Assembly (NCBI RefSeq): GCF_000758625.1
Contig: NZ_CP009283.1
Span: forward strand, 5,219,501-5,283,500
Source: Paenibacillus sp. FSL R7-0273
GTDB lineage: Bacteria > Bacillota > Bacilli > Paenibacillales > Paenibacillaceae
Length of the DNA stretch: 64,000 nt
Direction of reading: 5' to 3'
Shown: positions 1 through 64,000 of the stretch, piece by piece
Layout of the letters: every line of letters starts with the position of its first letter
Numbering within the stretch: the stretch's first letter is position 1
Notes under the pieces: model-generated
Seen by the model: the letters and a program-made list of their open reading frames with translations, nothing else
What the model was told of the DNA's origin: nothing
Database searches by the model: none
Made by a program: the position numbers and the translations under genes

Positions 1-297
1 AAAACACTCAAACGGCGTGATCAGCTGGCAAGATATGCGTCTGAAACCTTGCGGCAGGCCGGGGCCAGGCAGATTATCCGCTCGGATACCCCTTTTGGCT
101 TCATGCTTCATCTGGAAAGCACGATGCGGATGGGCTATGTAACCGATGCTAACTGTGAAGCCTTTCAAGTGAAACGCTTGTTCATTGCTGATAACAGTGT
201 GCACTTCAACGGAATCGGCGGTCCAAACCCCACGCTTACGACCCAGGCGCTGGCTACACGGACGGCTGAAAAGATAGTAACCGAGTACTTCAGCTAG
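1..297 (+). CDS. GMC-family oxidoreductase, C-terminal part (5' end outside window)
   Basis: The reading frame is open from the first base of the window to the stop at 295-297, giving 98 residues of a C-terminus. It contains HLESTMRMG, matching the H-x-x-(G/S)-T-x-R-M-G element of the GMC_oxred_C domain, followed by FIADNS and GGPNPTLTTQALATRTA, the usual NP-LT-ALA-R-A ending of GMC flavoproteins. These enzymes bind FAD and oxidise alcohols or sugars, often with a partner subunit. The substrate cannot be told because the FAD-binding N-terminus (normally 400 or more residues) lies outside the window. It is the last gene before the germination operon, and its end overlaps the convergent 30-codon gene by 8 bases. 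Confidence 0.85.
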   Translation, partial: KTLKRRDQLARYASETLRQAGARQIIRSDTPFGFMLHLESTMRMGYVTDANCEAFQVKRLFIADNSVHFNGIGGPNPTLTTQALATRTAEKIVTEYFS

Positions 298-382
298 CCC
301 CCGGCATGGTGGAATAATAGAGCACTGCACCGGATATAGCAATTATGATAAGAAAAGCAATAATCTTACCGAGAAGCTTCAT
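290..382 (-). CDS. 30-residue single-pass membrane peptide
   Basis: A 30-codon frame begins at ATG 382, with a near-perfect Shine-Dalgarno AGGAGGTG eight bases upstream. The peptide is MKLLGKIIAFLIIIAISGAV followed by LYYSTMPGAS. It has two lysines at the N-terminus, then one hydrophobic helix of about 16 residues, so it should sit in the membrane. It ends inside the last codons of the convergent GMC gene and lies head-to-head with the germinant-receptor operon, about 190 bases away. I do not recognise a family. The quality of the ribosome binding site is the main reason to call it a gene. It could instead be a chance frame beside a real regulatory site. Confidence 0.6.
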   Translation of the reverse strand: MKLLGKIIAFLIIIAISGAVLYYSTMPGAS

Positions 383-572
383 CCCCCTCACCTCCTATCC
401 GCCCGTATCCGTATATTATGCTTGCAGTATCTGCAGCGGCGGATAAAATATACCCGTATATATAAGGCTATTCCCGGAGGCTGATGCAGCCCTGAGAATG
501 GCCTTTTTCCAATTTCATTGGATAACAAGGGAATTGATGGTGAATATTAAAGGCTCTGGAGGTGATAGGCCG

Positions 573-2081
573 ATGAGAGTAAACAAACGGGCAACCGATC
601 CTTTTGCCAAAAAAATAAGGGCACTTGAACCTGAAGTAAACATCCCTATTTCCGAACAGATAATGGAGAACAAAAAAGGCATTGCCCAGGTCTTCGCCAA
701 TTGCTCCGATCTGGTTGTACGGGAGCTGCTTATCTTCGGCTCTATGCCTGCCATGGTGGTTTATCTGGATGTCCTGATCGATAAGCAGCTGTGGGATGAC
801 GGCTTCCTTGAGCCTTTAATGCAAGAAGCAGCACCTCCAATCAGCGATCCTTCCCGGCTGGAGGAGCAGCTTAAGTTCGGGTTCTCCTCCATTGTTCAGC
901 CTGCGGTAGTAAAGAATATGACGGAAACCGCCAGACGTATTGTCAGCGGCGAAACCATCCTGTTCATTGAAGGCTCTGCGCAAGCCTTTGCCTTCTCACT
1001 CAAGGATAAGCTGAACCGCGCGCTGGATGAGCCGTCGACCGAAGCGGTTATCCGCGGGCCGCGCTACGGATTTATTGAGAAAATGTCCATAAATCTTGCC
1101 CTGATCCGTCACCGGCTCCGCACCCCCCGGCTGAAAACAGAAACATTAAGTGCCGGCAGCCTCTCCCGTACTGATATTACCATCGTATACATTGAAGGGA
1201 TCGCCGACAAAAGTGTAGTAGAGGAGTTAAAGAGACGGATCGCAGGCATTGATATGGATAGTATCCTCGAATCCGGTTATATCGAAGAATTAATCAGCGA
1301 TCATCCTTATTCCCCATTCCCTGTCATGCAGGCAACCCAGCGCCCGGACATGACTACAGGTTCATTAATAGAGGGGAAGATAGCCGTTATCACTGACGGC
1401 TCGCCGATGGTACTCATCCTGCCCGTTACCTTCTGGTTTGGCTTTCAGTCTGCAGAAGACTATTATATGAAATTTATGTTCGCCACCATGCTGCGCTGGC
1501 TGAGATATCTGTTTGCTTTTTTTGCGATGGCGCTGCCTTCCATCTTTATTGCTGTTACAACATTCCATCAGGAGATGATCCCGACAAGCCTGACCCTGAG
1601 TCTCGCCGCCGCACGTGAGGTTGTTCCTTTCCCGGCAATTGTCGAGGCGCTGATTATGGAAACTACCTTTGAAGCCCTGCGTGAGGCCGGAATCCGCCTC
1701 CCCCGCCCCGTCGGCCAGACGATCAGCATTGTAGGCGCCCTGGTTATCGGACAAGCGGCCGTTCAGGCCGGAATCATCTCGGCTACAATCATCATTGTCG
1801 TATCGATTACCGGGATTTCTTCCTTCCTGATCCCTAATCCGGGGATGAGCCAGGCTATCAGCATTATCCGTTTTCCGCTCATGCTGCTCGCTGCAACCTT
1901 TGGCCTGTACGGGCTGGGAATTGGCTTACTCGTCATACTGGTACATCTGGTAAATTTACGTTCCTTCGGTGTACCCTATATGTCCCCGCTTGCCCCTTTG
2001 ACTTTCAATGGACTGGCTGACACATTATTGAGGGCCCCGTGGCAAGCCTTAAAGAAACGGCATAAACATACGAGGCATTAA
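573..2081 (+). CDS. Spore germination protein, GerA family (A subunit of a Ger receptor)
   Basis: This is the A subunit of a nutrient germinant receptor in the spore inner membrane. The 502-residue protein has a cytosolic N-terminal domain (about 1-290) and a C-terminal membrane domain (about 295-475) with five or six hydrophobic helices. The family-typical stretch VGQTISIVGALVIGQAAV lies in the membrane part. Length agrees with GerAA/GerKA proteins (480-550). An in-frame ATG at 498 exists, but GGAGGTGAT at 558-566 sits seven bases before ATG 573, so 573 is preferred. The C and B subunit genes follow with 17 and 30 base gaps, forming a three-gene operon. Transcription in the forespore (sigma-G) is expected from the family, but no clear promoter was identified in 383-572. 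The germinant cannot be deduced. Confidence 0.93.
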   Translation: MRVNKRATDPFAKKIRALEPEVNIPISEQIMENKKGIAQVFANCSDLVVRELLIFGSMPAMVVYLDVLIDKQLWDDGFLEPLMQEAAPPISDPSRLEEQLKFGFSSIVQPAVVKNMTETARRIVSGETILFIEGSAQAFAFSLKDKLNRALDEPSTEAVIRGPRYGFIEKMSINLALIRHRLRTPRLKTETLSAGSLSRTDITIVYIEGIADKSVVEELKRRIAGIDMDSILESGYIEELISDHPYSPFPVMQATQRPDMTTGSLIEGKIAVITDGSPMVLILPVTFWFGFQSAEDYYMKFMFATMLRWLRYLFAFFAMALPSIFIAVTTFHQEMIPTSLTLSLAAAREVVPFPAIVEALIMETTFEALREAGIRLPRPVGQTISIVGALVIGQAAVQAGIISATIIIVVSITGISSFLIPNPGMSQAISIIRFPLMLLAATFGLYGLGIGLLVILVHLVNLRSFGVPYMSPLAPLTFNGLADTLLRAPWQALKKRHKHTRH

Positions 2082-2098
2082 ATGGAGTGGGATTAAAC

Positions 2099-3268
2099 AT
2101 GAGCAGATTTATAAGGACATGCAGATATATGCTTCTCCTGATTATCCTTTGTATGACGACCGGCTGCTGGGACCGCAGGGAAATGGATGATCTCGCATTA
2201 ATTATGGGCAGCGGAATCGATTTAACGGACAGCGGGCTGGTTGAGGTGTCCTATCAGATTGCGCTCCCGACAGGCATACCCAGTGCGGTGAAATCAGGGG
2301 GCAGCCAGAAGCAGGTTGTCGTCATCTCAGCCAAAGGAAATGATTTGCAGGAAGCACTGGGGAAGGTCCAGCAGCAAATGTCCAGATACGTCTATTTTGG
2401 CCACAGGGAGGTATTCCTGATCGGGGAGAGTTACGCACGGCACGGCCTTAATCAGGTTCAGGACCTTTTTACACGCTTCCCGGAGACCCGTTACAACAGC
2501 TACGTGTTAACAGCCTATGGAGCAACCGCCAAAGAAATTCTGAGCGCTCCCTACCCTATGGAACTAATTCCGGCACTAGCAATCAGCAAAATTCAAAGCA
2601 GCAGACAGAGCTTCTCCGTAAAGTTCGATGAATTTCTGAAGGCCTTCTCCTCGCCCGGAACATCCCCGGTAACTGCAGCCATCCGGATTATCCATAAGGG
2701 CACGGATAAAGAATCGGTTGCGATCGATAGGACTGCAGTCTACCTCGGCAATAAATTGAGCGGATTTACCGAGCCCTCAGAGCTTGATCTGCTGCGCTGG
2801 TGGATTGGGGACCCCTATCGTCTGGGATTTACGATTCAGGCGGAGCCTGAGGAAAAGGATTACAAGGGAACCATAAGTGTAAAGTCATCAGAGAGCCGTG
2901 TACACGTGCATACGAAGATATTGGATGATCATCCCGAGGCTAAGGTCATCTTCCATACAGTGGTTAAGGTGGTTTCTAACAACACAAGGCTGAATCTGGA
3001 CAATGAGAAGAACAGAAAAAACGTGGAGCAGCAATTTTCCAGGCAGCTGCAGAGCAGGATCGAAGGCCTGCTGACCCATGTCCAGAAGGAAATGAGGTCC
3101 GACATCTTCGGCATGGGTGAGGAAATCCATATTGAGCACCCTTATTTCTGGAAAAAGATACAGGACTCCTGGAGCGAAATCTTTCCCGCAATGCCAGTGC
3201 AGGTTGAGGTCGAGCTTCAAATCGAGCAATTAGGCAAAACACATGGCCGTGCTTATCCGAAAAAATAG
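2099..3268 (+). CDS. Spore germination lipoprotein, Ger(x)C family
   Basis: C subunit of the germinant receptor: a lipoprotein anchored on the outer face of the spore inner membrane. The start is ATG 2099, seven bases after GGAGTGGG; a GTG at 2087 is in frame but lacks spacing. The 389-residue product begins with a signal peptide and lipobox (LCMTTGC, Cys23), followed by WDRREMDDLALIMGSGID, the family hallmark after the lipidated cysteine. The rest matches the usual three-domain soluble part in length. Gene order here is A-C-B, one of the common arrangements in Paenibacillus and Bacillus clusters. The cysteine would be lipidated by Lgt before assembly with the A and B subunits. Confidence 0.93.
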   Translation: MSRFIRTCRYMLLLIILCMTTGCWDRREMDDLALIMGSGIDLTDSGLVEVSYQIALPTGIPSAVKSGGSQKQVVVISAKGNDLQEALGKVQQQMSRYVYFGHREVFLIGESYARHGLNQVQDLFTRFPETRYNSYVLTAYGATAKEILSAPYPMELIPALAISKIQSSRQSFSVKFDEFLKAFSSPGTSPVTAAIRIIHKGTDKESVAIDRTAVYLGNKLSGFTEPSELDLLRWWIGDPYRLGFTIQAEPEEKDYKGTISVKSSESRVHVHTKILDDHPEAKVIFHTVVKVVSNNTRLNLDNEKNRKNVEQQFSRQLQSRIEGLLTHVQKEMRSDIFGMGEEIHIEHPYFWKKIQDSWSEIFPAMPVQVEVELQIEQLGKTHGRAYPKK

Positions 3269-3298
3269 CAATATCATAAAATGTAGAGGATGCACACA

Positions 3299-4423
3299 AT
3301 GAATCTGAAAATTTCCGGCATGCAGGTATTATGGATCATCTTAAGCATGAATCTCGGGATGACCCTGGTGATGACGATAACCCCGAGCCTGCAGGCCGCT
3401 AAGCAAGATGCATGGCTCTCCATTATTGCGGCAGGCTGTATTGCATTGCTCGTTGCCTTACTGGTAACGGCTGTTGCCAAGATTTTTCCAGGCCAGAATC
3501 TTATCGACTATGCGCCCTTGGTTTTCGGGAATTGGCTCGGCAAGCTGGTAATCGTCATCTATCTTGTACAGTGGTACACGATTATCCCGATTGTACTCCG
3601 CCAATTTTCCGACCTTGTTAATATTATGCTGCTTCCGGAGACGCCCAAGGAATTCGTGATTCTGCTGATGATCCTGTTGATTGCTTATGCCGCCTATGCC
3701 GGAGGCATTGAAGGAATTGGACGCTGCAGTGAATTTCTGGGGCCAATCATTCTGATCATGGTCGTACTCGTCCTGCTTGCCAACAGCAATAATATTAACC
3801 TGAAGCAAATTCTCCCCGTCTATGCGGATAGCGGCTTTAAGGATATTTTGCGTGGCTCGCTGGCTCCTGCTTCATATCTGGGCCATTCCGTCGAGTATTT
3901 GATGTTTGCCTCCTTTTTGTCCCGGCCGCATAAGGGACGGGCCTATACGATCTCGGCGGTACTGATTGCGAACCTCATTGTTCTATTGACCACAATCATG
4001 ATCATTGCTGTACTCGGCGTCAATCTTAGCCCTAACATGTGGTATCCCTTTTTTGAAATGACCCAGAAAATCTCATTGTTTGGCTTCATCGATAATTTCG
4101 ATGCTGTTCCGGTCGTCATCTGGATTTCCAGTGTATTCGTCAAGCTGGCCGTCTATTTGTTCTTAGTAAGCTACGGAACCGCGCAATTTCTGAAGGTCCA
4201 GAGCTGGAGAATTATGATTTGGTTCATTGCTCCGGTCATGTTTGTCTTTGCGCTGATTCCGCAAAATGTAATTGAAGCTACAACGAATTACCTGCAGCGC
4301 TACTGGGTTCCTTTCGCTCTGCCGGTGAACATGCTGGGGCTGCCTTTGCTGATGTTAATAATAGGAAGCTTGAAAAAGAAAGCGGGAGCTGCCACCACGG
4401 CAAAAGGTAATAGCAGCCAGTAG
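3299..4423 (+). CDS. Spore germination protein, GerB family (permease-like subunit)
   Basis: B subunit of the germinant receptor, belonging to the APC superfamily of amino acid permeases. It is thought to hold the germinant binding pocket in the membrane. The 374-residue protein has about ten hydrophobic helices across its whole length and opens with the family-like MNLKISGMQVLWIILSMN. I chose ATG 3299 because AGAGGA at 3285-3290 is eight bases upstream; the in-frame ATG at 3290 overlaps that site. It ends with a short basic tail (KKKAGAATTAKG). It is the last gene of the receptor operon and converges on the phosphoesterase gene, with only 21 bases between stops and no clear terminator there. 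Confidence 0.93.
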   Translation: MNLKISGMQVLWIILSMNLGMTLVMTITPSLQAAKQDAWLSIIAAGCIALLVALLVTAVAKIFPGQNLIDYAPLVFGNWLGKLVIVIYLVQWYTIIPIVLRQFSDLVNIMLLPETPKEFVILLMILLIAYAAYAGGIEGIGRCSEFLGPIILIMVVLVLLANSNNINLKQILPVYADSGFKDILRGSLAPASYLGHSVEYLMFASFLSRPHKGRAYTISAVLIANLIVLLTTIMIIAVLGVNLSPNMWYPFFEMTQKISLFGFIDNFDAVPVVIWISSVFVKLAVYLFLVSYGTAQFLKVQSWRIMIWFIAPVMFVFALIPQNVIEATTNYLQRYWVPFALPVNMLGLPLLMLIIGSLKKKAGAATTAKGNSSQ

Positions 4424-4444
4424 CGGGGCCTTCGGTGATAAGCA

Positions 4445-5113
4445 TTACCTGTCCTCCAGCATATTTATTTTAAAATCCTTGTAATGCTGTCTGGTGGCTT
4501 CGGTCGAGCAGGAGTAGGCAATACCGTTGTGAACATCCAGCAGCGTCAGCCGGCAGTTATGCTTCGCCCCGGTGTCGATGCCGGTTAGTCCGGATTTCCT
4601 CCAGACCTCACCTGCTTTGGCCCCCATTTTAAAGGTCGGCGTATGTCCGAAAATAATACCTTTACCGGCGTACGGCGGCGGCTGCACTCCCCAGAATTCC
4701 TCACGAATTTCCGTCATATCCTGCAGGATCTGTCCGGCAAGCGGCACATCCGGACGGAATCCGGCGTGGACGAACAGGTAACCGTCAGCTTCGATGTATG
4801 GAGGCAGGCCCCGCAGCCATTCACGGAGGGATGTGCCGCCGGAAGCTCCGGAAGCAATGTCTGCAAGTTGCTCCGGCAGCCGCAGCTCCATATTGCCCGG
4901 AACAGCCAGCGCCCCTTCCTCTGTCAGCCTCCTGATCAGATGCAGTGTCTCCCAGCTTGGCGGATCTTCGTCTATGTAATCCCCCACCAATATAAGGCGG
5001 TCTGATGCAGGATTATATTCAGCGGTATTAAGCAACTGCTGCAGCCCTCCGGCATGCCCGTGGATGTCTGAAACCGCCAGCAGCCTGCCTGTGTTCTTTG
5101 ATGTATGGAGCAC
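4445..5113 (-). CDS. Metallophosphoesterase, PPP-like (serine/threonine phosphatase / Ap4A hydrolase type)
   Basis: A 222-residue calcineurin-like phosphoesterase. The metal ligands are visible in order: DIHGH (about 17-21), GDYIDEDP (about 44-51, family GDxxDRG with R replaced by E), PGNME (about 72-76, family GNHE with H replaced by M), and later HAGF and GHTPTF. Such enzymes hydrolyse phosphomonoesters, phosphoproteins or dinucleoside polyphosphates with two metal ions. The changed GNHE and GDxxDRG motifs suggest a divergent member whose substrate cannot be assumed. It lies 48 bases downstream of the ABC transporter ATPase on the same strand, so it is probably the last gene of that operon, which fits release of phosphate from an imported organophosphate (inference). 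Confidence 0.8.
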   Translation of the reverse strand: MLHTSKNTGRLLAVSDIHGHAGGLQQLLNTAEYNPASDRLILVGDYIDEDPPSWETLHLIRRLTEEGALAVPGNMELRLPEQLADIASGASGGTSLREWLRGLPPYIEADGYLFVHAGFRPDVPLAGQILQDMTEIREEFWGVQPPPYAGKGIIFGHTPTFKMGAKAGEVWRKSGLTGIDTGAKHNCRLTLLDVHNGIAYSCSTEATRQHYKDFKINMLEDR

Positions 5114-5161
5114 AATATCAGCGGCCTTTCGCGAATAATCTGTTAGGTTCTCTTCCTGCTG

Positions 5162-6286
5162 TCAGGTTGCGTAAATATAGGCGGATTCACGGGGAAGCCC
5201 GGCATAAATGATGCTCCCGCTATCCCGCTGTTCTTCACTGAACAGGTATAAGCGTTCTCCTGCCGCAGACTCGGCCATCGTCCGCCACTTAGTTCCCTCG
5301 AAGGTCGAGTGGATGACGGTGGCTTCAATCCGGTTGGAGTCTCCATGCCCAGCAGAAGCTTCTGCTCCGGCGGGCAGTACCTTCACTGCTTCCGGCCGGA
5401 AGCGCAGCTCTGCGTGGCCTTCCGCCCGCAGGCTTCCATCCGGACCGCAGACGGTTCCCTGGAGCAAGCCGGCGGAGCACTGAATGGCTGCATCCCCCGG
5501 AGAGCCGGCAAAGGTGCCGCTGAGCACATTGATTGCCCCCAGCAGCGAAGCCGCCTGCCTGCTGGCCGGCTTGTTGTAGCAGGCCATCGGCGTATCCAGC
5601 TGGTCCACCGCCCCGCTGCGCATCAGCAGCAGCTTGTCGGCCATGGCAAAGGCTTCCTCCGGATCGTGTGTCACATGGAACACACTCATTTTCAGCCTGC
5701 GGAACAGCACCGACATTTCGGTCCGCATCTCCACGCGCAGCCGCATGTCCAGATTGGAGAGCGGCTCATCGAGCAGCATCAGCCGCGGCTCTGTCACCAG
5801 GGCGCGGGCAATTGCCACCCGCTGCTGCTGGCCGCCTGACAGCTGCGGCGGCAGACGCCGCTCGAAGCCTTCGAGCTGGAGCAGCGTCATAGCCTCCTCC
5901 ACCTTTTGTTTGATGGCTTGCGCGGACAATCGCTTTTGCTTCAAGCCATAGGCGACATTGTCATACACATTCATATGGGGCCACAGTGCATAGTCCTGAA
6001 ACACCATATTGATGCCCCGTTTTTCGGGCGGCGTCATCCGGGAAGCGGAAGCGATAGCCTGCCCGTGCAGCAGAATCTCTCCCCCGTCCGGCTGGCTCAG
6101 TCCGGCAACGAGCTGCAGCAGCGTTGACTTGCCGCAGCCCGAGGGACCCAGCACGCTGATAATTTCACCCTCCTGCAGCTCCAGGTTGATACCGCCCAGC
6201 GCCTGGAAACCGCCGTAGCTTTTTTGCAAATTGCGGATTTCGAGCAGCGGTGTGCCCGGGGCGTGTACAGTCTGTGGTTGTCTCAT
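5162..6286 (-). CDS. ABC importer ATPase (iron/phosphonate/spermidine class)
   Basis: This is the cytoplasmic ATPase of a binding-protein-dependent importer, 374 residues. It shows Walker A (GPSGCGKST, about 47-55), Q-loop, the signature LSGGQQQR (about 148-155), Walker B (LMLLDEP) and H-loop HVTHD. A C-terminal TOBE-like region (about 285-374) marks the FbpC/PotA/PhnT subgroup. Its start overlaps the end of the permease gene by four bases (ATGA type), showing translational coupling. Together with the fused permease and the binding protein it makes a complete importer. The class transports ferric iron, thiamine, spermidine or 2-aminoethylphosphonate; the sequence alone does not decide. Confidence 0.9.
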   Translation of the reverse strand: MRQPQTVHAPGTPLLEIRNLQKSYGGFQALGGINLELQEGEIISVLGPSGCGKSTLLQLVAGLSQPDGGEILLHGQAIASASRMTPPEKRGINMVFQDYALWPHMNVYDNVAYGLKQKRLSAQAIKQKVEEAMTLLQLEGFERRLPPQLSGGQQQRVAIARALVTEPRLMLLDEPLSNLDMRLRVEMRTEMSVLFRRLKMSVFHVTHDPEEAFAMADKLLLMRSGAVDQLDTPMACYNKPASRQAASLLGAINVLSGTFAGSPGDAAIQCSAGLLQGTVCGPDGSLRAEGHAELRFRPEAVKVLPAGAEASAGHGDSNRIEATVIHSTFEGTKWRTMAESAAGERLYLFSEEQRDSGSIIYAGLPRESAYIYAT

Positions 6287-7968
6287 GCTCTCGCCCCTCT
6301 CTTCTTAAAGATGGATTCAATTACAACAAGGATCAGTACAATAATGCCTCCTCCGGTCACTGTAGCCGCAGATGCGTAGCCGAACCGCATATCTTCAAAG
6401 GCATCGTCAATGACAATCGGCAGGGTTACAAAATTCGGCGGGAACAGAATAGAGTTGACCGCCAGATCGAAAATACAGGAGCCGAAGGCAGCAAGCGCAC
6501 CTGACACCAGCGCGCCGCGGATCAGCGGAATCAGGATCGTCCGCACCCGGCTGACCAGGGAAGCCCCCTGAATCTGTGCGGCATCGAGCAGATGCCCGGG
6601 AACCTTGGCCATCGAGCCGGTGATAATCCGGGTAATGACCGGGATCGCTCCGGCAATGGCCGCCAGCACCAGGATCGGCGGCTTACTGTACAGTCTGAGT
6701 CCCAGCGGCTCCAGCCACTTCTGGTTCCAGACAAAGATATACCCGATGCCGAGCACAACGCCCGGAACCGCGAAGGAGATCAGCGTAGCGGTCTCAATCA
6801 GCTTTTTAAATTTAAACCGGGAATAGGACAGCACAAATGCTGCGCCAAGGCCGATAATCAGCCCGAATACAGAAGCTGCAGCTGCAATCATCAGCGATCT
6901 GCCGATTCCCGGGAATAAATCCGCACCGTGGCGGAACAGCTCACTGTAATGCTCAAGCGTCAGATTGCCTCTCACCAGTCCTCCTGACTGTACCTGCAGA
7001 ATGGACATGACCAGGCTGGAGCCGATCGGGATGCCGATGACAACGATGAGCAGAAGACCGACCGCGCAGCTGATTAGCCAGCTGTATTTGCCGGCAGAGC
7101 CGGGGGCCGAGCGGACCGCTCTCCCTGACAGAATGTCATACCTGGCTCTGCGCAGCACATAGAACTGGACGGCAATTGCCATCGCGATCAGCAGCACCAG
7201 ATACAGGGACAGCACACCCGCCATGTCGAAGCGGATTGGCGAGGTGTAAATTGCCGAGTAGATAGAATATGGCAGTGTCGGGAAGCGGTACACTACGGCA
7301 ATTGCCGACGGAAGACCAAAGTCTCCGATTGTATCCATAAAGACCAGCAATGCGCCTGAAAAAATTGACGGCAGCAGCAGCGGAACCTCCACCGTCCGCC
7401 ACACGCGCCATGAGCTGGCGCCGCACAGCCTTGCAGCCTGTGACAGCATATCCATCTTCCACTCCATTGCCGCACGGACTGTCAGATAAGCCAGCGGAAA
7501 CTTGCTGAAGGTCATCACTGCAACCAGACCGGCCGGTGAGAATACAGCGGAGCTTACCCATTTCCAGCCGAACAGGGACGCTGCCAGCCCGTTGCCGGCA
7601 GAGAACATAATCCAGCCCTGGGCCAGAATGAAGGAAGGCATAATGAACAGAATCCAGGCGGCGGCATCCAGCAGCGCAGCCCCCCGGAAAGACCAGCGGG
7701 AACGGGCCATAGCCAGCACCGTCCCCAGAATGGTTCCAAACAGTGTAGTGCCGATTCCCAGCAGCAGCGAGTTTTCCAGTGATTTTCGCCAGAGCGGGCG
7801 GTTGAACACATCCAGCAGCAGCGACAGATCGCCAAAGTTCAGCTCACCGAAGAAAACGCCCGGCAGCAGTACCTGAATGATGACCGCTGCCAGAGGGAAC
7901 AGGACAAGTATGGCAAGCAGGATGCTGACAATCCAGCCCAGCCGGTTAACATTAAGCGCCTTTACCAT
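6283..7968 (-). CDS. ABC importer permease, two fused transmembrane domains (FbpB/PhnU type)
   Basis: An integral membrane permease of 561 residues, with two homologous halves of about 280 residues each carrying about six helices. It thus supplies both membrane domains in one polypeptide, as in FbpB and ThiP. EAA-like loops for contact with the ATPase are seen near DMLSQAARLCGASSWRVWRT (first half) and HLLDAAQIQGASLVSRVRT (second half). The gene lies nine bases downstream of the binding protein gene and overlaps the ATPase gene by four bases. The protein would form the channel for the substrate delivered by the lipoprotein encoded upstream. Confidence 0.9.
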   Translation of the reverse strand: MVKALNVNRLGWIVSILLAILVLFPLAAVIIQVLLPGVFFGELNFGDLSLLLDVFNRPLWRKSLENSLLLGIGTTLFGTILGTVLAMARSRWSFRGAALLDAAAWILFIMPSFILAQGWIMFSAGNGLAASLFGWKWVSSAVFSPAGLVAVMTFSKFPLAYLTVRAAMEWKMDMLSQAARLCGASSWRVWRTVEVPLLLPSIFSGALLVFMDTIGDFGLPSAIAVVYRFPTLPYSIYSAIYTSPIRFDMAGVLSLYLVLLIAMAIAVQFYVLRRARYDILSGRAVRSAPGSAGKYSWLISCAVGLLLIVVIGIPIGSSLVMSILQVQSGGLVRGNLTLEHYSELFRHGADLFPGIGRSLMIAAAASVFGLIIGLGAAFVLSYSRFKFKKLIETATLISFAVPGVVLGIGYIFVWNQKWLEPLGLRLYSKPPILVLAAIAGAIPVITRIITGSMAKVPGHLLDAAQIQGASLVSRVRTILIPLIRGALVSGALAAFGSCIFDLAVNSILFPPNFVTLPIVIDDAFEDMRFGYASAATVTGGGIIVLILVVIESIFKKRGARA

Positions 7969-7977
7969 AATCCCCGC

Positions 7978-9072
7978 TTACTGCACAGCCTGATCGGCAA
8001 ACCATTGCTTGATCTCAGCCTCATGCCCGCTCGCCCATGCGGCCTCTGTAAAGTTCAGCTTGGCATCAGCAGCACGGTCAGCCTTCGGTTCTGCACCCTC
8101 CGCCGATGGCTCGAAATAAGCCTCATCCCCGGTATCGACCAGCTCCTGCTGTACTTCCGGCTCCAGCAGGAAGCTCACGAACTGCTTCGCGGCGTCAGCC
8201 TTTGCCGTATCCTTCTGGATTGCAGCCACACGTACGGATGCCGGCGCTCCCTCTTCAGGCCATACCAGCTCCACCGGTTCTCCGGCAGCCACCATGGAAT
8301 ACGCATTCGATTCCTGCAGCGCAGCAATATCAATTTCTCCAGCGGTCAGAGCCTGTACCACCTGCGGATTCTTCGGATACACGCGCAGCCCCTGCTCCAT
8401 CAGTGTGTTGAAGTAGGCCTTCCCGCCGTCCATTCCCTTATCCTCGAAAAAGCTGGAGACAAACGGATACGCCGGTGCCGCAATCGCCGGATCAGCCATG
8501 CCCAGTCTGCCCTTATAAGCGGTGCGGCTCAGGTCTTCCCAGGAGGCAGGAATATCTGCACCCGTAATGTTATTTTTATTGTAGACAATGATTCCTGCAG
8601 CATGGGCTCCGGTCGGATAATACGAGCCGTCTTCCGGAATCAGCGATTCATATTGGTCTTTCAGTCCGGCCACATTATCCGGCGTCCAGCCGGTCAGCAG
8701 CTGTCCTTTGGCATCCAGCCCGTTAATCGAAGGCATCGCATCGATCCACACGACATCCCACTGCGGATTGCCCTGCTCGGCTTCAATACGGGACATAATC
8801 TCGGCACCGTTACCGGAGACGATGTTCAGCTTGATGCCGGTCTCTTTCTCGAACATTTCACCGATGACTGCATCAAAATCATTCAGGTACACTGTCAGCG
8901 TCTGGTCACCGGCTGGTGCAGCTGTTGCCGCCGGTTCAGCTGTGGCTGCCGTATTTCCGTCAGCTGCTGCAGCAGTTGTATTACCCTGGTTCTGTCCTCC
9001 GCAAGCTGTAACTACCAATAATGAGAGCGCACCTGCTGCAATACCTGCTGTTTTCAGCCAATTCCGTTTCAC
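7978..9072 (-). CDS. Extracellular solute-binding lipoprotein (family 1; iron/2-aminoethylphosphonate-like)
   Basis: Substrate-capturing lipoprotein of the importer, 364 residues from GTG 9072, preceded by AAGGGGGA. A longer in-frame start at 9135 exists but adds a non-signal leader. The signal peptide and lipobox LLVVTAC end at a cysteine, followed by GGQNQGN and an Ala/Thr-rich linker of about 35 residues typical of surface lipoproteins. The mature part reads TLTVYLNDFDAVIGEMFEKE and VVWIDAMPSI, like the FbpA/PhnS/AfuA group. No clear double-tyrosine iron motif (YY) was found, so an organic phosphonate or phosphate ester is at least as likely as Fe3+. It is first in the operon and divergent from the LysR gene, with an intergenic region of 174 bases. 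Confidence 0.85.
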   Translation of the reverse strand: MKRNWLKTAGIAAGALSLLVVTACGGQNQGNTTAAAADGNTAATAEPAATAAPAGDQTLTVYLNDFDAVIGEMFEKETGIKLNIVSGNGAEIMSRIEAEQGNPQWDVVWIDAMPSINGLDAKGQLLTGWTPDNVAGLKDQYESLIPEDGSYYPTGAHAAGIIVYNKNNITGADIPASWEDLSRTAYKGRLGMADPAIAAPAYPFVSSFFEDKGMDGGKAYFNTLMEQGLRVYPKNPQVVQALTAGEIDIAALQESNAYSMVAAGEPVELVWPEEGAPASVRVAAIQKDTAKADAAKQFVSFLLEPEVQQELVDTGDEAYFEPSAEGAEPKADRAADAKLNFTEAAWASGHEAEIKQWFADQAVQ

Positions 9073-9212
9073 GATTGATTGATCCCCCTTGAGCTTCTTG
9101 TTTCGCCTTAGCGTTAATTCAAACTTTAACAACATTATGTAAGAGCAACGTTAAGCCTGGGTGTTAGTTTTATTAAATATATCTATGTATATTGAATGTT
9201 TAATAGATAACG

Positions 9213-9231
9213 TCTATATTTCAAATATAGA
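9213..9231. promoter_or_regulatory. Perfect dyad next to the LysR start, candidate autoregulatory operator
   Basis: TCTATATTTCAAATATAGA is a perfect 19-base palindrome with arms TCTATATTT/AAATATAGA around one central C. It overlaps the beginning of the LysR gene's Shine-Dalgarno (AGAGGGGG). The location fits a site where the LysR regulator represses itself while controlling the divergent importer operon, as is usual for the family. It could also act as an RNA hairpin hiding the ribosome binding site. Both are inferences. Confidence 0.45.
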
Positions 9232-9246
9232 GGGGGCGTGAAGCTA

Positions 9247-10155
9247 TTGAACGTACAGCAGCTAAAAGTATTTGTGGAGGTTATGCGCAGGGAGACTTTG
9301 CAGGAAGCAGCGGAGACGCTGGAGCTTACCCAGCCGACCGTCAGCTTTCATCTGCGCAAGCTGGAGGAGAGCCTCGGGACTCCGCTGTTCCGCAAGCAGT
9401 CGAGGAAGCTGATCCGCACGGAGGCGGCGGAAGAACTGCTGCCGTATGCTCGGCGCGTCGTTTCACTCATGGAGGAGGCGGCAGAACGAATGCGGGCACG
9501 GGCCTTGCATACACACAGCCGGCTGAAGCTTGGCGCGAGCTATACCCCGGCCACTTATTATCTGCCGCCGTTTTTGGCGGATTACAGGCACCAGTATCCT
9601 GATACGGACTTATTGCTGACGGTTAAAAAAGCCGAAACGGTGCTTTCGCTGTTAAGACACCACGAAATTGATGCAGCGGTCATCTCACTGCCGGACGAGC
9701 CGCTGAAGGGACTGCAGGTGCTGCCGCTTATTGAGGATGAGCTGCAGCTGGTGATGAAGCCCGGCCATCCGCTCGGCGGAGCTGAGCCCCTGACTGCGGA
9801 GCAGCTGCAGGGCGAGACCTTTCTGCTCCATGAGCAGGGCTCTACCTCCCGGCAGCTGGCCGAGGAGTGGGCGGCTTACGCCGGCGTCCAGTTCCGGTCC
9901 GTCATGGAGCTGGGAGCGATCGAGACGATCAAGGAGACGCTGAAGTTCAACTCCGGCATCGGGGTGCTGCCGCTGCGCAGCGTCCTCAAGGAGACCGCAG
10001 CCGGCGAGCTGATCCGGCGGCCCCTGCCGGGAGACGGGTACGTCAACCGCCGGCACATCTGCCTCGTCTACCGGGACGAGCCGATCTATGCGCGGCATAT
10101 CCGGGATTTTATCGAGTATATCCGGGGGATTGCCGGTGCCGGCTCTTCTTCCTGA
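9247..10155 (+). CDS. LysR-family transcriptional regulator
   Basis: A DNA-binding activator/repressor of about 302 residues. The N-terminal winged helix (1-60) reads NVQQLKVFVEVMRRETLQEA and LTQPTVSFHLRKLEESLG, the canonical LysR helix-turn-helix; the rest is a periplasmic-binding-like effector domain. I prefer TTG 9247, ten bases after AGAGGGGG; GTG 9238 is in frame but only one base from the Shine-Dalgarno. It is divergent from the ABC importer with a phosphoesterase, so the transporter operon is the likely target and its substrate the likely effector. It is followed directly by the 51-bp tandem repeat. Confidence 0.9.
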   Translation: MNVQQLKVFVEVMRRETLQEAAETLELTQPTVSFHLRKLEESLGTPLFRKQSRKLIRTEAAEELLPYARRVVSLMEEAAERMRARALHTHSRLKLGASYTPATYYLPPFLADYRHQYPDTDLLLTVKKAETVLSLLRHHEIDAAVISLPDEPLKGLQVLPLIEDELQLVMKPGHPLGGAEPLTAEQLQGETFLLHEQGSTSRQLAEEWAAYAGVQFRSVMELGAIETIKETLKFNSGIGVLPLRSVLKETAAGELIRRPLPGDGYVNRRHICLVYRDEPIYARHIRDFIEYIRGIAGAGSSS

Positions 10156-10166
10156 TTCGCTCCCAC

Positions 10167-10364
10167 CGCCTGCTGTCCGGCCTAACAACGGGACTTTTAC
10201 CGTTATTTTTGCGTCCCCGCCTGCTTTCCGGCCTAACAACGGGACTTTTACCGTTATTTTTGCGTCCCCGCCTGCTTTCCGGCCCAACAACGGGACTTTT
10301 ACCGTTATTTTCGCGTCCCCGCCTGCTTTCCGGCCTAACAACGGGACTTTTACCGTTATTTTCA
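10167..10364. repeat. Tandem repeat, four units of 51 bp (cluster 1)
   Basis: Units begin at 10167, 10218, 10269 and 10320, each 51 bases, starting CGCCTGCTTTCCGGCC and then TAACAACGGGACTTTTACCG; the last lacks its end. Copies differ at only a few positions. Each holds the inverted repeat AACGG/CCGTT around an 8-base loop. Because 51 is a multiple of three, reading frames stay open through it in several phases; these are not genes. The array fills the gap between the convergent LysR and amino acid transporter genes. Confidence 0.95.
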
Positions 10365-10377
10365 CATTCTGCCTACT

Positions 10378-10420
10378 ACAAAAAGCTGCGCCTGGCGGAT
10401 TATCCGCACAGCGCAGCTTC
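10378..10420 (-). terminator. Rho-independent terminator of the amino acid ABC operon
   Basis: On the minus strand, AAGCTGCGC pairs with GCGCAGCTT, with an inner TGCGG/CCGC stem, and the hairpin is followed by TTTTTGTAG. It lies about 33 bases after the stop of the binding protein gene, the last in the operon. Confidence 0.8.
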
Positions 10421-10452
10421 ATTTGGATCCTGTATTCTTTACCAACTTATAG

Positions 10453-11331
10453 CTACTCGATTTTACCGCCCTCAACCACCAGCTCGTCGGTATAGCCTTC
10501 ACCGTAAACCTCATTCAGGGTCGCATTATACGCCTCATGAATGAACTGCTCCTTGCCCAGCGTCTCGAGCTCGGTGTTGAGCCAGTTCAGCAGCTCGGTG
10601 TTGCCCTTGGCTACTGCCGGGGCAATCGTATCCTGCCCGCCGAAGGCCGGGATGCTTACGGTGAAGCCGGGATTGGATTTGGTCCAGGCGATCAGCTCGG
10701 TGTTGTCATTGGCAATCGCGGCGCCGCGGCCGTCCTTGAGTGCAGAGAAAATCTCGGTATACTGGTCGAATTTCAGCAGCTCAATGTCCGGATATTCTTT
10801 GGTGAAGTAGGTTTCAGCCGTAGTCCCCTTGGCGACGATCAGCCTCTGGCCTTTCTCCTTCAGCTGGTCGATGGAGGTGATCGGCGCACTGTCCGGGGAG
10901 ACGATCCCGAAGGAGAGCTTCATATACGGGCTGGCAAAATCGACCTTTTCCTTCCGCTCATCCGTAACCGTAAAGTTGGCCATAATGATGTCCACTTTAT
11001 TGGATTCGAGGTAGGCTACACGGCTGGCCGCATCCACCAGGACAAATTCTGCCTTGGATTCATCGCCGAGCAGATCCTTGGCAAATCTTTTGGCAATATA
11101 GACGTCAAAGCCCTGATTCTTTCCTTCGGAATCCACATAGCCAAACGGCGGCTTGTCGGCAAATACCCCGATCCGGATCTTATCGTTCTTCTTCAGCTGT
11201 TCAATCGAATCAAACTTGGAAGAAGACGAATTCGATCCGACGTTGTTATCCGAATTACTGCATGCAGTCAGTCCCACCAGCAGCATACTTGCCGCAATAA
11301 TACCCGTTACTAATTTTCTGCCTTTACCCAT
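10453..11331 (-). CDS. Polar amino acid ABC transporter binding lipoprotein (cysteine/cystine-like)
   Basis: A substrate-binding lipoprotein of 292 residues in family 3 of solute-binding proteins. The signal peptide ends in the lipobox VGLTAC, followed by a Ser/Asn-rich linker. Mature features are RIGVFADKPPFGYVD, GFDVYIAKRFAKDL, VDIIMANFTVT and KVDFASPYMKL, the family signatures. The pattern, especially VLVDAASRVAYLESNKVDI, resembles cysteine-binding CjaA-type proteins as I remember them, so cystine or cysteine is the suggested ligand. I chose ATG 11331 because AGGGGA is eight bases upstream; ATG 11340 overlaps it. It is the last of four same-strand genes, 18 bases after the ATPase. Confidence 0.88.
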   Translation of the reverse strand: MGKGRKLVTGIIAASMLLVGLTACSNSDNNVGSNSSSSKFDSIEQLKKNDKIRIGVFADKPPFGYVDSEGKNQGFDVYIAKRFAKDLLGDESKAEFVLVDAASRVAYLESNKVDIIMANFTVTDERKEKVDFASPYMKLSFGIVSPDSAPITSIDQLKEKGQRLIVAKGTTAETYFTKEYPDIELLKFDQYTEIFSALKDGRGAAIANDNTELIAWTKSNPGFTVSIPAFGGQDTIAPAVAKGNTELLNWLNTELETLGKEQFIHEAYNATLNEVYGEGYTDELVVEGGKIE

Positions 11332-11349
11332 CTCTCTCATCCCCTGTTT

Positions 11350-12105
11350 CTATAGTTTGTTGTACTCAAAAATATTAAGAAAGTGCTGTGCACGTTCTGT
11401 CGCAGGACTGGTGAAGAACTGCTCCGGCGGAGCAACCTCACATACGGTGCCTTGATCCATAAAAACGATACGGTCGCCAACCGATTTGGCGAATCCCATC
11501 TCATGCGTCACAATAATCATCGTCATGCCCTGCTTTGCCAGCCCCAGGATGACATCAAGCACCTCGCGCACCATCTCGGGATCAAGCGAAGCCGTTACCT
11601 CATCGAATAAAATAATGTCCGGATTCATGCACAGCGCCCGCACAATCGCGATCCGCTGCTTTTGCCCGCCTGACAGCTGCCGGGGATAATCGCCCGCCCG
11701 GTCGGCCAGGCCGACCCGATCCAGCAGCTCCTGCGCCTGCTGCTGCGCTTCCGTACGCTCTCTCCGCTGCACCTTCAGCGGCCCCAGCAGAATATTCTCC
11801 ATCACCGTCATATGCGGAAACAGCTCATAATTCTGGAATACCATCCCGATATGCTGGCGCAGCTCGCGCCAATTGACATCCCCTCCGGCCAGATCCTGGC
11901 CGCGGTATAGAATATGTCCGCCCTGCACCGGCTCAAGACCGTTGAGACAGCGCAGTAAGGTGCTTTTGCCGCAGCCGGAAGGCCCGAGAATGACAATGAC
12001 CTCTCCGCGCTCCACCTGCAGATCAATTCCTTTCAGCACCTGACGGTCACCGAATGTCTTATGGACATCCTGTACCTCCAGCAGCAGCTCACCTGTCTTC
12101 ATCAT
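11350..12105 (-). CDS. Polar amino acid ABC transporter ATPase (GlnQ type)
   Basis: ATPase of 251 residues for an amino acid importer. It shows Walker A GPSGCGKST, signature LSGGQKQR, Walker B IILFDEVTASLDPE and the H-loop TIIVTHEMGFAKSVGDR, all as in GlnQ/ArtP proteins. ATG 12105 (tandem MM) is preferred because GGAGGAAGG lies ten bases upstream. A start at 12138 would overlap the permease and that ribosome binding site. It energises the two permeases encoded just upstream. Confidence 0.92.
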   Translation of the reverse strand: MMKTGELLLEVQDVHKTFGDRQVLKGIDLQVERGEVIVILGPSGCGKSTLLRCLNGLEPVQGGHILYRGQDLAGGDVNWRELRQHIGMVFQNYELFPHMTVMENILLGPLKVQRRERTEAQQQAQELLDRVGLADRAGDYPRQLSGGQKQRIAIVRALCMNPDIILFDEVTASLDPEMVREVLDVILGLAKQGMTMIIVTHEMGFAKSVGDRIVFMDQGTVCEVAPPEQFFTSPATERAQHFLNIFEYNKL

Positions 12106-12125
12106 ATCTGCATTTCCTTCCTCCG

Positions 12126-12803
12126 CTAATTTTGCCATTTATGCTCGAATCTCCTGGATAGTCTGGACAGCGGGTAACAGACAAGGAAATACAGGATAAA
12201 GATGAACCCGTACACCCAGAACGAGGCATTCGGCGCTTTGATCACACCCAGCTCAATAATCTGCTGCCCGATCTTTACCACCTCGATAACACCGATCAGC
12301 ACAACCAGCGACGTTGTTTTCACCATCCGGGTAGCCAGATTGATCGAGCCCGGCAGCATCCGCCGCACCGCCTGCGGGATCAGAATATGCCGGTACAGCT
12401 GACCTCTGCTTAAGCCCAGCGCCTGCCCCGACTCCACCTGATGCTTAGGCATCGATTCCAGCGCGCCGCGCACAATATCGCCGATCTCCGCCGCCCCCCA
12501 GAGACTGAACACCAGGATCGCAGTAGCCTCTCCGCTGATATCAATGTGCAGCATAGGCGAAAAGCTGAAATGCACCACGTACAGCCAGACCAGGATCGGA
12601 ATAATCCGGAAGGCCTCCAGGTACAGCCGCAGAACAAGCCGCAAAGGCCGGGAATTCACCGTCCGCAGCAGGCCCATCAGCACCCCCAGCACAGTCCCTA
12701 TAACAATGGAGACAAAAGAAATTTCGATCGTAACCAGCAGTCCCCCGAGCAGCCGCTCGAAGTTCGAGCCCTCAAACAGCACCTCAATTCCCGAATTCGG
12801 CAT
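12126..12803 (-). CDS. Polar amino acid ABC transporter permease (second)
   Basis: A membrane permease of 225 residues with five or so helices, of the HisM/GlnP family. The ATPase-contact EAA loop is visible as ESGQALGLSRGQLYRHILIP. Its start overlaps the preceding permease gene by 20 bases, with AAGGAAGGTG just upstream of the ATG. Two non-identical permeases of this family normally form a heterodimeric channel. The reading MPNSGIEVLFEG begins directly with the periplasmic-side helix, as is common in the family. Confidence 0.92.
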   Translation of the reverse strand: MPNSGIEVLFEGSNFERLLGGLLVTIEISFVSIVIGTVLGVLMGLLRTVNSRPLRLVLRLYLEAFRIIPILVWLYVVHFSFSPMLHIDISGEATAILVFSLWGAAEIGDIVRGALESMPKHQVESGQALGLSRGQLYRHILIPQAVRRMLPGSINLATRMVKTTSLVVLIGVIEVVKIGQQIIELGVIKAPNASFWVYGFIFILYFLVCYPLSRLSRRFEHKWQN

Positions 12804-13449
12804 GCCGCACCTTCCTTTCCACCCAGCTGAGCAGGAGCGACAAAGGCAGCACCAGAATCAGATAGGCCAGCACCAGCAGCAGCAGGGATTCCGCAGTTTT
12901 GTAATGCATGCCGATCAGATCCTTGGCGACGTTCATCAGGTCCATCAAGGCGATCGCCCCGACAATGGACGTTTCCTTCAGCAGAAAAATCGCGTTCGCT
13001 CCCAAAGAAGGAATACTGATAGCCAGCGCCTGCGGAAGAATCACGTATCTCGCCAGCTGCACCTTGCTCAGTCCGATACTAAGCCCCGACTCCAGCTGTG
13101 TCCGTCCGACCGCCTCGATTCCGCTTCTGAACGCTTCCGTCATGTAGCTGCCTCCGAGAAAAGTCATCCCGACCACCGCACACTGGAACTCGCTCATGTG
13201 AATGCCCACCTTCGGCAAGCCGTAATACAGGAAGAACAGCTGGACCAGCAGCGGCGTGTTTCTCGACAATTCGATGTAAGCCAGAATAATGCTTCTAAGC
13301 CCTTTAACCTTATAAAAAAGCACCAGACTAAACACAAGCCCGAGCACGAGCGACAGCGCAATCGCGATTAACGCCAGCTTCACCGTCAGCCACATGGCAT
13401 CCCCGTACAAGGGCAGGCTTTCCATAATAAACTCCCAGTCTAAATTCAT
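12784..13449 (-). CDS. Polar amino acid ABC transporter permease (first)
   Basis: First gene of the amino acid importer operon, 221 residues and about five transmembrane helices, family HisM/GlnP. The EAA-type loop reads ESGLSIGLSKVQLARYVILP. ATG 13449 has GGAAGG eight bases upstream, so it is chosen over the GTG at 13455. It partners with the second permease. A candidate promoter with a 17-base spacer lies about 105 bases upstream. Confidence 0.92.
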   Translation of the reverse strand: MNLDWEFIMESLPLYGDAMWLTVKLALIAIALSLVLGLVFSLVLFYKVKGLRSIILAYIELSRNTPLLVQLFFLYYGLPKVGIHMSEFQCAVVGMTFLGGSYMTEAFRSGIEAVGRTQLESGLSIGLSKVQLARYVILPQALAISIPSLGANAIFLLKETSIVGAIALMDLMNVAKDLIGMHYKTAESLLLLVLAYLILVLPLSLLLSWVERKVRHAEFGN

Positions 13450-13554
13450 CAGCACAACCTTCCGTCCGCCAAAATAAAGCCCTAAATCTGACAGCTAATT
13501 AACAACCAATGTGATCGGTTTACTAGGGTGATTTTATCCCGAAGCTGACATAAG

Positions 13555-13583
13555 GTGATATGATTAATTTCACACTATTCCAA
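13555..13583 (-). promoter_or_regulatory. Candidate sigma-A promoter of the amino acid ABC operon
   Basis: Reading the minus strand, TTGGAA (13583-13578) and TATCAC (13560-13555) are separated by 17 bases; each matches four of six consensus positions. The -35 region lies in ATTACTTGGAATAGTG, which recalls sites of the cysteine regulator CymR (from memory). That would fit a cystine transporter, but it is weak evidence. Confidence 0.35.
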
Positions 13584-13604
13584 GTAATTAACTATGTATT
13601 TTTA

Positions 13605-13650
13605 CAAAAAAAACACCGCCAACTTCCTCCGGGTAGAGGTGCTGACGGTT
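13605..13650 (-). terminator. Rho-independent terminator of the HIT gene
   Basis: On the minus strand a long imperfect hairpin (ACCGTCAGC pairing with GTTGGCGGT, inner CCTC/GAGG) is followed by eight T residues. It begins about 12 bases after the HIT stop codon. Confidence 0.8.
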
Positions 13651-13661
13651 AAAATGCTGTG

Positions 13662-14084
13662 CTATAAATATTTTTGCAGCAGTGCGATCCGTTCTGCATA
13701 CTCCTCATCTGTTAAATACGCCTGCCCCGGATTCATCTCAAAGGTTGAGCCCCAGTCCTTCTGCCCCTCATATTTAGGCACAATATGCATATGCAGATGA
13801 TGCAGCTTGTCCCCGTAAGCCCCGTAATTGAGTTTGTCCGGCCCGAAGGCCTGGTCGATCGCGGCAGCCGCTTTTTGCACATCGCCCATAAAGGCCGCCA
13901 ATTCTTCAGGGGAAAGCTGGAACAGCTCCTTTACATGATCCTTGTATACGACATTGCATCTGCCCTTATACGTCTGCTCCTTGAACAGGAATACCGTCGA
14001 TACCGCAAGCTGTGCCACCTCCAGCATCAGGTTATCCCGGCGCTCATCCTCCATACAATACATGTACTCGTTATTCTTTTCCAT
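13662..14084 (-). CDS. HIT-family nucleotide hydrolase/transferase
   Basis: A small cytoplasmic protein of 140 residues. The histidine triad HLHMHIVP lies at about 96-103 and supplies the nucleophilic histidine that attacks the alpha phosphate of nucleotide substrates. Upstream, KGRCNVVYKDHVKELFQLSP resembles the HIT core strand and the helix that precedes the triad. The family (Hint, Fhit and relatives) splits AMP-lysine, AMP-NH2 or Ap4A-type compounds; the specific substrate is unknown. It is monocistronic, bounded by terminators on both sides, with AAGGGATG upstream of the start. Confidence 0.9.
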   Translation of the reverse strand: MEKNNEYMYCMEDERRDNLMLEVAQLAVSTVFLFKEQTYKGRCNVVYKDHVKELFQLSPEELAAFMGDVQKAAAAIDQAFGPDKLNYGAYGDKLHHLHMHIVPKYEGQKDWGSTFEMNPGQAYLTDEEYAERIALLQKYL

Positions 14085-14181
14085 GTGCTACATCCCTTCA
14101 GGTGTCATTATGTACGCCCTATCTCTTCTATCCTGCTCTTATAATCTGCTGCCTGCAGTTACAATAGTTACAGGCTCCGGC

Positions 14182-14230
14182 AAAAAAAAAGAAACGGGCC
14201 CCTCCTTCCTAAAAAAGGGGGGCCGTTTCA
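14182..14230 (-). terminator. Rho-independent terminator upstream of the HIT gene
   Basis: On the minus strand GAAACGGCCCCCC pairs with GGGGCCCGTTTC around an A/T-rich loop and is followed by nine T residues. It insulates the HIT gene from minus-strand reading through the repeat cluster, whose nearest upstream gene is the GH43-like enzyme about 320 bases away. Confidence 0.8.
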
Positions 14231-14317
14231 TAAATTTAGCTGCGCTGCAGGGTTCCTTAGCCGTAATCATCCTGATCCCCGCAGATGAACCCGTACCGTT
14301 TGCTCACTTCCTGTAAG

Positions 14318-14501
14318 TAACGGACCCAGCAGCCCTTATTTCTGCTTTAGGTCCGTTTTTTGCAAGCTAACAGACACCAAAGCCCTTATGTCAGCGTATT
14401 CAGCCCATTATTCGCAGCTGGAGAAGCGATAAGGCCGCTGTGGTCCGTTAGCCCGGCTAGAATAGTTGATTTTCGGTAAATAAGAGCTCTGCTGTCCGTT
14501 A
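14318..14501. repeat. Intergenic repeat cluster with 50/51-bp spacing, two copies per strand (cluster 2)
   Basis: A motif TAACNGAC, about seven variable bases, then CCTTAT occurs on the plus strand at 14318 and 14368 (50 apart). It occurs on the minus strand ending at 14450 and 14501 (51 apart). The first copy forms a hairpin AACGGACC/GGTCCGTT with an inner AGCAG/CTGCT stem. Apart from this cluster and the terminator, the roughly 310 bases between 14231 and 14552 hold no gene I can support. Confidence 0.8.
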
Positions 14502-14552
14502 GGACTTCAAGATCCCGATTGATTCATGCTTAGGAACAAACAAATCCGCCCA

Positions 14553-15491
14553 TTAATCCTGCTCCGGCAGCAGCTTGAGCTCGAACGCCTCATTCCGGTC
14601 GCAGACAAGCACGCCATCAATTACATCCAGCCGGGCAGCCTGAACCGAGGAGCGGCGGCTCTGGTATCTGCCTTCAGGGGTGTCTTCGCTCTCGCTGCCG
14701 TCTCTGCCGGGATGCGTGAAGTAGAAGATGTAAGCCTCATCGCCCTGCACAACGACATCTGCATGCAGCCCGATGGTACCGTCATCCTCACGGGTTCCCG
14801 GCCGGTCCAGGATCAGACCGTTACGCTCCCATGTCTCCAGGTCAGCGGAGCGGAAGACGCCCTGCCCGCGCCATTCATCTACTATCATCCAGTAATGGTC
14901 TTTGAACCGGAAGACGTTGGCCCCTTCATGCGGCCGTCCGGTAATGACAGGTCCGGTAGCCTCCCACTGGTACAGGTCCTTGCTGTCCGCCGCATAGGTA
15001 TGCGACCCGTTCGCCTCATCCTTATACCACATGCGGAACCCGCCGCCGGGCAGCTTGTGGATGCAGGCATCGATTACCCGGTCCGAGCTCAGCTCAAGCT
15101 TGGAACAGAAGGTCCAGTCCAGCAGGTTAAGACTGGTATAATGGAGCATATCGCGCCGGTGGCCGGCCCAGCCTGACGGAATGCCCTGAATGTAGCTGAC
15201 GTACATATGGTACAGCCCGTCATGCCAGATAATCTCCGGTGCCCAGAACGTATTGCGGCCCCATTCCATATCGAGCCCCTGCAGGGTGCCGCGGTACAGC
15301 CAGCTTGTCCCGCCGTCGCGCGAGGAAGCAACACCGAGGTCTGTGCCGTGCACCCAGGCCACACCTTCTCCCTCCGCTGTCACTCTGCGGTTCGTATAAA
15401 TCATCCACCATTCCTGTGCTTCCCGGTTCCAGATGATGACCGGATCTGCTGCCCCGTCGTATACCGGGTCCCTGAATAAAGGTGCCTTCAT
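14553..15491 (-). CDS. GH43/GH32-like five-bladed beta-propeller glycosidase
   Basis: A 312-residue protein without a signal peptide, so probably cytoplasmic. Propeller-type repeats are seen: RDPVYDGAADPVIIWNREAQ with its acidic residue in the first blade (typical of a GH43 catalytic aspartate), then WAPEIIWHDGLYHMYVSYIQ, DACIHKLPGGGFRMWYKDE, HEGANVFRFKDHYWMIVDEW and GLHADVVVQGDEAYIFYFTH. Enzymes of this clan remove arabinose, xylose, galactose or anhydro-sugar units from oligosaccharides. It adjoins, but is separated by a terminator from, the lyase/hydrolase/importer operon, and probably acts on the imported oligosaccharides. The exact family (GH43, GH117 or a relative) is not settled by eye. 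Confidence 0.75.
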   Translation of the reverse strand: MKAPLFRDPVYDGAADPVIIWNREAQEWWMIYTNRRVTAEGEGVAWVHGTDLGVASSRDGGTSWLYRGTLQGLDMEWGRNTFWAPEIIWHDGLYHMYVSYIQGIPSGWAGHRRDMLHYTSLNLLDWTFCSKLELSSDRVIDACIHKLPGGGFRMWYKDEANGSHTYAADSKDLYQWEATGPVITGRPHEGANVFRFKDHYWMIVDEWRGQGVFRSADLETWERNGLILDRPGTREDDGTIGLHADVVVQGDEAYIFYFTHPGRDGSESEDTPEGRYQSRRSSVQAARLDVIDGVLVCDRNEAFELKLLPEQD

Positions 15492-15689
15492 TGTGTTATC
15501 CTCTCCCGCTGTAATTTGGTTGCTGTTCTTATAATCCAGCTTGCTCCACTCCCTTTGGCATCCATTAAAGACAGGCTTGCCTGCTCACGGGGAACTGATT
15601 TTAATACTACACTATTCTTATCTATCCGGTAATCTTCCCTTGTGCGCTTGCTCCCAAAAATGCCAGTGCGGCCCCCCGGAACTGCTGAA

Positions 15690-15730
15690 CAGAAAAGATG
15701 CAGTCTGCCCGAAGGGCAGCTGCATCCTTT
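15690..15730. terminator. Bidirectional hairpin terminator with TTCG-type loop
   Basis: GATGCAG and CTGCATC arms enclose an inner CTGCCC/GGGCAG stem. On the minus strand the loop is TTCG, and TTTTCTGTT follows. It is 20 bases beyond the stop of the 1797-codon gene and ends the utilisation operon. The plus strand also has a T run after the hairpin. Confidence 0.85.
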
Positions 15731-15747
15731 TTACGCCATCCTGTGCC

Positions 15748-18700
15748 TTACTTTACAGCTACAGATATTGTCCCGCTCTCTGTCTCGCCTGCCGCATTCA
15801 CCAGAACAGCACGATACTCATACACTCCTGCCGTTTTTCCTGACAGTACCGTTACTGCTGTCTGGGCAGCCGGTGTAGCTTCGCTGAGCTTTTGCGACTC
15901 TACCAGCCTGTCGTTCTCATACAGGCGGTATTCCGAAGCATTCGTGCCCCACCACAGGTTCATGGTAATGCTGTAGCTGCCGTCAGCATCCCAGTTGTCA
16001 TGGGATAACACCGGTTTGCCGGGAGCTGCATCCGTCACGCTGACGGTCAGCGGATCACTTTTCACCGTTCCGTAGCTATTGATCAGCTCACCGACATACG
16101 TATAGGTCCCGTTCGTTCTGCCGGATATTTCTGCCTTGGCGGTCTGGGCCTGCGGGGAGCTGCTCTTCAGCTCCTGGGTAGAGATCAGCCTGCCGTTTTC
16201 ATACAGCTTGAACGCAGTCCCGTTCTCTCCCCACCATAGATTCATAGTGACGGTGTAGCTGCCGTCTTTGAGTCCTGTATCATGCCCGTTGTTGTCAGAC
16301 AGCACCGGCTTGCCGGGTGCAGCAGTTGCGTCAGAGGGCCCGGTTCCTCCGGTCTTGCGGAACACCGCCTGCAGGTTCCAGTCGCGCGTTACATTGTAGG
16401 TTTTGACCCCTCCAAGATAACCGCCGGCATACGTTGTCAGATTAAACAGCGGGTATTCCGTCCACAGATAACCCGCAGATAAGCCGTAAAAGCTTACCGG
16501 CTCAACCCATTTCACAAATTCATAGCCGGGCGCGGGAACCGCAAGAACTGTAACGGCTGTAAGGTCCCCATGCACCGTCAACACGCTTCCTTCATTCCCT
16601 GAAGGCTGCGGGGCAGGCGGCAGGCCATTCGGATTAACATACACTATCGTTGTCCCGGCCGCAGGATCATTGGCTGTTGTGGTGATTGTGTAGACAGGAT
16701 CGTAGCCTGCGAGATCCGTGCCTGTCTGCCCGAAGAGCCGCAGCTCCGAAATATTGCCGTACCAGTTGCCGCCGTTAATCCGCAAATAACGGAACCCGGC
16801 GTCCTTGTACCGGTCCAGCACGCTGACCGGCTGCCATGTGTCATAGCTGTAGTTTTTGGAGCCTCCGGAGACCGTTATCCAGTTCACTCCGTCTGCCGAG
16901 GCGCTTACAGACACTCCAGAAGCTCTGGCCGGGAATCCGTTGCGGTTCAGTATTTCAATACGGTCAAGCTGAACCCGTTTGCTGCTGTCGGTTGCGCCAA
17001 AATCAAGGGTGTAAGTTCCGTATCCGCCGCCCCCGGCTCTTACATCCGGGAAGGTCGATATTTTCCCGTCGAACAATAGGGGGATCTCGCCCGCATCCAG
17101 GGTATTGTCCGAACCGGTAATATACGCCTCGGCTGCCGCATTAATCTCGTTTGCCGTATTTGAAACGAGAATTTTCCGGGACACCTGTGTATTGTTTGCA
17201 CCTGCGGTATAGCTGTCAGGGTAGCTGTATACGGTATCCGCCGGAGTACCGTCTGCCAAAGTGTAATCGAGCGAAATGGCGGCATAGCCCGGCTTCGTTC
17301 CGGCACTGACGGTGTACTCGGCCGTATAGGTGCCGTTCTGGTGGTCTGTAACCTGTACAGACTCCCCTTGGATCGCAGCCCGGATATTGCCGATCGGTTC
17401 ATCCGCTGAGAAGGACAGAACCACTTTATCCCCGATGACCGCTCTTGGCGGAACCGGCAGCGTATCCTGCACCGGCACGGCATTCTGCACGGTCAGACTG
17501 ATATCCCTGACCACACCGGCCGTTTCATAACGTTCCCCGAAAATATGCAGATCCGCAACAGTAAACGGCTGATCCTCCGTGTAATCATCCTTGTTCAACA
17601 CTCCTGCCGTAATGTCTTTCAGGCGGAAGTAGCGGAAGCCCGTATCCTTATATTCATTCTTCACCGTATAGCTGAACCAGCTGGTGGTATATTCTGAAAT
17701 ATCATCAGAGATCCGCACCCAGTTCGCATAATCATTGGAGGCCAGAATAACGGCTCCCTCAGATCGGGCAGGGAACGCTGCGTCCGGCAGCAGCCTGAAC
17801 GCATCCGGCTTCACCTTAAAGCCTGCACCGAAATCAATTGTGAACTGCTTCTCATCCGCAATCCAGCGGATCGGAATGCCGGATGCATACAGGTCAACCA
17901 GCGAAGCCATATTGATGCTTGCGCTGTCCGCAGCCCCGGAAGCTATGCCGGTCAGATCAAGCGCCCCGTCATCAAGCAGCGGGTTCAGCAGCCGCAGCCC
18001 GATTACCGCTTCCTTAAGCTCCAGCAGCGCCGTATTCCGCGCCGCTTCATCACCGGAGCTGATGAGCGCCAGTGCAGCATCATATTTGCTGCGGAACAGG
18101 GTATAGCCGGCTGTCTCATACTTTTGGGCCGGATCATAGGCGCTGATCACATTCGCAATTGTATCGCTATAAAGACCGGCCACCGTTACAGTGACTTCCA
18201 GCAGCTTAATAGCAGTTCCGTTTGTTAGCGTCACATAGAAGGAATAATCGCCGGGCGGCTGCGATGCCGGCAGCTTCCCGGTCAGTACGCCCACATTGCT
18301 GACGGAAATTTCGGCATCCGCCAGGAAGCCCGCATTATCTCCTGAAATGCCATAGGTTAAGCTCTGCCCGGCATTTGCCGCTGCATTGGAGACATCATAC
18401 TGCAGCTGTGCTGACGGATAGGCATCCAGCCCGAGCGTACTGGCATTTCCTTTGAAAGCCGGCGATTTAACTGTAGTGCTGTTGACGAGTACATGGTCTA
18501 ATTCGATAGAATCGCCAGGCTCCCCGGATACTCTGAAATAAAGGATCGAATCCGCCTGAAATGCGGTAGCAGGCAGAGCGGAGAGATTGATAACCGCATA
18601 TTTCCATTCCCCTCCGGTATCGGGCAGCCGGAACGAAGTAAACGGCTCCTTGTCTGTGTCGCCCTGCAGAGCCAGCGTTGTAATAGCATCGCTTTTGATC

Positions 18701-21141
18701 CTGACAGCCAGATCACCGCCCCGCCAGATGTTCAGCCCGTAAACGGCAAAGAGGGTGCCCTCCGCTGAAGTCTCCACCCGGACTGCCTCCGCTGTCCGGA
18801 CTGCGCTGCTCCCAAACGGGGTAAACCGCGTCTCCAGCTGGTATGGCACTATCCCCCCATTCTCCTGGGCGAGTACTGGAGGTACGGCTGTTCCTGCAGC
18901 CGCCTCAAGGATATAGAGCCAGGAATCGTTGACAGTCAGTCCGTACACTTCCCAGCTCCGGTACATGGCTTCCGCTACATACTGAAAGTCAGGGTTATTG
19001 TCCGTATAGCCTTTTCCATATTTATAGATATAATAGTAATCCTCGCGGCCGCTGAGCCGTCCCCGCCTGTCCGGGCTAACCGGGGCATTCAGACCGTCGT
19101 TAAAGGGCACATCATATCCAAGATTATATTTATAGTAATAGTTCACACCCTTGATCAGCCTGTCGTTCATAAAAGAATATACATCGACACCGTTAGCATC
19201 CGATGCTGCTGTTCCTTTAACCGGATCAAGCAATGTGCCTTGAGCGGAAATGATCGCAGCCAAAACAGCCAGACCTTCAATATTGTCAAAGGAATGCGGC
19301 TGGTCGCGGACCATCTCTTTAACGGCTATAACCGGCTCAGGAAGCTCGTTACCGCTGCTGTCTACCGTAAATTCAAACATGGCATTGGCAATTGCCCCGT
19401 TCTGATACGGCATGCTCGTGCCGGCATTTACAGTCGCCCACTCCAGGATGCGTTCATAGTCGGCTTTGCTGTCCATGAACACGTAAGAGGATAACGTAGC
19501 CATGACCGAGGTCTGATGCTGGTTCAGCCAGTTGGTGTTGCGTTCCATCCAAAGCCTGAGCGCCGGCTTCTGGAAGTTATCGCTGTACTGCTGCGAGTAT
19601 TCCTCCTTCCACTCCAGCTCCTCACGGCCTGTGCTTGTGTAGCGCAGCAATTCCGCTGCGGCATTCATCATGTACATGGGCGGTCCCTGCTGAATATGCG
19701 CATCCGTCACGTATTTTGCCAGCGACGGGTCAAGGCTCCCCCATAACAGAACGATACGCATGGCCTTTTCCCGGTAATCCGCATCCCCGGTCATAAAGTA
19801 CATGACAGCCTGATAATAGGCCGCAGTGGCATCCTGGGTCATCTGGTTGTTGAACAGACTGGTGCTATAGTTGTTATAGGAATAATTCGGCACAAGCTGG
19901 CCGAAAGCTGCCGCCGGATCTTTATCATTTTTAATGGCATACGATTTGGAGGCAAAGCTGCTGGCGGCAAAGGCTGTATAATACCCGTACCACGGCTGCT
20001 CTTTGTTTAGAATGTGCTCCCTCACCCGCAGCAGCTCCTGCGGGGCAACACTGACAGCGGGATGAAGCAGCTCTGTCCCCGTATTGTTGATGAATACCGG
20101 CAGCGGCTCAGCCAGACTCTGCATCGCAGCCACCAGCTCTGCCGCAGCCGCCAGAAGAGCGGCTTGCTCCGCAGCCGGATCGGCCCTAAGCAGCTCAGCC
20201 TGCTCCAGAACCTCCAGCAGTCTGCTCCACGTTTCGTCTGAATAGTACCGTTGTCCTTCTGCGGCGATTTTCCGGGCCTGGTCAATAGCTGAGTCCACGC
20301 TTGAGGACATATAGAGGGCTTGAAGCTCAGCTGCATCCAAGGCATAATTATAGATCCGGAATTCATCCAGCGAGCCGTTGAACAGAGGGTCAGCAAACCG
20401 GCTCTTCCCAAGGTAATTAAGCGATGGTTTAATCTGGCTAGGTTTAATCGACACATTGGCTTCGGCCTGCTGCTCCCCGTTTACATACAGGCGCGCCTTG
20501 CCGCCGCCCAGCGTCACAGCCACATGCACCCACTGGTTCGCCACGAGCTGGGCCGTCTGGACGGATTGCTCACTCCCGCCGTTCTTGACGGCAAACCGCA
20601 TGTAATTGCCTGTCTTGGGCGTCAGGAACATATATTGGGTCGTGCCGTTTCCGAAGTCGAAGATACGCTGCCAGTCCTTTCCGCCCTTCCAGTTCACCCA
20701 GGCGGATACGGTAATTTCGTCGGCAGCCGCTGGCGGAAGAGTGGCCGGCAGGGTCACATAGCTGTCGCTTCCGTTCAGGCTGATTGACTGCCCGACCCGG
20801 CCCTCCACATAGACATGACTTCCGGATACCGCCGCATCAGCCAGGCCATCCTCACTGCCGGCGTTGCCGTCAAACGGGTAGCGGACTGCATTCCCGTAAG
20901 CAGACGCTGTAACGGTGACTGCAGCTTCAGCGGGCAATTCAATTGCCGGGGCTTCAATATAAGTGGAGTCCGTAACCCCGGCACGTATTCCATCGTCTGA
21001 CACAGCAGAGGATAGGACGGTTCCGGCAGACAGCCGAGTTGTACCGCCCGCAGCCTCTGCGGGGAATACCGGCGTAGCCGCCAGGATAACCGACACTGCC
21101 GCAATTGCACATTTGTACATCCAGCTTTTTAGCGTTTTCAT
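15748..21141 (-). CDS. Large secreted multidomain polysaccharide lyase-like protein
   Basis: A 1797-residue secreted protein with a signal peptide (1-31, ending PAEAA) and GGGAGG before the ATG. Domains by eye: LamG/concanavalin-like (about 90-280); FIVAR helices (285-345); an alginate-lyase-superfamily alpha-toroid (350-760) with PWYGYYTAF, DATAAYYQAVMYFMTGD and NTNWLNQHQTSVMATLSSYV; a beta-sandwich (790-900); an Ig-like segment; a second FIVAR (1005-1060); two F5/8-type carbohydrate-binding domains (about 1070-1200 and 1300-1420); an InlB-like repeat; and two homologous C-terminal Ig-like modules that both contain MNLWWG. It has no SLH or LPXTG anchor. It should break down an acidic polysaccharide outside the cell, supplying the importer encoded upstream in the same operon. 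The polymer is unknown. Confidence 0.8.
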   Translation of the reverse strand: MKTLKSWMYKCAIAAVSVILAATPVFPAEAAGGTTRLSAGTVLSSAVSDDGIRAGVTDSTYIEAPAIELPAEAAVTVTASAYGNAVRYPFDGNAGSEDGLADAAVSGSHVYVEGRVGQSISLNGSDSYVTLPATLPPAAADEITVSAWVNWKGGKDWQRIFDFGNGTTQYMFLTPKTGNYMRFAVKNGGSEQSVQTAQLVANQWVHVAVTLGGGKARLYVNGEQQAEANVSIKPSQIKPSLNYLGKSRFADPLFNGSLDEFRIYNYALDAAELQALYMSSSVDSAIDQARKIAAEGQRYYSDETWSRLLEVLEQAELLRADPAAEQAALLAAAAELVAAMQSLAEPLPVFINNTGTELLHPAVSVAPQELLRVREHILNKEQPWYGYYTAFAASSFASKSYAIKNDKDPAAAFGQLVPNYSYNNYSTSLFNNQMTQDATAAYYQAVMYFMTGDADYREKAMRIVLLWGSLDPSLAKYVTDAHIQQGPPMYMMNAAAELLRYTSTGREELEWKEEYSQQYSDNFQKPALRLWMERNTNWLNQHQTSVMATLSSYVFMDSKADYERILEWATVNAGTSMPYQNGAIANAMFEFTVDSSGNELPEPVIAVKEMVRDQPHSFDNIEGLAVLAAIISAQGTLLDPVKGTAASDANGVDVYSFMNDRLIKGVNYYYKYNLGYDVPFNDGLNAPVSPDRRGRLSGREDYYYIYKYGKGYTDNNPDFQYVAEAMYRSWEVYGLTVNDSWLYILEAAAGTAVPPVLAQENGGIVPYQLETRFTPFGSSAVRTAEAVRVETSAEGTLFAVYGLNIWRGGDLAVRIKSDAITTLALQGDTDKEPFTSFRLPDTGGEWKYAVINLSALPATAFQADSILYFRVSGEPGDSIELDHVLVNSTTVKSPAFKGNASTLGLDAYPSAQLQYDVSNAAANAGQSLTYGISGDNAGFLADAEISVSNVGVLTGKLPASQPPGDYSFYVTLTNGTAIKLLEVTVTVAGLYSDTIANVISAYDPAQKYETAGYTLFRSKYDAALALISSGDEAARNTALLELKEAVIGLRLLNPLLDDGALDLTGIASGAADSASINMASLVDLYASGIPIRWIADEKQFTIDFGAGFKVKPDAFRLLPDAAFPARSEGAVILASNDYANWVRISDDISEYTTSWFSYTVKNEYKDTGFRYFRLKDITAGVLNKDDYTEDQPFTVADLHIFGERYETAGVVRDISLTVQNAVPVQDTLPVPPRAVIGDKVVLSFSADEPIGNIRAAIQGESVQVTDHQNGTYTAEYTVSAGTKPGYAAISLDYTLADGTPADTVYSYPDSYTAGANNTQVSRKILVSNTANEINAAAEAYITGSDNTLDAGEIPLLFDGKISTFPDVRAGGGGYGTYTLDFGATDSSKRVQLDRIEILNRNGFPARASGVSVSASADGVNWITVSGGSKNYSYDTWQPVSVLDRYKDAGFRYLRINGGNWYGNISELRLFGQTGTDLAGYDPVYTITTTANDPAAGTTIVYVNPNGLPPAPQPSGNEGSVLTVHGDLTAVTVLAVPAPGYEFVKWVEPVSFYGLSAGYLWTEYPLFNLTTYAGGYLGGVKTYNVTRDWNLQAVFRKTGGTGPSDATAAPGKPVLSDNNGHDTGLKDGSYTVTMNLWWGENGTAFKLYENGRLISTQELKSSSPQAQTAKAEISGRTNGTYTYVGELINSYGTVKSDPLTVSVTDAAPGKPVLSHDNWDADGSYSITMNLWWGTNASEYRLYENDRLVESQKLSEATPAAQTAVTVLSGKTAGVYEYRAVLVNAAGETESGTISVAVK

Positions 21142-21175
21142 TTTATCCTCCCGGGTTCATTTTGTTGGACAAGCC

Positions 21176-22615
21176 TTACTCCTCAAACAAAATCCCCCGC
21201 GCATACTCATTCACCTCAAGCACGCCCTGCTCCGGCTGCAGAATCGTCTGCCCGTTTACCTTAAGGCGCTTGAAGCTCACATGATCGGCGGTCCGTTCAT
21301 CGTCATAGCCAAAAATTTGGCTAGGGTGTGCATTTTCCCCGTTATACGAAACATCCTCAAAGCGGATCTGCTCAATCCGGTGTCCGGGGACGGGATTGTA
21401 GTCCTTATTCCATACCACCCTCAGGTCGATCAGGCGGCCTAGCTCGAAGGGCTCGACCCGGATGTTCCGGTATAGGACATTCCTGACTGTGTTTTTATCT
21501 CCGGCATTGATAGCCATGGCTCCCATATAATTGGTCTGCGGCTCATGATGCTCCAGAATATCGATGTTCTCGAACACGATATCCTCAATAATGTCCCCGT
21601 CCCCGTGATGGTCACCGTGGGTACCGATCATCAGCGGATGGGCAACGTCCGCCCAGAGGATGGAATTACGCACCCGGATGCCGCTGCTGTTCCCGTAATA
21701 ATCCCAGCGTGAGCCGTAGATCGCGATGCAGTCATCCGAAGTACGCAGGAAAACATCATCAATCTCTATGTCAGTGCAGGCCATCATATCAATGCCGTCC
21801 GACCAGCCCCGGGTGCTGAAGGATTTGAAATTACGGATGGACACATGCTGGGACTTACCCAGATATATGCTGTAATGAGGCGGGTCCAGCGTAATAATCC
21901 CTTCAACAGAGATATGCTCCGAGAACTTAATCCGGATGCCGCGGAAGGCCGAGAAGCGGTGAAAATCAGACAGCCGGATAATCCCTCTGCCGCGTATAGA
22001 AACATCGTGCACGTGATCGCAGACCATGGAGCCTGCCACAACGGCGCCGCCGGCAATATATACGGTTATCCCGGATGGAATCCTTAGCAGCGTCTCCTCG
22101 ATGTAATGCATGCCCGGTGCAAAATAAAGCGTATCCCGCACCCGCCCGCCTGTTCCCTCAGCCTGTGCCAGCAGACGGAAGATATCCTCTGTCCGGTGGA
22201 TGGCCGGCTGCAGCAGGAGAACGTTCTCCTGCTGCGGGTCCGGTGCATCACGCTCACAGGGGTTCGCGAACAGATGCAGATTACTGAACCGTTCCCCGTT
22301 GATTTCTATGGACAGCTTTTGCGGACGGTCCAGCATAAAGGTCAATTCCCGGCCGGTATGCTCAAACGGGAGGCCCGCTGAGAGCGGACGGATTACGGCT
22401 TCATGAATTGGCTGACCCAGACTTTGTATCCTTACCTCCACTTTCCCGCTCATGTCAAAATAGGCCATAGAAGCACAACGCACATTGTGCATATCCACCT
22501 TTACCTCATACACAAACAGCTGCTGCCAGGCTTCCCCCGGAACCCGTACATACACTGCAAAATCCTCCCTGCCGGGTACGCCCGGCGGGGCAGTATAAAC
22601 CACAAGCTTATCCAT
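21176..22615 (-). CDS. Right-handed beta-helix glycosidase, GH28-like
   Basis: A 479-residue protein without a signal peptide. An N-terminal beta-sandwich region (about 1-130) precedes a parallel beta-helix with the GH28/GH49-style motifs SDGIDMMACTDIEIDD, TSDDCIAIYG and GTHGDHHGDG. The clustered aspartates (SDGID, SDDC) are the expected catalytic acids of polygalacturonase-type inverting enzymes, although the usual NTDG and RIK motifs are altered. Lack of a secretion signal points to action on imported oligosaccharides in the cytoplasm. It lies between the binding protein gene (85-base gap holding a strong hairpin) and the large lyase-like gene (34-base gap). Confidence 0.75.
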   Translation of the reverse strand: MDKLVVYTAPPGVPGREDFAVYVRVPGEAWQQLFVYEVKVDMHNVRCASMAYFDMSGKVEVRIQSLGQPIHEAVIRPLSAGLPFEHTGRELTFMLDRPQKLSIEINGERFSNLHLFANPCERDAPDPQQENVLLLQPAIHRTEDIFRLLAQAEGTGGRVRDTLYFAPGMHYIEETLLRIPSGITVYIAGGAVVAGSMVCDHVHDVSIRGRGIIRLSDFHRFSAFRGIRIKFSEHISVEGIITLDPPHYSIYLGKSQHVSIRNFKSFSTRGWSDGIDMMACTDIEIDDVFLRTSDDCIAIYGSRWDYYGNSSGIRVRNSILWADVAHPLMIGTHGDHHGDGDIIEDIVFENIDILEHHEPQTNYMGAMAINAGDKNTVRNVLYRNIRVEPFELGRLIDLRVVWNKDYNPVPGHRIEQIRFEDVSYNGENAHPSQIFGYDDERTADHVSFKRLKVNGQTILQPEQGVLEVNEYARGILFEE

Positions 22616-22656
22616 GTTCCCACCATCTTTCGTTTCTTGCGGATTTTATTTCCAAA

Positions 22657-22688
22657 GCCGCCCGGCAGGAATATTCCTGCCGGGCGGC
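22657..22688 (-). terminator. Perfect 32-base palindrome after the sugar-binding protein gene (attenuating hairpin)
   Basis: GCCGCCCGGCAGGAAT is followed immediately by its exact reverse complement, 12 bases after the stop of the binding protein gene. On the minus strand it is followed only by TTTGGAAAT, a weak T tract. It probably works as a partial terminator or RNA-stabilising end, giving more binding protein than downstream enzyme, as often seen after abundant lipoprotein genes. Confidence 0.7.
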
Positions 22689-22700
22689 TTGCGCTGCTTG

Positions 22701-24281
22701 TTATTTGGATGCCTTGAATGCATCCACCTGCTTCTGCAATTCAGCCAGATAGGTATCGAAGCCCGCATCCTTCAGCTGCTTCTGTACTTTGGCGAGATCG
22801 CCGTCGATGTCATTGGTCATCCCTACGCTAAGCGGCTGGATATATTGGGTTTTGACCGTCTCCAGATTGGACAGCTCACTGGCCAGCGAGCTGGTATCAA
22901 AGCTGAAGCCTTCGTACGGGTCGGTACCTCCGGCTTCAGCACGCTTAGCGCCTTCAGCCTGAATGTTATCGAAGATCGCCTTCCACTCTCCCGGGTAATT
23001 GACCTGAAGAGCCTGATAACCGTCATACAGCCCTGTCCAGGCAGGCTTGATATTATCGGTTGGAATGCCCTCATACAGGATATAACCGTCAGCATCAACC
23101 TTGTAATTTTCGCCCTCTACACCATAAGCGAGTAAATTGTAATAGGTCTGGTCGGTATGCGCTTTTTCAATAAATTTCAGTGCTTCCAGGGCATGTTGAG
23201 TATTGGCGCCTACAGAAATCATCGTAATGGTGCTTGGCGACATTCTAGGCAGGAAGGCCGGAGCATTATTATCCATCAAGAAGTCATACCAGCCATAGGT
23301 TGAATCCGGGAGCGCTTCTTTAAGCTGGTTAATATAGTTGTTACTGATTGCACCGAGGTGATTGTTGAATTCGAGCGGCTTCTGGTCCACCTTCATCAGC
23401 TCCAGCGTTTCGGCAGTAGCATTGCCCTGTGCAGCAAGCACGTCATGGTCGACGATGCCGTCGTCGTACCATTGCTTGGCCTTGGCTACAGCCTCTTTAT
23501 ACTCAGGCGTATCGTATATGCTGATTATCTTGTAAGGATCATCAAAGGAGGCTACAGCATAATCGGCGGCAACCGTATAGTATTTGCTGGCAATCAGCTG
23601 GGAGTAAATATTAGTGCCAAACCGCTTGTCGTTGAGCATCGGGGTAGACGGATATTCCTCTTTGGCCTTGTAGAGATACTGCTCGGCTGTTTCCAGGCTG
23701 TTGATCTCCGGAAGTCCCCATTTCTGGCGCAGGTCCTCACGGTACAGCATGCCTTCCCCGCCGCCGCCCGGCTTGTTGTATTGCGGAATGCCGAATACCT
23801 TGCCGTCGATTTTTACGCGTTCGAGCGAGCCTTTGTAGTGCTCTACCAGATCTGGCGTTTCTTCCAGAAGCGGCGTCAGATCGGCGAATGCGTTCTTGGT
23901 GGCAAAGTTGGCAAAATCAGACCACGCACCGCCGACATAAAGATCATATTCCTTGGCGGCGATAGCCCGGCTGATCTGGTTTTTCTCATCGCCCCACGGG
24001 ATATAATCGAACCGGACCCGGATACCGAGATCCTTTTCAGTCAAAGCGTCCAGCTCTTTATAAAAGTTATCCAGCCCGCTTTTCGGTTCATTCCCCATCG
24101 TAATCGCTTTCAATTCAACGATTTCTTTCGGTGCATCCGTTGCCGCCGAGTTACCGGTCTTAGCAGGCTCACTTCCGCTGTTGCCGCTGCCTGAATTCGA
24201 ATTTGAGCAGGCTGTAGACAGGCCCAGCAATAAGGCCATCGATGTGACGAACATTGTCTTTGTGATTTGCTTTCTTTTCAA
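22701..24281 (-). CDS. Sugar ABC transporter binding lipoprotein, LplA type
   Basis: A 526-residue extracellular solute-binding lipoprotein. I chose TTG 24281 because GGAGGGG lies six bases upstream; ATG 24296 is part of that site. The signal peptide ends in the lipobox GLSTAC, followed by SNSNSGSGNSGSEP linker residues. The mature protein begins the typical ELKAITMGNEPKSGLDNFYK and continues GIRVRFDYIPWGDEKNQISR, matching LplA-like proteins that bind oligosaccharides in Paenibacillus and Bacillus. It works with the two permeases encoded upstream. The ATPase is not in the window; such systems share a distant MsmX-type ATPase. Confidence 0.88.
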   Translation of the reverse strand: MKRKQITKTMFVTSMALLLGLSTACSNSNSGSGNSGSEPAKTGNSAATDAPKEIVELKAITMGNEPKSGLDNFYKELDALTEKDLGIRVRFDYIPWGDEKNQISRAIAAKEYDLYVGGAWSDFANFATKNAFADLTPLLEETPDLVEHYKGSLERVKIDGKVFGIPQYNKPGGGGEGMLYREDLRQKWGLPEINSLETAEQYLYKAKEEYPSTPMLNDKRFGTNIYSQLIASKYYTVAADYAVASFDDPYKIISIYDTPEYKEAVAKAKQWYDDGIVDHDVLAAQGNATAETLELMKVDQKPLEFNNHLGAISNNYINQLKEALPDSTYGWYDFLMDNNAPAFLPRMSPSTITMISVGANTQHALEALKFIEKAHTDQTYYNLLAYGVEGENYKVDADGYILYEGIPTDNIKPAWTGLYDGYQALQVNYPGEWKAIFDNIQAEGAKRAEAGGTDPYEGFSFDTSSLASELSNLETVKTQYIQPLSVGMTNDIDGDLAKVQKQLKDAGFDTYLAELQKQVDAFKASK

Positions 24282-24317
24282 GCTTAACCCCTCCATTATT
24301 AGAACAAGTATATGTTC

Positions 24318-24350
24318 AGCGGAGAAAACAGTAAATACGTCTTCTCCGCT
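24318..24350 (-). other. Intergenic hairpin between permease and binding protein genes
   Basis: AGCGGAGAA and TTCTCCGCT form a nine-base stem with a 15-base loop, in the 107-base gap before the binding protein gene. No T run follows, so it is more likely an RNA processing or stabilising element than a terminator. Confidence 0.4.
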
Positions 24351-24388
24351 TCAAACCGGATTCATCAGCCGCCTTGGACTGCCGTTTC

Positions 24389-25312
24389 TTACCCCTTCAC
24401 ACTTCCGACTACCAGACCGCTGACAAAATAACGCTGCACAAACGGATAGAACAGCAGAACCGGGCCGGTAACCAGCATCGCCGTAGCCAGCTTCATCGTT
24501 TCACTGGGCAGCTGCTGGATAATCAGGACATCTGAGCCCTTGACCGCATCCGTCACTCTGGACAGCATGCGGTAGAGCAGATACTGCAGCCCCCATTTAT
24601 CCTTATCCGTGATCAGATAGAGGCTGTAGGTAAACCAGTTGTTCCAGTAGCCCAGTGCGGTGAACAGGCCGATGGTCGCCATGGCAGGCTTAGTGAGCGG
24701 AATGATGATCTGCCAGTAAATCCGGAAATCCCCGGCACCGTCAATTCTCGCAGATTCCATCAGCGCATCGGGAATACCCTTGATAAAGTTCCGGAACAGG
24801 AATACGTTGAACGCGGACATCAGGCCGCCGAGAATGACAGACCAGAGCGAGTGATTCAGATGCAGCACATTGGCTACAACGAGATAGGTAGGAATCAGAC
24901 CGCCGCTGAACAGCGTAGTGAAGTAGACGAAGAAAGATACCTTATCCCTGTGCTTAAAATCCGGGCGGGAGAGCACATATCCTCCCATTGAGGTACACAG
25001 CAGACCGAGAAAGGTCCCAACCGCCGTAACATAGATCGTAACCATATAGGCTCTGCCGATCGTATTGCCCAGCGAAGTGAAGACAACCCGGTAGGCCTCC
25101 AGCGTGAAGCCCTTGGGTATAATCGAATAACCGCTCCGCACAACCTCAGACTCCGTGCTCAGGGAACCGGAGAGCATAATAATAAACGGAATCACGCAGA
25201 GCAAGGCGCCGATGGATACCGTCACCACAGCGAAAATATCAAATATTCTTGTCCCCGCGTCCTTGCGGATTTTACTGCCGTGCTTATCAACAGCCACAGA
25301 ACTCACGTGCAA
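24389..25312 (-). CDS. Sugar ABC transporter permease, LplC type
   Basis: An integral membrane permease of 307 residues with about six helices, of the carbohydrate-uptake family that includes LplC and YtcP. The EAA loop reads LMESARIDGAGDFRIYWQII, the standard ATPase contact. The protein ends in RYFVSGLVVGSVKG, the family's typical KGLVxGAVKG-like C-terminus. It starts 12 bases after the stop of its partner permease and forms a heterodimer with it. Confidence 0.92.
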   Translation of the reverse strand: MHVSSVAVDKHGSKIRKDAGTRIFDIFAVVTVSIGALLCVIPFIIMLSGSLSTESEVVRSGYSIIPKGFTLEAYRVVFTSLGNTIGRAYMVTIYVTAVGTFLGLLCTSMGGYVLSRPDFKHRDKVSFFVYFTTLFSGGLIPTYLVVANVLHLNHSLWSVILGGLMSAFNVFLFRNFIKGIPDALMESARIDGAGDFRIYWQIIIPLTKPAMATIGLFTALGYWNNWFTYSLYLITDKDKWGLQYLLYRMLSRVTDAVKGSDVLIIQQLPSETMKLATAMLVTGPVLLFYPFVQRYFVSGLVVGSVKG

Positions 25313-25324
25313 TCACAGCCCTTT

Positions 25325-26302
25325 CTAGAATAATGAGTTTTCCCGGTCGAACTTCCGGACAATTGCATTCACGGTCAGGATCAGCAGCAGCCCGAATACG
25401 GATTGATACAGGCCCGCAGCCGTTCCCAGATTGATGCTGAAGTTGACGGTCAGTGAACGGTATACATAAGTGTCAATGATGTCCGTCGCGTTCAGCAGCA
25501 GCCCGTTATTGCCGACAATATTCCAGAAAAGGTCGAATTGTCCCTTCAGTATTCCGCCAACCGCGAACAGCAGCAGAATAATGACCGTCGGCTTGAGCAG
25601 CGGAAGCGTAACATAACGGATGCGCTGCCACTTTGAAGCTCCATCCACATAAGCTGCCTCATAAATGCTCTCGTCGATCCCCATAATGGAAGCCAGATAA
25701 ATGACCGTTCCATAGCCCAGGCTCTTCCAGATCTCAACGACAACAATGATGATCGGCCAGACCCATGGGGTGCGGTAGAAGTCGAATTTTTCCATGCCCA
25801 GCGAAGTGAACATATTGTTGAGTACGCCGTAGTTAAAATTGAACAGGTTATAGATGATGGAGCCGATAATAACCATTGAGACAAAATAAGGCATGAACAT
25901 CAGCGTCTGCGAGGTTTTAACAAACCGTTTAAACGCAATTTCCTTAAGCAGCACTGCCATTCCGATCTGGCACACGTTACTAAGAATGATGAATGCCACA
26001 TTGTAGAGGATGGTATTGCGCGTCAGCTTCCAGATAATCGAGTCCGCCCCGCCCTTGAACAGAAACTCGAAATTCTGCAGGCCGACGAACGGGCTCAGGA
26101 GTCCTTTGCTGAAATCATAATCGGTAAAAGCATTGTACAGCCCGGCAAGCGGCAGGTAGTTAAAGGCTATAAAATAGGCGAACAGCGGGATGAGCATAAA
26201 ATAGTAGGTTTTGTGCGCTCTAAAGTCCGCGAATGGCTTAGCTTTTCGTTTAAGCGCTTTCTTATTAAGCGCTTTCGAAGCAGCCGGTGATACCTGGTTC
26301 AT
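25325..26302 (-). CDS. Sugar ABC transporter permease, LplB type
   Basis: First gene of the utilisation operon, 325 residues, about six transmembrane helices. It carries the EAA loop IYEAAYVDGASKWQRIRYVT. The start is ATG 26302 with AAAGGAGAAG upstream; an in-frame extension to 26401 has no such site and would run through the promoter region. The N-terminus is rich in lysine (KALNKKALKRKAK), the cytoplasmic leader usual in LplB proteins. Confidence 0.92.
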   Translation of the reverse strand: MNQVSPAASKALNKKALKRKAKPFADFRAHKTYYFMLIPLFAYFIAFNYLPLAGLYNAFTDYDFSKGLLSPFVGLQNFEFLFKGGADSIIWKLTRNTILYNVAFIILSNVCQIGMAVLLKEIAFKRFVKTSQTLMFMPYFVSMVIIGSIIYNLFNFNYGVLNNMFTSLGMEKFDFYRTPWVWPIIIVVVEIWKSLGYGTVIYLASIMGIDESIYEAAYVDGASKWQRIRYVTLPLLKPTVIILLLFAVGGILKGQFDLFWNIVGNNGLLLNATDIIDTYVYRSLTVNFSINLGTAAGLYQSVFGLLLILTVNAIVRKFDRENSLF

Positions 26303-26336
26303 GCAATCACTTCTCCTTTCATCCCTAATTCTACCG

Positions 26337-26382
26337 CCGTGCCGGCACGGGAAATATCGCAAATAACCAAGATTCCTTGCAA
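26337..26382 (-). promoter_or_regulatory. Candidate promoter of the utilisation operon with adjacent palindrome
   Basis: On the minus strand TTGCAA (26382-26377) and GATATT (26358-26353) are 18 bases apart, each matching four to five consensus positions. Directly downstream is the perfect 14-base palindrome CCGTGCCGGCACGG (26337-26350), which could be an operator or leader hairpin. No regulator gene is adjacent. Confidence 0.35.
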
Positions 26383-26423
26383 AAAAGGATGGAGTTCGCA
26401 CCGGTACTGAGTCTATGCAGGCA

Positions 26424-26451
26424 CAAAAAAAGAAGGCCGTGGGGCCCTCTT
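26424..26451 (-). terminator. Rho-independent terminator of the aldo/keto reductase gene
   Basis: On the minus strand GAGGGCC CCAC GGCCTTC forms a seven-base stem with a four-base loop, then eight T-rich bases. It lies about 29 bases after the stop codon. Confidence 0.85.
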
Positions 26452-26479
26452 TTACAGGATTATTTAAAGAAATAAAGGT

Positions 26480-27346
<867 letters not shown>

Positions 27347-27431
27347 TTAAATGTTTAACAGCAGCTGAGCGTAGTCCCTGAACCGGACATTGCAGCAGGG
27401 ATTTCACCTACGGCTCATTTGCGTTACACTA

Positions 27432-27462
27432 ACCTTAGGTCCTTCGTGTTACACGAAGTCAA
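27432..27462 (-). promoter_or_regulatory. MerR-type promoter with 19-bp spacer for the aldo/keto reductase
   Basis: On the minus strand the -35 TTGACT (27462-27457) and -10 TAAGGT (27437-27432) are separated by 19 bases. The spacer region carries the dyad CTTCGTG TAA CACGAAG, overlapping the -35. An over-long spacer with a central dyad is the hallmark of promoters that MerR-family activators underwind. The motif closely recalls sites of aldehyde-responsive AdhR-like regulators. Confidence 0.85.
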
Positions 27463-27495
27463 GCAGATTCAAAAAAAGGAAAGGAGGGATTTCAT

Positions 27496-27957
27496 ATGCA
27501 TACAGTTAAGGAAGCGGCTCAAATAACGGGACTCACTGAACACGCAATACGCTTTTACACGGATAAAGGCTTGGTGCCCAGCATTCAGCGCAATCACAAC
27601 AACATCCGGGTCTTTGACGAAGAATCGATTAACTGGCTGCATGGCATCAAATGCCTTAAACAATCCGGGATGCCCATTGAGGTCATCAAAATGTACGTGA
27701 CTCTCTGTCTTGAAGGAGAAGCAACCCTCTCGCAGCGTTACGCACTCATGATGGAGCATAAAGAGGACGCACTTGCTAAGCTTGAAGAAGCCAAACAGCA
27801 TATCGCCCATCTGGAGCAAAAAACCGAACTGTATCAGGCTATTCTGGAGCAACGCTCTCCTGATACGATGAATCCGGGCAACTGGGACAAGATCAAGCAT
27901 ATGCATAGTGACGTGTTTTACTCGCCTGCAGCTCCTAAAGCGGATCATAGAGGTTAA
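27496..27957 (+). CDS. MerR-family transcriptional regulator
   Basis: A 153-residue regulator with an N-terminal MerR winged helix: MHTVKEAAQITGLTEHAIRF and YTDKGLVPSI, then the wing NNIRVFDEESINWL. A long dimerisation coil follows (about 80-120, KLEEAKQHIAHLEQK). There is no metal-binding cysteine cluster, so it probably belongs to the aldehyde or stress-responding AdhR/YraB/YyaN group. GGAGGG lies eight bases upstream of the ATG. It is divergent from the aldo/keto reductase whose promoter carries the MerR-type site. The start of a deaminase remnant overlaps its stop. Confidence 0.92.
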   Translation: MHTVKEAAQITGLTEHAIRFYTDKGLVPSIQRNHNNIRVFDEESINWLHGIKCLKQSGMPIEVIKMYVTLCLEGEATLSQRYALMMEHKEDALAKLEEAKQHIAHLEQKTELYQAILEQRSPDTMNPGNWDKIKHMHSDVFYSPAAPKADHRG

Positions 27958-28246
27958 AAGGAAATATTCAAGCTGTGAACCCTGTTTTATGTGCTCCGGG
28001 GCGATGGTCTGGTCCCAGCTTGGACGGCTCGTGTATGCTGCCAGTGATATCGATCTATGTAATCTTTTAGACGAGCAGGGAAGTAATGCTTCTCATATTG
28101 TATTCGAACACTCTTATCATAAACCTGAAGTTACAAGTGGCATATTGCGGGAAGAAAGCCTTAATATATTGTCCGGCTATTTCCCGCATAATAAAAAGGG
28201 CCAATGCTCCTGCATAAAGGGAATGGTTTACAAATGTCGAATCTAG
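27953..28246 (+). pseudogene. Nucleoside deaminase remnant lacking the N-terminal half
   Basis: From about 27953 the frame encodes YSSCEPCFMCSGAMVWSQLG and RLVYAASDIDL, the C-terminal zinc-binding half (PCxxC) of cytidine/guanine-type deaminases. The family's H-A-E motif with the third zinc ligand and catalytic glutamate should lie about 30 residues earlier but is missing; upstream sequence in this frame is the out-of-frame end of merR. The remaining 97 residues run to a normal stop. It is therefore a 5'-deleted gene joined to merR, probably non-functional. Confidence 0.75.
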
Positions 28247-28277
28247 TCACTATGACAATTCAAGGAGTGTATCCATT

Positions 28278-29834
28278 TTGCGTAAACTGTTCAAACTTCA
28301 ACTAATCACTGTTCTTGCTTTCCTGCTAAGCCTCGTTTCTGTTCCAGCTGCGTTTGCAGAGACTTCTCTTATCTCAGACAAAAACCTGGAACAAGCGATT
28401 CGAGCCGAACTAGAGAAACCGGCCGGCCCCATTACCAAAGAAGATCTACAGACTATAACGTCGCTCTATCCCAATGATCCTAAGAAGAAAATTAACAGTT
28501 TAAACGGACTGGAGCATGCTGTTAATTTAGAGAGCTTAATGCTCCCGGGGCTTGGCATCACCAATATTGAGCCGCTTAAAAAGCTGCATAAAATTACCTT
28601 TCTGGCTCTGAATGACAATCAGCTCTCTCAAATGGAGCCGCTGCAAGAGCTATCCCAATTGAAACAGCTTATTATCGATTCTAATAACATACAGAAGCTT
28701 GATGCACTAGCGGGATTAACCAATCTAACGGACTTGTTAATCGGCCACAATCAGCTTAAGGACCTCTCACCGGTTCAATCCCTAGTCAATCTGAATTGGC
28801 TGAGCGTAAACGATAACCAAATCCAGTCTCTTGAACCGTTAAGAGATCACCCGGAACTAGAACATTTATACTTTGAGAATAATAGGGTCCAAGATATTAG
28901 CGTCTTAACAAGTCTTCCGAAGCTTAAAGAGGTTTCACTCAGCAATAATCCTTTGAATACGAATGCAGAGAAAATCCTGGCCGAGCTCGCTGCCAAAGGT
29001 GTCAAAGTGCTTGAACAAGCTGATGACGAACCAGCACCATCTTCAGATCCTGACGAAATCATGGTGGTGTTGAATAGTGAGGTCGTTAAGTTCCAAGTCC
29101 CGCCCATCCAGCAAAACGGATCTGTACTGGTTCCGTTCCGCGCTCTTTTCGAAGCAATGGGTCTGAAAGTGGACTGGGATCCAAAAACACAAACCATCAA
29201 GGGAAGTAAACCAGGTACTCTTATCAAGCTTACAGTAGGTTCAACTACTGCTGAGATTAATGGCAATCAGAAAAAACTGACAGTAGCCCCCTCTATCATC
29301 AATAGCAGCACTTACGTTCCATTACGTTTTATCGGCGAAGCAGTGGGTGCGAAGGTGAACTGGCTGGCGGACATTCAAGCAGTCATCATTTATACGAAGC
29401 AGCCATTTGCGACCAAAGATAAGAAAGTCCAAGTTACAGGCTACGGCGACTGGAGGGACGTAACATCTTCAATTGAGAATACAGGAGATCACCAGCTTAT
29501 CTTAAGCTTACCAGAGAAAAGCACGATTCTTATTCAACATTATAGTATGAGTGATTTAGATATGAACTTCGAACAATATGTTAGCTCGTACAAAAAAGAT
29601 ATATCGGACCAATATGCTGTGGAAATCACTGAGCAGTCTGTGAAGGTCGGGAAAATCGAAGCGAAGCAGTTGACCTATAGCTTAAGCGAGAACAATGAAA
29701 CGATCGAAATTCAAATGATTCTATTTGAGCAAAACAATGAAATCTATAGCCTATTGTCTGTTTTTCCACCTCAGGCCAACAAACAAGCCAACGCCGTATT
29801 TAACGAATTATTAAAAAGTATACAATTGAACTAA
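28278..29834 (+). CDS. Secreted leucine-rich-repeat protein with copper amine oxidase stalk domain
   Basis: A 518-residue exported protein starting at TTG 28278, with AAGGAGTG upstream. The signal peptide is about 1-27 (ending AAFAE). Residues 75-230 form internalin-like leucine-rich repeats of 21-22 residues, for example NLTDLLIGHNQLKDLSPVQS. Residues 265-375 form a copper amine oxidase N-terminal (stalk) domain: VVLNSEVVKFQVPPI, GSVLVPFRALFEAMGLKVDW and STYVPLRFIGEAVGAKV. This domain is common in Paenibacillus cell-surface proteins. The last 140 residues form an unrecognised globular domain. A role in surface or protein binding is likely; the partner is unknown. It stands alone between the deaminase remnant and the IS630 region. 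Confidence 0.88.
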   Translation: MRKLFKLQLITVLAFLLSLVSVPAAFAETSLISDKNLEQAIRAELEKPAGPITKEDLQTITSLYPNDPKKKINSLNGLEHAVNLESLMLPGLGITNIEPLKKLHKITFLALNDNQLSQMEPLQELSQLKQLIIDSNNIQKLDALAGLTNLTDLLIGHNQLKDLSPVQSLVNLNWLSVNDNQIQSLEPLRDHPELEHLYFENNRVQDISVLTSLPKLKEVSLSNNPLNTNAEKILAELAAKGVKVLEQADDEPAPSSDPDEIMVVLNSEVVKFQVPPIQQNGSVLVPFRALFEAMGLKVDWDPKTQTIKGSKPGTLIKLTVGSTTAEINGNQKKLTVAPSIINSSTYVPLRFIGEAVGAKVNWLADIQAVIIYTKQPFATKDKKVQVTGYGDWRDVTSSIENTGDHQLILSLPEKSTILIQHYSMSDLDMNFEQYVSSYKKDISDQYAVEITEQSVKVGKIEAKQLTYSLSENNETIEIQMILFEQNNEIYSLLSVFPPQANKQANAVFNELLKSIQLN

Positions 29835-30163
29835 ACAGATTGGACTGAAGATTTTTCTGTTCTGGGATTCACCGTGACTCCTCCCTTAACTAAGCTGTAT
29901 TATACAAATGAATTCTCATAAATAGAATCTATTAACTATCATAAAATGAGAGACTAATAAATAAAAATAACCACCCCTGTACACTTTAGTGTACAAGAGG
30001 TGGTTATTTTGTTCTTAATTAGCGTGAAGGCTTACCGGTTACATTTAAAATTAATGACACTTCTTCAACCCCATTATAAAATCGTATGATTTATGTATAT
30101 TTCCTCTCCAAATTTCACAACACTGGAATCGGGGTAAGCTGAAGTATATCTCCTTCAAACTAA
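29835..30163. other. AT-rich intergenic region with one strong hairpin, no supported gene
   Basis: Apart from the terminator at 29966-30010 I see no gene. On the minus strand a short open tail (30025-30090) reads RFYNGVEEVSLILNVTGKPS and ends with a stop. It might be the remains of a secreted beta-sandwich protein cut off by the neighbouring IS630 element, but it is too short to name. Confidence 0.5.
29966..30010. terminator. Strong bidirectional terminator
   Basis: AATAACCACC pairs with GGTGGTTATT and the inner TGTACAC with GTGTACA around a TTTA loop. T-rich ends are found on both strands. It lies 130 bases after the LRR protein gene. Confidence 0.85.
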
Positions 30164-31115
30164 ATAAGTTGAACAAAAGATTAGAACCGTACACACAGTC
30201 GACAGTCGATCAATAACCTCATGAGTAGAACGGTTTAGTCGCCGCATAAATTCGCGGACATGAGTATGAATCGTATAATTCAGGGCTATATGGAGGTAAA
30301 TAGACAAAGATTAGACGAGGGTGCTCCTCTAAGAAGGACTGAATGGGACTTCGCATGATGAATACGGGCATTGTCCAGAATCATGACAATTTCACCTTTG
30401 GGATAGGTTTGAGTACACGTTTTAGAAAGAATTCGAAGGTTATCATATCGTAATTTTCGGCTTCATGACAAAGAATCTGTCCCGGATCATGGATTCATCT
30501 TCGAACAAAAGGTGATCGATTTCGTTATTCAGGACTTTTTTTAAAGCAGGGAAAGTCTCTTCTTTAAATACTCTCTGTTTATCTAGATCTGCCCGAGCAA
30601 GCGTATAGGTTGGCTTTGTATAGCTAAACCCGAGGCAATGAAGGACTTTGGAAGCCCCGCGTAGTGTAAAGCTCTGACCAAATTCGCGCTGAATATAATG
30701 GACGACCAGACGTAACGTCCAATTATATTGAGCCTCAAATCCAACATCAACAGGTTGCTTGGTGGAGATCGTTTGAGCCAACGCTTTTTCTTGTTCCAGA
30801 TTCAGTTTGTGAGGTCTTCCTGAGGAATAACTTGGGACCAACCCTTCGATTCCATGTTGCTTAAAAGCCTGGATATACCGCTCGATCGTTTGTCGGTTTC
30901 GTTTGACAACAGCACAAATATCTTTCGTTTTTACTCCTTCTAAATGAAGGCAAACAGCTTGATATCGTTCATATAGTCGTTTGTTTTTGGTCTTTCGCAT
31001 TGCTTCTATTAGAGATTCAATTTCTGTTTTTCGGGTTTTCATTGACCTCACCTCTTTAGTTTCGGTCTAAACTATTTACCCAATTATTTCTTGTTTGATA
31101 ATTTAATTCAACTTA
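30164..31115 (-). mobile_element. Degenerate IS630-family insertion sequence
   Basis: The element runs between short inverted ends: ATAAGTTGAA at the left (30164) and its complement TTCAACTTAT at the right (ends 31115). AT-rich TA-containing flanks fit IS630 target preference. Inside is one transposase gene broken by several frameshifts and an internal deletion, for a length of about 950 bases. A second, partial copy of its right end lies at about 32049-32308. Confidence 0.8.
30180..31042 (-). pseudogene. IS630-family transposase, frameshifted
   Basis: From ATG 31042 (AGAGGTGA upstream) an intact 199-residue part carries the N-terminal helix-turn-helix (KTKDICAVVKRNRQTIERYI) and the first DDE aspartate region (LLFEDESMIRD), with QPVDVGFEAQYNWTLRLVVH between. 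After 30443 the frame breaks. In other frames YPKGEIVMILDNARIHHAKS gives the second catalytic aspartate, and FLEEHPRLIFVYLPPYSPEL follows after another shift. The segment with the catalytic glutamate is missing. At least two frameshifts plus a deletion make it inactive. Confidence 0.85.
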
Positions 31116-31231
31116 TATATATTGTATTACACTGGAATGCTTCTTCGAAAATTTATTCTCTGACCTTTACATTACCTATTAATTCTTCATAAAATTCGAT
31201 TTTTATCAGAAATATAATTACAAACAACCAC

Positions 31232-31257
31232 GAAAAAGGAGTACTCCTTTTTAGGAG
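31232..31257 (-). terminator. Candidate terminator of the orphan secreted protein gene
   Basis: On the minus strand CTCCTAAAAAGGAG forms a short hairpin and TACTCCTTTTTC follows. The symmetric sequence AAAAAGGAGTACTCCTTTTT overlaps it. It lies about 50 bases after the stop. Confidence 0.5.
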
Positions 31258-31305
31258 CCCCCTTTTTTATTTATCTGTTATCACTCACAATTTTTTATGT
31301 ATTAC

Positions 31306-31842
31306 TTAAAATTGTCTGGCACTTACATTGACATCAAGTTGATGCCCTGTAGTACTGTAAATGTAAACAGAATACGAAGCATTCAAGCCGACTCCCAGCA
31401 TATCTTCAGAACGAATTGTCTTCTGTCCCCCTGCTTCGACAGTTTGATCTGTAATAATTTGTCCGTTAATCTTGACTTGAAATTGAACTGGATAATTGCT
31501 ATTATTCAACGTCCAAATATTCAAATGCACTCCATCAGAAGGTGTGCAAGTGAACGAATCATTGAAAGCTCCACCAATGTGACGAACAGGAACGATCTTA
31601 TAAGCCTCCGAGAAAAGTGAAATCTCAGGTTCATCAAATTCAATATCTTCTCCAACCAGAATTTTAGTTCCTGGGCCTTCGAGAATATTATTTTTAAAAG
31701 TATAAACATTTGCTGGAACAGCTTCAGTAACGGCAGATACTTCAGGTGTCAGAGAATTCTGCGGAAGCGATGTATCCGCAAAACCTGCTGTTGGTGCAAA
31801 AAGCAGAGAAGCTGCCAAACCTAATCCAACCAATTTAAACAA
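31306..31842 (-). CDS. Hypothetical secreted protein between two IS630 copies
   Basis: A 178-residue protein starting at TTG 31842, with AGGAGG eight bases upstream. A signal peptide (about 1-22, ending AGFAD) is clear. The mature part has a linker (25-80) and a predicted beta-rich domain (about 85-178) with VHLNIWTLNNSNYPVQFQVK and SYSVYIYSTTGHQLDVNVSA. I do not recognise a family; the alternating pattern resembles small surface or bacteriocin-like beta-sandwich proteins. It is AT-rich relative to the window and is bracketed by the IS630 element and its partial copy, which suggests acquisition by transfer. Confidence 0.7.
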   Translation of the reverse strand: MFKLVGLGLAASLLFAPTAGFADTSLPQNSLTPEVSAVTEAVPANVYTFKNNILEGPGTKILVGEDIEFDEPEISLFSEAYKIVPVRHIGGAFNDSFTCTPSDGVHLNIWTLNNSNYPVQFQVKINGQIITDQTVEAGGQKTIRSEDMLGVGLNASYSVYIYSTTGHQLDVNVSARQF

Positions 31843-32048
31843 TTAAACTACCTCCTAATGTTTTATACAATTTGTTTTACGTAGTAATAATACCATTATT
31901 TTCTTTATTAGCAATATAGTATTTAACTACCATAATTAATAATGCATAAATACGCACATTAAAGGTTTTTTTGTATTTTTTTGTAATTTATTAAATATAA
32001 AAAGGGACTAATGCTTATTTCATCAGTCCCTTTAACGCTAATTGTTAT

Positions 32049-32308
32049 TATAAAAGCCTGGATATACCGATCGATCGTTTGTCGGTTTCGTTTGACAAAA
32101 GCACAAATATCTTTCGTTTTTACTCCTTCTAAATGAAGGCAAACAGCTTGATATCGTTCATATAGTCGTTTGTTTTTGGTCTTTCGCATTGCTTCTATTA
32201 GAGATTCGATTTCTGTTCCGGGTTTTCATTGACCTCACCTCTTTAGTTTCGGTCTAAACTATTTACCCAATTGTTTCTTGTTTGATAATTTAATTCAACT
32301 TATATAGT
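32049..32308 (-). mobile_element. Partial second copy of the IS630 right end
   Basis: About 260 bases are nearly identical to 30865-31125, differing at only a handful of positions. They include the transposase start (MRKTKNKRLYERYQAVCLHL) and the inverted end TTCAACTTATATA. The coding part stops after about 60 residues where unrelated sequence begins at 32046. The fragment lies in the same orientation as the larger copy, 0.9 kb away. Its outer end supplies the stop codon of the next gene on the minus strand. Confidence 0.85.
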
Positions 32309-32753
32309 TATGTTCTTCTCCATTTAAATCGAAATCTTTTGGGAACTTCAATATCCAAAGCAATATAATTAGTGATATTTGTATTATCAAGCATATAAAA
32401 GGAAAAAAAACCAACTCGATCACACCACTATCAAATTTCAACTCAACAAAATTACCTCTGTTACCACTACTTCCTTTGTCATTACTAAGAAAAACTAGAA
32501 AGCTAATACTAGGAATAGTACTTTTGCAAATCCAAAGCAGATTATATTTATTTTTCTTCCTTGCTAAAGACATCCTAGATGTTACATATAGTAAAATCAC
32601 TGGAATTAAATAAACAATAAACAATTGATGTATTACATCTTGCTCCCACTTTCCTACTTTTATCTTCAAAGCATTAATAACAATTATATGTACTAACACT
32701 ACAAACATCACTTGGAATACCGCTCTCATTTTACTATTAGTCTTATCTTTCAA
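32295..32753 (-). CDS. Hypothetical four-helix membrane protein, C-terminus fused to IS end
   Basis: A 152-residue protein starting at TTG 32753 (AAAGG six bases upstream). It has about four hydrophobic helices (AVFQVMFVVLVHIIVINAL, LFIVYLIPVILLYVTS, SIPSISFLVFL-like, and FFPFICLIIQISLIILLWIL). I recognise no family. The last codons and the stop (TATATAAGTTGA on the coding strand) come from the inverted end of the IS630 fragment. The original protein may therefore have been longer and been truncated by the insertion. It starts directly after the sigma-factor fragment. Confidence 0.6.
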   Translation of the reverse strand: MKDKTNSKMRAVFQVMFVVLVHIIVINALKIKVGKWEQDVIHQLFIVYLIPVILLYVTSRMSLARKKNKYNLLWICKSTIPSISFLVFLSNDKGSSGNRGNFVELKFDSGVIELVFFPFICLIIQISLIILLWILKFPKDFDLNGEEHNYIS

Positions 32754-32768
32754 TTTCTACCTTTGATC

Positions 32769-32862
32769 AGGAGGTAACTCTCAATCGCCTTGATCAAACT
32801 GATGGTACCGATGGAGATCAGGTCCTTCATATCTTCGCCGTTGTTGTCGAATTTTTTGATGA
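32769..32862 (-). pseudogene. Fragment of a sporulation sigma factor (SigK/SigE-like region 2)
   Basis: About 31 codons on the minus strand read FIKKFDNNGEDMKDLISIGT followed by ISLIKAIESYL. This matches conserved region 2 of SigK/SigE-type sporulation sigma factors (typically HIVKKFDNTGEDxxDLISIG, then TIGLIKAIESY). Neither the upstream nor the downstream parts of the sigma factor are present, so it is a relic. It lies between the orphan membrane protein gene and a terminator, at the edge of the IS-rich zone. Confidence 0.7.
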
Positions 32863-32892
32863 AGAAATGAATTGGGGCGGCTGGATGGTCAT

Positions 32893-32930
32893 AAACAAAG
32901 CAGCCGACGGTGTGATCGGCTGCTTTGTTT
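32893..32930. terminator. Bidirectional terminator, GCAGCCGA-type
   Basis: AAACAAAGCAGCCGA and its exact complement enclose an 8-base loop, with T-rich ends on both strands. The core AAGCAGCCGA recurs in terminators at 48259 and 50102. Confidence 0.85.
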
Positions 32931-32994
32931 CATTGGTCGGGATTGAAATTTGAAATGATTAGGAGTATTGTGTGACTCAAGAAGGGGGGATACG

Positions 32995-33222
32995 ATGCCG
33001 CCTAATTTCAATGTAATTTCCGCAGTAATTACAATATTCCTCGTGCTTTGGACAGGAACTGCGTTGTTCGCCACTATTAGGCCAAGAACGTTTTGGAGTA
33101 TAACTCAAGGTTGGAAGGCAACCCGGGAACCTTCATGCGCTTATTTTATATTCACTCGAATTGGAACAGCAATATTCGCATTCATTGGCCTTGTATTGTT
33201 ACTCCAACCCTATTTACATTGA
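32995..33222 (+). CDS. Small two-helix membrane protein (DUF6199-like)
   Basis: A 75-residue protein from ATG 32995, preceded by AAGGGGGG. It has two hydrophobic helices (about 6-26, VISAVITIFLVLWTGTALF, and 53-72, TAIFAFIGLVLLL) separated by a charged loop with RPRTFWSITQGWKATREPS and a following FTRIG. The loop-TRxG pattern recalls DUF6199 proteins of Paenibacillus and Bacillus, judged from memory. A role in the membrane is unknown. A strong terminator follows. Confidence 0.65.
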   Translation: MPPNFNVISAVITIFLVLWTGTALFATIRPRTFWSITQGWKATREPSCAYFIFTRIGTAIFAFIGLVLLLQPYLH

Positions 33223-33260
33223 AAGCTTAAGCTGACGGAAACGTTAGTTTAAGAAACAAC

Positions 33261-33304
33261 AGCGGCAGCCCAAGACTTTATTTCCTGAGTCTTGGGCTGC
33301 CGCT
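33261..33304. terminator. Strong bidirectional terminator
   Basis: AGCGGCAGCCCAAGACT pairs exactly with AGTCTTGGGCTGCCGCT around a 10-base loop. It separates the small membrane protein from the convergent histidine kinase gene. Confidence 0.85.
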
Positions 33305-33338
33305 GCTTCGTTAAATGAATAGCTCTAATACTAGATTT

Positions 33339-35084
33339 TCACAAAACCCGCATAACAGGAACATCTATAATCACACTGGTCCCTTTACCCGCTGTACTTA
33401 TGAACGTTATCTCTCTGGCTTCACCGCCAAAAAACAAGCTCAGCCGCTTGTTGATATTCTCAACCCCGTAGCCGCTTCCCTGGTAGCCCGAATGCCGCTC
33501 CTCCCGCTCGCTTAGGCCGGCGCCGTCGTCTTCAACGGTAATCCGCAGCCTGTCCTGTTCAATCCGGCCTATAATGCGGATCGTTCCCCTGCGCTCTTCC
33601 GTCTCCATGATGCCATGCACAATCGCATTCTCCACCAGCGGCTGCAGGGTAATCTTGGGCAGCATGCAGCTAAGCGCATCGTCCTCTACGCTGATCTCCA
33701 GTTTAATCCTGTCTTTGTACCGGTTCTTCTGGATGTCCATATAGATGCTGCACAGCCTGACCTCGTCACCCACGCTCACAAAATCCTTGCCTTTATTCAG
33801 CACCAGCTTGTAATAATCCGACAGGGCGTGAATCACCCGCTGGATATTGTCCACCTCATCCTTCTGGGCCATCCAGTTCACCATATCCAGTGTGTTATAC
33901 AAAAAATGCGGATTGATCTGGGACTGCAGCGCCTTCAGCTCTGCCCCCTTCTTCTCCTGCCCCAGCCTGAACTGCTCCTCCATCAGCTCCTGCACACTGT
34001 TAATCATATAATTGTAGCTGGAGATCAGGTGGCCCAGCTCATCCGTGCGCGGCTCCAGGTCTAGCGTATTCAACCGCCCCTGCCGCACCTGACTCATCTT
34101 GTTCATCAGCAGGAAGATGCGCTGTGTAATTGATCTTGTAATCGGGAAAATAAATACAAAGATCAGCAGCCCGATCACGGCATAGATGCCCAGCATCTGG
34201 ACACGGATCTTCTGGATAATCGACATGGCGGCACTGGACGGAATCACCGATATCAGATACAGGCCCGTCGAATCTATCTGGTTGCCGCGGGCCAGGTAGG
34301 TGCCGCTCTCCAGATGAATCTCTGAATAGCTGGGTCCGCTGTTCAGCTTGCCCGGAAGGCGCATCTTCGCCAGCTCTTCTTCAGTTCCGCTGCTGGCAAC
34401 CAGCTCGCCGTCTGCTGTTTCCACGTAAACCAGCTGCCCGGGTACCGACTGCCGCAGCGCTCCGGTGATCTCCTCCAGGTCAATATTGATCATCACGAAG
34501 CCGACGGATTCCATATAATCATTCTCATTCCACAATGCCCGGCCCAGCGTCAGATACTTCTTCGGGGTCAGAAAGTTGAATTTGTCCTCGAAAATCAGCC
34601 AGGCGGACCTTCCTTTAGCAGCCAGAAAGGATTCCGTCCACTTTTGCCCCTGAACCTGGCTGAGCGGCCGGTACAGTGAGGTTTTGCCGGCGGTTACAAA
34701 TCCGTCGTTGATGAAATACATAATGTTGTTAAACTGCGAGTCTGACTCCAGAATTTGCGTATAGGAGGTAATCTCCTCGAACATCGAGAGCTGCTGCCAG
34801 ATTTCAAGTCGCTCGGGCTTCAGCGAGAAGATGGACGTAATCTTTTTATTGACCACAATCATGGAGGAAATCTCTTCAATATGCGACATCCGGCTGGTCA
34901 GCACGGACAAAGTCTGCTCATACGTCTGATTGTTGGCATAGCTTTGCCGGTCCAGCGCGTATTTGCGGATTTCATGCTGGGATACAAAAAAGGTAATGAT
35001 CAGCGGGATAATCCCGACCATGACGAACAGCAACATCAGCTTTTTGCGTATGGATAGATTGCGGAACGGGACAGTGATCCTCAT
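33339..35084 (-). CDS. Sensor histidine kinase, YesM type
   Basis: A 581-residue membrane kinase. One helix near the N-terminus (about 14-33) and a second (about 287-310) enclose an extracellular sensor domain (Cache-like). A HAMP segment follows (about 310-365), then the His_kinase motif NPHFLYNTLDMVNWMAQKDE (phospho-accepting His about 394). The HATPase domain shows VENAIVHGIM (N-box) and GYQGSGYGVENINKRLSLFF (G-box). It overlaps the response regulator gene by four bases (ATGA), so the two are translationally coupled. Such pairs in Paenibacillus typically control sugar or polysaccharide uptake operons; here the LplABC-type locus 10 kb away is a possible but unproven target. Confidence 0.9.
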   Translation of the reverse strand: MRITVPFRNLSIRKKLMLLFVMVGIIPLIITFFVSQHEIRKYALDRQSYANNQTYEQTLSVLTSRMSHIEEISSMIVVNKKITSIFSLKPERLEIWQQLSMFEEITSYTQILESDSQFNNIMYFINDGFVTAGKTSLYRPLSQVQGQKWTESFLAAKGRSAWLIFEDKFNFLTPKKYLTLGRALWNENDYMESVGFVMINIDLEEITGALRQSVPGQLVYVETADGELVASSGTEEELAKMRLPGKLNSGPSYSEIHLESGTYLARGNQIDSTGLYLISVIPSSAAMSIIQKIRVQMLGIYAVIGLLIFVFIFPITRSITQRIFLLMNKMSQVRQGRLNTLDLEPRTDELGHLISSYNYMINSVQELMEEQFRLGQEKKGAELKALQSQINPHFLYNTLDMVNWMAQKDEVDNIQRVIHALSDYYKLVLNKGKDFVSVGDEVRLCSIYMDIQKNRYKDRIKLEISVEDDALSCMLPKITLQPLVENAIVHGIMETEERRGTIRIIGRIEQDRLRITVEDDGAGLSEREERHSGYQGSGYGVENINKRLSLFFGGEAREITFISTAGKGTSVIIDVPVMRVL

Positions 35085-36595
35085 CGCAGCTTGAGCTTTC
35101 TGTATTCAACCGGCGTAACGGAGGTGCAGAGCCTGAATACCTTGGCAAAATAGCTCGGACTGGCAAAGCCGCACAGCTCCGAGATTGCGTTCATTTTATA
35201 ATGCTCATTCATGATCAGCTTCTTGGCCAGCTCAATCCGGTACTCCCTGATGTACTGGGTAATCGTCATCCCTGTCTCCTGCTTGAACAGCACATTCAGA
35301 TGAGCGGAGGACATAAACATATGCTGGCCGATTTCCGGCAGATCCAGCTCCGCCTTGCTGACATGGGCAGCTACATAATCCATCACGCTGATTACCGTAT
35401 GCGAGTACTCGGCTTCCTTGGCTTTTTCGGCACAATAGCTGCTACATATGGCCAACATATATTCCTTGAGCTCCGATAATGTATAGAACGCGGATATCCG
35501 GGTGTCGATGTCCTTCATCTCATAGACTCCGTCCATTCCGGCGAGCAGTGCCCCTTTCTCCTGCAGCATCGCCTTGCCCATAGAGGAGAATAACGAATAG
35601 ACCTGCTCACGCGGAGGACGCTCCTCCGACATCAGACGGTCACATAGCGCTTCAATCCATCCGGTCAGCTCACGCGGCTGGCTTTTCATCAGCATATAGA
35701 AGTCCACAAACAGCTGCGGGCTGATCCCTGCTGACGTACTCTCTGGTTCCGCATAAGGACTGAAACGGGCCTCCGGCTCATAGAAAAAGCAGTTAAGCGC
35801 TGTACGGGCATGCATATAGCTCTGGCTTACCTCAAAAATATCCGGCACCCTGCTGCCCGTTGCAATGCGGAGGCTGTCATGGGTTAAGAGCAGCTGCTTT
35901 GCCAGCGCATGGGTCCGTTCCAGCTTCACCCGGTTAAGCGGAAGCACGAATACCAGCTCTCCTTTGCCGGTAACGTTACCGACGGCCTGCACCCCCTGCC
36001 TGTGCCAGAAGGCATGCAGCTCCTCCAGCAGCTCCGGCTCACCGCCTGACTGCCCGCTACTAGACACAATCACACATACATATCCGGCGTTCACCGGAAA
36101 TCCGGCCTCCTCACCTTGCTTCAGGACCGCTTCGCGGCCGGCTGTACTTTCAATGAGCAGCTGTGCCAGCTTTTGCTGCTGCAGGTTTTTTTTGATGCTA
36201 AGCTCATCGGTCAGCCGCCTGCTCTTCTTCACAGACTCGATTGTTTTGGAGATGGCCTCCTTCAGGTCAGGAATTTTGATCGGCTTCTCTATATAATCGA
36301 CTGCGGCCAGCCGGATGGCGCTTTTCAGATATTCCACATCCAGATACCCGCTCATGAACAGCAGCTTGCAGTCCGGACACTGCTCCCCCAGCTTTTCGGC
36401 AAAAGCAATTCCGTTCAGCTTCGGCATCCGTATATCCGTCAGCACGATTTCCGGCTTATGCTGTGCAGCCAGCCGCAGCGCCTGTGCCCCGTCTCTCGCT
36501 TCGATAATCTGTTCAATGCCGTACTGGCTCCATTCCACCGCATCAATCAGCCCTTCTCTTGTATAATCATCATCATCTGCAATTAGCATCCGCAT
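35081..36595 (-). CDS. Response regulator with AraC-type output domain, YesN type
   Basis: A 504-residue regulator. The receiver domain (1-120) has the acidic pocket (LIADDDDYTREGL), the phosphorylated Asp in VLTDIRMPKLNG (about 55) and the conserved Lys in YIEKPIKIPDL. A long central region (about 130-400) is typical of YesN-like proteins. The C-terminal two-helix AraC DNA-binding domain (405-504) ends with MNAISELCGFASPSYFAKVF. It is the first gene of the two-component operon. A cre-like site lies about 40 bases upstream of its start, suggesting carbon catabolite control. Confidence 0.92.
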   Translation of the reverse strand: MRMLIADDDDYTREGLIDAVEWSQYGIEQIIEARDGAQALRLAAQHKPEIVLTDIRMPKLNGIAFAEKLGEQCPDCKLLFMSGYLDVEYLKSAIRLAAVDYIEKPIKIPDLKEAISKTIESVKKSRRLTDELSIKKNLQQQKLAQLLIESTAGREAVLKQGEEAGFPVNAGYVCVIVSSSGQSGGEPELLEELHAFWHRQGVQAVGNVTGKGELVFVLPLNRVKLERTHALAKQLLLTHDSLRIATGSRVPDIFEVSQSYMHARTALNCFFYEPEARFSPYAEPESTSAGISPQLFVDFYMLMKSQPRELTGWIEALCDRLMSEERPPREQVYSLFSSMGKAMLQEKGALLAGMDGVYEMKDIDTRISAFYTLSELKEYMLAICSSYCAEKAKEAEYSHTVISVMDYVAAHVSKAELDLPEIGQHMFMSSAHLNVLFKQETGMTITQYIREYRIELAKKLIMNEHYKMNAISELCGFASPSYFAKVFRLCTSVTPVEYRKLKLR

Positions 36596-36634
36596 CGGAA
36601 TGTTCTCCTTAATCGAGGGATTTCAAGTGATTCA

Positions 36635-36648
36635 TGTAAGCGCTTGTA
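36635..36648. promoter_or_regulatory. cre-like (CcpA) site upstream of the response regulator
   Basis: TGTAAGCGCTTGTA matches the consensus TGWAARCGYTWNCW except at one position. It lies about 40 bases upstream of the response regulator start. Carbon catabolite repression of the two-component system would fit a role in sugar uptake. Confidence 0.4.
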
Positions 36649-36776
36649 TAGCAATTCTAGTGTACTACAATTTATTTATGCATAAGCACATTAATTAGCT
36701 CCGGTCTGTAACGGCCTGCAAATTTACCAGAAATCTTGTTTTTTTGCTAGGCGGCCGGTTGAGATCGGACATATGT

Positions 36777-36818
36777 AAAAAAGAGCAGCCCTCCTCCCTG
36801 AAGAAGAATGGCTGCTCT
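36777..36818 (-). terminator. Rho-independent terminator of the ABC exporter operon
   Basis: On the minus strand AGAGCAGCC pairs with GGCTGCTCT and an inner purine/pyrimidine stem extends it. TTTTTT follows. It starts 15 bases after the stop of the downstream exporter gene. Confidence 0.85.
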
Positions 36819-36832
36819 CTATAGAGCTGTCT

Positions 36833-38695
36833 TTAGCTTGCCGTCCCCGACACAAACTGGTTCTGGTACATTTCATAATAGAAGCCCTGGCGGTCCATCA
36901 GCTCCTCATGGGTTCCGCGCTCGCTGATCTGTCCGTCCTGGATCACCAGAATGGCGTCGGCCTCACGGATCGTGCTCAGCCGGTGGGCAATGACAAAGCT
37001 GGTCCGGCCCTGCATCAGCTTCCGCATCGCCTCCTGAATGTGCAGCTCTGTCCGCGTATCCACGTTACTGGTCGCCTCATCGAGAATCAGAATCGACGGA
37101 TTGGACAGCACAGCACGGGCGATGGTCAGCAGCTGCCGCTGCCCCTGGCTCAGGTTGCCGCCTTCGGCACCCAGATACGTATCGTAGCCGTTCGGCAGCT
37201 TCCGGATGAAGACATCGGCATTGGCGAGCTTGGCCGCTTCCTCAACCTCCCGATCCGTAGCTTCCATCCGCCCGTACCGGATGTTGTCCCGGATCGTCCC
37301 CGAGAAAACGTAAGCATCCTGCAGCACAAGGCCGATCTGTGACCTGAGCGTCTGCTTATCCAGATCACGGATATTCTCACCGTCAATCAGAATCCGGCCG
37401 CACTGGATTTCATAGAAGCGGGTCAGCAGGTTGATAATGGTGGTTTTGCCTGCCCCGGTCGGACCGACAAGCGCCAGCATCTGGCCGGGCTCGGCGTGCA
37501 GGGAGAGGCTTTTCAGCACAGGTACCTCCGGCTTATAGCCGAAGCCCACCTGCTCGAATACCACCTCGCCTCTGATCCGCCGGGTTGCTGTATCTTCCTG
37601 CTCCCCGGACATTTCGGGCTCCAGATCCAGCACCTCAAACACGCGCTCCGCCCCGGCAACCGCCGACTGGAACAGATTGTACTGGTTAGCGAGCTGGTTG
37701 AGCGGCTGGCTGAACTGGTTGGAATAATTGAGGAAGCTGACAATAATACCGATCGTGATCATTTCATGATAAGCAAAAATACCGCCCGACACCGCGATAA
37801 CAAGGAAGGTCAGATTGCGCATCGAGTTCATCATCGGGCCCATGGAGCCGGAGAGGGTCTGCGCCTTCACCCCGACGGCACGCAGCCGTTCATTGATCTG
37901 CCGGAATTGGCGGACTGCCTCTTCCTCCCGGCCGAATACCTTGACGACCTTGAGGCCGGAGATATTTTCCTGGACGAAGCCGTTCACCTCGCCGAGATGC
38001 TGCTGCTGCTCCGAGAAGTAGCGGCGGGTATGGACGGATATTTTTTTAATAATAAATGTAATAAGCGGAACGGTCAGAATGGTAATCAGCGTCATCCATA
38101 CACTTAGACTGAGCATCATAACCAGACATCCGGCCAACATCAGGACACTTGCAATCAGCTGGACAACCGTCTGATTCAGGGTATTGGAGACGTTGGCAAT
38201 ATCGTTGACAGCCCGGCTCATCAGCTCACCGTGGGTGCGCTGGTCGAAGAACGATACAGGCAGCCGCTGATACTGCTCGAACAGATCCTGCCGCATATTG
38301 CGGACCGTATTCTGGGACAGGCTGGAGGCTGTATATTGCTGAACCCAGGTGAAGAACGCGCCCAGGGCATATACCCCAAGGAGGATCATCCCCATCCGGA
38401 ACATCCCCTCAAACCGGCCGGGCACAATATAATTATCGAACAGCTTACCGATCAGATAGGGACCCGCAAGCGAAAGAGCAGTAATCAGTACGGTACACAC
38501 AATAACCCAGGTGAGCGCCTGGCGCTCCTGCTTCAGGTAGCCCCATATCCGCCGGAGTGTGCCGAAGGTATCCTTGGATCTTACTTTGGGTACGCCTCCG
38601 TGCATATGTCCCGGACCCTGGCGGAAGCCCATCTGGTCGAACTTTTGCGGCGTTTTGCCCTGATTAGAATGACTGGATGGCTGGTTCATTGACAT
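36833..38695 (-). CDS. ABC exporter half-transporter with canonical ATPase site (TM288/BmrD-like)
   Basis: A 620-residue half-transporter: N-terminal cytosolic stretch (1-55), six-helix membrane domain (about 60-350), ATPase domain (about 375-615). The ATPase has Walker A GPTGAGKTT, signature LSQGQRQLL, Walker B ILILDEATSNVDTRTE with the catalytic glutamate, and the H-loop IAHRLSTI. It overlaps the partner gene by 32 bases. With the partner, whose Walker B glutamate is replaced, it should form a heterodimeric exporter with one active and one degenerate site, as in TM287/288 and BmrCD. It probably exports drugs or lipids; the substrate is unknown. Confidence 0.9.
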   Translation of the reverse strand: MSMNQPSSHSNQGKTPQKFDQMGFRQGPGHMHGGVPKVRSKDTFGTLRRIWGYLKQERQALTWVIVCTVLITALSLAGPYLIGKLFDNYIVPGRFEGMFRMGMILLGVYALGAFFTWVQQYTASSLSQNTVRNMRQDLFEQYQRLPVSFFDQRTHGELMSRAVNDIANVSNTLNQTVVQLIASVLMLAGCLVMMLSLSVWMTLITILTVPLITFIIKKISVHTRRYFSEQQQHLGEVNGFVQENISGLKVVKVFGREEEAVRQFRQINERLRAVGVKAQTLSGSMGPMMNSMRNLTFLVIAVSGGIFAYHEMITIGIIVSFLNYSNQFSQPLNQLANQYNLFQSAVAGAERVFEVLDLEPEMSGEQEDTATRRIRGEVVFEQVGFGYKPEVPVLKSLSLHAEPGQMLALVGPTGAGKTTIINLLTRFYEIQCGRILIDGENIRDLDKQTLRSQIGLVLQDAYVFSGTIRDNIRYGRMEATDREVEEAAKLANADVFIRKLPNGYDTYLGAEGGNLSQGQRQLLTIARAVLSNPSILILDEATSNVDTRTELHIQEAMRKLMQGRTSFVIAHRLSTIREADAILVIQDGQISERGTHEELMDRQGFYYEMYQNQFVSGTAS

Positions 38696-40430
38696 AAGGC
38701 ACCTCCTCTGAGCCGAACTGTGACCGGTAGATCTCCTGATATACCTTGCAGCTTTGCATTAATTCCTCATGGGAGCCGCTGCCTGCGATCTCCCCGTCAT
38801 CGAGTACAATGATCGTGTCCGCTTCCGTAACGGACGATATTTTCTGGGCGATCAGGAAGGTCACGGCCTCTGCCGTAATATCCTTGAGTGCACCCCGCAG
38901 CTGCCGCTCTGTCCGGGCATCGAGAGCGCTCATGCTGTCGTCCATGATCAGCACGGGCGGCTTCACGAGCAGCGCCCGGGCAATGGACAGCCGCTGCTTT
39001 TGCCCGCCGGACAGGTTGACGCCCTTCTGGCCAAGCTTGGTATCATAGCCTTCCGGCAGCCTGCTGATAAAATCATGCGCCTGGGCCATTCGCGAGGCCG
39101 CTTCCACCTCGGCCTGCTCTGCGCCGGGCTTGCCGAAGGCGATATTCTCGCGGATCGTGCCGGTGAACAGGAACGATTCCTGCAGGATCATTCCGATCCG
39201 CCGCCGCAGCTCCAGCAGCGGAAGCTCACGGATGTCCTGTCCGTCCAGCTGAATGGAGCCTGACGTAACGTCATACAGCCGGGGAATCAGCTGGACGAGC
39301 GTGGTTTTGCCGGAGCCGGTTGCCCCGATTATCGCCACGGTCTCGCCGCGCTCAGCTTCGATATTAATCCCCTGCAGCACCAGATCCTTCGGATCGGAAG
39401 AGCCGTTATAGGAGAACGATACGTTCTCCAGCTTGACCTTGCGGCCCGGCAGAGACAAGCTGCCTTTAGCTTCGGCATCGCGGATATGCGGCTGGGCAGC
39501 AAGCACCTCCTGAATACGGTCAGCCGACACCTTGGCCTGCGACACGTTCATCAGCAGACTGCTGACCATGAGCAGGGAGGATAATACCTGGACTACATAG
39601 TTTACAAAAGCTACCAGATCGCCTGCCTTAACCGAGCCGAACGATACCTTGTTACCCCCGTACAGCAGCACGGTTACAAGGCATGCGTTCATGATCAGCG
39701 TGACGATCGGCGAATTCAGCGCGATAAAGCGGGCTGCCCGGATCGAGACCCGGGTATAATCCCCGTTGACCTCACGGAACCGCCCTGTTTCATAGCCGGT
39801 CCGGACAAAGGCCTTGACGACCCGAATTCCGGCCAGATTCTCTTGAATCCGCGTATTTACGGCATCCAGCTTCCCCTGTACTGCAGAGAAAATCGGAGTC
39901 GAAAAACGGATCAGCAGCGCTACTACAGCAATCAGGACAATCAGCGTACCCAGCAGAATGAGCCCGAGCTGACGGTTGATAATCAGCGCCATAACCACGC
40001 TGCCGACCAGCAGGCTGGGCGCACGGACAAGACCCTGCAGGCCCATCTGCACCAGATTCTGCACCTGCACGACATCGCTGGTCATCCGGGTCATCAGCGA
40101 GCCGGACTTGAACGCATCGACATTTTCAAAGGAAAAGGTCTGCACCTTCGTGAACAGCGCTTCACGGATGTCAGCGCCAAAGTTCTGCGAGGCCCGGCTG
40201 GCAAAAAAGTTGCACAGCACGCCGGTAACCAGCCCCAGCAGAGCAACGCCCAGCATCAGAAACCCGGTCCGCTCAATAACGCTAAAGTCGCGGCTGACAA
40301 TCCCGTTGTCAACGATATGCGCAGCCAGTGTAGGCTGAAGCAGGTCAAAAAAGACCTCCATCATCATGAACATCGGGGCCAAAATCATAAATTTTACATA
40401 CGGCTTCAAATAACGTCTTAATTCCCACAT
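38664..40430 (-). CDS. ABC exporter half-transporter with degenerate ATPase site (TM287/BmrC-like)
   Basis: A 588-residue half-transporter with six membrane helices (about 15-310) and an ATPase domain (about 335-575). Walker A is GATGSGKTT and the signature LSGGQKQRL, but Walker B reads VLIMDDSMSALDART: an aspartate stands where the catalytic glutamate should be. The H-loop is also altered (IAQKISSV, glutamine in place of histidine). These changes mark the degenerate partner of a heterodimeric exporter. It overlaps the small gene upstream by one base and the canonical half downstream by 32 bases, so the three are one operon. Confidence 0.9.
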   Translation of the reverse strand: MWELRRYLKPYVKFMILAPMFMMMEVFFDLLQPTLAAHIVDNGIVSRDFSVIERTGFLMLGVALLGLVTGVLCNFFASRASQNFGADIREALFTKVQTFSFENVDAFKSGSLMTRMTSDVVQVQNLVQMGLQGLVRAPSLLVGSVVMALIINRQLGLILLGTLIVLIAVVALLIRFSTPIFSAVQGKLDAVNTRIQENLAGIRVVKAFVRTGYETGRFREVNGDYTRVSIRAARFIALNSPIVTLIMNACLVTVLLYGGNKVSFGSVKAGDLVAFVNYVVQVLSSLLMVSSLLMNVSQAKVSADRIQEVLAAQPHIRDAEAKGSLSLPGRKVKLENVSFSYNGSSDPKDLVLQGINIEAERGETVAIIGATGSGKTTLVQLIPRLYDVTSGSIQLDGQDIRELPLLELRRRIGMILQESFLFTGTIRENIAFGKPGAEQAEVEAASRMAQAHDFISRLPEGYDTKLGQKGVNLSGGQKQRLSIARALLVKPPVLIMDDSMSALDARTERQLRGALKDITAEAVTFLIAQKISSVTEADTIIVLDDGEIAGSGSHEELMQSCKVYQEIYRSQFGSEEVPYVNEPAIQSF

Positions 40431-40732
40431 TATGAATCCCCTTCTGCCGTCTGAGACTCATCCGCTTCCCTGCGGCGCAGCTCAAAATGCCGGGTATACT
40501 CATCAATCACCATTTCAATAGCCTTAAGCTCACCGAGCAGCACCTGCTTGATCTCCTGATACTCGGGCGCTTCCACCTGTTGCTTCAGCGTTGCTCTTTT
40601 TACCTCAAGCACATTCAAAAATTCCAGCGCCCGCCCGCGGCGGAACGTCTTGGCTCCGTCATGATGCCTGCTTTTATGCCGGCCTTCACAGTTACGGTCA
40701 CCATGCCCGCCGTGTTCCCATTGTTCTTTCAT
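40430..40732 (-). CDS. Small His-rich coiled protein leading the ABC exporter operon
   Basis: A 100-residue protein from ATG 40732, with AAAGGAGTG upstream. The first 40 residues are rich in His, Gly and Arg (EHGGHGDRNCEGRHKSRHHD), which could bind metal. The rest (about 45-95) is a predicted helical region, LEFLNVLEVKRATLKQQVEA then PEYQEIKQVLLGELKAIEMV. I do not recognise a named family, although similar small proteins precede exporter pairs in related bacteria (from memory). It has no helix-turn-helix, so it is not an evident repressor. It may modulate the exporter. The stop overlaps the next start (shared base 40430). Confidence 0.65.
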   Translation of the reverse strand: MKEQWEHGGHGDRNCEGRHKSRHHDGAKTFRRGRALEFLNVLEVKRATLKQQVEAPEYQEIKQVLLGELKAIEMVIDEYTRHFELRRREADESQTAEGDS

Positions 40733-40762
40733 ATTTAAGTCACTCCTTTTACAATCGCTCAT

Positions 40763-40798
40763 GTATACAAATGTATACACTATGTTGCGAATTGTCAA
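40763..40798 (-). promoter_or_regulatory. Sigma-A promoter with overlapping palindromic operator for the exporter operon
   Basis: On the minus strand a perfect -35 TTGACA (40798-40793) is followed after 17 bases by TACATT (40775-40770). The perfect palindrome GTATACAAATGTATAC (40763-40778; arms GTATACA/TGTATAC) covers the -10 element. A repressor bound there would block RNA polymerase. No regulator gene is adjacent, so the factor is encoded elsewhere. Confidence 0.75.
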
Positions 40799-40808
40799 TT
40801 AGGATGAC

Positions 40809-40838
40809 AAAAAAGCCCCCTCCACAGTTGGAGAAGGC
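40809..40838 (-). terminator. Terminator between the reductase and the exporter operon
   Basis: On the minus strand GCCTTCTCC pairs with GGAGGGGGC (two G-T pairs) around AACTGT, followed by TTTTTT. It protects the exporter promoter from reading out of the reductase gene. Confidence 0.7.
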
Positions 40839-40950
40839 ATCTCCTCAATCTACTCAAGTTCAAAAGCTTCCGGATATCCCCTTTCAGGTACTCTTTTATT
40901 TCGGAGTCCTCCTGCTTCTTCTGGCTAGTGTCGCCAGCTGTACGCTTTTT

Positions 40951-40998
40951 GGTGCTGGTGCTGGTGCTGGTGCTGGTGCTGGTTCTGGTGCTGGTGCT
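40951..40998. repeat. GGTGCT hexamer microsatellite
   Basis: Eight consecutive six-base units GGTGCT, the sixth being GGTTCT. The run is prone to slippage and encodes Gly-Ala in one frame, but no gene is supported there. Confidence 0.9.
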
Positions 40999-41011
40999 GG
41001 TTTAAACCAGT

Positions 41012-41197
41012 TTAGTTGGATTTTCGACACTTAATTCTTGAGTTTTTAGGGATTTGCGACTATTAGTTGGAAAAAAGTTACTTATTTTGGGCGATTGTTA
41101 GCTTTCGAGTTATTTGGCCTGGATTTAGGTTACTTTTTTCCAACTAGTTTCCTGATAGAGGCGATTATTATAGGATTAGGTAGAGATTTTCCACTTA
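41012..41197. repeat. Intergenic repeat cluster with 51-bp spacing, two copies per strand (cluster 3)
   Basis: TTAGTTGGA begins at 41012 and 41063 (51 apart) on the plus strand. On the minus strand TAGTTGG ends at 41146 and TAAGTGG at 41197 (51 apart). The inner pair forms a nearly perfect 18-base inverted repeat (41064-41081 with 41129-41146, one mismatch). The layout equals that of cluster 2 although the sequence is unrelated. Confidence 0.8.
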
Positions 41198-41328
41198 ATT
41201 TAGATACTACTCAATCGGATACAAGCAAATTGAGGCATAACCACATTCAGATAAATGCAAGTGTAGTGCCTTCCCGCATGTATAGCTGTAATTTCAGAGG
41301 AAACCTGAATGAGCTGACACTTACCGTC

Positions 41329-42309
41329 CTATTTCAGCTTCGCCACGATTTTGCCCCGGATATGCCGTTCAGACAGGCGTTCCAAAGCAGCCGGAACCTG
41401 CTCCAGTGGGATGACCTCCTCCAGCAAAGAGGATATTTGCCCTGCAGCGAGCAGCGAGAGCATCTCGTCTCCGATGACGGACAATTGCCGCAGTGCCTCC
41501 GGATCGCCGGACTGATGTGCAGCGCCAAGCGCAACCTCGTGGACCGAAAAAGCTTTGGTGAACGGCTTCACCGACGCATAATCCGGCGCCCCGGCAATAT
41601 GCACCACGTGCCCGAAAAAGGCAATCAGCTCCAGCGCCTGTGTTGCGCTCTGTCTGCTGATCGAATCAATTACCGCATCCACGCCTCTTCCGTCTGTCAG
41701 GCGGAGCACCTCGGCAGCTACATCTGCCTCCCGGTAATCAATGACATGGTCTGCTCCCAGTTTTTTTATATAGTCATGGTTGTGGCTCGATGCGGTGGAG
41801 ATGACCCGCTTCCCCGCCAGCTTCGCCAGTTGGACCGCAAATCCGCCGACGCCCCCCGCGCCGCCGTGAATCAGCAGCGTGTTCAGCTGGGCAAGCGGCA
41901 GCTTGCCGTGCACTGCCTGATAAGCTGTGTAACCAGCCGTCGGGAGCGCGGCGGCATCCGTGAAATCTACAATATCCGGTATCCGCGAGAGCGTGCTGGC
42001 CTTAGCCAGGGCATATTCCGCGAACCCGCCTGTACGGGTAAGGTCCCCGTGATATAAAACCCGGTCGCCAGCCTTCCATTGCTCCACACCTTCGCCCACT
42101 GCGGCGATGATTCCGGCGACATCCAGCCCCAGCACATGCGGATAGGTCCACTTCGGATTACCGCCGGTGGCAACTTTATAATCAACCGGGTTGAGCCCGG
42201 CTGCATGCACCTCTACCAGTACCTCGCCGGCCCCCGGCTCCGGTGCGCTGATTTCACTTACCTTCATCTCATTCCATTTTCCTTTTTCCAGCAGTAACAG
42301 AGCCTTCAT
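41329..42309 (-). CDS. NADP-dependent quinone oxidoreductase-like MDR enzyme
   Basis: A 326-residue member of the zinc-free medium-chain dehydrogenase/reductase group. It opens with MKALLLLEKGKWNEMKVSEI and the typical HAAGLNPVDYKVATG. The NADP-binding loop is LIHGGAGGVGGFAVQLAKLA, followed by GADHVIDYREADV. These enzymes reduce quinones or unsaturated carbonyls using NADPH. The start is ATG 42309 with AAGGAGGATA upstream; an in-frame extension to 42348 has no such site. It shares family and length with the gene at 46557-47546. No regulator is directly adjacent. The gene is framed by two repeat clusters. Confidence 0.9.
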   Translation of the reverse strand: MKALLLLEKGKWNEMKVSEISAPEPGAGEVLVEVHAAGLNPVDYKVATGGNPKWTYPHVLGLDVAGIIAAVGEGVEQWKAGDRVLYHGDLTRTGGFAEYALAKASTLSRIPDIVDFTDAAALPTAGYTAYQAVHGKLPLAQLNTLLIHGGAGGVGGFAVQLAKLAGKRVISTASSHNHDYIKKLGADHVIDYREADVAAEVLRLTDGRGVDAVIDSISRQSATQALELIAFFGHVVHIAGAPDYASVKPFTKAFSVHEVALGAAHQSGDPEALRQLSVIGDEMLSLLAAGQISSLLEEVIPLEQVPAALERLSERHIRGKIVAKLK

Positions 42310-42479
42310 CTGTATATCCTCCTTCGGATTATCTTCCAATGAACACATTGTAGCAGAATTTTCCGGCGGTATCCCGTGGCCGTGCTGACCCGCCTGAGAG
42401 TGTAGCTGTGTGCTGCGTGTTCGTTAGCGATCAGTTGGGAGTAACAGGCGCGGCGTTGGCGGGGCCGGGATCTAGGGCC

Positions 42480-43045
42480 GGGGCCGCCTGAATCAAGGGC
42501 ATTTGTGCCCTTCATTTCGGCGATTTGGCCGGATCGGCCCCAAACAAAGGCATTTGTGCCCTTCATTTTGCGCATTTGGCCGGATCGGCCCAAAACAAAG
42601 GCATTTGTGCCCTTCATTTTGCGCATTTGGCCGGATCGGCCCAAATCAAAGGCATTTATGCCTTTCATTTCGCACATTTGGCCGGATCGGCCCAAATCAA
42701 AGGCATTTGTGCCTTTCATTTTGCGCATTTGGCCGGATCGGCCGGATTCAAAGGCATTTATGCCTTTCATTTCTGACATCTGGCCGGGGCGGCCTGAATC
42801 AAGGGCATTTGTGCCCTTCATTTCGCGCATTTGGCCGGATCGGCCCAAAACAAAGGCATTTGTGCCCTTCATTTTGCGCATTTGGCCGGATCGGCCGGAT
42901 TCAAAGGCATTTATGCCCTTCATTTCGGCGATTTGGCCGGATCGGCCCAATTCAAGGGCATTTATGCCTTTCATTCAGGCGATTTGGCCGGATCGGCCCA
43001 AAACAAAGGCATTTGTGCCCTTCATTTTGCGCATCTGGCCGATTC
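42480..43045. repeat. Tandem array of eleven 51-bp units with conserved hairpins (cluster 4)
   Basis: The base A of CATTT recurs at 42501, 42552, 42603, 42654, 42705, 42756, 42807, 42858, 42909, 42960 and 43011, exactly 51 apart. Each unit has two dyads: GGCCG-GAT-CGGCC, and AAGGGCA-TTTG-TGCCCTT. Across units the second dyad also appears as AAAGGCA-TTTA-TGCCTTT, a compensatory change in both arms. Because 51 is divisible by three, long frames run through it on both strands; they have a repeated 17-residue pattern and no ribosome binding site. The array fills the gap between the reductase gene and the TetR promoter. Confidence 0.97.
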
Positions 43046-43275
43046 AGCCAATCCAGCGGCTTCACCTTGTTCACCCACCCGGCTCCCCGGCGTTCATTCC
43101 ATCGCGCTACCCCGTCACTGCGGATAAATAACCACAGCACACATTCTCCGCCCAAAGCATAGAACATATACTTTCAGCTAGAGCTTCAATACTCTCTTCA
43201 CCCAAAGTCCCACTTCCTCTAACAAGAGTATATAGTTACTTACCCAGCGTCAAACTGCTTGCCCATTGAGCATTT

Positions 43276-43323
43276 TTGCACTTTGGGCAAAAATATGCTT
43301 TAATAAACTTTAGAATTTAAAGT
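43276..43323 (+). promoter_or_regulatory. Promoter and TetR-type operator of the MMPL operon
   Basis: TTGCAC (43276-43281) and TTTAAT (43299-43304) are 17 bases apart, a good sigma-A promoter. Just downstream is the inverted repeat ACTTTA-GAATT-TAAAGT (43307-43323), well placed for repression by the TetR protein encoded 33 bases further on. Confidence 0.6.
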
Positions 43324-43355
43324 ATTTATTAATCCGTTCAAGAAAGGAGGAGAAC

Positions 43356-43976
43356 GTGTTGAACCCCAAGCTGACACTGCGTGACCAGAAAAAGGAAGCG
43401 ACCGCTTATGCTTTGTCTGTAGCGGCCTTTGAGCTTGCCCTGGTACATGGCATGGACGGCTTCATTGTTGACGATGTTGTCCGGCAGGCGGGTGTCTCCC
43501 GGCGGACCTTTGCCAATTATTTTTCCTGCAAGGAAGAAGCGGTGGCAGAGTATTTCATGACCCGGGCGACTAGTGAGGATGAAAATGATCTGTTAGCGCA
43601 TCTGGCGCCGGATGCGACACCGCTGGATGCCCTGTACAGTCTGCTCAAGCTGCAGTTTACTTCAGAATTTCTGCGCAGATTGCGGCAGTTCGCATCACTG
43701 GCTAACCAGTATCCGTCACTGGAGCCGTATATCCTCAGCGTGTTCCGCCGGCTGCAGATGGCAGCCCAGGAAGTACTCGAACGGTTCACCCACGGCCGTT
43801 ATTCCGACGGGTACACGCATCTGCTGGCCGGTGCAGTCTACGGAGCATTTGTACCTATACTCGACGGACGGCTCAATGTGCTGCTGCCGGGTGAATCGCA
43901 GGAGGACCGGCCCGGCTCCGTATCTTTTGATCAATATTTGAATTCCATGTTCGATTACTTACGCAACGGCTTTTAA
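43356..43976 (+). CDS. TetR-family transcriptional regulator
   Basis: A 206-residue regulator starting at GTG 43356 (AAAGGAGG five bases upstream; TTG 43359 is also possible). The N-terminal helix-turn-helix reads MDGFIVDDVVRQAGVSRRTF followed by ANYFSCKEEAV, the classical TetR pattern. The C-terminal ligand-binding domain is family-typical in length only. It is 28 bases upstream of the MMPL transporter on the same strand, so it most likely represses its own operon, and the transporter's substrate may be the inducer. Confidence 0.92.
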   Translation: MLNPKLTLRDQKKEATAYALSVAAFELALVHGMDGFIVDDVVRQAGVSRRTFANYFSCKEEAVAEYFMTRATSEDENDLLAHLAPDATPLDALYSLLKLQFTSEFLRRLRQFASLANQYPSLEPYILSVFRRLQMAAQEVLERFTHGRYSDGYTHLLAGAVYGAFVPILDGRLNVLLPGESQEDRPGSVSFDQYLNSMFDYLRNGF

Positions 43977-44004
43977 ACCAGAGACAAAAAGGAGAAACCA
44001 TTAC

Positions 44005-46401
44005 ATGTCTACATTTCTGTACCGATTGGGGAAATCGGCTTATTCCAAGCCCTGGTATTTCCTCGGAACCTGGATCGTCATTCTTGGTGTAATCGGCGCC
44101 CTGCTCGGCGTCAACGGCATCCAGTCCAGCTCCGAAATGAAAATTGAAGGCACCGAATCGCAAAAGGTGCTGGATATGCTGGCCGAAGAGCTTCCGGCTG
44201 CCGCCGGCGGCCAGGCCAGCGTCGCCTTCACCGCACCGGAAGGCGAGCGTCTCGACACGCCTGAGCGGGCTGCCCTGCTCCTGAAGGCGATTAATGATGT
44301 ATACAGCATGGAATACATCATTAATCCGGCTGATCTGGCTGCCCAAGCAGCTGCTGCCGCTCAAGCCGCAGGCGCTGATCCATCCGCTGCCGCAGGCCAA
44401 GGCGCTGCCGCTGACCCGTCCGCCGCCGCAGGCCAGGACGATGCTGCTGCTCAAGCCGCAGCGGCCCAGGCTGCTGCCGCCGCGCAAGCTGCATCTGCCG
44501 CTCCTTACGGCCCGCTGATCGTGGACGGCGCCATGGTTCCCGGCGTTATGCTATCCTCCGACGGCAACATCGCCCTGTTCCAGTTCCAGTTCATCGTGCA
44601 GCAGACCTCGCTGCCTTCGGAAGTGCCGGATAACGTGATCTCGGCTGTAACTGAAGTCGAGCAGGCCGGCTCCGGCATCACAGCGATTCCGAGTGACTCG
44701 CTGAAGAGCACGCCTTCCATCGGCTCCACTGAAGCCATCGGGGTTGCAGTGGCTGCAGTGGTACTGTTCATTACCCTCGGCTCGGTTGTAGCAGCCGGGC
44801 TGCCGCTGATTACCGCGCTTCTCGGGGTTGGAATCAGTGTCGGCGGCGCATTTGCCCTCGGCAGTGTAATCCAGATGAATGACATTACGCCGATCCTCGC
44901 CGTAATGATCGGTCTGGCTGTCGGTATCGACTACTCCCTGTTCATCGTCAACCGCCAGCGCCGCCTGATTCTCGATGAGAAGCTGAATGCGCGTGAAGCA
45001 GCCAGCCGGGCTGTCGGCACTGCCGGCAGCGCTGTATTTTTTGCCGGATTAACTGTTATTATTGCCCTGTGCGGAATGCTGGTTATCGGTATGGAATTCC
45101 TGTCCACCATGGCGCTCGTTGCCGCTGTCAGCGTACTGATCAACGTGCTGCTCGCACTGACCCTGCTGCCTGCGCTGCTCGGTCTGGTCGGAGAAAAAAT
45201 CTGCACAGCCAAAGCCCGCGAGAAGAGTAGGACTTCCAAAGGCAAGCAAAACCACGGCTTCTCGCACCGCTGGGCTAACGCTACAGTGAAATTCCGCTGG
45301 CCGATCATTGTTCTGGTCGTGCTTGTACTCGGAACCGCTGCGATTCCGGTAACCAAAATGGAGCTCGGCATTCCGTCCGGCGCCTCGGCGAACCTGGATA
45401 CTCCAGCCCGCCAGAGCTATGACGTTATTTCGAAGGGCTTCGGCGAAGGCTTCAATGGCCCGCTGCTGCTGGTCGCACAGCCTAATAATCCGTCCGGCAA
45501 AATCTCGATGGAGACCCTGGGCAAGCTGACTCAGGAGCTGCAAATGCATGATAACGTAACCCTGGTGTCCCCGATGGGAGTTAACGAAACGGGCGATATT
45601 GCCATTATCAGCCTGATTCCAAAAACCGGGCCGACCGATACAGAAACAAGAGATCTGGTACAGGATCTGCGCGATCCAGCCTACAGTCTCGCATCCGATA
45701 ACGATATCACCCTTGGCGTAACCGGCTTTACAGCCATTAACATCGATATGTCATCCAAGCTGTCCGATGCTTTCCCTATTTACATCGGTATCATTGTTGT
45801 TCTTTCCCTGATTATTCTGCTGCTCGTGTTCCGGTCCATTATTGTACCAATCAAAGCAACAGTCGGCTTCATCCTCAGTATCCTTGCTACCTTCGGTGTG
45901 ACTACCGCCGTTTATCAGTGGGGCTGGCTGCACTCCCTGTTCGGTTTTGATACCGGCGGGCCGCTGCTCAGCTTCATGCCGATTCTGGTGACAGGTATCC
46001 TGTATGGTCTGGCGATGGATTACCAGGTGTTCCTGGTCAGCTCGATGCGCGAGGCCTACGTTCACGGGCGCCGCGGCAATGACAGCATCGTGCACGGCTA
46101 CGATCTGGCCAGCCGTGTCGTGCTTGCTGCCGGGATTATCATGGTATCCGTCTTTGCCGGATTTATCTTCGCACCTGATGCGATGATCAAGCAGATCGGC
46201 TTTGCCCTGGCCTTCGGTATCCTGATCGATGCCTTCATCATCCGGATGACGCTCGTTCCGGCCGTTATGGCCGTATTCGGCGACAAAGCCTGGTGGCTGC
46301 CGAAATGGCTGGACCGCCTGCTGCCGAACCTCGACGTTGAGGGCGACAAGCTGATCGCCAAACTTAATGCCGAGAATGGCGTGCATGGGCACCAGAAATA
46401 A
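44005..46401 (+). CDS. MMPL/RND-family exporter with Ala-rich insert
   Basis: A 798-residue membrane transporter of the MMPL branch of RND proteins, preceded by AAAAAGGAG. It has about twelve helices in two repeats, with large extracellular loops after the first and seventh helix. Conserved membrane motifs include MIGLAVGIDYSLFIVNRQRR (first half, with the proton-relay Asp-Tyr) and GLAMDYQVFLVSSMREAYV (second half, again Asp-Tyr). It probably exports lipids, drugs or other amphiphiles using the proton gradient. Residues about 110-165 of the first loop form a low-complexity segment of Ala, Gln, Asp and Pro with imperfect ADPSAAAGQ repeats. This is unusual in the family and may vary between strains. 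Confidence 0.92.
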   Translation: MSTFLYRLGKSAYSKPWYFLGTWIVILGVIGALLGVNGIQSSSEMKIEGTESQKVLDMLAEELPAAAGGQASVAFTAPEGERLDTPERAALLLKAINDVYSMEYIINPADLAAQAAAAAQAAGADPSAAAGQGAAADPSAAAGQDDAAAQAAAAQAAAAAQAASAAPYGPLIVDGAMVPGVMLSSDGNIALFQFQFIVQQTSLPSEVPDNVISAVTEVEQAGSGITAIPSDSLKSTPSIGSTEAIGVAVAAVVLFITLGSVVAAGLPLITALLGVGISVGGAFALGSVIQMNDITPILAVMIGLAVGIDYSLFIVNRQRRLILDEKLNAREAASRAVGTAGSAVFFAGLTVIIALCGMLVIGMEFLSTMALVAAVSVLINVLLALTLLPALLGLVGEKICTAKAREKSRTSKGKQNHGFSHRWANATVKFRWPIIVLVVLVLGTAAIPVTKMELGIPSGASANLDTPARQSYDVISKGFGEGFNGPLLLVAQPNNPSGKISMETLGKLTQELQMHDNVTLVSPMGVNETGDIAIISLIPKTGPTDTETRDLVQDLRDPAYSLASDNDITLGVTGFTAINIDMSSKLSDAFPIYIGIIVVLSLIILLLVFRSIIVPIKATVGFILSILATFGVTTAVYQWGWLHSLFGFDTGGPLLSFMPILVTGILYGLAMDYQVFLVSSMREAYVHGRRGNDSIVHGYDLASRVVLAAGIIMVSVFAGFIFAPDAMIKQIGFALAFGILIDAFIIRMTLVPAVMAVFGDKAWWLPKWLDRLLPNLDVEGDKLIAKLNAENGVHGHQK

Positions 46402-46407
46402 CAATAA

Positions 46408-46470
46408 GGACGGCATCACCGCCGTCCCCCATAGAGAAAAGAGCCTGCAGACCACGTCTGCAGGCTTCTT
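46408..46470. terminator. Tandem hairpins after the MMPL gene
   Basis: GGACGGC ATCAC CGCCGTCC is followed by GCCTGCAGAC CAC GTCTGCAGGC and TTCTTTATTT. The second hairpin (46443-46465) is a good plus-strand terminator. Its core GCCTGCAGAC recurs at 51058-51096. Confidence 0.85.
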
Positions 46471-46556
46471 TATTTAACGAACCTCACCAGAAGCCCGGAC
46501 CCCGCCAAGCACAAATGATGCTATTTTATCAGCAAGCTCCTCTTTACTTTCCCCGT

Positions 46557-47546
46557 TTACCCATTGATATAGGCTGCAACTTTGCCGGTGATCTTACCTT
46601 CTTTTAGTTTTTTTAAATAGGCGGGAATTTCTTCCATAGTTATCGTTGTGATTTGTGGAGGGATGATTGTTCCTGCTGCAATCAAGCTCCCAAAATGATC
46701 TCCGATTCGCGCAAGATTAGATTGTGCATTAAAGTCTCCTTGTGTATGAGCAGCACCAAGAGCGATCTCGTGTAAAGACATCCCTTTGTCATAAAAACGA
46801 ATCTGGCTAAAATCCGGAAATCCGGCCGTTACCACCATTTCGCCGCCGAAGGCAAGAATCTCAAGGTCTTTTGTTGCACTATCGGGACTGATCGTATTTA
46901 AAACGTAATCGACACCCCGGCCATTGGTCAGATCCGAAACTTCTTCATATACACTTCCTTTAGTAAAATCAATCGCCTCATCCGCCCCGAGAGTGCACAC
47001 ATAGCCGATATCCTTTCCTAAGCAGGTAGTAACCACTTTTAATCCGCAAATTTTAGCTAATTGAATTGCATATCCTCCTACTCCACCTGCGCCGCCATGA
47101 ATCAATATCGTCCCACCAGACTGCGGATTAAGTTTCTGCATTATCGCCTGATAAGCTGTATATCCTGCAGCCGGAACAACTGCTGCCTGTTCAAATGGTA
47201 CCTCATCGGGAAGTTTACTTGCTGTGTGAGCTGTAGTCACAGAGTATTCCGCAAATCCTCCGTCAAGATTATTAATGCTGCGGAGATAGTATACGCGGTC
47301 TCCCATTTTAAAATTATTCACGCTGCTGCCAACGGCATCTACAATTCCCGCAACTTCTAATCCTAAAACGCGTTTTTTCTCCGATTCCAGACCAGCGTGC
47401 TCTGCCACTTGGTAATCCGAAGGGTTCAATCCTGCTGCAATGACCTTTACTCTGATCTCATTATCTTTGGGCTCTGGCATCTCCCTGTTTGTAACCACAG
47501 TAAGGCTCTCTAGTTCCCCGGGTTTTTCAAGAATTAGTGCTTTCAT
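46557..47546 (-). CDS. NADP-dependent quinone oxidoreductase-like MDR enzyme
   Basis: A 329-residue zinc-free MDR enzyme. It starts at ATG 47546 with AGAGGAG upstream; an extension to 47570 lacks support. Family features are VKVIAAGLNPSDYQVAEHAG, the NADP loop LIHGGAGGVGGYAIQLAKIC and GADEAIDFTKGSVYEEVSDL. It is divergent from a TetR regulator, with palindromic DNA between them, so expression is probably induced by an electrophile or quinone through that regulator. It resembles the enzyme at 41329-42309 but is clearly a separate, less similar paralogue. Confidence 0.9.
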   Translation of the reverse strand: MKALILEKPGELESLTVVTNREMPEPKDNEIRVKVIAAGLNPSDYQVAEHAGLESEKKRVLGLEVAGIVDAVGSSVNNFKMGDRVYYLRSINNLDGGFAEYSVTTAHTASKLPDEVPFEQAAVVPAAGYTAYQAIMQKLNPQSGGTILIHGGAGGVGGYAIQLAKICGLKVVTTCLGKDIGYVCTLGADEAIDFTKGSVYEEVSDLTNGRGVDYVLNTISPDSATKDLEILAFGGEMVVTAGFPDFSQIRFYDKGMSLHEIALGAAHTQGDFNAQSNLARIGDHFGSLIAAGTIIPPQITTITMEEIPAYLKKLKEGKITGKVAAYING

Positions 47547-47570
47547 CTTATTTCTCCTCTCAAAATCCAA

Positions 47571-47621
47571 TTGACAAAATTCAATTTATAACATAAATTC
47601 GAACCGACATTACAATTGTAA
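47571..47621. promoter_or_regulatory. Divergent promoter/operator region between MDR and TetR genes
   Basis: A plus-strand promoter TTGACA (47571-47576) and TAAATT (47594-47599) has a 17-base spacer and reads toward the TetR gene. The perfect palindrome TTACAATTGTAA (47610-47621) lies just downstream and could be the TetR operator. The minus-strand promoter for the MDR gene probably overlaps the same stretch, but its elements are less clear. Confidence 0.5.
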
Positions 47622-47682
47622 CACCGCATCAAACAGGGTCAATGGATGATAGAACGGACTAAACATATAGGGGGGTGCTGTA

Positions 47683-48255
47683 ATGTCTGCGAAGGAAGTT
47701 ACAGAGTTTCAGCGTCTGGAAGGGCTCAGGCTGTCAAATGAGGAATCTAACCGAATCACTAGATCAAGTATTGAGGCTGCTTTGGTGCTGCTAATGAACG
47801 ATCAGGCTTTTGAGGATATAACGATTACAGCTATCGTCAAACGGGCGGGAGTGTCCCGCACAGCTTACTACCGGAACTACAACTCCAAAGAAGATATTCT
47901 ACAGAGCACCATGAAGGAAATTGCAGATAAAATCGTGGCTGCAATGAATCTGCATCATCCCATCCGAAACTCCTATGAATATTGGCTGGCGTTATTCCAA
48001 ACCTTAGAGCAACATTTGGAGTGCTTACAAATTATTCTGAAAGTCAATATGGCAGATACTATTCTTAACGATATGCAAGCCGTACAGTTAAATAGATCCA
48101 ACGAAGAAACCTTGCTTACCCATTACGCTGCTTACTTTTGGAGCGGCGCTATTTACAGTGTAGCTGCGAATTGGATTAGAGGCGGTGGCCGGCAATCCGC
48201 TGCAGAAATGGCAACGATCTGCTACAGAATAATAGAAGCGGTAAATGGCAACTGA
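47683..48255 (+). CDS. TetR-family transcriptional regulator
   Basis: A 190-residue regulator with GGGGGG ahead of the start. The helix-turn-helix is DITITAIVKRAGVSRTAYYR followed by NYNSKEDILQ. The C-terminal TetR_C-like region (EYWLALFQTLEQHLECLQII) recalls DhaS/AcrR-like regulators from low-GC Gram-positives. It is divergent from the MDR reductase and probably controls it. A bidirectional terminator follows four bases after the stop. Confidence 0.9.
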   Translation: MSAKEVTEFQRLEGLRLSNEESNRITRSSIEAALVLLMNDQAFEDITITAIVKRAGVSRTAYYRNYNSKEDILQSTMKEIADKIVAAMNLHHPIRNSYEYWLALFQTLEQHLECLQIILKVNMADTILNDMQAVQLNRSNEETLLTHYAAYFWSGAIYSVAANWIRGGGRQSAAEMATICYRIIEAVNGN

Positions 48256-48258
48256 ATA

Positions 48259-48289
48259 AAAGCAGCCGATCAATGTGATCGGCTGCTTT
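48259..48289. terminator. Bidirectional terminator, GCAGCCGATCA-type
   Basis: AAAGCAGCCGATCA and its exact complement enclose ATG. The downstream TTCTTGGTATTATTGA is the same as after the terminator at 50102-50132. It lies between two convergent TetR genes. Confidence 0.85.
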
Positions 48290-48359
48290 CTTGGTATTAT
48301 TGAACTATGACTTTCTTTCCTTTGAATCACAAATGAATCACAAAGCGTAATTCCATCAC

Positions 48360-48962
48360 TTACACTTGTTTTAATACTATCGGCAGTATTATTTTATCAA
48401 CAATTCGTTCAACATAATGAACACTGGTAGTCTGGTTTCTATAGTTATACATGGCTAAGGCGGGTCCAATATCTGTAATTAGCTCTAAATCGTCGTCAGC
48501 AATACGATGTTCTTTTACATAAGGTTCGAGAATCGATTGAATAACGTTTCTATAACGCTTGTAAAAAGCCTCACGCATACCTTTGTCTAATTGTTCATTA
48601 ACAGCATTACAAATTGCATTCATGGCTTTCTGGTATTTCATATTATCTTGCAGAAATATAACAGAAAGCAGGTCAATCAATTGTCCACGTAATTCTTGAT
48701 TTGTATTCAATTTCATTAGTGATATTTCGAGAGGACTCATCACAGTGGCGGCGTCAATTACAAGCTCCATTTTTGAAGACCAACGCCTATAAATCGTACC
48801 CTTCCCCACTTTAGCCTTTATTGCAACCGCCTCTATTGTTAATGAATCATATCCGTTTTCTGCTAGCAAATCTAAAGTTGTTTCAAGAATTACTTTGTTC
48901 CGTGACAAATCTATAGGGCGCCCTCTTTTTTCTTCTGTTTCGTGCTGTTTATCATTTGACAT
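48360..48962 (-). CDS. TetR-family transcriptional regulator
   Basis: A 200-residue regulator. The N-terminus [20 protein letters not shown] is followed by the helix-turn-helix [20 protein letters not shown] with RWSSKMELV, the AcrR/TetR pattern. The C-terminal part matches TetR_C in length and helix content. It is divergent from the NmrA-like gene, whose promoter region holds a GGAAC-N6-GTTCC dyad; repression of that gene is the natural inference. It is AT-rich compared with the neighbouring GC-rich operons. Confidence 0.9.
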
Positions 48963-49064
48963 ACAACCTTAGCCACCTTCCTTGACTTATAATATCATAC
49001 AATTTTCACCCCAACAATTCGGTACTGTTGCGTTCTATAATTGCATCTGTTATTATTTCATTAC

Positions 49065-49080
49065 GGAACTACACCGTTCC
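49065..49080. promoter_or_regulatory. Candidate TetR operator in the divergent region
   Basis: GGAAC-TACACC-GTTCC is an inverted repeat with a six-base spacer, 30 bases upstream of the NmrA-like gene's start and 100 bases from the divergent TetR gene. The size and position suit a TetR operator, though no comparison sites are available. Confidence 0.4.
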
Positions 49081-49109
49081 ATATATATAACTTCTGGAGG
49101 AACTTCTAT

Positions 49110-49979
49110 ATGACAAAACCAAGAGTATTGATTATCGGTGCGTCCGGCACTGTAGGTTCAAAAGTAGTCAAAGAATTCGATAAAAACGGCGAGGGCATTA
49201 TACTTCGTCTGGCGACAAGTCGTCAGGAAATTGCTGAGAAGTGGCAAACGGAGGGCCGTGAAGCCGTTGTACTTGACCTTAATGAGCCGACAACCTTCGC
49301 TTCAGCATTAGCAGGCGTCGATCGGGTATTTTTACTAACTGGTTACACGGCTGATATGCTGATCCAAAGTAAACAACTGGTCGACGCAGCGGTAGATGCA
49401 GGCATAAGTCACATCGTTCATCTAGGTGTCTTCACCTCACGTCGTGATATTATCCCCCATTTTATCTGGCATGACCTTATAGAAACGTATATCGAAGCAA
49501 GTAAAATTGCTTGGACGCATTTGCATCCTAATGTCATTACGGACACGGTCTTCGCTAATCTAACGGAAACGGGTTCTTTCACAGTTAACTGGAGAGACAT
49601 GCCGCAAGGATGGGTATTTGCAGCAGATATTGCTGCTGTCGCTGCTACCGTGTTGCGAGAGGGTCCTGAGAAACATGGTGATGCCAATTACTGGTTGAGC
49701 ACGGAAGTACTAACGGGTCCAGAGGTCGCTAACATTCTAACTGAAGCCTCAGGGAAAGAGATCAAATGTATTACACTCGATCCTGCAAGCCTGGAAGCGT
49801 ATGTTGCTCAGATTTCAACAGTTCCCGAACGTGCCTACATGGAGAGCGCAGTCATTACGATGAAATTAGCGGCGGCAGGTCAAATGACTGCTCAAACTGT
49901 TGTTCGTGATGACGTCTTAACGGTTTTGGGGCGTCCTGGCACCACCATGACGGAGTGGGCGCGTCAGAAACTAAAATGA
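49110..49979 (+). CDS. NmrA-like NAD(P)-binding protein
   Basis: A 289-residue atypical short-chain dehydrogenase. It begins MTKPRVLIIGASGTVGSKVV with the NAD(P)-binding GxxGxxG loop and includes GVDRVFLLTGYTADML and GISHIVHLGVFTSR, the NmrA/HSCARG and YtfG-like pattern. The catalytic Tyr-x-x-x-Lys of true dehydrogenases is not evident. Proteins of this type act as redox sensors or quinone reductases. The start is ATG 49110 with TGGAGGA upstream; a start at 49041 would include the promoter region. It is divergent from a TetR regulator. Confidence 0.87.
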   Translation: MTKPRVLIIGASGTVGSKVVKEFDKNGEGIILRLATSRQEIAEKWQTEGREAVVLDLNEPTTFASALAGVDRVFLLTGYTADMLIQSKQLVDAAVDAGISHIVHLGVFTSRRDIIPHFIWHDLIETYIEASKIAWTHLHPNVITDTVFANLTETGSFTVNWRDMPQGWVFAADIAAVAATVLREGPEKHGDANYWLSTEVLTGPEVANILTEASGKEIKCITLDPASLEAYVAQISTVPERAYMESAVITMKLAAAGQMTAQTVVRDDVLTVLGRPGTTMTEWARQKLK

Positions 49980-50101
49980 CTAACCTTACAGTCCGTGATT
50001 ACAAAGACATAATTTTAGCTGGACCGTTCCTCGATATTTAACCGGGGACAGTCATTTAGTTTTTAGAACGATTGGAACTAGCCTGCCCCATTAGCTGAAC
50101 A

Positions 50102-50132
50102 AAAGCAGCCGATCACTTTGATCGGCTGCTTT
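50102..50132. terminator. Bidirectional terminator, GCAGCCGATCA-type
   Basis: AAAGCAGCCGATCA and its exact complement enclose CTT, followed by TTCTTGGTATTATTGA. It is almost identical to the terminator at 48259 and separates the convergent NmrA-like and HxlR genes. Confidence 0.85.
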
Positions 50133-50181
50133 CTTGGTATTATTGAGCTAACGTTTCCAGTTCATTGAGTTGCTGATATCA

Positions 50182-50520
50182 TTAGGGTTGATTTTTTACT
50201 CCCCATTCACAAAGTCCTTCTAAAACAGGCAGGAGTGTTTCCGCCTTATCTGTAAGACTGTACTCGACTTTAGGAGGGACTTGAGGATACTCATTCCGTA
50301 TAACCATACCGTCCGCTTCCAATTCTTTAAGTTGGGAGCTCAATGTTTTGAATGTAATCGCTCCGATCTGTCTTTTTAGATCATTAAAGCGAACTGGTTG
50401 GTTTTCTGCTAAGAGATACATAATAACCATTTTCCACTTACCGCCAATAACTGACAATGTATAACCAAAAGGTGTATCCTGAATATTTTTAACTTTACCC
50501 TTATATTCAGCCATACTCAT
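50182..50520 (-). CDS. HxlR-family winged-helix regulator
   Basis: A 112-residue regulator. The start is ATG 50520, with AAAGGATAG upstream; longer in-frame starts lack a site. The winged helix shows TLSVIGGKWKMVIMYLLAEN, RFNDLKRQIGAITFKTLSSQ and KELEADGMVIRNEYP, the HxlR/YodB pattern. YodB and HypR-like members of this family sense quinones or disulphide stress through a cysteine. The visible cysteine lies in the C-terminus (EGLCEWG), not in the usual N-terminal sensor position. It is divergent from the RidA gene. Confidence 0.9.
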   Translation of the reverse strand: MSMAEYKGKVKNIQDTPFGYTLSVIGGKWKMVIMYLLAENQPVRFNDLKRQIGAITFKTLSSQLKELEADGMVIRNEYPQVPPKVEYSLTDKAETLLPVLEGLCEWGVKNQP

Positions 50521-50625
50521 ATTCACACTATCCTTTCCGATAGTAACTATCAATAAAGTGCGTACTATATTTATGTTCGTATTCATTTTATACTAGCTTT
50601 ACTTTGAATTAAAGGAGAAAACAAT

Positions 50626-51009
50626 ATGGCTACTGTCAAAACGTACAATCACGATCTTTGGGATCACGGCATCTCCCAAGGCTACAGCGTCAACGGAACC
50701 CTCTATATTTCGGGACAATTCTCCCATGATACGGAAGGCGTGTTCGTTGGCGAAAACGATATCGAGGCACAGACTCTGCAGACACTGAAGAATCTCGATC
50801 GCGTACTAGAACAATTTGGAATTACGAAGTCGAACCTTGCTTATGTGGAAATCTATCTGACAAATGCGCAAGAGCATATCGAGTTATGCATCCCTCTCTT
50901 CAAGGAGTACATGGGACAACACCGGCCAGCCGGCAGCTGTATCGGCGTGACATACCTGGCTTCTCCTGAGCAGCTGATCGAAATCAGCGCCGTCGCACAC
51001 ATGGACTAG
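50626..51009 (+). CDS. RidA/YjgF-family enamine/imine deaminase
   Basis: A 127-residue protein with AAAGGAG eight bases upstream. The fold-typical features are present: GTLYISGQFSHDTEGVFVGE, the ordered IEAQTLQTLKNLDRVLEQFG and the catalytic-arginine loop HRPAGSCIGVTYL. RidA proteins hydrolyse reactive enamines and imines that arise from pyridoxal-phosphate enzymes, protecting the cell; some relatives act on other carbonyl compounds. It is divergent from the HxlR gene, which probably controls it. Confidence 0.9.
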   Translation: MATVKTYNHDLWDHGISQGYSVNGTLYISGQFSHDTEGVFVGENDIEAQTLQTLKNLDRVLEQFGITKSNLAYVEIYLTNAQEHIELCIPLFKEYMGQHRPAGSCIGVTYLASPEQLIEISAVAHMD

Positions 51010-51057
51010 GTTGGTATTGCATTATTTACGTCACACTAAAATTAATCTATGTCAAAA

Positions 51058-51096
51058 GAAGAGTAGCCTGCAGACCCCGTCTGCAGGCTACTCTTC
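51058..51096. terminator. Perfect bidirectional terminator
   Basis: GAAGAGTAGCCTGCAGAC and its exact complement form an 18-base stem with loop CCC, between the convergent RidA and SLH-protein genes. It shares the GCCTGCAGAC core with the hairpin at 46443. Confidence 0.9.
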
Positions 51097-51129
51097 TACT
51101 AACAACCATCTTTCATTTCAACCAGCGGC

Positions 51130-54100
51130 TTAAAGAGCCTCCGCTCCCCACGCCTGGATCAGCCGGGCAAAGACCGCGGCCGCTTCCGCCCGGCTCGTTT
51201 CTCCCTGCGGATCAGCGTAATCGCCCGGCTGGCCGCTCAGAATACCTGCTGCTGCCAAAGCCTCTACCGCTTCCTGCGCCCACGCACTCACGCTTCCGGC
51301 ATCGGTGAAGTCCGGCGACGTAATGGCACGCGGCTTATAGCCCTTGGTTGCTGTATAGTTATACAGCATTACAGCCATCTGCTCACGTGTAATCACAGCA
51401 TCCGGGCTGAACAGGCCCTGCCCCGTTCCGTTAACGATGCCGCTTTGGGCGGCCCAGGCTACCGCAGAGGCATACCATTTCCCGGCTGGCACATCCGTGA
51501 ATACCGGTGCTGCATAGCTGCCAAGGTCCACTCCCTCCAGATTAGCCAGCACCCGGGTGAACATCGCCCGGGTCATCGGCGTCCGGGGGTCGAACAGCTC
51601 CTTACCAGTCCCTGCGAATAACCCGCGCGCTGACACAAAGGCTACATCCTGCGCCGCCCAATGGGCAAAAGGCACGTCATGGAACACGTGTCCGTTATAA
51701 GCAACATCATAAGTACCCGTAGCCGCAGCGGCGAAGGTCACGCTGTTGCACGCTGCTGCGGCCAGCGGCAGGATAACGTCTTTTCCGGTTTCTTTTCTAA
51801 CTACCACATATTCGTTAATATTACGGCCTTCGGTCACCTCAACAGGCAGCGTAATGATCAGAGGATAACTGGGCTCCGCATACACTACCGGCTTGCTGTC
51901 CTTCAGCAGCTCCACGGTATAGCTGCCTTTGCGGATGCGGAGCACCAGCGGATCGCCGTACTTCTTGTTCATCATCTGCAAGGTAGCGTTTGGAAGGGTA
52001 ACCGTTCCGTAGCCGCTTTTAATAGTAAGTTGTGCTGTCCCCATCGCTGCTGCGGAGAACTGAACAGTCAGGTTCTCTATGCCATCCGCATTGATAACCA
52101 GCTCGCTGCCGCCGTCCAGAGCCGTCCCGATTTGGCTGTCGCCCAGAAGCAGGCTGTAGCCGCCATTCTGATTTTTGCTCAGCGTACCGCTTATCCCGTT
52201 CAGGGAAATCTTCGGGTTATCAGCGGCTACTTCTGCCTGCACACCGCCGGGCATTGCCGGGTTCTCAGGCTGGCTTGGAACGGGCTTGCCGTCCGGCAGC
52301 GCAATATCCTCAGCGTTAAACATGAAGATTAGCCGCTCGCTGGTGGTAATGTCCGGAATATCCGTAATCTGCGAGAGTGTTTTATTTCCCAGGCGAAGCG
52401 TCAGGACGGCATTACTGCCGGCTCCGGCTGGCTCCTGATAGACAATCCGGTTATCGAATTTGGGAGAAGCCAGGAAGAACGGGCCGACCCCGCTGGAGCG
52501 CAGGATGAACCTTTCATTGTCACCAATCTCAGCGGCATCCGCCTTGATGAGGTTGTAGTCCCCTGACTTCTCTTCTTTTACCGATAGATACTTGTTGGTC
52601 TCAAGCAGCAGAATTGAATACGTGCCGTCCTCGCCTGCTACCAATTGAAAGAACGGAGCATCCTTTTTCATCGAGCTTGTAGTAAGCTCACCGTCGGCGT
52701 TGACCGCATAATACGAGTTCAGGGTCTCGGCAGCTTTTTGACCGTTAACGGTACTCCAGTTTCGCTGATACAAAGGCTCCCAGCGCGTCCGCATCTGAAA
52801 ATACGGCCCGGCCACCGCAGTCTGCGGCTCCCCGTTGTAATAGGTCAGCGTGCCAAAGTTCAGGTTGTCAAAATGCACCATGCCCTGGGGACGCATTGCC
52901 GCCGCCGCCCGGGCCGTCCAGGTCATATCCACACCGTCTGCCTTGCTGTAAAGCGCCAGCCCCTGCTCGAAAACAGGTCTCAGCTCGCCCCGGTTCAGCC
53001 CGTTGTTCTCCATGTCAAACCCTGTCCCATAATACCCTCTACTGGTATCCCCGAACACATTCGGCATCGCTGTAAAAGGAACCTCCACCCCGGACAATTC
53101 CTGCGAATACAGATTGTATTTGGCCGAATACTCAAAAGCCTTCGCCAGCCTGTTATCATACAGGGAAGCCAAATCCTCATTCTGGTTAGCGGCAATCAGG
53201 CAGATTTCCGCCATATAACCAAGTGCCAGCAGGGCATGGGCCTGATCACGGCCGGTCTCCATCGTCTGCCCCGAATCGTTCACGTAAGCGAAGATAGAGC
53301 CATTCGTATGAATATCCTGATAAAAGCCCATCGCGCGCTCAAAAATCCCCGTATTGTCACACAGCACACCGATCGCCAGCATGCTGACAATAGCAGCCGC
53401 GTCCCAGTTGCCGTTAGCCAGCATCGGAACCGCCGCATCCTGGAGGACAGGATAGACCACATTCAGCATCATGGCCTGCAGCGCCGCAAAATCCTCATCA
53501 CTATACCCGATGTAACCACCGCCGTAATATCGGATAATCTCCGCCGCGCTCGCATACTTATAGGCATTGATGCCCGCTCCCAGAATTCTGTCCCTGCCGT
53601 CAATCACCTTAAGCGTTTTTGCCCACTCACCGAGCAGGCCTGCGGCCATGTCCGCATATTGTTCGTCTCCCGTAATGACCCACTGCAGGGCGTTGAAGTA
53701 CGCGGCGTTGCCTCCCTTTTCAAAATAACCGATGTTGCTGGAATCCGAAGGAGCCCCTCCGCGCCCGACCTTTGAGAATACTTTAGTCTGGTAACCGGAG
53801 CTGGCTACTCCGTAAGGCACACTGTCCACCATTCTGCGGTAGTCGGAGTACCATGGTTCCTGTTTGGCCTGAATATGTGTCTTCATGTCCTCCAGGTCCT
53901 GCAGGCTTAGCAGAATCCCCGGATGGCTGAAGATACGGACATTTATATCCGCCTTCGCGCTATAGCCGCCTCCGTTATATTCAACCGTATACGCATGAGT
54001 ACCGGCGCTCAAACCCTGCAGCTTCACCTGCATGAGGCCATCCGAATAAACCGCGTCTGTTACTGTACCGTTGACCTTATAACCGGCAGGGTCCGTATCC

Positions 54101-55635
54101 CCGTTCACGGGCTTCCATAATAAATCCGCAGTATCTCCGGATACCTTCCGGCTGATTTCCAGCGGGTCTTTTCCCGTAACCTGTTCAAAATAAAACCGGT
54201 ATTCCCTGTTCTCAGCGGCTCTTCCGCTGCTCTGCATGGCATTAGCGTTCATTGTCACATTAAAGCGGCTGAAGTTGCTGTCATCCCTCATGGTGGACAA
54301 ATGCGAGAAGATCCGGTAGAAGCCGGATTCCGTATATTGATCCACATAAAAACGCTCATTCCACCCCGGTACTGCTGCCGATGCTGTAATCTCGAACGTC
54401 CTGTCCGTACTGACGCCGCTCGTGGCGCCGCTGATAATATTGAAATAACGGTGGGTATTGTCCAGGAACTCTTTTTCCGTAAAATAGTTCTGGATGGTCA
54501 GATATTTCCCGGTATCCAGCGACTTTATAGAATAAGCTGTTCTGGTCGCCCCGGCCTCGGGCTCCTCATGATCCACCGTCGCAAAATAATCAAGCACATA
54601 CAGTGCGAACACAGAGGCCTCGGCGGGATCAGCGGTAAGCGACAGCTTTTCCGTCACCGGGTCTGCTTTTACATACTGCCCGTCCCCGTTCCTCATCTTT
54701 AGGATCATCGCCGCAGTCTGGCTGTTATTGTAGTAGTCCCCCAGGTCTGGACCATTAATTTGGGACGGCAGCTCCATAACCGCCAGATTATCCATCGCTG
54801 TCTGCAGCGTTAACAGGGCCTCGTCAACCTCTGCCTGCGTTGCAGCGTTTATACTTAATGCTTTGGCCTGATGAAGCGCCGCCATAAATATCGCCCAGCT
54901 TTCCTGTGTGTATACGGTTTCAATGAATTGCTCAGCTTGCGCAATCAGCGCATTTAATGCGGTTCTGTCGCTTCCGTCGTTCACAACCGGATCACCCAGC
55001 GTTACATTCAAGGCAGGTCCCGGGAAGCCGGAAGTGTTTCTGGAAGAAAACAGCTCGCTGGCGCTAACGGTATTATCCTCCGCTTTTGCAGTCGTAAGAT
55101 GAATACTGACCACTTTTCTTCCGTTGTTTAGCGCATTTTGGAAGATGGAGGACAGATCAACCGTAAGGTTCTCTTCACTGGCCGATGTGACTGCTCTGGT
55201 GACTGCCGGAGAGCCGGCGATATCATACGGACGGGTGTTATACGTAACATTGGTGACCGTCCATTCATGATCCGTATCACGCAGGACCGGTTCACTTTCC
55301 GTAAACACCAGCTCATTCGGCGCATGCGATTTTCTGAAGCTCAGCTGCATCGTCATTTCGCCTGTATCATACCGGTCCGTATCAATGGAAGACAAATCAA
55401 ACTTCAGATACGCATGACGGGACTTTCCATAGATTAATTTAGCTGCACTCAGGCTGGTTCCCAGGGCATTGCCCTGACCGTTAAAATTGGACACAAAGGC
55501 ATCCTGCGCCGCCGGAAAAGATAACGTTGTCCCCGCCGCAGACGCAGCATTAACTGCCTGGCCCGTGAACAAGGAAGTCACCGGCAGACAGATACACAGC
55601 AGCACGGATAAGAATGGCTTCAGGTAAGGTTTCAT
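51130..55635 (-). CDS. SLH-anchored multidomain polysaccharide lyase-like protein
   Basis: A 1501-residue surface protein from ATG 55635 (AAAAGGAGAG upstream; a frame extending to 55854 lacks a signal). The signal peptide ends near residue 31 (QAVNAAS). Domains by eye: DNRLRE/CBM96-like sandwich (about 35-215) with AYLKFDLSSID; FIVAR helices (215-280); a ricin- or fascin-like domain (about 285-480); an alginate-lyase-superfamily toroid (about 560-900) with PWYSDYRRM, ANGNWDAAAIVSMLAIG and the family motif ETGRDQAHA; another sugar-binding region (about 945-1100); a beta domain; and three SLH repeats (about 1315-1500: DVPFAHWAAQDV, TDVPAGKWYASAV, DFTDAGSVSAWAQEA). SLH repeats bind pyruvylated wall polymer, so the enzyme stays on the cell surface. 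The polymer attacked is unknown. Confidence 0.82.
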   Translation of the reverse strand: MKPYLKPFLSVLLCICLPVTSLFTGQAVNAASAAGTTLSFPAAQDAFVSNFNGQGNALGTSLSAAKLIYGKSRHAYLKFDLSSIDTDRYDTGEMTMQLSFRKSHAPNELVFTESEPVLRDTDHEWTVTNVTYNTRPYDIAGSPAVTRAVTSASEENLTVDLSSIFQNALNNGRKVVSIHLTTAKAEDNTVSASELFSSRNTSGFPGPALNVTLGDPVVNDGSDRTALNALIAQAEQFIETVYTQESWAIFMAALHQAKALSINAATQAEVDEALLTLQTAMDNLAVMELPSQINGPDLGDYYNNSQTAAMILKMRNGDGQYVKADPVTEKLSLTADPAEASVFALYVLDYFATVDHEEPEAGATRTAYSIKSLDTGKYLTIQNYFTEKEFLDNTHRYFNIISGATSGVSTDRTFEITASAAVPGWNERFYVDQYTESGFYRIFSHLSTMRDDSNFSRFNVTMNANAMQSSGRAAENREYRFYFEQVTGKDPLEISRKVSGDTADLLWKPVNGDTDPAGYKVNGTVTDAVYSDGLMQVKLQGLSAGTHAYTVEYNGGGYSAKADINVRIFSHPGILLSLQDLEDMKTHIQAKQEPWYSDYRRMVDSVPYGVASSGYQTKVFSKVGRGGAPSDSSNIGYFEKGGNAAYFNALQWVITGDEQYADMAAGLLGEWAKTLKVIDGRDRILGAGINAYKYASAAEIIRYYGGGYIGYSDEDFAALQAMMLNVVYPVLQDAAVPMLANGNWDAAAIVSMLAIGVLCDNTGIFERAMGFYQDIHTNGSIFAYVNDSGQTMETGRDQAHALLALGYMAEICLIAANQNEDLASLYDNRLAKAFEYSAKYNLYSQELSGVEVPFTAMPNVFGDTSRGYYGTGFDMENNGLNRGELRPVFEQGLALYSKADGVDMTWTARAAAAMRPQGMVHFDNLNFGTLTYYNGEPQTAVAGPYFQMRTRWEPLYQRNWSTVNGQKAAETLNSYYAVNADGELTTSSMKKDAPFFQLVAGEDGTYSILLLETNKYLSVKEEKSGDYNLIKADAAEIGDNERFILRSSGVGPFFLASPKFDNRIVYQEPAGAGSNAVLTLRLGNKTLSQITDIPDITTSERLIFMFNAEDIALPDGKPVPSQPENPAMPGGVQAEVAADNPKISLNGISGTLSKNQNGGYSLLLGDSQIGTALDGGSELVINADGIENLTVQFSAAAMGTAQLTIKSGYGTVTLPNATLQMMNKKYGDPLVLRIRKGSYTVELLKDSKPVVYAEPSYPLIITLPVEVTEGRNINEYVVVRKETGKDVILPLAAAACNSVTFAAAATGTYDVAYNGHVFHDVPFAHWAAQDVAFVSARGLFAGTGKELFDPRTPMTRAMFTRVLANLEGVDLGSYAAPVFTDVPAGKWYASAVAWAAQSGIVNGTGQGLFSPDAVITREQMAVMLYNYTATKGYKPRAITSPDFTDAGSVSAWAQEAVEALAAAGILSGQPGDYADPQGETSRAEAAAVFARLIQAWGAEAL

Positions 55636-55796
55636 GATCGCTCTCCTTTTGTGTTGAAATGCAAGGCTGTTATTTATGAATACGCTTGCAATAGTAACAC
55701 AGATAACATGCGCACCATATGCGGCTTTTTTAAGCTTGATGCGGGGTTTTTTAAGAAGCTTCACGGATTGAAGCCTTGTTCGTTGGTTGTGAAAAT

Positions 55797-55834
55797 AAAA
55801 AAAAAGCATCCCGGCCTGTCGGCTCTCAGGATAC
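55797..55834 (-). terminator. Rho-independent terminator of the trehalose regulator gene
   Basis: On the minus strand GTATCC pairs with GGATGC, with further CTG/CGG pairs, and a run of nine T residues follows. It is 16 bases after the treR stop. Confidence 0.8.
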
Positions 55835-55850
55835 TTTTTTGGTTGCATAT

Positions 55851-56570
55851 TCACCGCTGCACCCGTCTGGCAAAATCCACGAACTGAAACTTGTCGAGCC
55901 GGTGCCTGGATTCGGTGTACTGGAACAGCACGGTGTTCTCCAGATAGACGTAGTTCCGTACGACAACGATATGCGTGTATTTCTTCAGATCAAGCAGCCG
56001 GTGGTCCTCCTCTGTCGAGGGCTCTACGGAGATCAGCTTTTTGGCATAGCTGATCTTCAGCCCGAGCTCCCCTTCCAGATATTCATAGATGGAGCCTGCG
56101 GCAATGTCCCTGCTCAGAAAAGGCACAATATCCGCCCGGAAATAGTCCTTGTCCAGAATGATCCTCTCTCCTTCGATCTCTCTGGCCCGGGTAACTTTCC
56201 AGATCAGGGCCTCCTCCGGAATCTGCAGCTGTCTGGCCGGCATGGGGCCAGCGGGCTCCTGAACGGTCTCTTCAACCAGAGTCCGTGAAGGTCCGCCCAG
56301 CGTATCAGACATTTCCTTAAAGGAAATGAGGCCGGTCACGGGAAAATCCATCCGCGTCATATCCAGCACAAACGAGCCGCGGCCCTTAATTTTGTGAATG
56401 TAGCCTTCCCGGAACAGCAGATTAAGCGCTTTGCGCACCGTCTCCCGTGAGGTGCCGTAGCTCTCGGCAAGCTCACTCTCGGACGGCAGCTTGGCTCCGG
56501 CCGGAAGCTGGCCGGAATGAATCCGGCTGCTGTATTCATTATAGATTTGCAGATAGATATTTTCTCTCAA
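55851..56570 (-). CDS. treR: Trehalose operon repressor, GntR family
   Basis: A 239-residue repressor. The N-terminal winged helix reads KLPSESELAESYGTSRETVR followed by KALNLLFREGYIHKIKGRGS, typical of GntR. The C-terminal UTRA domain (about 85-235) binds the effector, trehalose-6-phosphate in the TreR subgroup. The last gene of the tre cluster, it follows treP with a weak terminator in the 130-base gap. The palindromes CTTGTATATACAAG and CCTGTATATACAGG ahead of treA match the known TreR operator of Bacillus. The name rests on this context. Confidence 0.9.
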   Translation of the reverse strand: MRENIYLQIYNEYSSRIHSGQLPAGAKLPSESELAESYGTSRETVRKALNLLFREGYIHKIKGRGSFVLDMTRMDFPVTGLISFKEMSDTLGGPSRTLVEETVQEPAGPMPARQLQIPEEALIWKVTRAREIEGERIILDKDYFRADIVPFLSRDIAAGSIYEYLEGELGLKISYAKKLISVEPSTEEDHRLLDLKKYTHIVVVRNYVYLENTVLFQYTESRHRLDKFQFVDFARRVQR

Positions 56571-56643
56571 TGTTGATCACCGTCCTATATTGTATCATGC
56601 AATGCCGCCGGAAGCACCGCTTCAATTGTGGACAAGGCGTAAC

Positions 56644-56667
56644 AGAAAAACAGCCCCGGAGGGCTGT
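56644..56667 (-). terminator. Terminator between treP and treR
   Basis: On the minus strand ACAGCCC TCCG GGGCTGT is followed by TTTTCTGTT. It should reduce reading into treR, so the regulator probably has its own or reduced expression. Confidence 0.75.
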
Positions 56668-56700
56668 CCATCTGCAGTCTTTTTACCGGTGCGGGCTGGT

Positions 56701-58677
56701 TCAGCCCTTAAGATGAATAGTCAGGATACCGGTCTGCTTGGCTGTCGCCGGTCCGGTCTTCTCTTCAATCCGTTCTACCATATCCTGTCCGGCAGGAATA
56801 ATAATCGGCGTAATGACCGGAAGGCCGGCAGCGCGGATCGCGTCCATATCGAACTCCAGCAGCAGCTCTCCGGCCCGGACCTTGTCACCGATATTACGAT
56901 GCGAGGTAAACCCGTTGCCCTTAAGCGATACCGTATTGATTCCCACATGAATGAGCACCTGCACGCCGCTGGCATGCTCAAGAATCAGCGCATGCTTGCT
57001 CTTAATAACATGAGCGACTGTAGCATCAAATGGTGCATAGACCTTTCCTTCAGACGGCTCAATCGCCAGCCCTTCACCCATCTGCTTCTCGGCAAAAGCG
57101 GGATCAGGTACCTGCTCCAGCGGCACTGCTCTTCCGCTTATCGGTGCAGCCAGCTCGAGAATATTCACCGGCTCCTGCGAGGCCTGCACAGAGCTGCGGC
57201 TGCTGAGCTCACCTGCTCCGCTCACCGCGCTGCTCCGGGCAGCCTCAGCCTGCTCATTCTTGTTAGCACGCTGGACAGCTATACGGCCATACAGCATAGT
57301 GGCGGCAAACGGCACTATCAGCACAATCGCCATCCCGATAAAGAACACGCCCCACTGGTTCGGGAAAATCGACAGGAAGCCGGGAATTCCGCCTACCCCG
57401 ATGGATGAGGCACGCACGTCGTTAAGTGTCAGCAGCATGCCGGCCAGACCGGAACCGATCAGACCGAAGAAAAACGGATAACGGTAGCGGATATTAACCC
57501 CGAAGATTGCCGGCTCCGTTACGCCCAGGAAGGCAGATACAGAGGAGGTTGCGGCAAGCCCCTTGGCCTTCTGCTCACGGACGAGGAAGAACATCGCGAG
57601 TGCAGCAGCACCCTGGGCAATGTTGGACAGCGCCAGCATCGGCCACAGGAAGGTCCCGCCCTCACTGCCGATCAGCTGGACATCGACGGCAAGGAACGTA
57701 TGGTGCATCCCGGTGATGACCAGAGCGGAATATAAGCCGCCGTAGATCAGGCCTCCGAGCAGTGCAAAGTGGTCGAAGATATAAACGAGGCCGTCCGTAA
57801 TCGCATTACCGATAGCAAACGTAAGCGGCCCGATGAGGGTAAACGCCAGAAACCCTGTAATTAGCAGCGCTACCGGCGCAACGACCAGCAGCTTAATCGA
57901 GTCATGAACCCGCTTATTCAGGAACTTCTCAATGACGGCCAGAATATAAGCGGAGACCAGTACCGGCAGCACCTGCCCCTGGTAACCGATCTTCTCTACA
58001 TGCCAGCCGAACAAATCCCAGGTAGGTACGGTTCCTTTCAAAGAAGCATCAGCATAGCCGTAGGCACTCAGCAGATCCGGATGTACGAGGATCAGACCCA
58101 GTACAATCCCGAGCAGCGGACTGCCCCCGAAGCGTTTGACTGCGGACCAGCCGATCAGCGCCGGCAGGAAGGTGAAGGCTGTGCTGGCAATGGTATTGAT
58201 AATAGAAGCAATATCACTCCATTGCGGATAGGCTTCAACCAGTGACTTCTCATACAGGAAAATCCCCGATCCGGTCAGGATATTATTAATCCCGAGCAGA
58301 AGACCTGCGGTAACGATGGCCGGAAGAATCGGAATAAAAATATCGGCCAGTGTCTTGATCGCCCGCTGCAGCGGATTCTGCTTACGGGCGGCTGCCGATT
58401 TCACATCATCCTTGGAGGAGCGGGAACCGCCGGTGATTTTGATCATTTCTTCGTAGACATTATCGACCGTTCCCGGCCCGATTACGATCTGAAATTGCCC
58501 CTGGGTCGAGAACTGCCCTTTGACCAGATCATTGCGGTCCAGCGCTTCCTTGTCCACCTTGCTCTCGTCATAGAGCGAGAATCTCAGCCGGGTTACACAA
58601 TGCGTTGCAACCTCGATATTCTCCTTACCCCCGACAGCCCGGACGATATCCTCTACATTTTTGCGGTCTATAGCCAT
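56701..58677 (-). CDS. treP: PTS trehalose-specific transporter, EIIBCA fusion
   Basis: A 658-residue permease that takes up trehalose and phosphorylates it to trehalose-6-phosphate. Domain order: EIIB (1-85) with the phosphorylated Cys in EVATHCVTRLRFSL; EIIC membrane domain (about 105-460) with about ten helices; and a fused glucose-type EIIA (about 505-658) with VLIHVGINTV, the His phospho-acceptor. In Bacillus subtilis, TreP lacks the EIIA part, so here the relay from HPr is self-contained. It lies 50 bases after treA on the same strand. Trehalose specificity is inferred from the neighbouring trehalase and operators. Confidence 0.93.
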   Translation of the reverse strand: MAIDRKNVEDIVRAVGGKENIEVATHCVTRLRFSLYDESKVDKEALDRNDLVKGQFSTQGQFQIVIGPGTVDNVYEEMIKITGGSRSSKDDVKSAAARKQNPLQRAIKTLADIFIPILPAIVTAGLLLGINNILTGSGIFLYEKSLVEAYPQWSDIASIINTIASTAFTFLPALIGWSAVKRFGGSPLLGIVLGLILVHPDLLSAYGYADASLKGTVPTWDLFGWHVEKIGYQGQVLPVLVSAYILAVIEKFLNKRVHDSIKLLVVAPVALLITGFLAFTLIGPLTFAIGNAITDGLVYIFDHFALLGGLIYGGLYSALVITGMHHTFLAVDVQLIGSEGGTFLWPMLALSNIAQGAAALAMFFLVREQKAKGLAATSSVSAFLGVTEPAIFGVNIRYRYPFFFGLIGSGLAGMLLTLNDVRASSIGVGGIPGFLSIFPNQWGVFFIGMAIVLIVPFAATMLYGRIAVQRANKNEQAEAARSSAVSGAGELSSRSSVQASQEPVNILELAAPISGRAVPLEQVPDPAFAEKQMGEGLAIEPSEGKVYAPFDATVAHVIKSKHALILEHASGVQVLIHVGINTVSLKGNGFTSHRNIGDKVRAGELLLEFDMDAIRAAGLPVITPIIIPAGQDMVERIEEKTGPATAKQTGILTIHLKG

Positions 58678-58727
58678 TTGATCACTCCTTACCTGTTTTA
58701 GTTATCATGATGCCGGAATGCTTCTCA

Positions 58728-60431
58728 TTAGCGGATCAGCCACATGTAAGAGGCATACGGGCTAAGCGGAAGCTCCTGTGCTAAAGACGGGGCTTCTGCC
58801 GTATTGCCGGTCAGCAGCTGCTGTTCACCGCTCCCGCCCAGCTCTGCCCATTGCTTGTCGCCGAAGCGGAAGGTGATCTCTTTTCTGCTGAAGTTCGAGA
58901 CAACCACCAGCGTCGCTCCCTCTGCCTGTCTGGCATAAGCGAACACCTCAGGATGGGCCTCATCCAGTCTGCTGAAGCTCCCTTCCACAAACACATCATG
59001 CTCCTTGCGCAGAGCAATCAGCCTGCGGTAGTGATGAAGGATGGAATCGGGATCGGCCAGCTCTTTGCGCACATTGATATCGGGGTACCGCTCATCCACT
59101 TTGATCCACGGCGTTCCGCTAGTAAAACCCGCATTCGGGCTGTCATCCCACTGCATCGGCGTGCGGGAATTGTCACGTGAACGCTCCTGTAGGATGCTGA
59201 GCGCTGTGCCCGGCTTTTTACCCTGCTCCTGCAAAATCCGGTACATATTCAGTGACTCGATGTCACGGAACTCCTCAATGCTTTTCCAGATTGGGTTCGG
59301 CATGCCGATTTCTTCGCCCTGGTAGACGTAAGGTGTGCCCTGCATGCCATGCAGCGTTGTTGCCAGCAGCTTCGCGCTTTCCACACGGTAGGCTTTATCG
59401 TCGGCGAATCTGGAAATGGCCCGCGGCTGATCATGGTTGTTGAAGAACAAGGCATTCCAGCCTCCGCCCTGCTGCATTCCGGTCTGCCACTGCGTGAACA
59501 GCCGTTTCATCGCCTCAAAATCATACGGCATCAGCTCCCACTTCTGCCCGTTGGGATAATCCACCTTCAGATGATGGAAGTTGAACGTCATGGAGAACTC
59601 CCGCTCCTCAGGACTCGAATACCGGATGCAATGCTCAAGTGTCGTCGAGGACATCTCACCGACCGTAACCATCTCATAAGGCCCGAACACCTCATCGTAC
59701 ATCGCCTTGATGAATTCATGGACACGCGGTCCGTCAGTGTAGAACTTGCGCCCGTCTCCCGGCGGCACACTGCCGTCATCATCAGGGAAGCGCTGGTCCT
59801 TGGAGATGACGTTAATGACATCCATCCGGAAGCCGTCTACACCCTTCTTGGCCCAGAACAGCATCATATCGTTCACTGCCCGGCGTACCTTCTCATTCTC
59901 CCAGTTGAGGTCTGCTTGCGTTTTGTCGTACAGGGTAAGAAAATACTGCCCCGACGCTTCGTCGAACTGCCAGGCCGGACCGCCGAACTTCGACTGCCAG
60001 TTGTTAGGCAGCCCGCCATCCGGGCCCGGGTCCTTCCAGATATAATAGTCACGGTACGGGTTGTCCTTGCCGGAAGACGCCTGCTTGAACCACTCGTGTT
60101 CAACCGAGGTGTGATTGACCACAATATCAGTCATCAGCTTCATACCGCGCCGATGCAGCTCCTGCACAAGCTCGTCAAAGTCCTCCATCGTGCCGAAGTC
60201 CGGGTTAATCGCCTCATAATCAGCTACGTCGTAACCGTTATCATACTGCGGCGAGACATACACCGGCTGCAGCCAGACAATATCAATGCCAAGCTCCTGC
60301 AGGTAATCCAGCTTTTCTGTAAGCCCTTTAATATCTCCTGTTCCGTTGCCTGTCGTATCCTTAAAGCTCTTAGGGTATACCTGATACACCGTGGACCGGC
60401 GCCACCATTCCGAATACCGGGTCTGTGTCAA
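58728..60431 (-). CDS. treA: Alpha,alpha-phosphotrehalase, GH13 family
   Basis: A 567-residue cytoplasmic enzyme that hydrolyses trehalose-6-phosphate to glucose and glucose-6-phosphate. It starts at TTG 60431, with GGAGGTG six bases upstream; an ATG at 60464 is in frame but lies in the leader. GH13 regions are clear: DIVVNHTSVEHEWF (region I), GFRMDVINVISKD with the nucleophile Asp (II), TVGEMSSTT with the acid/base Glu (III) and FNNHDQPRAISRF with the transition-state Asp (IV). The N-terminus WWRRSTVYQVYPKSFKDTTG matches TreA/TreC. It is the first gene of the operon, directly behind the TreR-controlled promoter. Confidence 0.95.
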   Translation of the reverse strand: MTQTRYSEWWRRSTVYQVYPKSFKDTTGNGTGDIKGLTEKLDYLQELGIDIVWLQPVYVSPQYDNGYDVADYEAINPDFGTMEDFDELVQELHRRGMKLMTDIVVNHTSVEHEWFKQASSGKDNPYRDYYIWKDPGPDGGLPNNWQSKFGGPAWQFDEASGQYFLTLYDKTQADLNWENEKVRRAVNDMMLFWAKKGVDGFRMDVINVISKDQRFPDDDGSVPPGDGRKFYTDGPRVHEFIKAMYDEVFGPYEMVTVGEMSSTTLEHCIRYSSPEEREFSMTFNFHHLKVDYPNGQKWELMPYDFEAMKRLFTQWQTGMQQGGGWNALFFNNHDQPRAISRFADDKAYRVESAKLLATTLHGMQGTPYVYQGEEIGMPNPIWKSIEEFRDIESLNMYRILQEQGKKPGTALSILQERSRDNSRTPMQWDDSPNAGFTSGTPWIKVDERYPDINVRKELADPDSILHHYRRLIALRKEHDVFVEGSFSRLDEAHPEVFAYARQAEGATLVVVSNFSRKEITFRFGDKQWAELGGSGEQQLLTGNTAEAPSLAQELPLSPYASYMWLIR

Positions 60432-60472
60432 ATGAAGCACCTCCAGAATTTGGTTCTCTCCCAATCATTAAA

Positions 60473-60531
60473 CTTGTATATACAAGGTCAAACACTTCAC
60501 ACAGTTTAAACCTGTATATACAGGTTGTCAA
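60473..60531 (-). promoter_or_regulatory. treA promoter with two TreR operators
   Basis: On the minus strand -35 TTGACA (60531-60526) and -10 TAAACT (60508-60503) are 17 bases apart. The spacer contains the palindrome CCTGTATATACAGG (60511-60524). A second palindrome, CTTGTATATACAAG (60473-60486), lies just downstream of the start site. The centres are 38 bases apart. TreR bound at both would block RNA polymerase until trehalose-6-phosphate appears. Confidence 0.9.
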
Positions 60532-61061
60532 TAAGTATAATGATGGATAGCCAAAAGAGACTCTGCCAACCACGTGGATGGGGCAATGGCTGGATTAGTG
60601 GGATTTTCCACTTGGTAGGGCTCGGTGGCGGTGGTTGGCTGGTGTAGGAGGCGATTCAAGGGGATTTTTCCCCTTAATAGGGCTCGTATACAGGCGGTGG
60701 AGGCGATTTAGTGGGATTTTTCCCTCTGACGGGGCTCGCTTGCGGACAGTTGGGTCGGTTGGGTCGGTTGGGTCGGTTTAAGGGGATTTTTCCCTTTGGT
60801 GGGGCTCGCTTGCGGACAGTTGGGCCGATTTAAAGGGATTTTTCCCCTTAGTGGGGCTCGTTTGCAGGCGGTGGAGACGATTTAGTGGGATTTTTCCCTC
60901 TGACGGGGCCCGTTTGCGGCGGTTGCGCCGATTTAAGAGGATTTTTCCCCTTAGTGGGGCTCGCCCACTGGCGGTTGAGGCGATTCCTCCACAGCCCCCT
61001 AAAGAAGTTGGAGTCCTCCCCCACAAAAATGTAGACTAGATACAGGAGGAGGATGAACGGT

Positions 61062-61376
61062 ATGGGACACTTAACAGGAACAAGAGAGAAGGCCGCGCAA
61101 GAGGTGTTGTCTGGCATTAAGGCAGCGGTGGTTGCCCGAAAGTATGGAGTGACCCCATCGACGGTGAATCAGTGGGTGAGAGATTACCGGGAAGCCCATG
61201 GGGAACAAGATCATCCGTATCCCCAAGATCAGGTGGAGGAACTGAAACGCCTGCTGGATGTCGAGCAGAAATACGAGAAGGCTGTGAAGATCCTCGGTGA
61301 AAAGGAGCTAGAGATTGAGATTTTGCGTGAACTGCTAAAAAAGCCAACCCCTGCTTATCCGAAAAAATCGAGGTAG
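61062..61376 (+). CDS. IS3-family transposase OrfA
   Basis: A 104-residue DNA-binding protein (107 if ATG 61053 is used, but that codon touches GGAGGAGG, so 61062 is preferred). The helix-turn-helix is GIKAAVVARKYGVTPSTVNQ with WVRDYREAHG. A leucine-rich coil follows (about 60-90, EELKRLLDVEQKYEKAV), which dimerises OrfA and OrfAB. It ends in KPTPAYPKKSR, where the codons CCG AAA AAA TCG contain an A6 run just before the stop. OrfB is in the -1 frame and open back to this point, so a programmed -1 frameshift should make the fused transposase. Confidence 0.92.
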   Translation: MGHLTGTREKAAQEVLSGIKAAVVARKYGVTPSTVNQWVRDYREAHGEQDHPYPQDQVEELKRLLDVEQKYEKAVKILGEKELEIEILRELLKKPTPAYPKKSR

Positions 61377-61381
61377 CCGAT

Positions 61382-62314
61382 ATGTTCATTAAGCAGGGGA
61401 ATAAAGCAGCGTTGGTACTACGTCTCGTGGGGCTAGCAGAGTCTACGTATTACGACCGTAAGAAACGCAAGTCACAGGATGCCCAGGCCGTACCTCAGGG
61501 GCGCGGAAGACCCGTACCCGGCTATTCCCTGACCGAGTCTGGAGAGAAGATTAGCGACGGGCAGATCCAGGAAATGCTTCTGGAACTGGTCGCTGGAGAA
61601 GAGCACGTGTACGGGTACAAGCTCCTGGCCAAGTGCTTATGGAACCAGCACAGCCTTAAGCTCAATCACAAGAAAAGCTACCGGCTGTGTCAGGCGCTGG
61701 AGATCCTGCAGCCCCAGCGTCACAAGCGCTTTAAGCATCCCCGGAAGCTGCCGGAGAACCGGGTTATTACCGGAGCGGGTCAGCTCTGGCAGATGGACAT
61801 TAAGTACGGGTACGTGGCGGGCCGGGACCGGCATTTCTTCGTCCTGAGCATTATCGATGTGTTTACCCGTGTCATCGTCGGCTACCACCGCGGATCGTCG
61901 TGTGAGGCCAAGCACGCCTGCCAGACGCTGGGACGCGCCATGGAGCAGCACTGCGCCCAGGACAGTGCACGCCCGGTGATCCGCACCGACAACGGCCCAC
62001 AGTTCGTCAGCCACCTGTTTGGTGACATGTGTGAAAGCTGGGAAATGACTCATGAACGCATTCCGCCTCGAACACCGGATTTAAATGCTTTTATTGAATC
62101 GTTCCACAGTAATATTGATCGGGATTTGTTCCGTAAAGAGGCATTCGAAACGTTCGACGAGGCCTATGAAGCCGTGGACCGGTACATGGATTTCTACAAC
62201 AACCGGAGAATGCACACCAGCCTTCGCAACATGCCACCGGTTGAATTTTCAGAGTGGGTCATGGGCCTAGAAGACCGGTCCGCCTTCTTCTGGCCGAGGA
62301 AAAAAGCGAAATAA
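61382..62314 (+). CDS. IS3-family transposase OrfB (DDE catalytic part)
   Basis: A 310-residue integrase-core protein. The DDE triad is complete: Asp in QLWQMDIKYGYV, Asp in VIRTDNGPQFVSHLFG and Glu in LNAFIESFHSNIDRDLF. The C-terminus contains YNNRRMHTSLRNMPPVEF, usual in IS3. It is translated mainly as OrfAB through a -1 frameshift at the A6 run upstream. No interrupting stop codon is present. The product cuts and joins the IS ends. Confidence 0.95.
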   Translation: MFIKQGNKAALVLRLVGLAESTYYDRKKRKSQDAQAVPQGRGRPVPGYSLTESGEKISDGQIQEMLLELVAGEEHVYGYKLLAKCLWNQHSLKLNHKKSYRLCQALEILQPQRHKRFKHPRKLPENRVITGAGQLWQMDIKYGYVAGRDRHFFVLSIIDVFTRVIVGYHRGSSCEAKHACQTLGRAMEQHCAQDSARPVIRTDNGPQFVSHLFGDMCESWEMTHERIPPRTPDLNAFIESFHSNIDRDLFRKEAFETFDEAYEAVDRYMDFYNNRRMHTSLRNMPPVEFSEWVMGLEDRSAFFWPRKKAK

Positions 62315-62586
62315 AGAGCATAGCTACGACAAGTACCGGTTTTATACTGAGGACTCCGGGATAAGGGGGTCTCACCGATTCAAGGGGATTTTTCCCTTTA
62401 ATGCGGCTCGTTCGCATGCGGTTGGGGCGATTTAGTGGGATTCTTCCCTTTAATGTGGCTCGTCCGCTGGCGGTTGAGGAAATTTAGTGGGATTTTTCCA
62501 CTTGGCAGGCTCGTTGGCGGATAGTTGGGCCGGTTTAGTGGGATTTCACCCTTAATCCGGGGTATAGGTTACACCTACGTCCACGC

Positions 62587-62614
62587 AAAAACAGCCGCCT
62601 CCCCAAGGAGGCGA
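62587..62614 (-). terminator. Rho-independent terminator of the DapA-family gene
   Basis: On the minus strand TCGCCTCC TTGG GGAGGCGG forms a strong stem, followed by CTGTTTTTGC. It lies about 27 bases after the stop. Confidence 0.8.
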
Positions 62615-62639
62615 CTATTTATGTGCGAACAGTGACCGG

Positions 62640-63542
62640 CTAGTTTTCACCTTCTAACACTCTAATATCCCGTAACGCTGATGACAGCTGCTCATTCACA
62701 GTTGGACTCAAGGGTAACAGCGGCAGCGGAAGAGCCGGCTCTGAAATAAAGCCTAATTGCTGTGCAATAGCTGAGGCCACGCGCAGGCTTCCATATTGGC
62801 GGAACAGCACCCATAAAGGCTCGAGCCGCAGTGAAATCTGCTCTGCTTCCTCCTCCCGTCCGGCCTGAGCCAAACGGGTCAGCTGCAGGCAGGTTTTGGG
62901 AAGCAGGCCGCCCAGCACAGAGAACCAAACCTCACACCCTGCCTTTAAACCAGCTGCTGCAGTTGGATCTCCGCTAATTCCAAGCGCCACACGGGATGGA
63001 ACGAGTTCACGCAGATTCTCTATACGCAAACTGGCTGCTTCAGCCCCGGCAGGGACCCCGGGAATTTTTATTGCCCGGACATGGGGAAGCTGAGCAATCC
63101 TGCCGTGCAGCTCATCGCTGAAACGAAAATGTGTGGTATTAGGATTATCGTATACGCAGAGCGGCACGGACAAATGGCTGGTCACCTGTTCATACAGATG
63201 ATAAACCTCTTCATCCGTTAAAGGCTGATACGATACCGGAGATAACATAAGTGCACCTGCTCCAGCTTGCTGCGCATCCTCTGCCAAGTGCAGCACATCA
63301 AGCGTCCGGAGCGCGCTTATGCTTGTCATTACAGGTACTCCGCCTGCGGCCTGGACAGCAAGCTGTAAAACCCGTTCACGCTGTGCCCGGGTAAGATAGG
63401 CATAATTCCCTGTTGAACCCAACACTCCGATCGAGTCCACACCTGCTGAAACCAAGCGTTCTATCAAAGGGGTGAACTCTTTTTCGTTAATACCTGTCTC
63501 ATCTAATGGGGTAAGCGGAAATGCGGATAAACCTTTAAACAT
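62640..63542 (-). CDS. DapA-family lyase/aldolase (NAL superfamily)
   Basis: A 300-residue cytoplasmic TIM-barrel enzyme. Features are FKGLSAFPLTPLDETGINEK, GVLGSTGNYAYLTRAQRERV (pyruvate-binding GSTGE-like loop), the catalytic Tyr131 in CVYDNPNTTH and the Schiff-base Lys159 in VRAIKIPGVP. Lys and Tyr together show a functional aldolase site. The usual GE in the GSTGE loop is changed to GN, and the synthase-type arginine is not evident. It is therefore more likely an aldolase or keto-acid lyase than the lysine-pathway synthase. It stands alone. A palindrome-rich region upstream (63597-63620) may be its operator. Confidence 0.85.
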   Translation of the reverse strand: MFKGLSAFPLTPLDETGINEKEFTPLIERLVSAGVDSIGVLGSTGNYAYLTRAQRERVLQLAVQAAGGVPVMTSISALRTLDVLHLAEDAQQAGAGALMLSPVSYQPLTDEEVYHLYEQVTSHLSVPLCVYDNPNTTHFRFSDELHGRIAQLPHVRAIKIPGVPAGAEAASLRIENLRELVPSRVALGISGDPTAAAGLKAGCEVWFSVLGGLLPKTCLQLTRLAQAGREEEAEQISLRLEPLWVLFRQYGSLRVASAIAQQLGFISEPALPLPLLPLSPTVNEQLSSALRDIRVLEGEN

Positions 63543-63596
63543 CAGTCTGCACTCCTCCGGTAATAGTCTAGTAACATTGAGCCATTATATGAATAG

Positions 63597-63620
63597 ATTG
63601 GCTCCATTATAAGAGCCAAT
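63597..63620 (-). promoter_or_regulatory. Inverted repeat upstream of the DapA-family gene
   Basis: ATTGGCTC-CATTATAA-GAGCCAAT is a perfect 8+8 inverted repeat. On the minus strand TATAATGG lies inside it and a second TATAATGGCTC lies at about 63580, so the dyad overlaps promoter-like sequence. It looks like an operator, perhaps for a GntR-type regulator encoded elsewhere. Confidence 0.5.
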
Positions 63621-63703
63621 ATGTAAATAAATTACCGGTCCACTCTGCCATCATACAAATTACGCAGAAAACTTCAGGTAGAGAGTACACTCCCCCCTTA
63701 CAA

Positions 63704-63742
63704 TAAAAAAACAGCCGCTAACCCGAACGGGAAGCAGCTGTT
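63704..63742 (-). terminator. Rho-independent terminator of the final aldo/keto reductase gene
   Basis: On the minus strand AACAGCTGCT pairs with AGCGGCTGTT (one mismatch), with an inner CCG/CGG stem, followed by TTTTTTT. It lies 18 bases after the stop. Confidence 0.8.
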
Positions 63743-63759
63743 TAACTTACTTTATATTG

Positions 63760-64000
63760 TTACTCCGCAACCGGATAACGTCCCCCGAATGCATTAGGGC
63801 TGACCGCATCAATCCGCGCCAGGTCGTCGGCAGTAAGCTGAATATCGATCGCTCCGGCATTTTCCTCCAGATATTTCCGGCGTTTGGTCCCTGGAATCGG
63901 GACCGTACCTTTGGCGATCGTCCAGGCAATGGCGAGCTGGGCAACGGAGCAGTTCTTTTCTCCGGCAATTTCTCCGAGCTTGTCTACAATGTCTACATTC
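63760..64000 (-). CDS. Aldo/keto reductase, C-terminal part (5' end outside window)
   Basis: On the minus strand the frame is open from 63999 to the stop at 63762-63760, giving 79 residues. It includes LGEIAGEKNCSVAQLAIAWT and IAKGTVPIPGTKRRKYLEEN, the NADPH-binding IPGTKR-x-EN stretch at the C-terminal end of AKR proteins of the YqkF/IolS type. It ends NAFGGRYPVAE. The catalytic part is outside the window. A different frame over the same bases (63747-63968) is a shadow. Confidence 0.9.
   Translation of the reverse strand, partial: NVDIVDKLGEIAGEKNCSVAQLAIAWTIAKGTVPIPGTKRRKYLEENAGAIDIQLTADDLARIDAVSPNAFGGRYPVAE

Follow-up and report, generated by a model that had tools for sequence, protein, structure and literature searches.

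The window considered here, a stretch of 64,000 nt from Paenibacillus sp. FSL R7-0273, contains five repeat clusters that a preliminary description took for unrelated families with a common period of about 51 bp, and the question is why they should share one. The period is real in clusters 1, 4, and 5 (51–52 bp) and weak in clusters 2 and 3. The clusters are not unrelated, however: 1, 4, and 5 carry one hairpin core, and cluster 2 is a separate family. The mapped features are:

10166..10362, minus strand: array 1, about four units at a pitch of 51 bp, core AACGGTAAAAGTCCCGTT on the minus (A-loop) strand
14318..14501, no strand assigned: cluster 2, TAACGGAC-N9-CTTAT family, a ++-- element with two plus and two minus units
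41012..41197, no strand assigned: cluster 3, weak lag-51 signal
42476..43050, minus strand: array 4, 11 units at a pitch of 51 bp, core AAGGGCACAAATGCCTTT on the minus strand
60626..60986, minus strand: left part of array 5, pitch 51–52 bp, GGG-type cores on the minus strand
60987..62377, plus strand: IS3-family insertion sequence (1.39 kb) in array 5
62378..62550, minus strand: right part of array 5, past the IS, pitch 52 bp

Period 51 was found at 10166–10362 and 42491–43041 and period 52 at 60765–60964 and 62385–62499, in agreement with autocorrelation. Array 4 lies between a minus-strand ADH-family gene and a plus-strand TetR-family gene. Cluster 5 (60590–62550), previously taken as one family, is indeed a single array, but split by the IS3-family element: the terminal 4-bp sequence of its left part recurs after the IS, and an IS3 transposase model exceeds its cut-off on 61382–62314. 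The extra bases already noticed in some of its steps fit a 9-bp repeat at 60749–60778 and a lag-70 peak in the autocorrelation of the cluster. The shared hairpin, the replication orientation, and the IS are additions to the preliminary description. Cluster 2 is a separate inverted 50-bp family and not a hairpin-core array, with units 50–51 bp apart on each strand, while cluster 3 is possibly a decayed array. Lag-51 identity is 0.41 in cluster 2 and 0.48 in cluster 3, and over 2000 trials the best lag (20–90) of Markov sequences matched these values 25 times for cluster 2 and 11 times for cluster 3, uncorrected for the choice of region. Neither is a row in the array list.

The arrays have in common an 18-nt hairpin with a 7-bp stem and an A-rich 4-nt loop. 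Each unit of about 51 bp consists of this core plus some 25 bp that drift, with a 51-mer consensus still discernible across arrays. Core types include AAAGGCA-AAAA-TGCCTTT, AAAGGGA-AAAA-TCCCTTT, and AACGGTA-AAAG-TCCCGTT, the commonest being flanked by an AAT...GATT extension. From one type to another the two arms of the palindrome change together; the compensatory change involves mainly two stem pairs among three core types. The cores fold as DNA on both strands alike, the two fold energies lying 0.3–0.6 kcal/mol apart with a difference of varying sign. Wobble pairs as an indicator of the folding strand were equivocal: non-Watson-Crick pairs (391 A-C and 216 G-T of 6412) do not favour the A-loop strand. 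A second, GC-rich hairpin, CCGCC-GAAAGN-GGCGG, can be seen by eye in the consensus and in some arrays and is absent from the alignment fold; relative to mononucleotide shuffles, the mean fold z of 141 arrays was -0.97. In all, 145 arrays were extracted, an A-loop hairpin being required for extraction; a few, such as L111, have an off-core consensus.

With at most one mismatch, the core pattern gave 462 matches (282 plus, 180 minus), vs. seven for the reversed pattern. The palindrome is short, mostly intergenic, and present in more than 100 copies per genome, as REP/BIME sequences are by definition. Array rows in this genome have from 2 to 18 copies. A weight-matrix scan of 864 kb yielded 178 raw matches (reversed control, two), just one of them outside arrays; a looser pattern on the same sample found four single matches outside arrays, three with the prevailing orientation and one, inside a gene, against it. 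Solitary units are thus rare in the sample.

This sample of the 7.29-Mb genome, which combines the window with 40 systematically placed 20-kb stretches, was also scanned for local lags. At a score of at least 28 there were 45 segments, 14 at lag 51 and five at lag 52, with every other lag at four or fewer. After removal of one segment that was a masked-letter artefact, lags 51/52 account for 19 of 44 segments overall, 19 of 32 intergenic ones, and none of 12 coding ones, making 51/52 the commonest intergenic tandem-repeat period in the 864 kb sampled. A first-order Markov control (40 of the 41 sequences) gave a single segment, possibly that same masked run. The suggested genome-wide enrichment of 51 thus held at 51/52 in the sample, and its extension to related genomes held in part. 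In core-containing stretches of five other genomes, picked because cores were present, 24 of 46 segments were at lag 51 and two at lag 52. Five genomes in which cores are few or absent (G013, G202, G094, G032, G120), sampled over 400 kb, had just two of 22 segments at lags 50–53, one at 50, one at 52, and none at 51, so the enrichment is a property of core-rich genomes.

The modal step is 51 in 44 and 52 in 13 of the 57 array rows of this genome. Across the 145 arrays there are 634 steps of 51, 119 of 52, 15 of 50, and three of 53; chaining permitted only steps of 49–53, a restriction that the lag scans did not have. Inter-core DNA is 0.36 identical between own arrays (shuffled, 0.28), so the pitch outlives the sequence, staying at 51–52 while the DNA between cores diverges. 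Within own arrays mean identity is 0.74, unlike the unique spacers of a CRISPR array. A protein-coding repeat was rejected, as the 52-bp step of 13 of the 57 rows is not divisible by three. The same rows lend no support to the idea that 51 bp, as 17 codons, serves to keep frames open; a frame does run through 28 of 38 51-pitch arrays with at least four copies, but by our estimate periodicity alone would often give that.

The arrays of this genome also share an orientation. Array calling gave 62 rows here; five lacked a core and were removed, two of these being inside genes and one a masked run, and the 57 rows kept represent 54 loci. Loop counting alone was mixed at a few rows (e.g., 5 to 6 at 6017852), and the strand there was fixed by core extraction. 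In 57 of 57 rows the A-loop strand follows the replication direction that we infer from GC skew, and the sign flips near the skew change. The skew of the surrounding ±4 kb agrees with array orientation in 53 of 54 rows, such 8-kb skew being correct in 126 of 126 windows of this genome. Orientation is the same whichever of the four neighbour-gene classes a row falls in (55 of 55, IS-split arrays counted twice) and is independent of neighbour-gene direction. Gene calls without a Pfam check are codon-usage calls, and a tally corrected by hand (4881451 not head-on, 244883 not divergent, 243284 not convergent) leaves one head-on locus, 769441. One array lies between two Pfam-confirmed genes that both point against replication, and still keeps its orientation. 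An intergenic repeat would not ordinarily show such uniformity regardless of gene direction.

Elsewhere the rule is strong but not absolute. All 21 groups from five other genomes are oriented with replication, and in named drafts array orientation agrees with local skew for 61 of 72 arrays, a set leaving out loci under 4 kb, consensuses without the core GG, and seven arrays with an absolute skew below 0.02. Among the 11 disagreements, those at L123, L161, L198, and L190 were upheld in wider stretches (as L251, L257, L258, and L255), these reversed arrays carrying up to 12 units; L195 agrees once a wider stretch is used, as does L164 when judged by placement; and L114, L149, L152, and L177 were neither upheld nor overturned. 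L112 runs opposite to its placed site, with six T-loop units and one A-loop unit, and L259, a further array from P. albidus, has mixed orientation. The units of one array otherwise share one strand, mixed arrays such as these two being rare. Real exceptions therefore exist outside this genome, and array orientation is probably fork-linked.

The arrays sit between genes, mostly downstream of them. Unidirectional and convergent gaps hold 48 of 55 rows in this genome and, relative to array strand, 68 of 75 in other species; convergent gaps are enriched, with 23 of 55 array rows vs. 26 of 184 background gaps. At corresponding sites in other genomes the median inter-core identity is 0.76 (20 pairs), compared to 0.43 for all own-by-other pairs, and orthologous arrays are mostly homologous, with differences in copy number and sometimes core type. 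L171, L164, L139, and L116 differ in core type from their placed counterparts yet keep the orientation. Site pairing, which a stricter criterion reduces to four pairs, gave agreement in scored orientation at 25 of 27 sites; of the other two, L117, whose T-loop consensus was mis-phased, agrees on re-reading and L112 is a true exception. The arrays are also where an IS3-family element resides, with seven of its eight copies inside them, inserted in the loop in some cases and beside the hairpin in others.

The best explanation, which we lean toward without great assurance, is that clusters 1, 4, and 5 belong to an inherited, turnover-prone, fork-oriented, REP-like array superfamily of a Paenibacillus clade. 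Tandem units would be inherited at fixed sites and gained or lost whole, leaving units alike within an array while arrays diverge from one another. The common pitch would likewise be inherited, and kept since arrays would change in length chiefly by entire units, with the step probably constrained near 51–52 as well. The proposal of one generating or maintaining mechanism thus broadly survives, though a single repeat superfamily accounts for it more simply than unrelated repeats converging would. As for orientation, the purine-rich A-loop strand would nearly always be the lagging-strand template; hairpins exposed single-stranded at the fork could make the gain, loss, or tolerance of arrays orientation-dependent, and because of this arrays would persist mainly in one orientation. 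A strict collapse model is weakened by the existence of long reversed arrays, and collapse should leave solitary units, so their rarity also counts against it.

A function is a separate matter. Tentatively, and with rather less conviction, the tandem hairpin unit, the pitch of about 51 bp, and the fork orientation might define an element class that marks or insulates gene ends fork-directionally, kept by selection while most of the sequence drifts; an example would be a polar boundary acting on forks or on transcription that opposes them. Another possibility, which we consider unlikely, is that the arrays are binding platforms at gene ends for a dimeric DNA-binding protein or a topoisomerase, with the pitch phasing binding and orientation letting such a platform act in concert with the fork; E. 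coli REPs are reported to bind gyrase (PMC1525189). The in-step change of the palindrome arms, the near confinement of units to arrays, the retained pitch, and the excess of convergent gaps would all suit a platform, but three core types would call for differing specificities or a tolerant protein, and a symmetric dimer leaves the loop polarity unexplained.

A role at the RNA level, whether as hairpins at 3' ends or in terminating transcription that runs against replication, is quite improbable. It has one signal from this genome: a terminator lies between stop codon and array for just two of 23 against-replication convergent genes (one of the 23 being an IS transposase), vs. 28 of 65 array-free gaps (p 0.002), or two of 17 with spacers of at least 50 bp (p 0.02). 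Other species do not repeat this (9 of 25 vs. 11 of 39, p 0.59), and the terminator role was rejected. Against-replication terminators also occur inside three and beyond three of the 23 arrays, 32 of 47 co-oriented upstream genes have a terminator of their own ahead of the array (0.07 when shuffled), orientation disregards gene direction, and the A-loop strand shows no preference for G-T pairs. Rfam gave no match at gathering score in the window, on which ground a known RNA family was rejected, and the best match around array 4 was sub-threshold (E 0.19); a crude promoter scan of the 145 arrays found one and six on the two strands. Least probable is that these are ordinary minisatellites, their shared orientation a by-product of strand-biased base composition. 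On the A-loop strand inter-core DNA does have an excess of purines, with the leading-strand sign: GC skew averages +0.20 and is above zero in 48 of 57 rows, and AT skew is +0.21, above zero in 46 of 57. But that GC skew exceeds the 0.02–0.11 of right-arm 20-kb stretches, and ordinary minisatellites would not be expected to share a hairpin core, hold one pitch, or have few solitary units.

If the inherited, fork-oriented superfamily does keep pitch and orientation while its sequence drifts, a constraint on spacing and direction would be separable from one on sequence, and the arrays would allow the influence of replication asymmetry on non-coding DNA to be tested in a natural setting. They may, we expect, be mis-annotated in places as hypothetical proteins or questionable CRISPRs.

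No description of these arrays was found in the titles and abstract openings of the open-access literature, a scope with most subscription papers and all preprints outside it. Among known systems, MIRU and other minisatellite VNTRs consist of intergenic units, some tens of bp long, that are repeated in tandem and vary in copy number; the arrays here differ in their hairpin core, a pitch kept across diverged arrays, and replication orientation. KOPS/SRS, Chi, and Ter sites have replication-linked orientation but are short single motifs, whereas here there is a tandem palindrome array in intergenic DNA. The closest likeness is to REP/BIME sequences, including the GTAG and CGTC families, which are short, high-copy intergenic palindromes (PMC3733652, PMC2817692) with a preference for unidirectional and convergent gaps, occasional tandem arrangement, and targeting by IS elements (PMC1525189); the present arrays share these features. 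The last source also names IS1397 and ISKpn1 as IS3-family elements that target REPs, like the element here in lying mainly within a palindromic repeat; the repeat and host differ, as does the insertion point, here in the loop or beside the hairpin. RAYT mobilisation was rejected, as PF01797 (Y1_Tnp, Y1/RAYT) has no match in this genome, although it is present in five of 14 control genomes, and by inspection no GTAG/CGTC tag was seen beside the core in the family consensuses. BIME units are regularly spaced and alternate in orientation, whereas units here are in direct orientation on one strand, almost only in arrays, at one pitch, and oriented along inferred replication. The family is best read as REP-like, yet distinct from REP.

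In the window, Tandem Repeats Finder and autocorrelation gave a period of 51 at positions 10166-10362 and 42491-43041 and of 52 in both halves of cluster 5. For the genome as a whole (one contig of 7,288,921 bp, with the window starting at 5,219,501), 864 kb including 40 systematic 20-kb stretches were put through a sequence-agnostic local-lag scan (lags 20-150, segments kept at scores of at least 28). Among the 45 segments, 14 were at lag 51 and five at lag 52, with four or fewer at every other lag. With one masked-letter artefact removed, lags 51 and 52 make up 19 of 32 intergenic segments and none of 12 coding ones, so the enrichment of 51 expected by the preliminary description is present in the 864 kb sampled.

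With the 19 segments set in register, inspection by eye shows that they share a core palindrome, whose loop is A-rich on one of the strands. Cores were extracted from 145 arrays (57 rows from this genome, 88 from named relatives), an A-loop hairpin being a precondition, and are 7+4+7 hairpins of three main types. Stem pairs 1, 4, 5, and 7 are nearly invariant; between types, pair 6 switches from C-G to G-C and pair 3 from A-T to C-G. By eye, a composite of the commonest consensuses reads AATNAAAGGCAAAAATGCCTTTGATTCCGCCGAAAGNGGGCGGA..., with an 11-bp stem, an A4 loop, and then a GC-rich half. The core arrays, including clusters 1, 4, and 5, are therefore one superfamily and not the unrelated families originally described. 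They are internally alike and mutually different: identity over the 25 inter-core bases is 0.74 within this genome's arrays, 0.36 between arrays, and 0.28 when shuffled. Rows hold 2 to 18 copies (median 5), with a modal step of 51 in 44 of this genome's rows and 52 in 13. A weight-matrix scan of the 864 kb gave 178 raw matches (two for the reversed control), one of them outside arrays, and a looser core pattern gave four single matches. The systematic 800 kb contain 13 core arrays, a density that would extrapolate to more than 100 genome-wide. At one locus (L057, 4928-5005), two AAAGGG-type cores lie ~55 bp apart, the first forming the tip of a hairpin that, together with the T run after it, resembles an intrinsic terminator.

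Cluster 2 (14318-14501) belongs to another family, of bipartite TAACGGAC-N9-CTTAT repeats with 60 matches at 32 loci in the genome. Its units often face each other (++--, about 182 bp in the window); those on one strand are 50 or 51 bp apart, and the distance over the center is 61 or 111-112 bp. Given this symmetry, orientation carries little meaning there. A pitch common to unrelated repeats stays a puzzle only with this second family, whose pitch nearly equals that of the core arrays. By eye, a lag-50 repeat in another genome (G013) resembles it, and a lag-52 repeat in G094 (L214, 9038-9155) has a different hairpin-like motif, perhaps a further branch of the class. Cluster 3 is a statistically weak signal; directly before it, at 40950-41001, the hexanucleotide TGGTGC is repeated 8.7 times.

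The core pattern occurs at least 10 times only in Paenibacillus, in 11 of 32 genomes (own included) among 245 of the family; outside the genus, a single match occurs in 10 of 213 genomes, fewer than the 18 with a reversed-control match. A tandem-core search of GTDB species genomes, a set from which the nearest neighbors of the study genome may be missing, returned 92 stretches, all titled Paenibacillus: P. phytohabitans, P. tritici, P. camerounensis, P. typhae, P. albidus, P. piscarius, P. ihuae, and strains DMB5, S150, and PastM-3. In 400 kb from five core-poor relatives, lags 50-53 account for two of 22 segments and lag 51 for none. The 51-bp arrays are real in this genome and its clade. Of 27 sites placed against the sampled DNA of this genome, 21 carry cores in each of the two species compared and six only in the other. 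Inter-core identity at corresponding sites has a median of 0.76 (20 pairs), vs. 0.43 for all own-by-other pairs; copy number differs (e.g., 2 vs. 5, 5 vs. 14), and core type differs between species at four loci (L171, L164, L139, L116).

Among the matches listed in whole-genome searches (100 of 462 in the first, 93 of 93 in the second), the A-loop strand is + from 0.22 to 3.65 Mb and - from 4.22 Mb on. GC skew reverses its sign between the stretches sampled at 3.88-3.90 and 4.06-4.08 Mb. Among the 100 listed, one + core at 4.09 Mb lies inside an array where minus outnumbers plus by 5 to 1, and among the 93, two solitary two-mismatch matches are contrary. The rule that the A-loop strand follows the replication direction inferred from GC skew is exceptionless among the arrays examined in this genome: all 57 rows agree (54 loci after joining IS-split arrays). 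Neighboring genes of the 55 rows flanked by genes on both sides, IS-split arrays counting twice and key genes checked by Pfam, are convergent in 23, co-directional with replication in 25, divergent in five, and head-on in two; among 184 background gaps 150-3000 bp long, the respective counts are 26, 93, 50, and 15. In all four classes orientation follows the inferred replication direction; since a transcription rule predicts a mixture in convergent pairs, replication is the better predictor. From about 6.27 to 7.29 Mb and 0 to 0.22 Mb there are no sampled arrays or places among the 93 listed, except one solitary two-mismatch match, perhaps a depletion near the origin, at its assumed position.

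Elsewhere the orientation is a strong bias. In 20-kb stretches of five other genomes, chosen for cores, the orientation of 21 of 21 core groups fits the local skew; in G142, all of the 100 matches listed of 180, up to 2.87 Mb, are +. In named drafts, 61 of 72 arrays agree. In the study genome, 8-kb skew was correct in 126 of 126 windows (windows <0.02 left out) and 53 of 54 rows match their own ±4-kb skew, which makes it probable that many of the 11 disagreements are real. Four were confirmed in wider stretches (L123, L161, L198, and L190, seen as L251, L257, L258, and L255), and L112 is reversed relative to its placed site; L195 agrees on re-examination and L164 by placement. Another P. albidus array, L259, is of mixed orientation. 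With L257 and L258, this makes three reversed or mixed arrays in P. albidus, where the rule seems relaxed.

Cluster 5 is interrupted by a mobile element:

60987-62377, IS3-family element, IS3 transposase over the NCBIfam cut-off

It has eight copies in the genome, identical over a 1262-base query, seven of them inside 51-bp arrays. By eye, 4-bp direct repeats flank all eight, with the insertion point within the hairpin loop in two copies and next to the hairpin in the rest.

Descent from one repeat with gain and loss of whole units would suffice for the common pitch. That 51-52 bp survives while inter-core sequence drifts far suggests that constraint acts on the step. If GC skew marks replication, the A-loop strand would be the lagging-strand template. 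Hairpin repeats are known for orientation-dependent expansion and deletion; both strands of the core are computed to fold, and by analogy hairpins on the lagging-strand template would make array expansion and deletion depend on orientation. Pure collapse is disfavored by the long reversed arrays and by how rarely units stand alone, so the arrays may have a selected role, as a boundary that depends on fork direction or as a platform for proteins. A terminator role, promising in this genome (2/23 vs. 28/65), failed in other species (9/25 vs. 11/39).

Searches of an open-access library turned up no description of the core arrays. They differ from REP sequences in the RAYT, tag, and alternating-orientation features, and resemble them in habit. 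The IS3-family copies within them parallel the IS1397-type elements, which target REP sequences according to PMC1525189.
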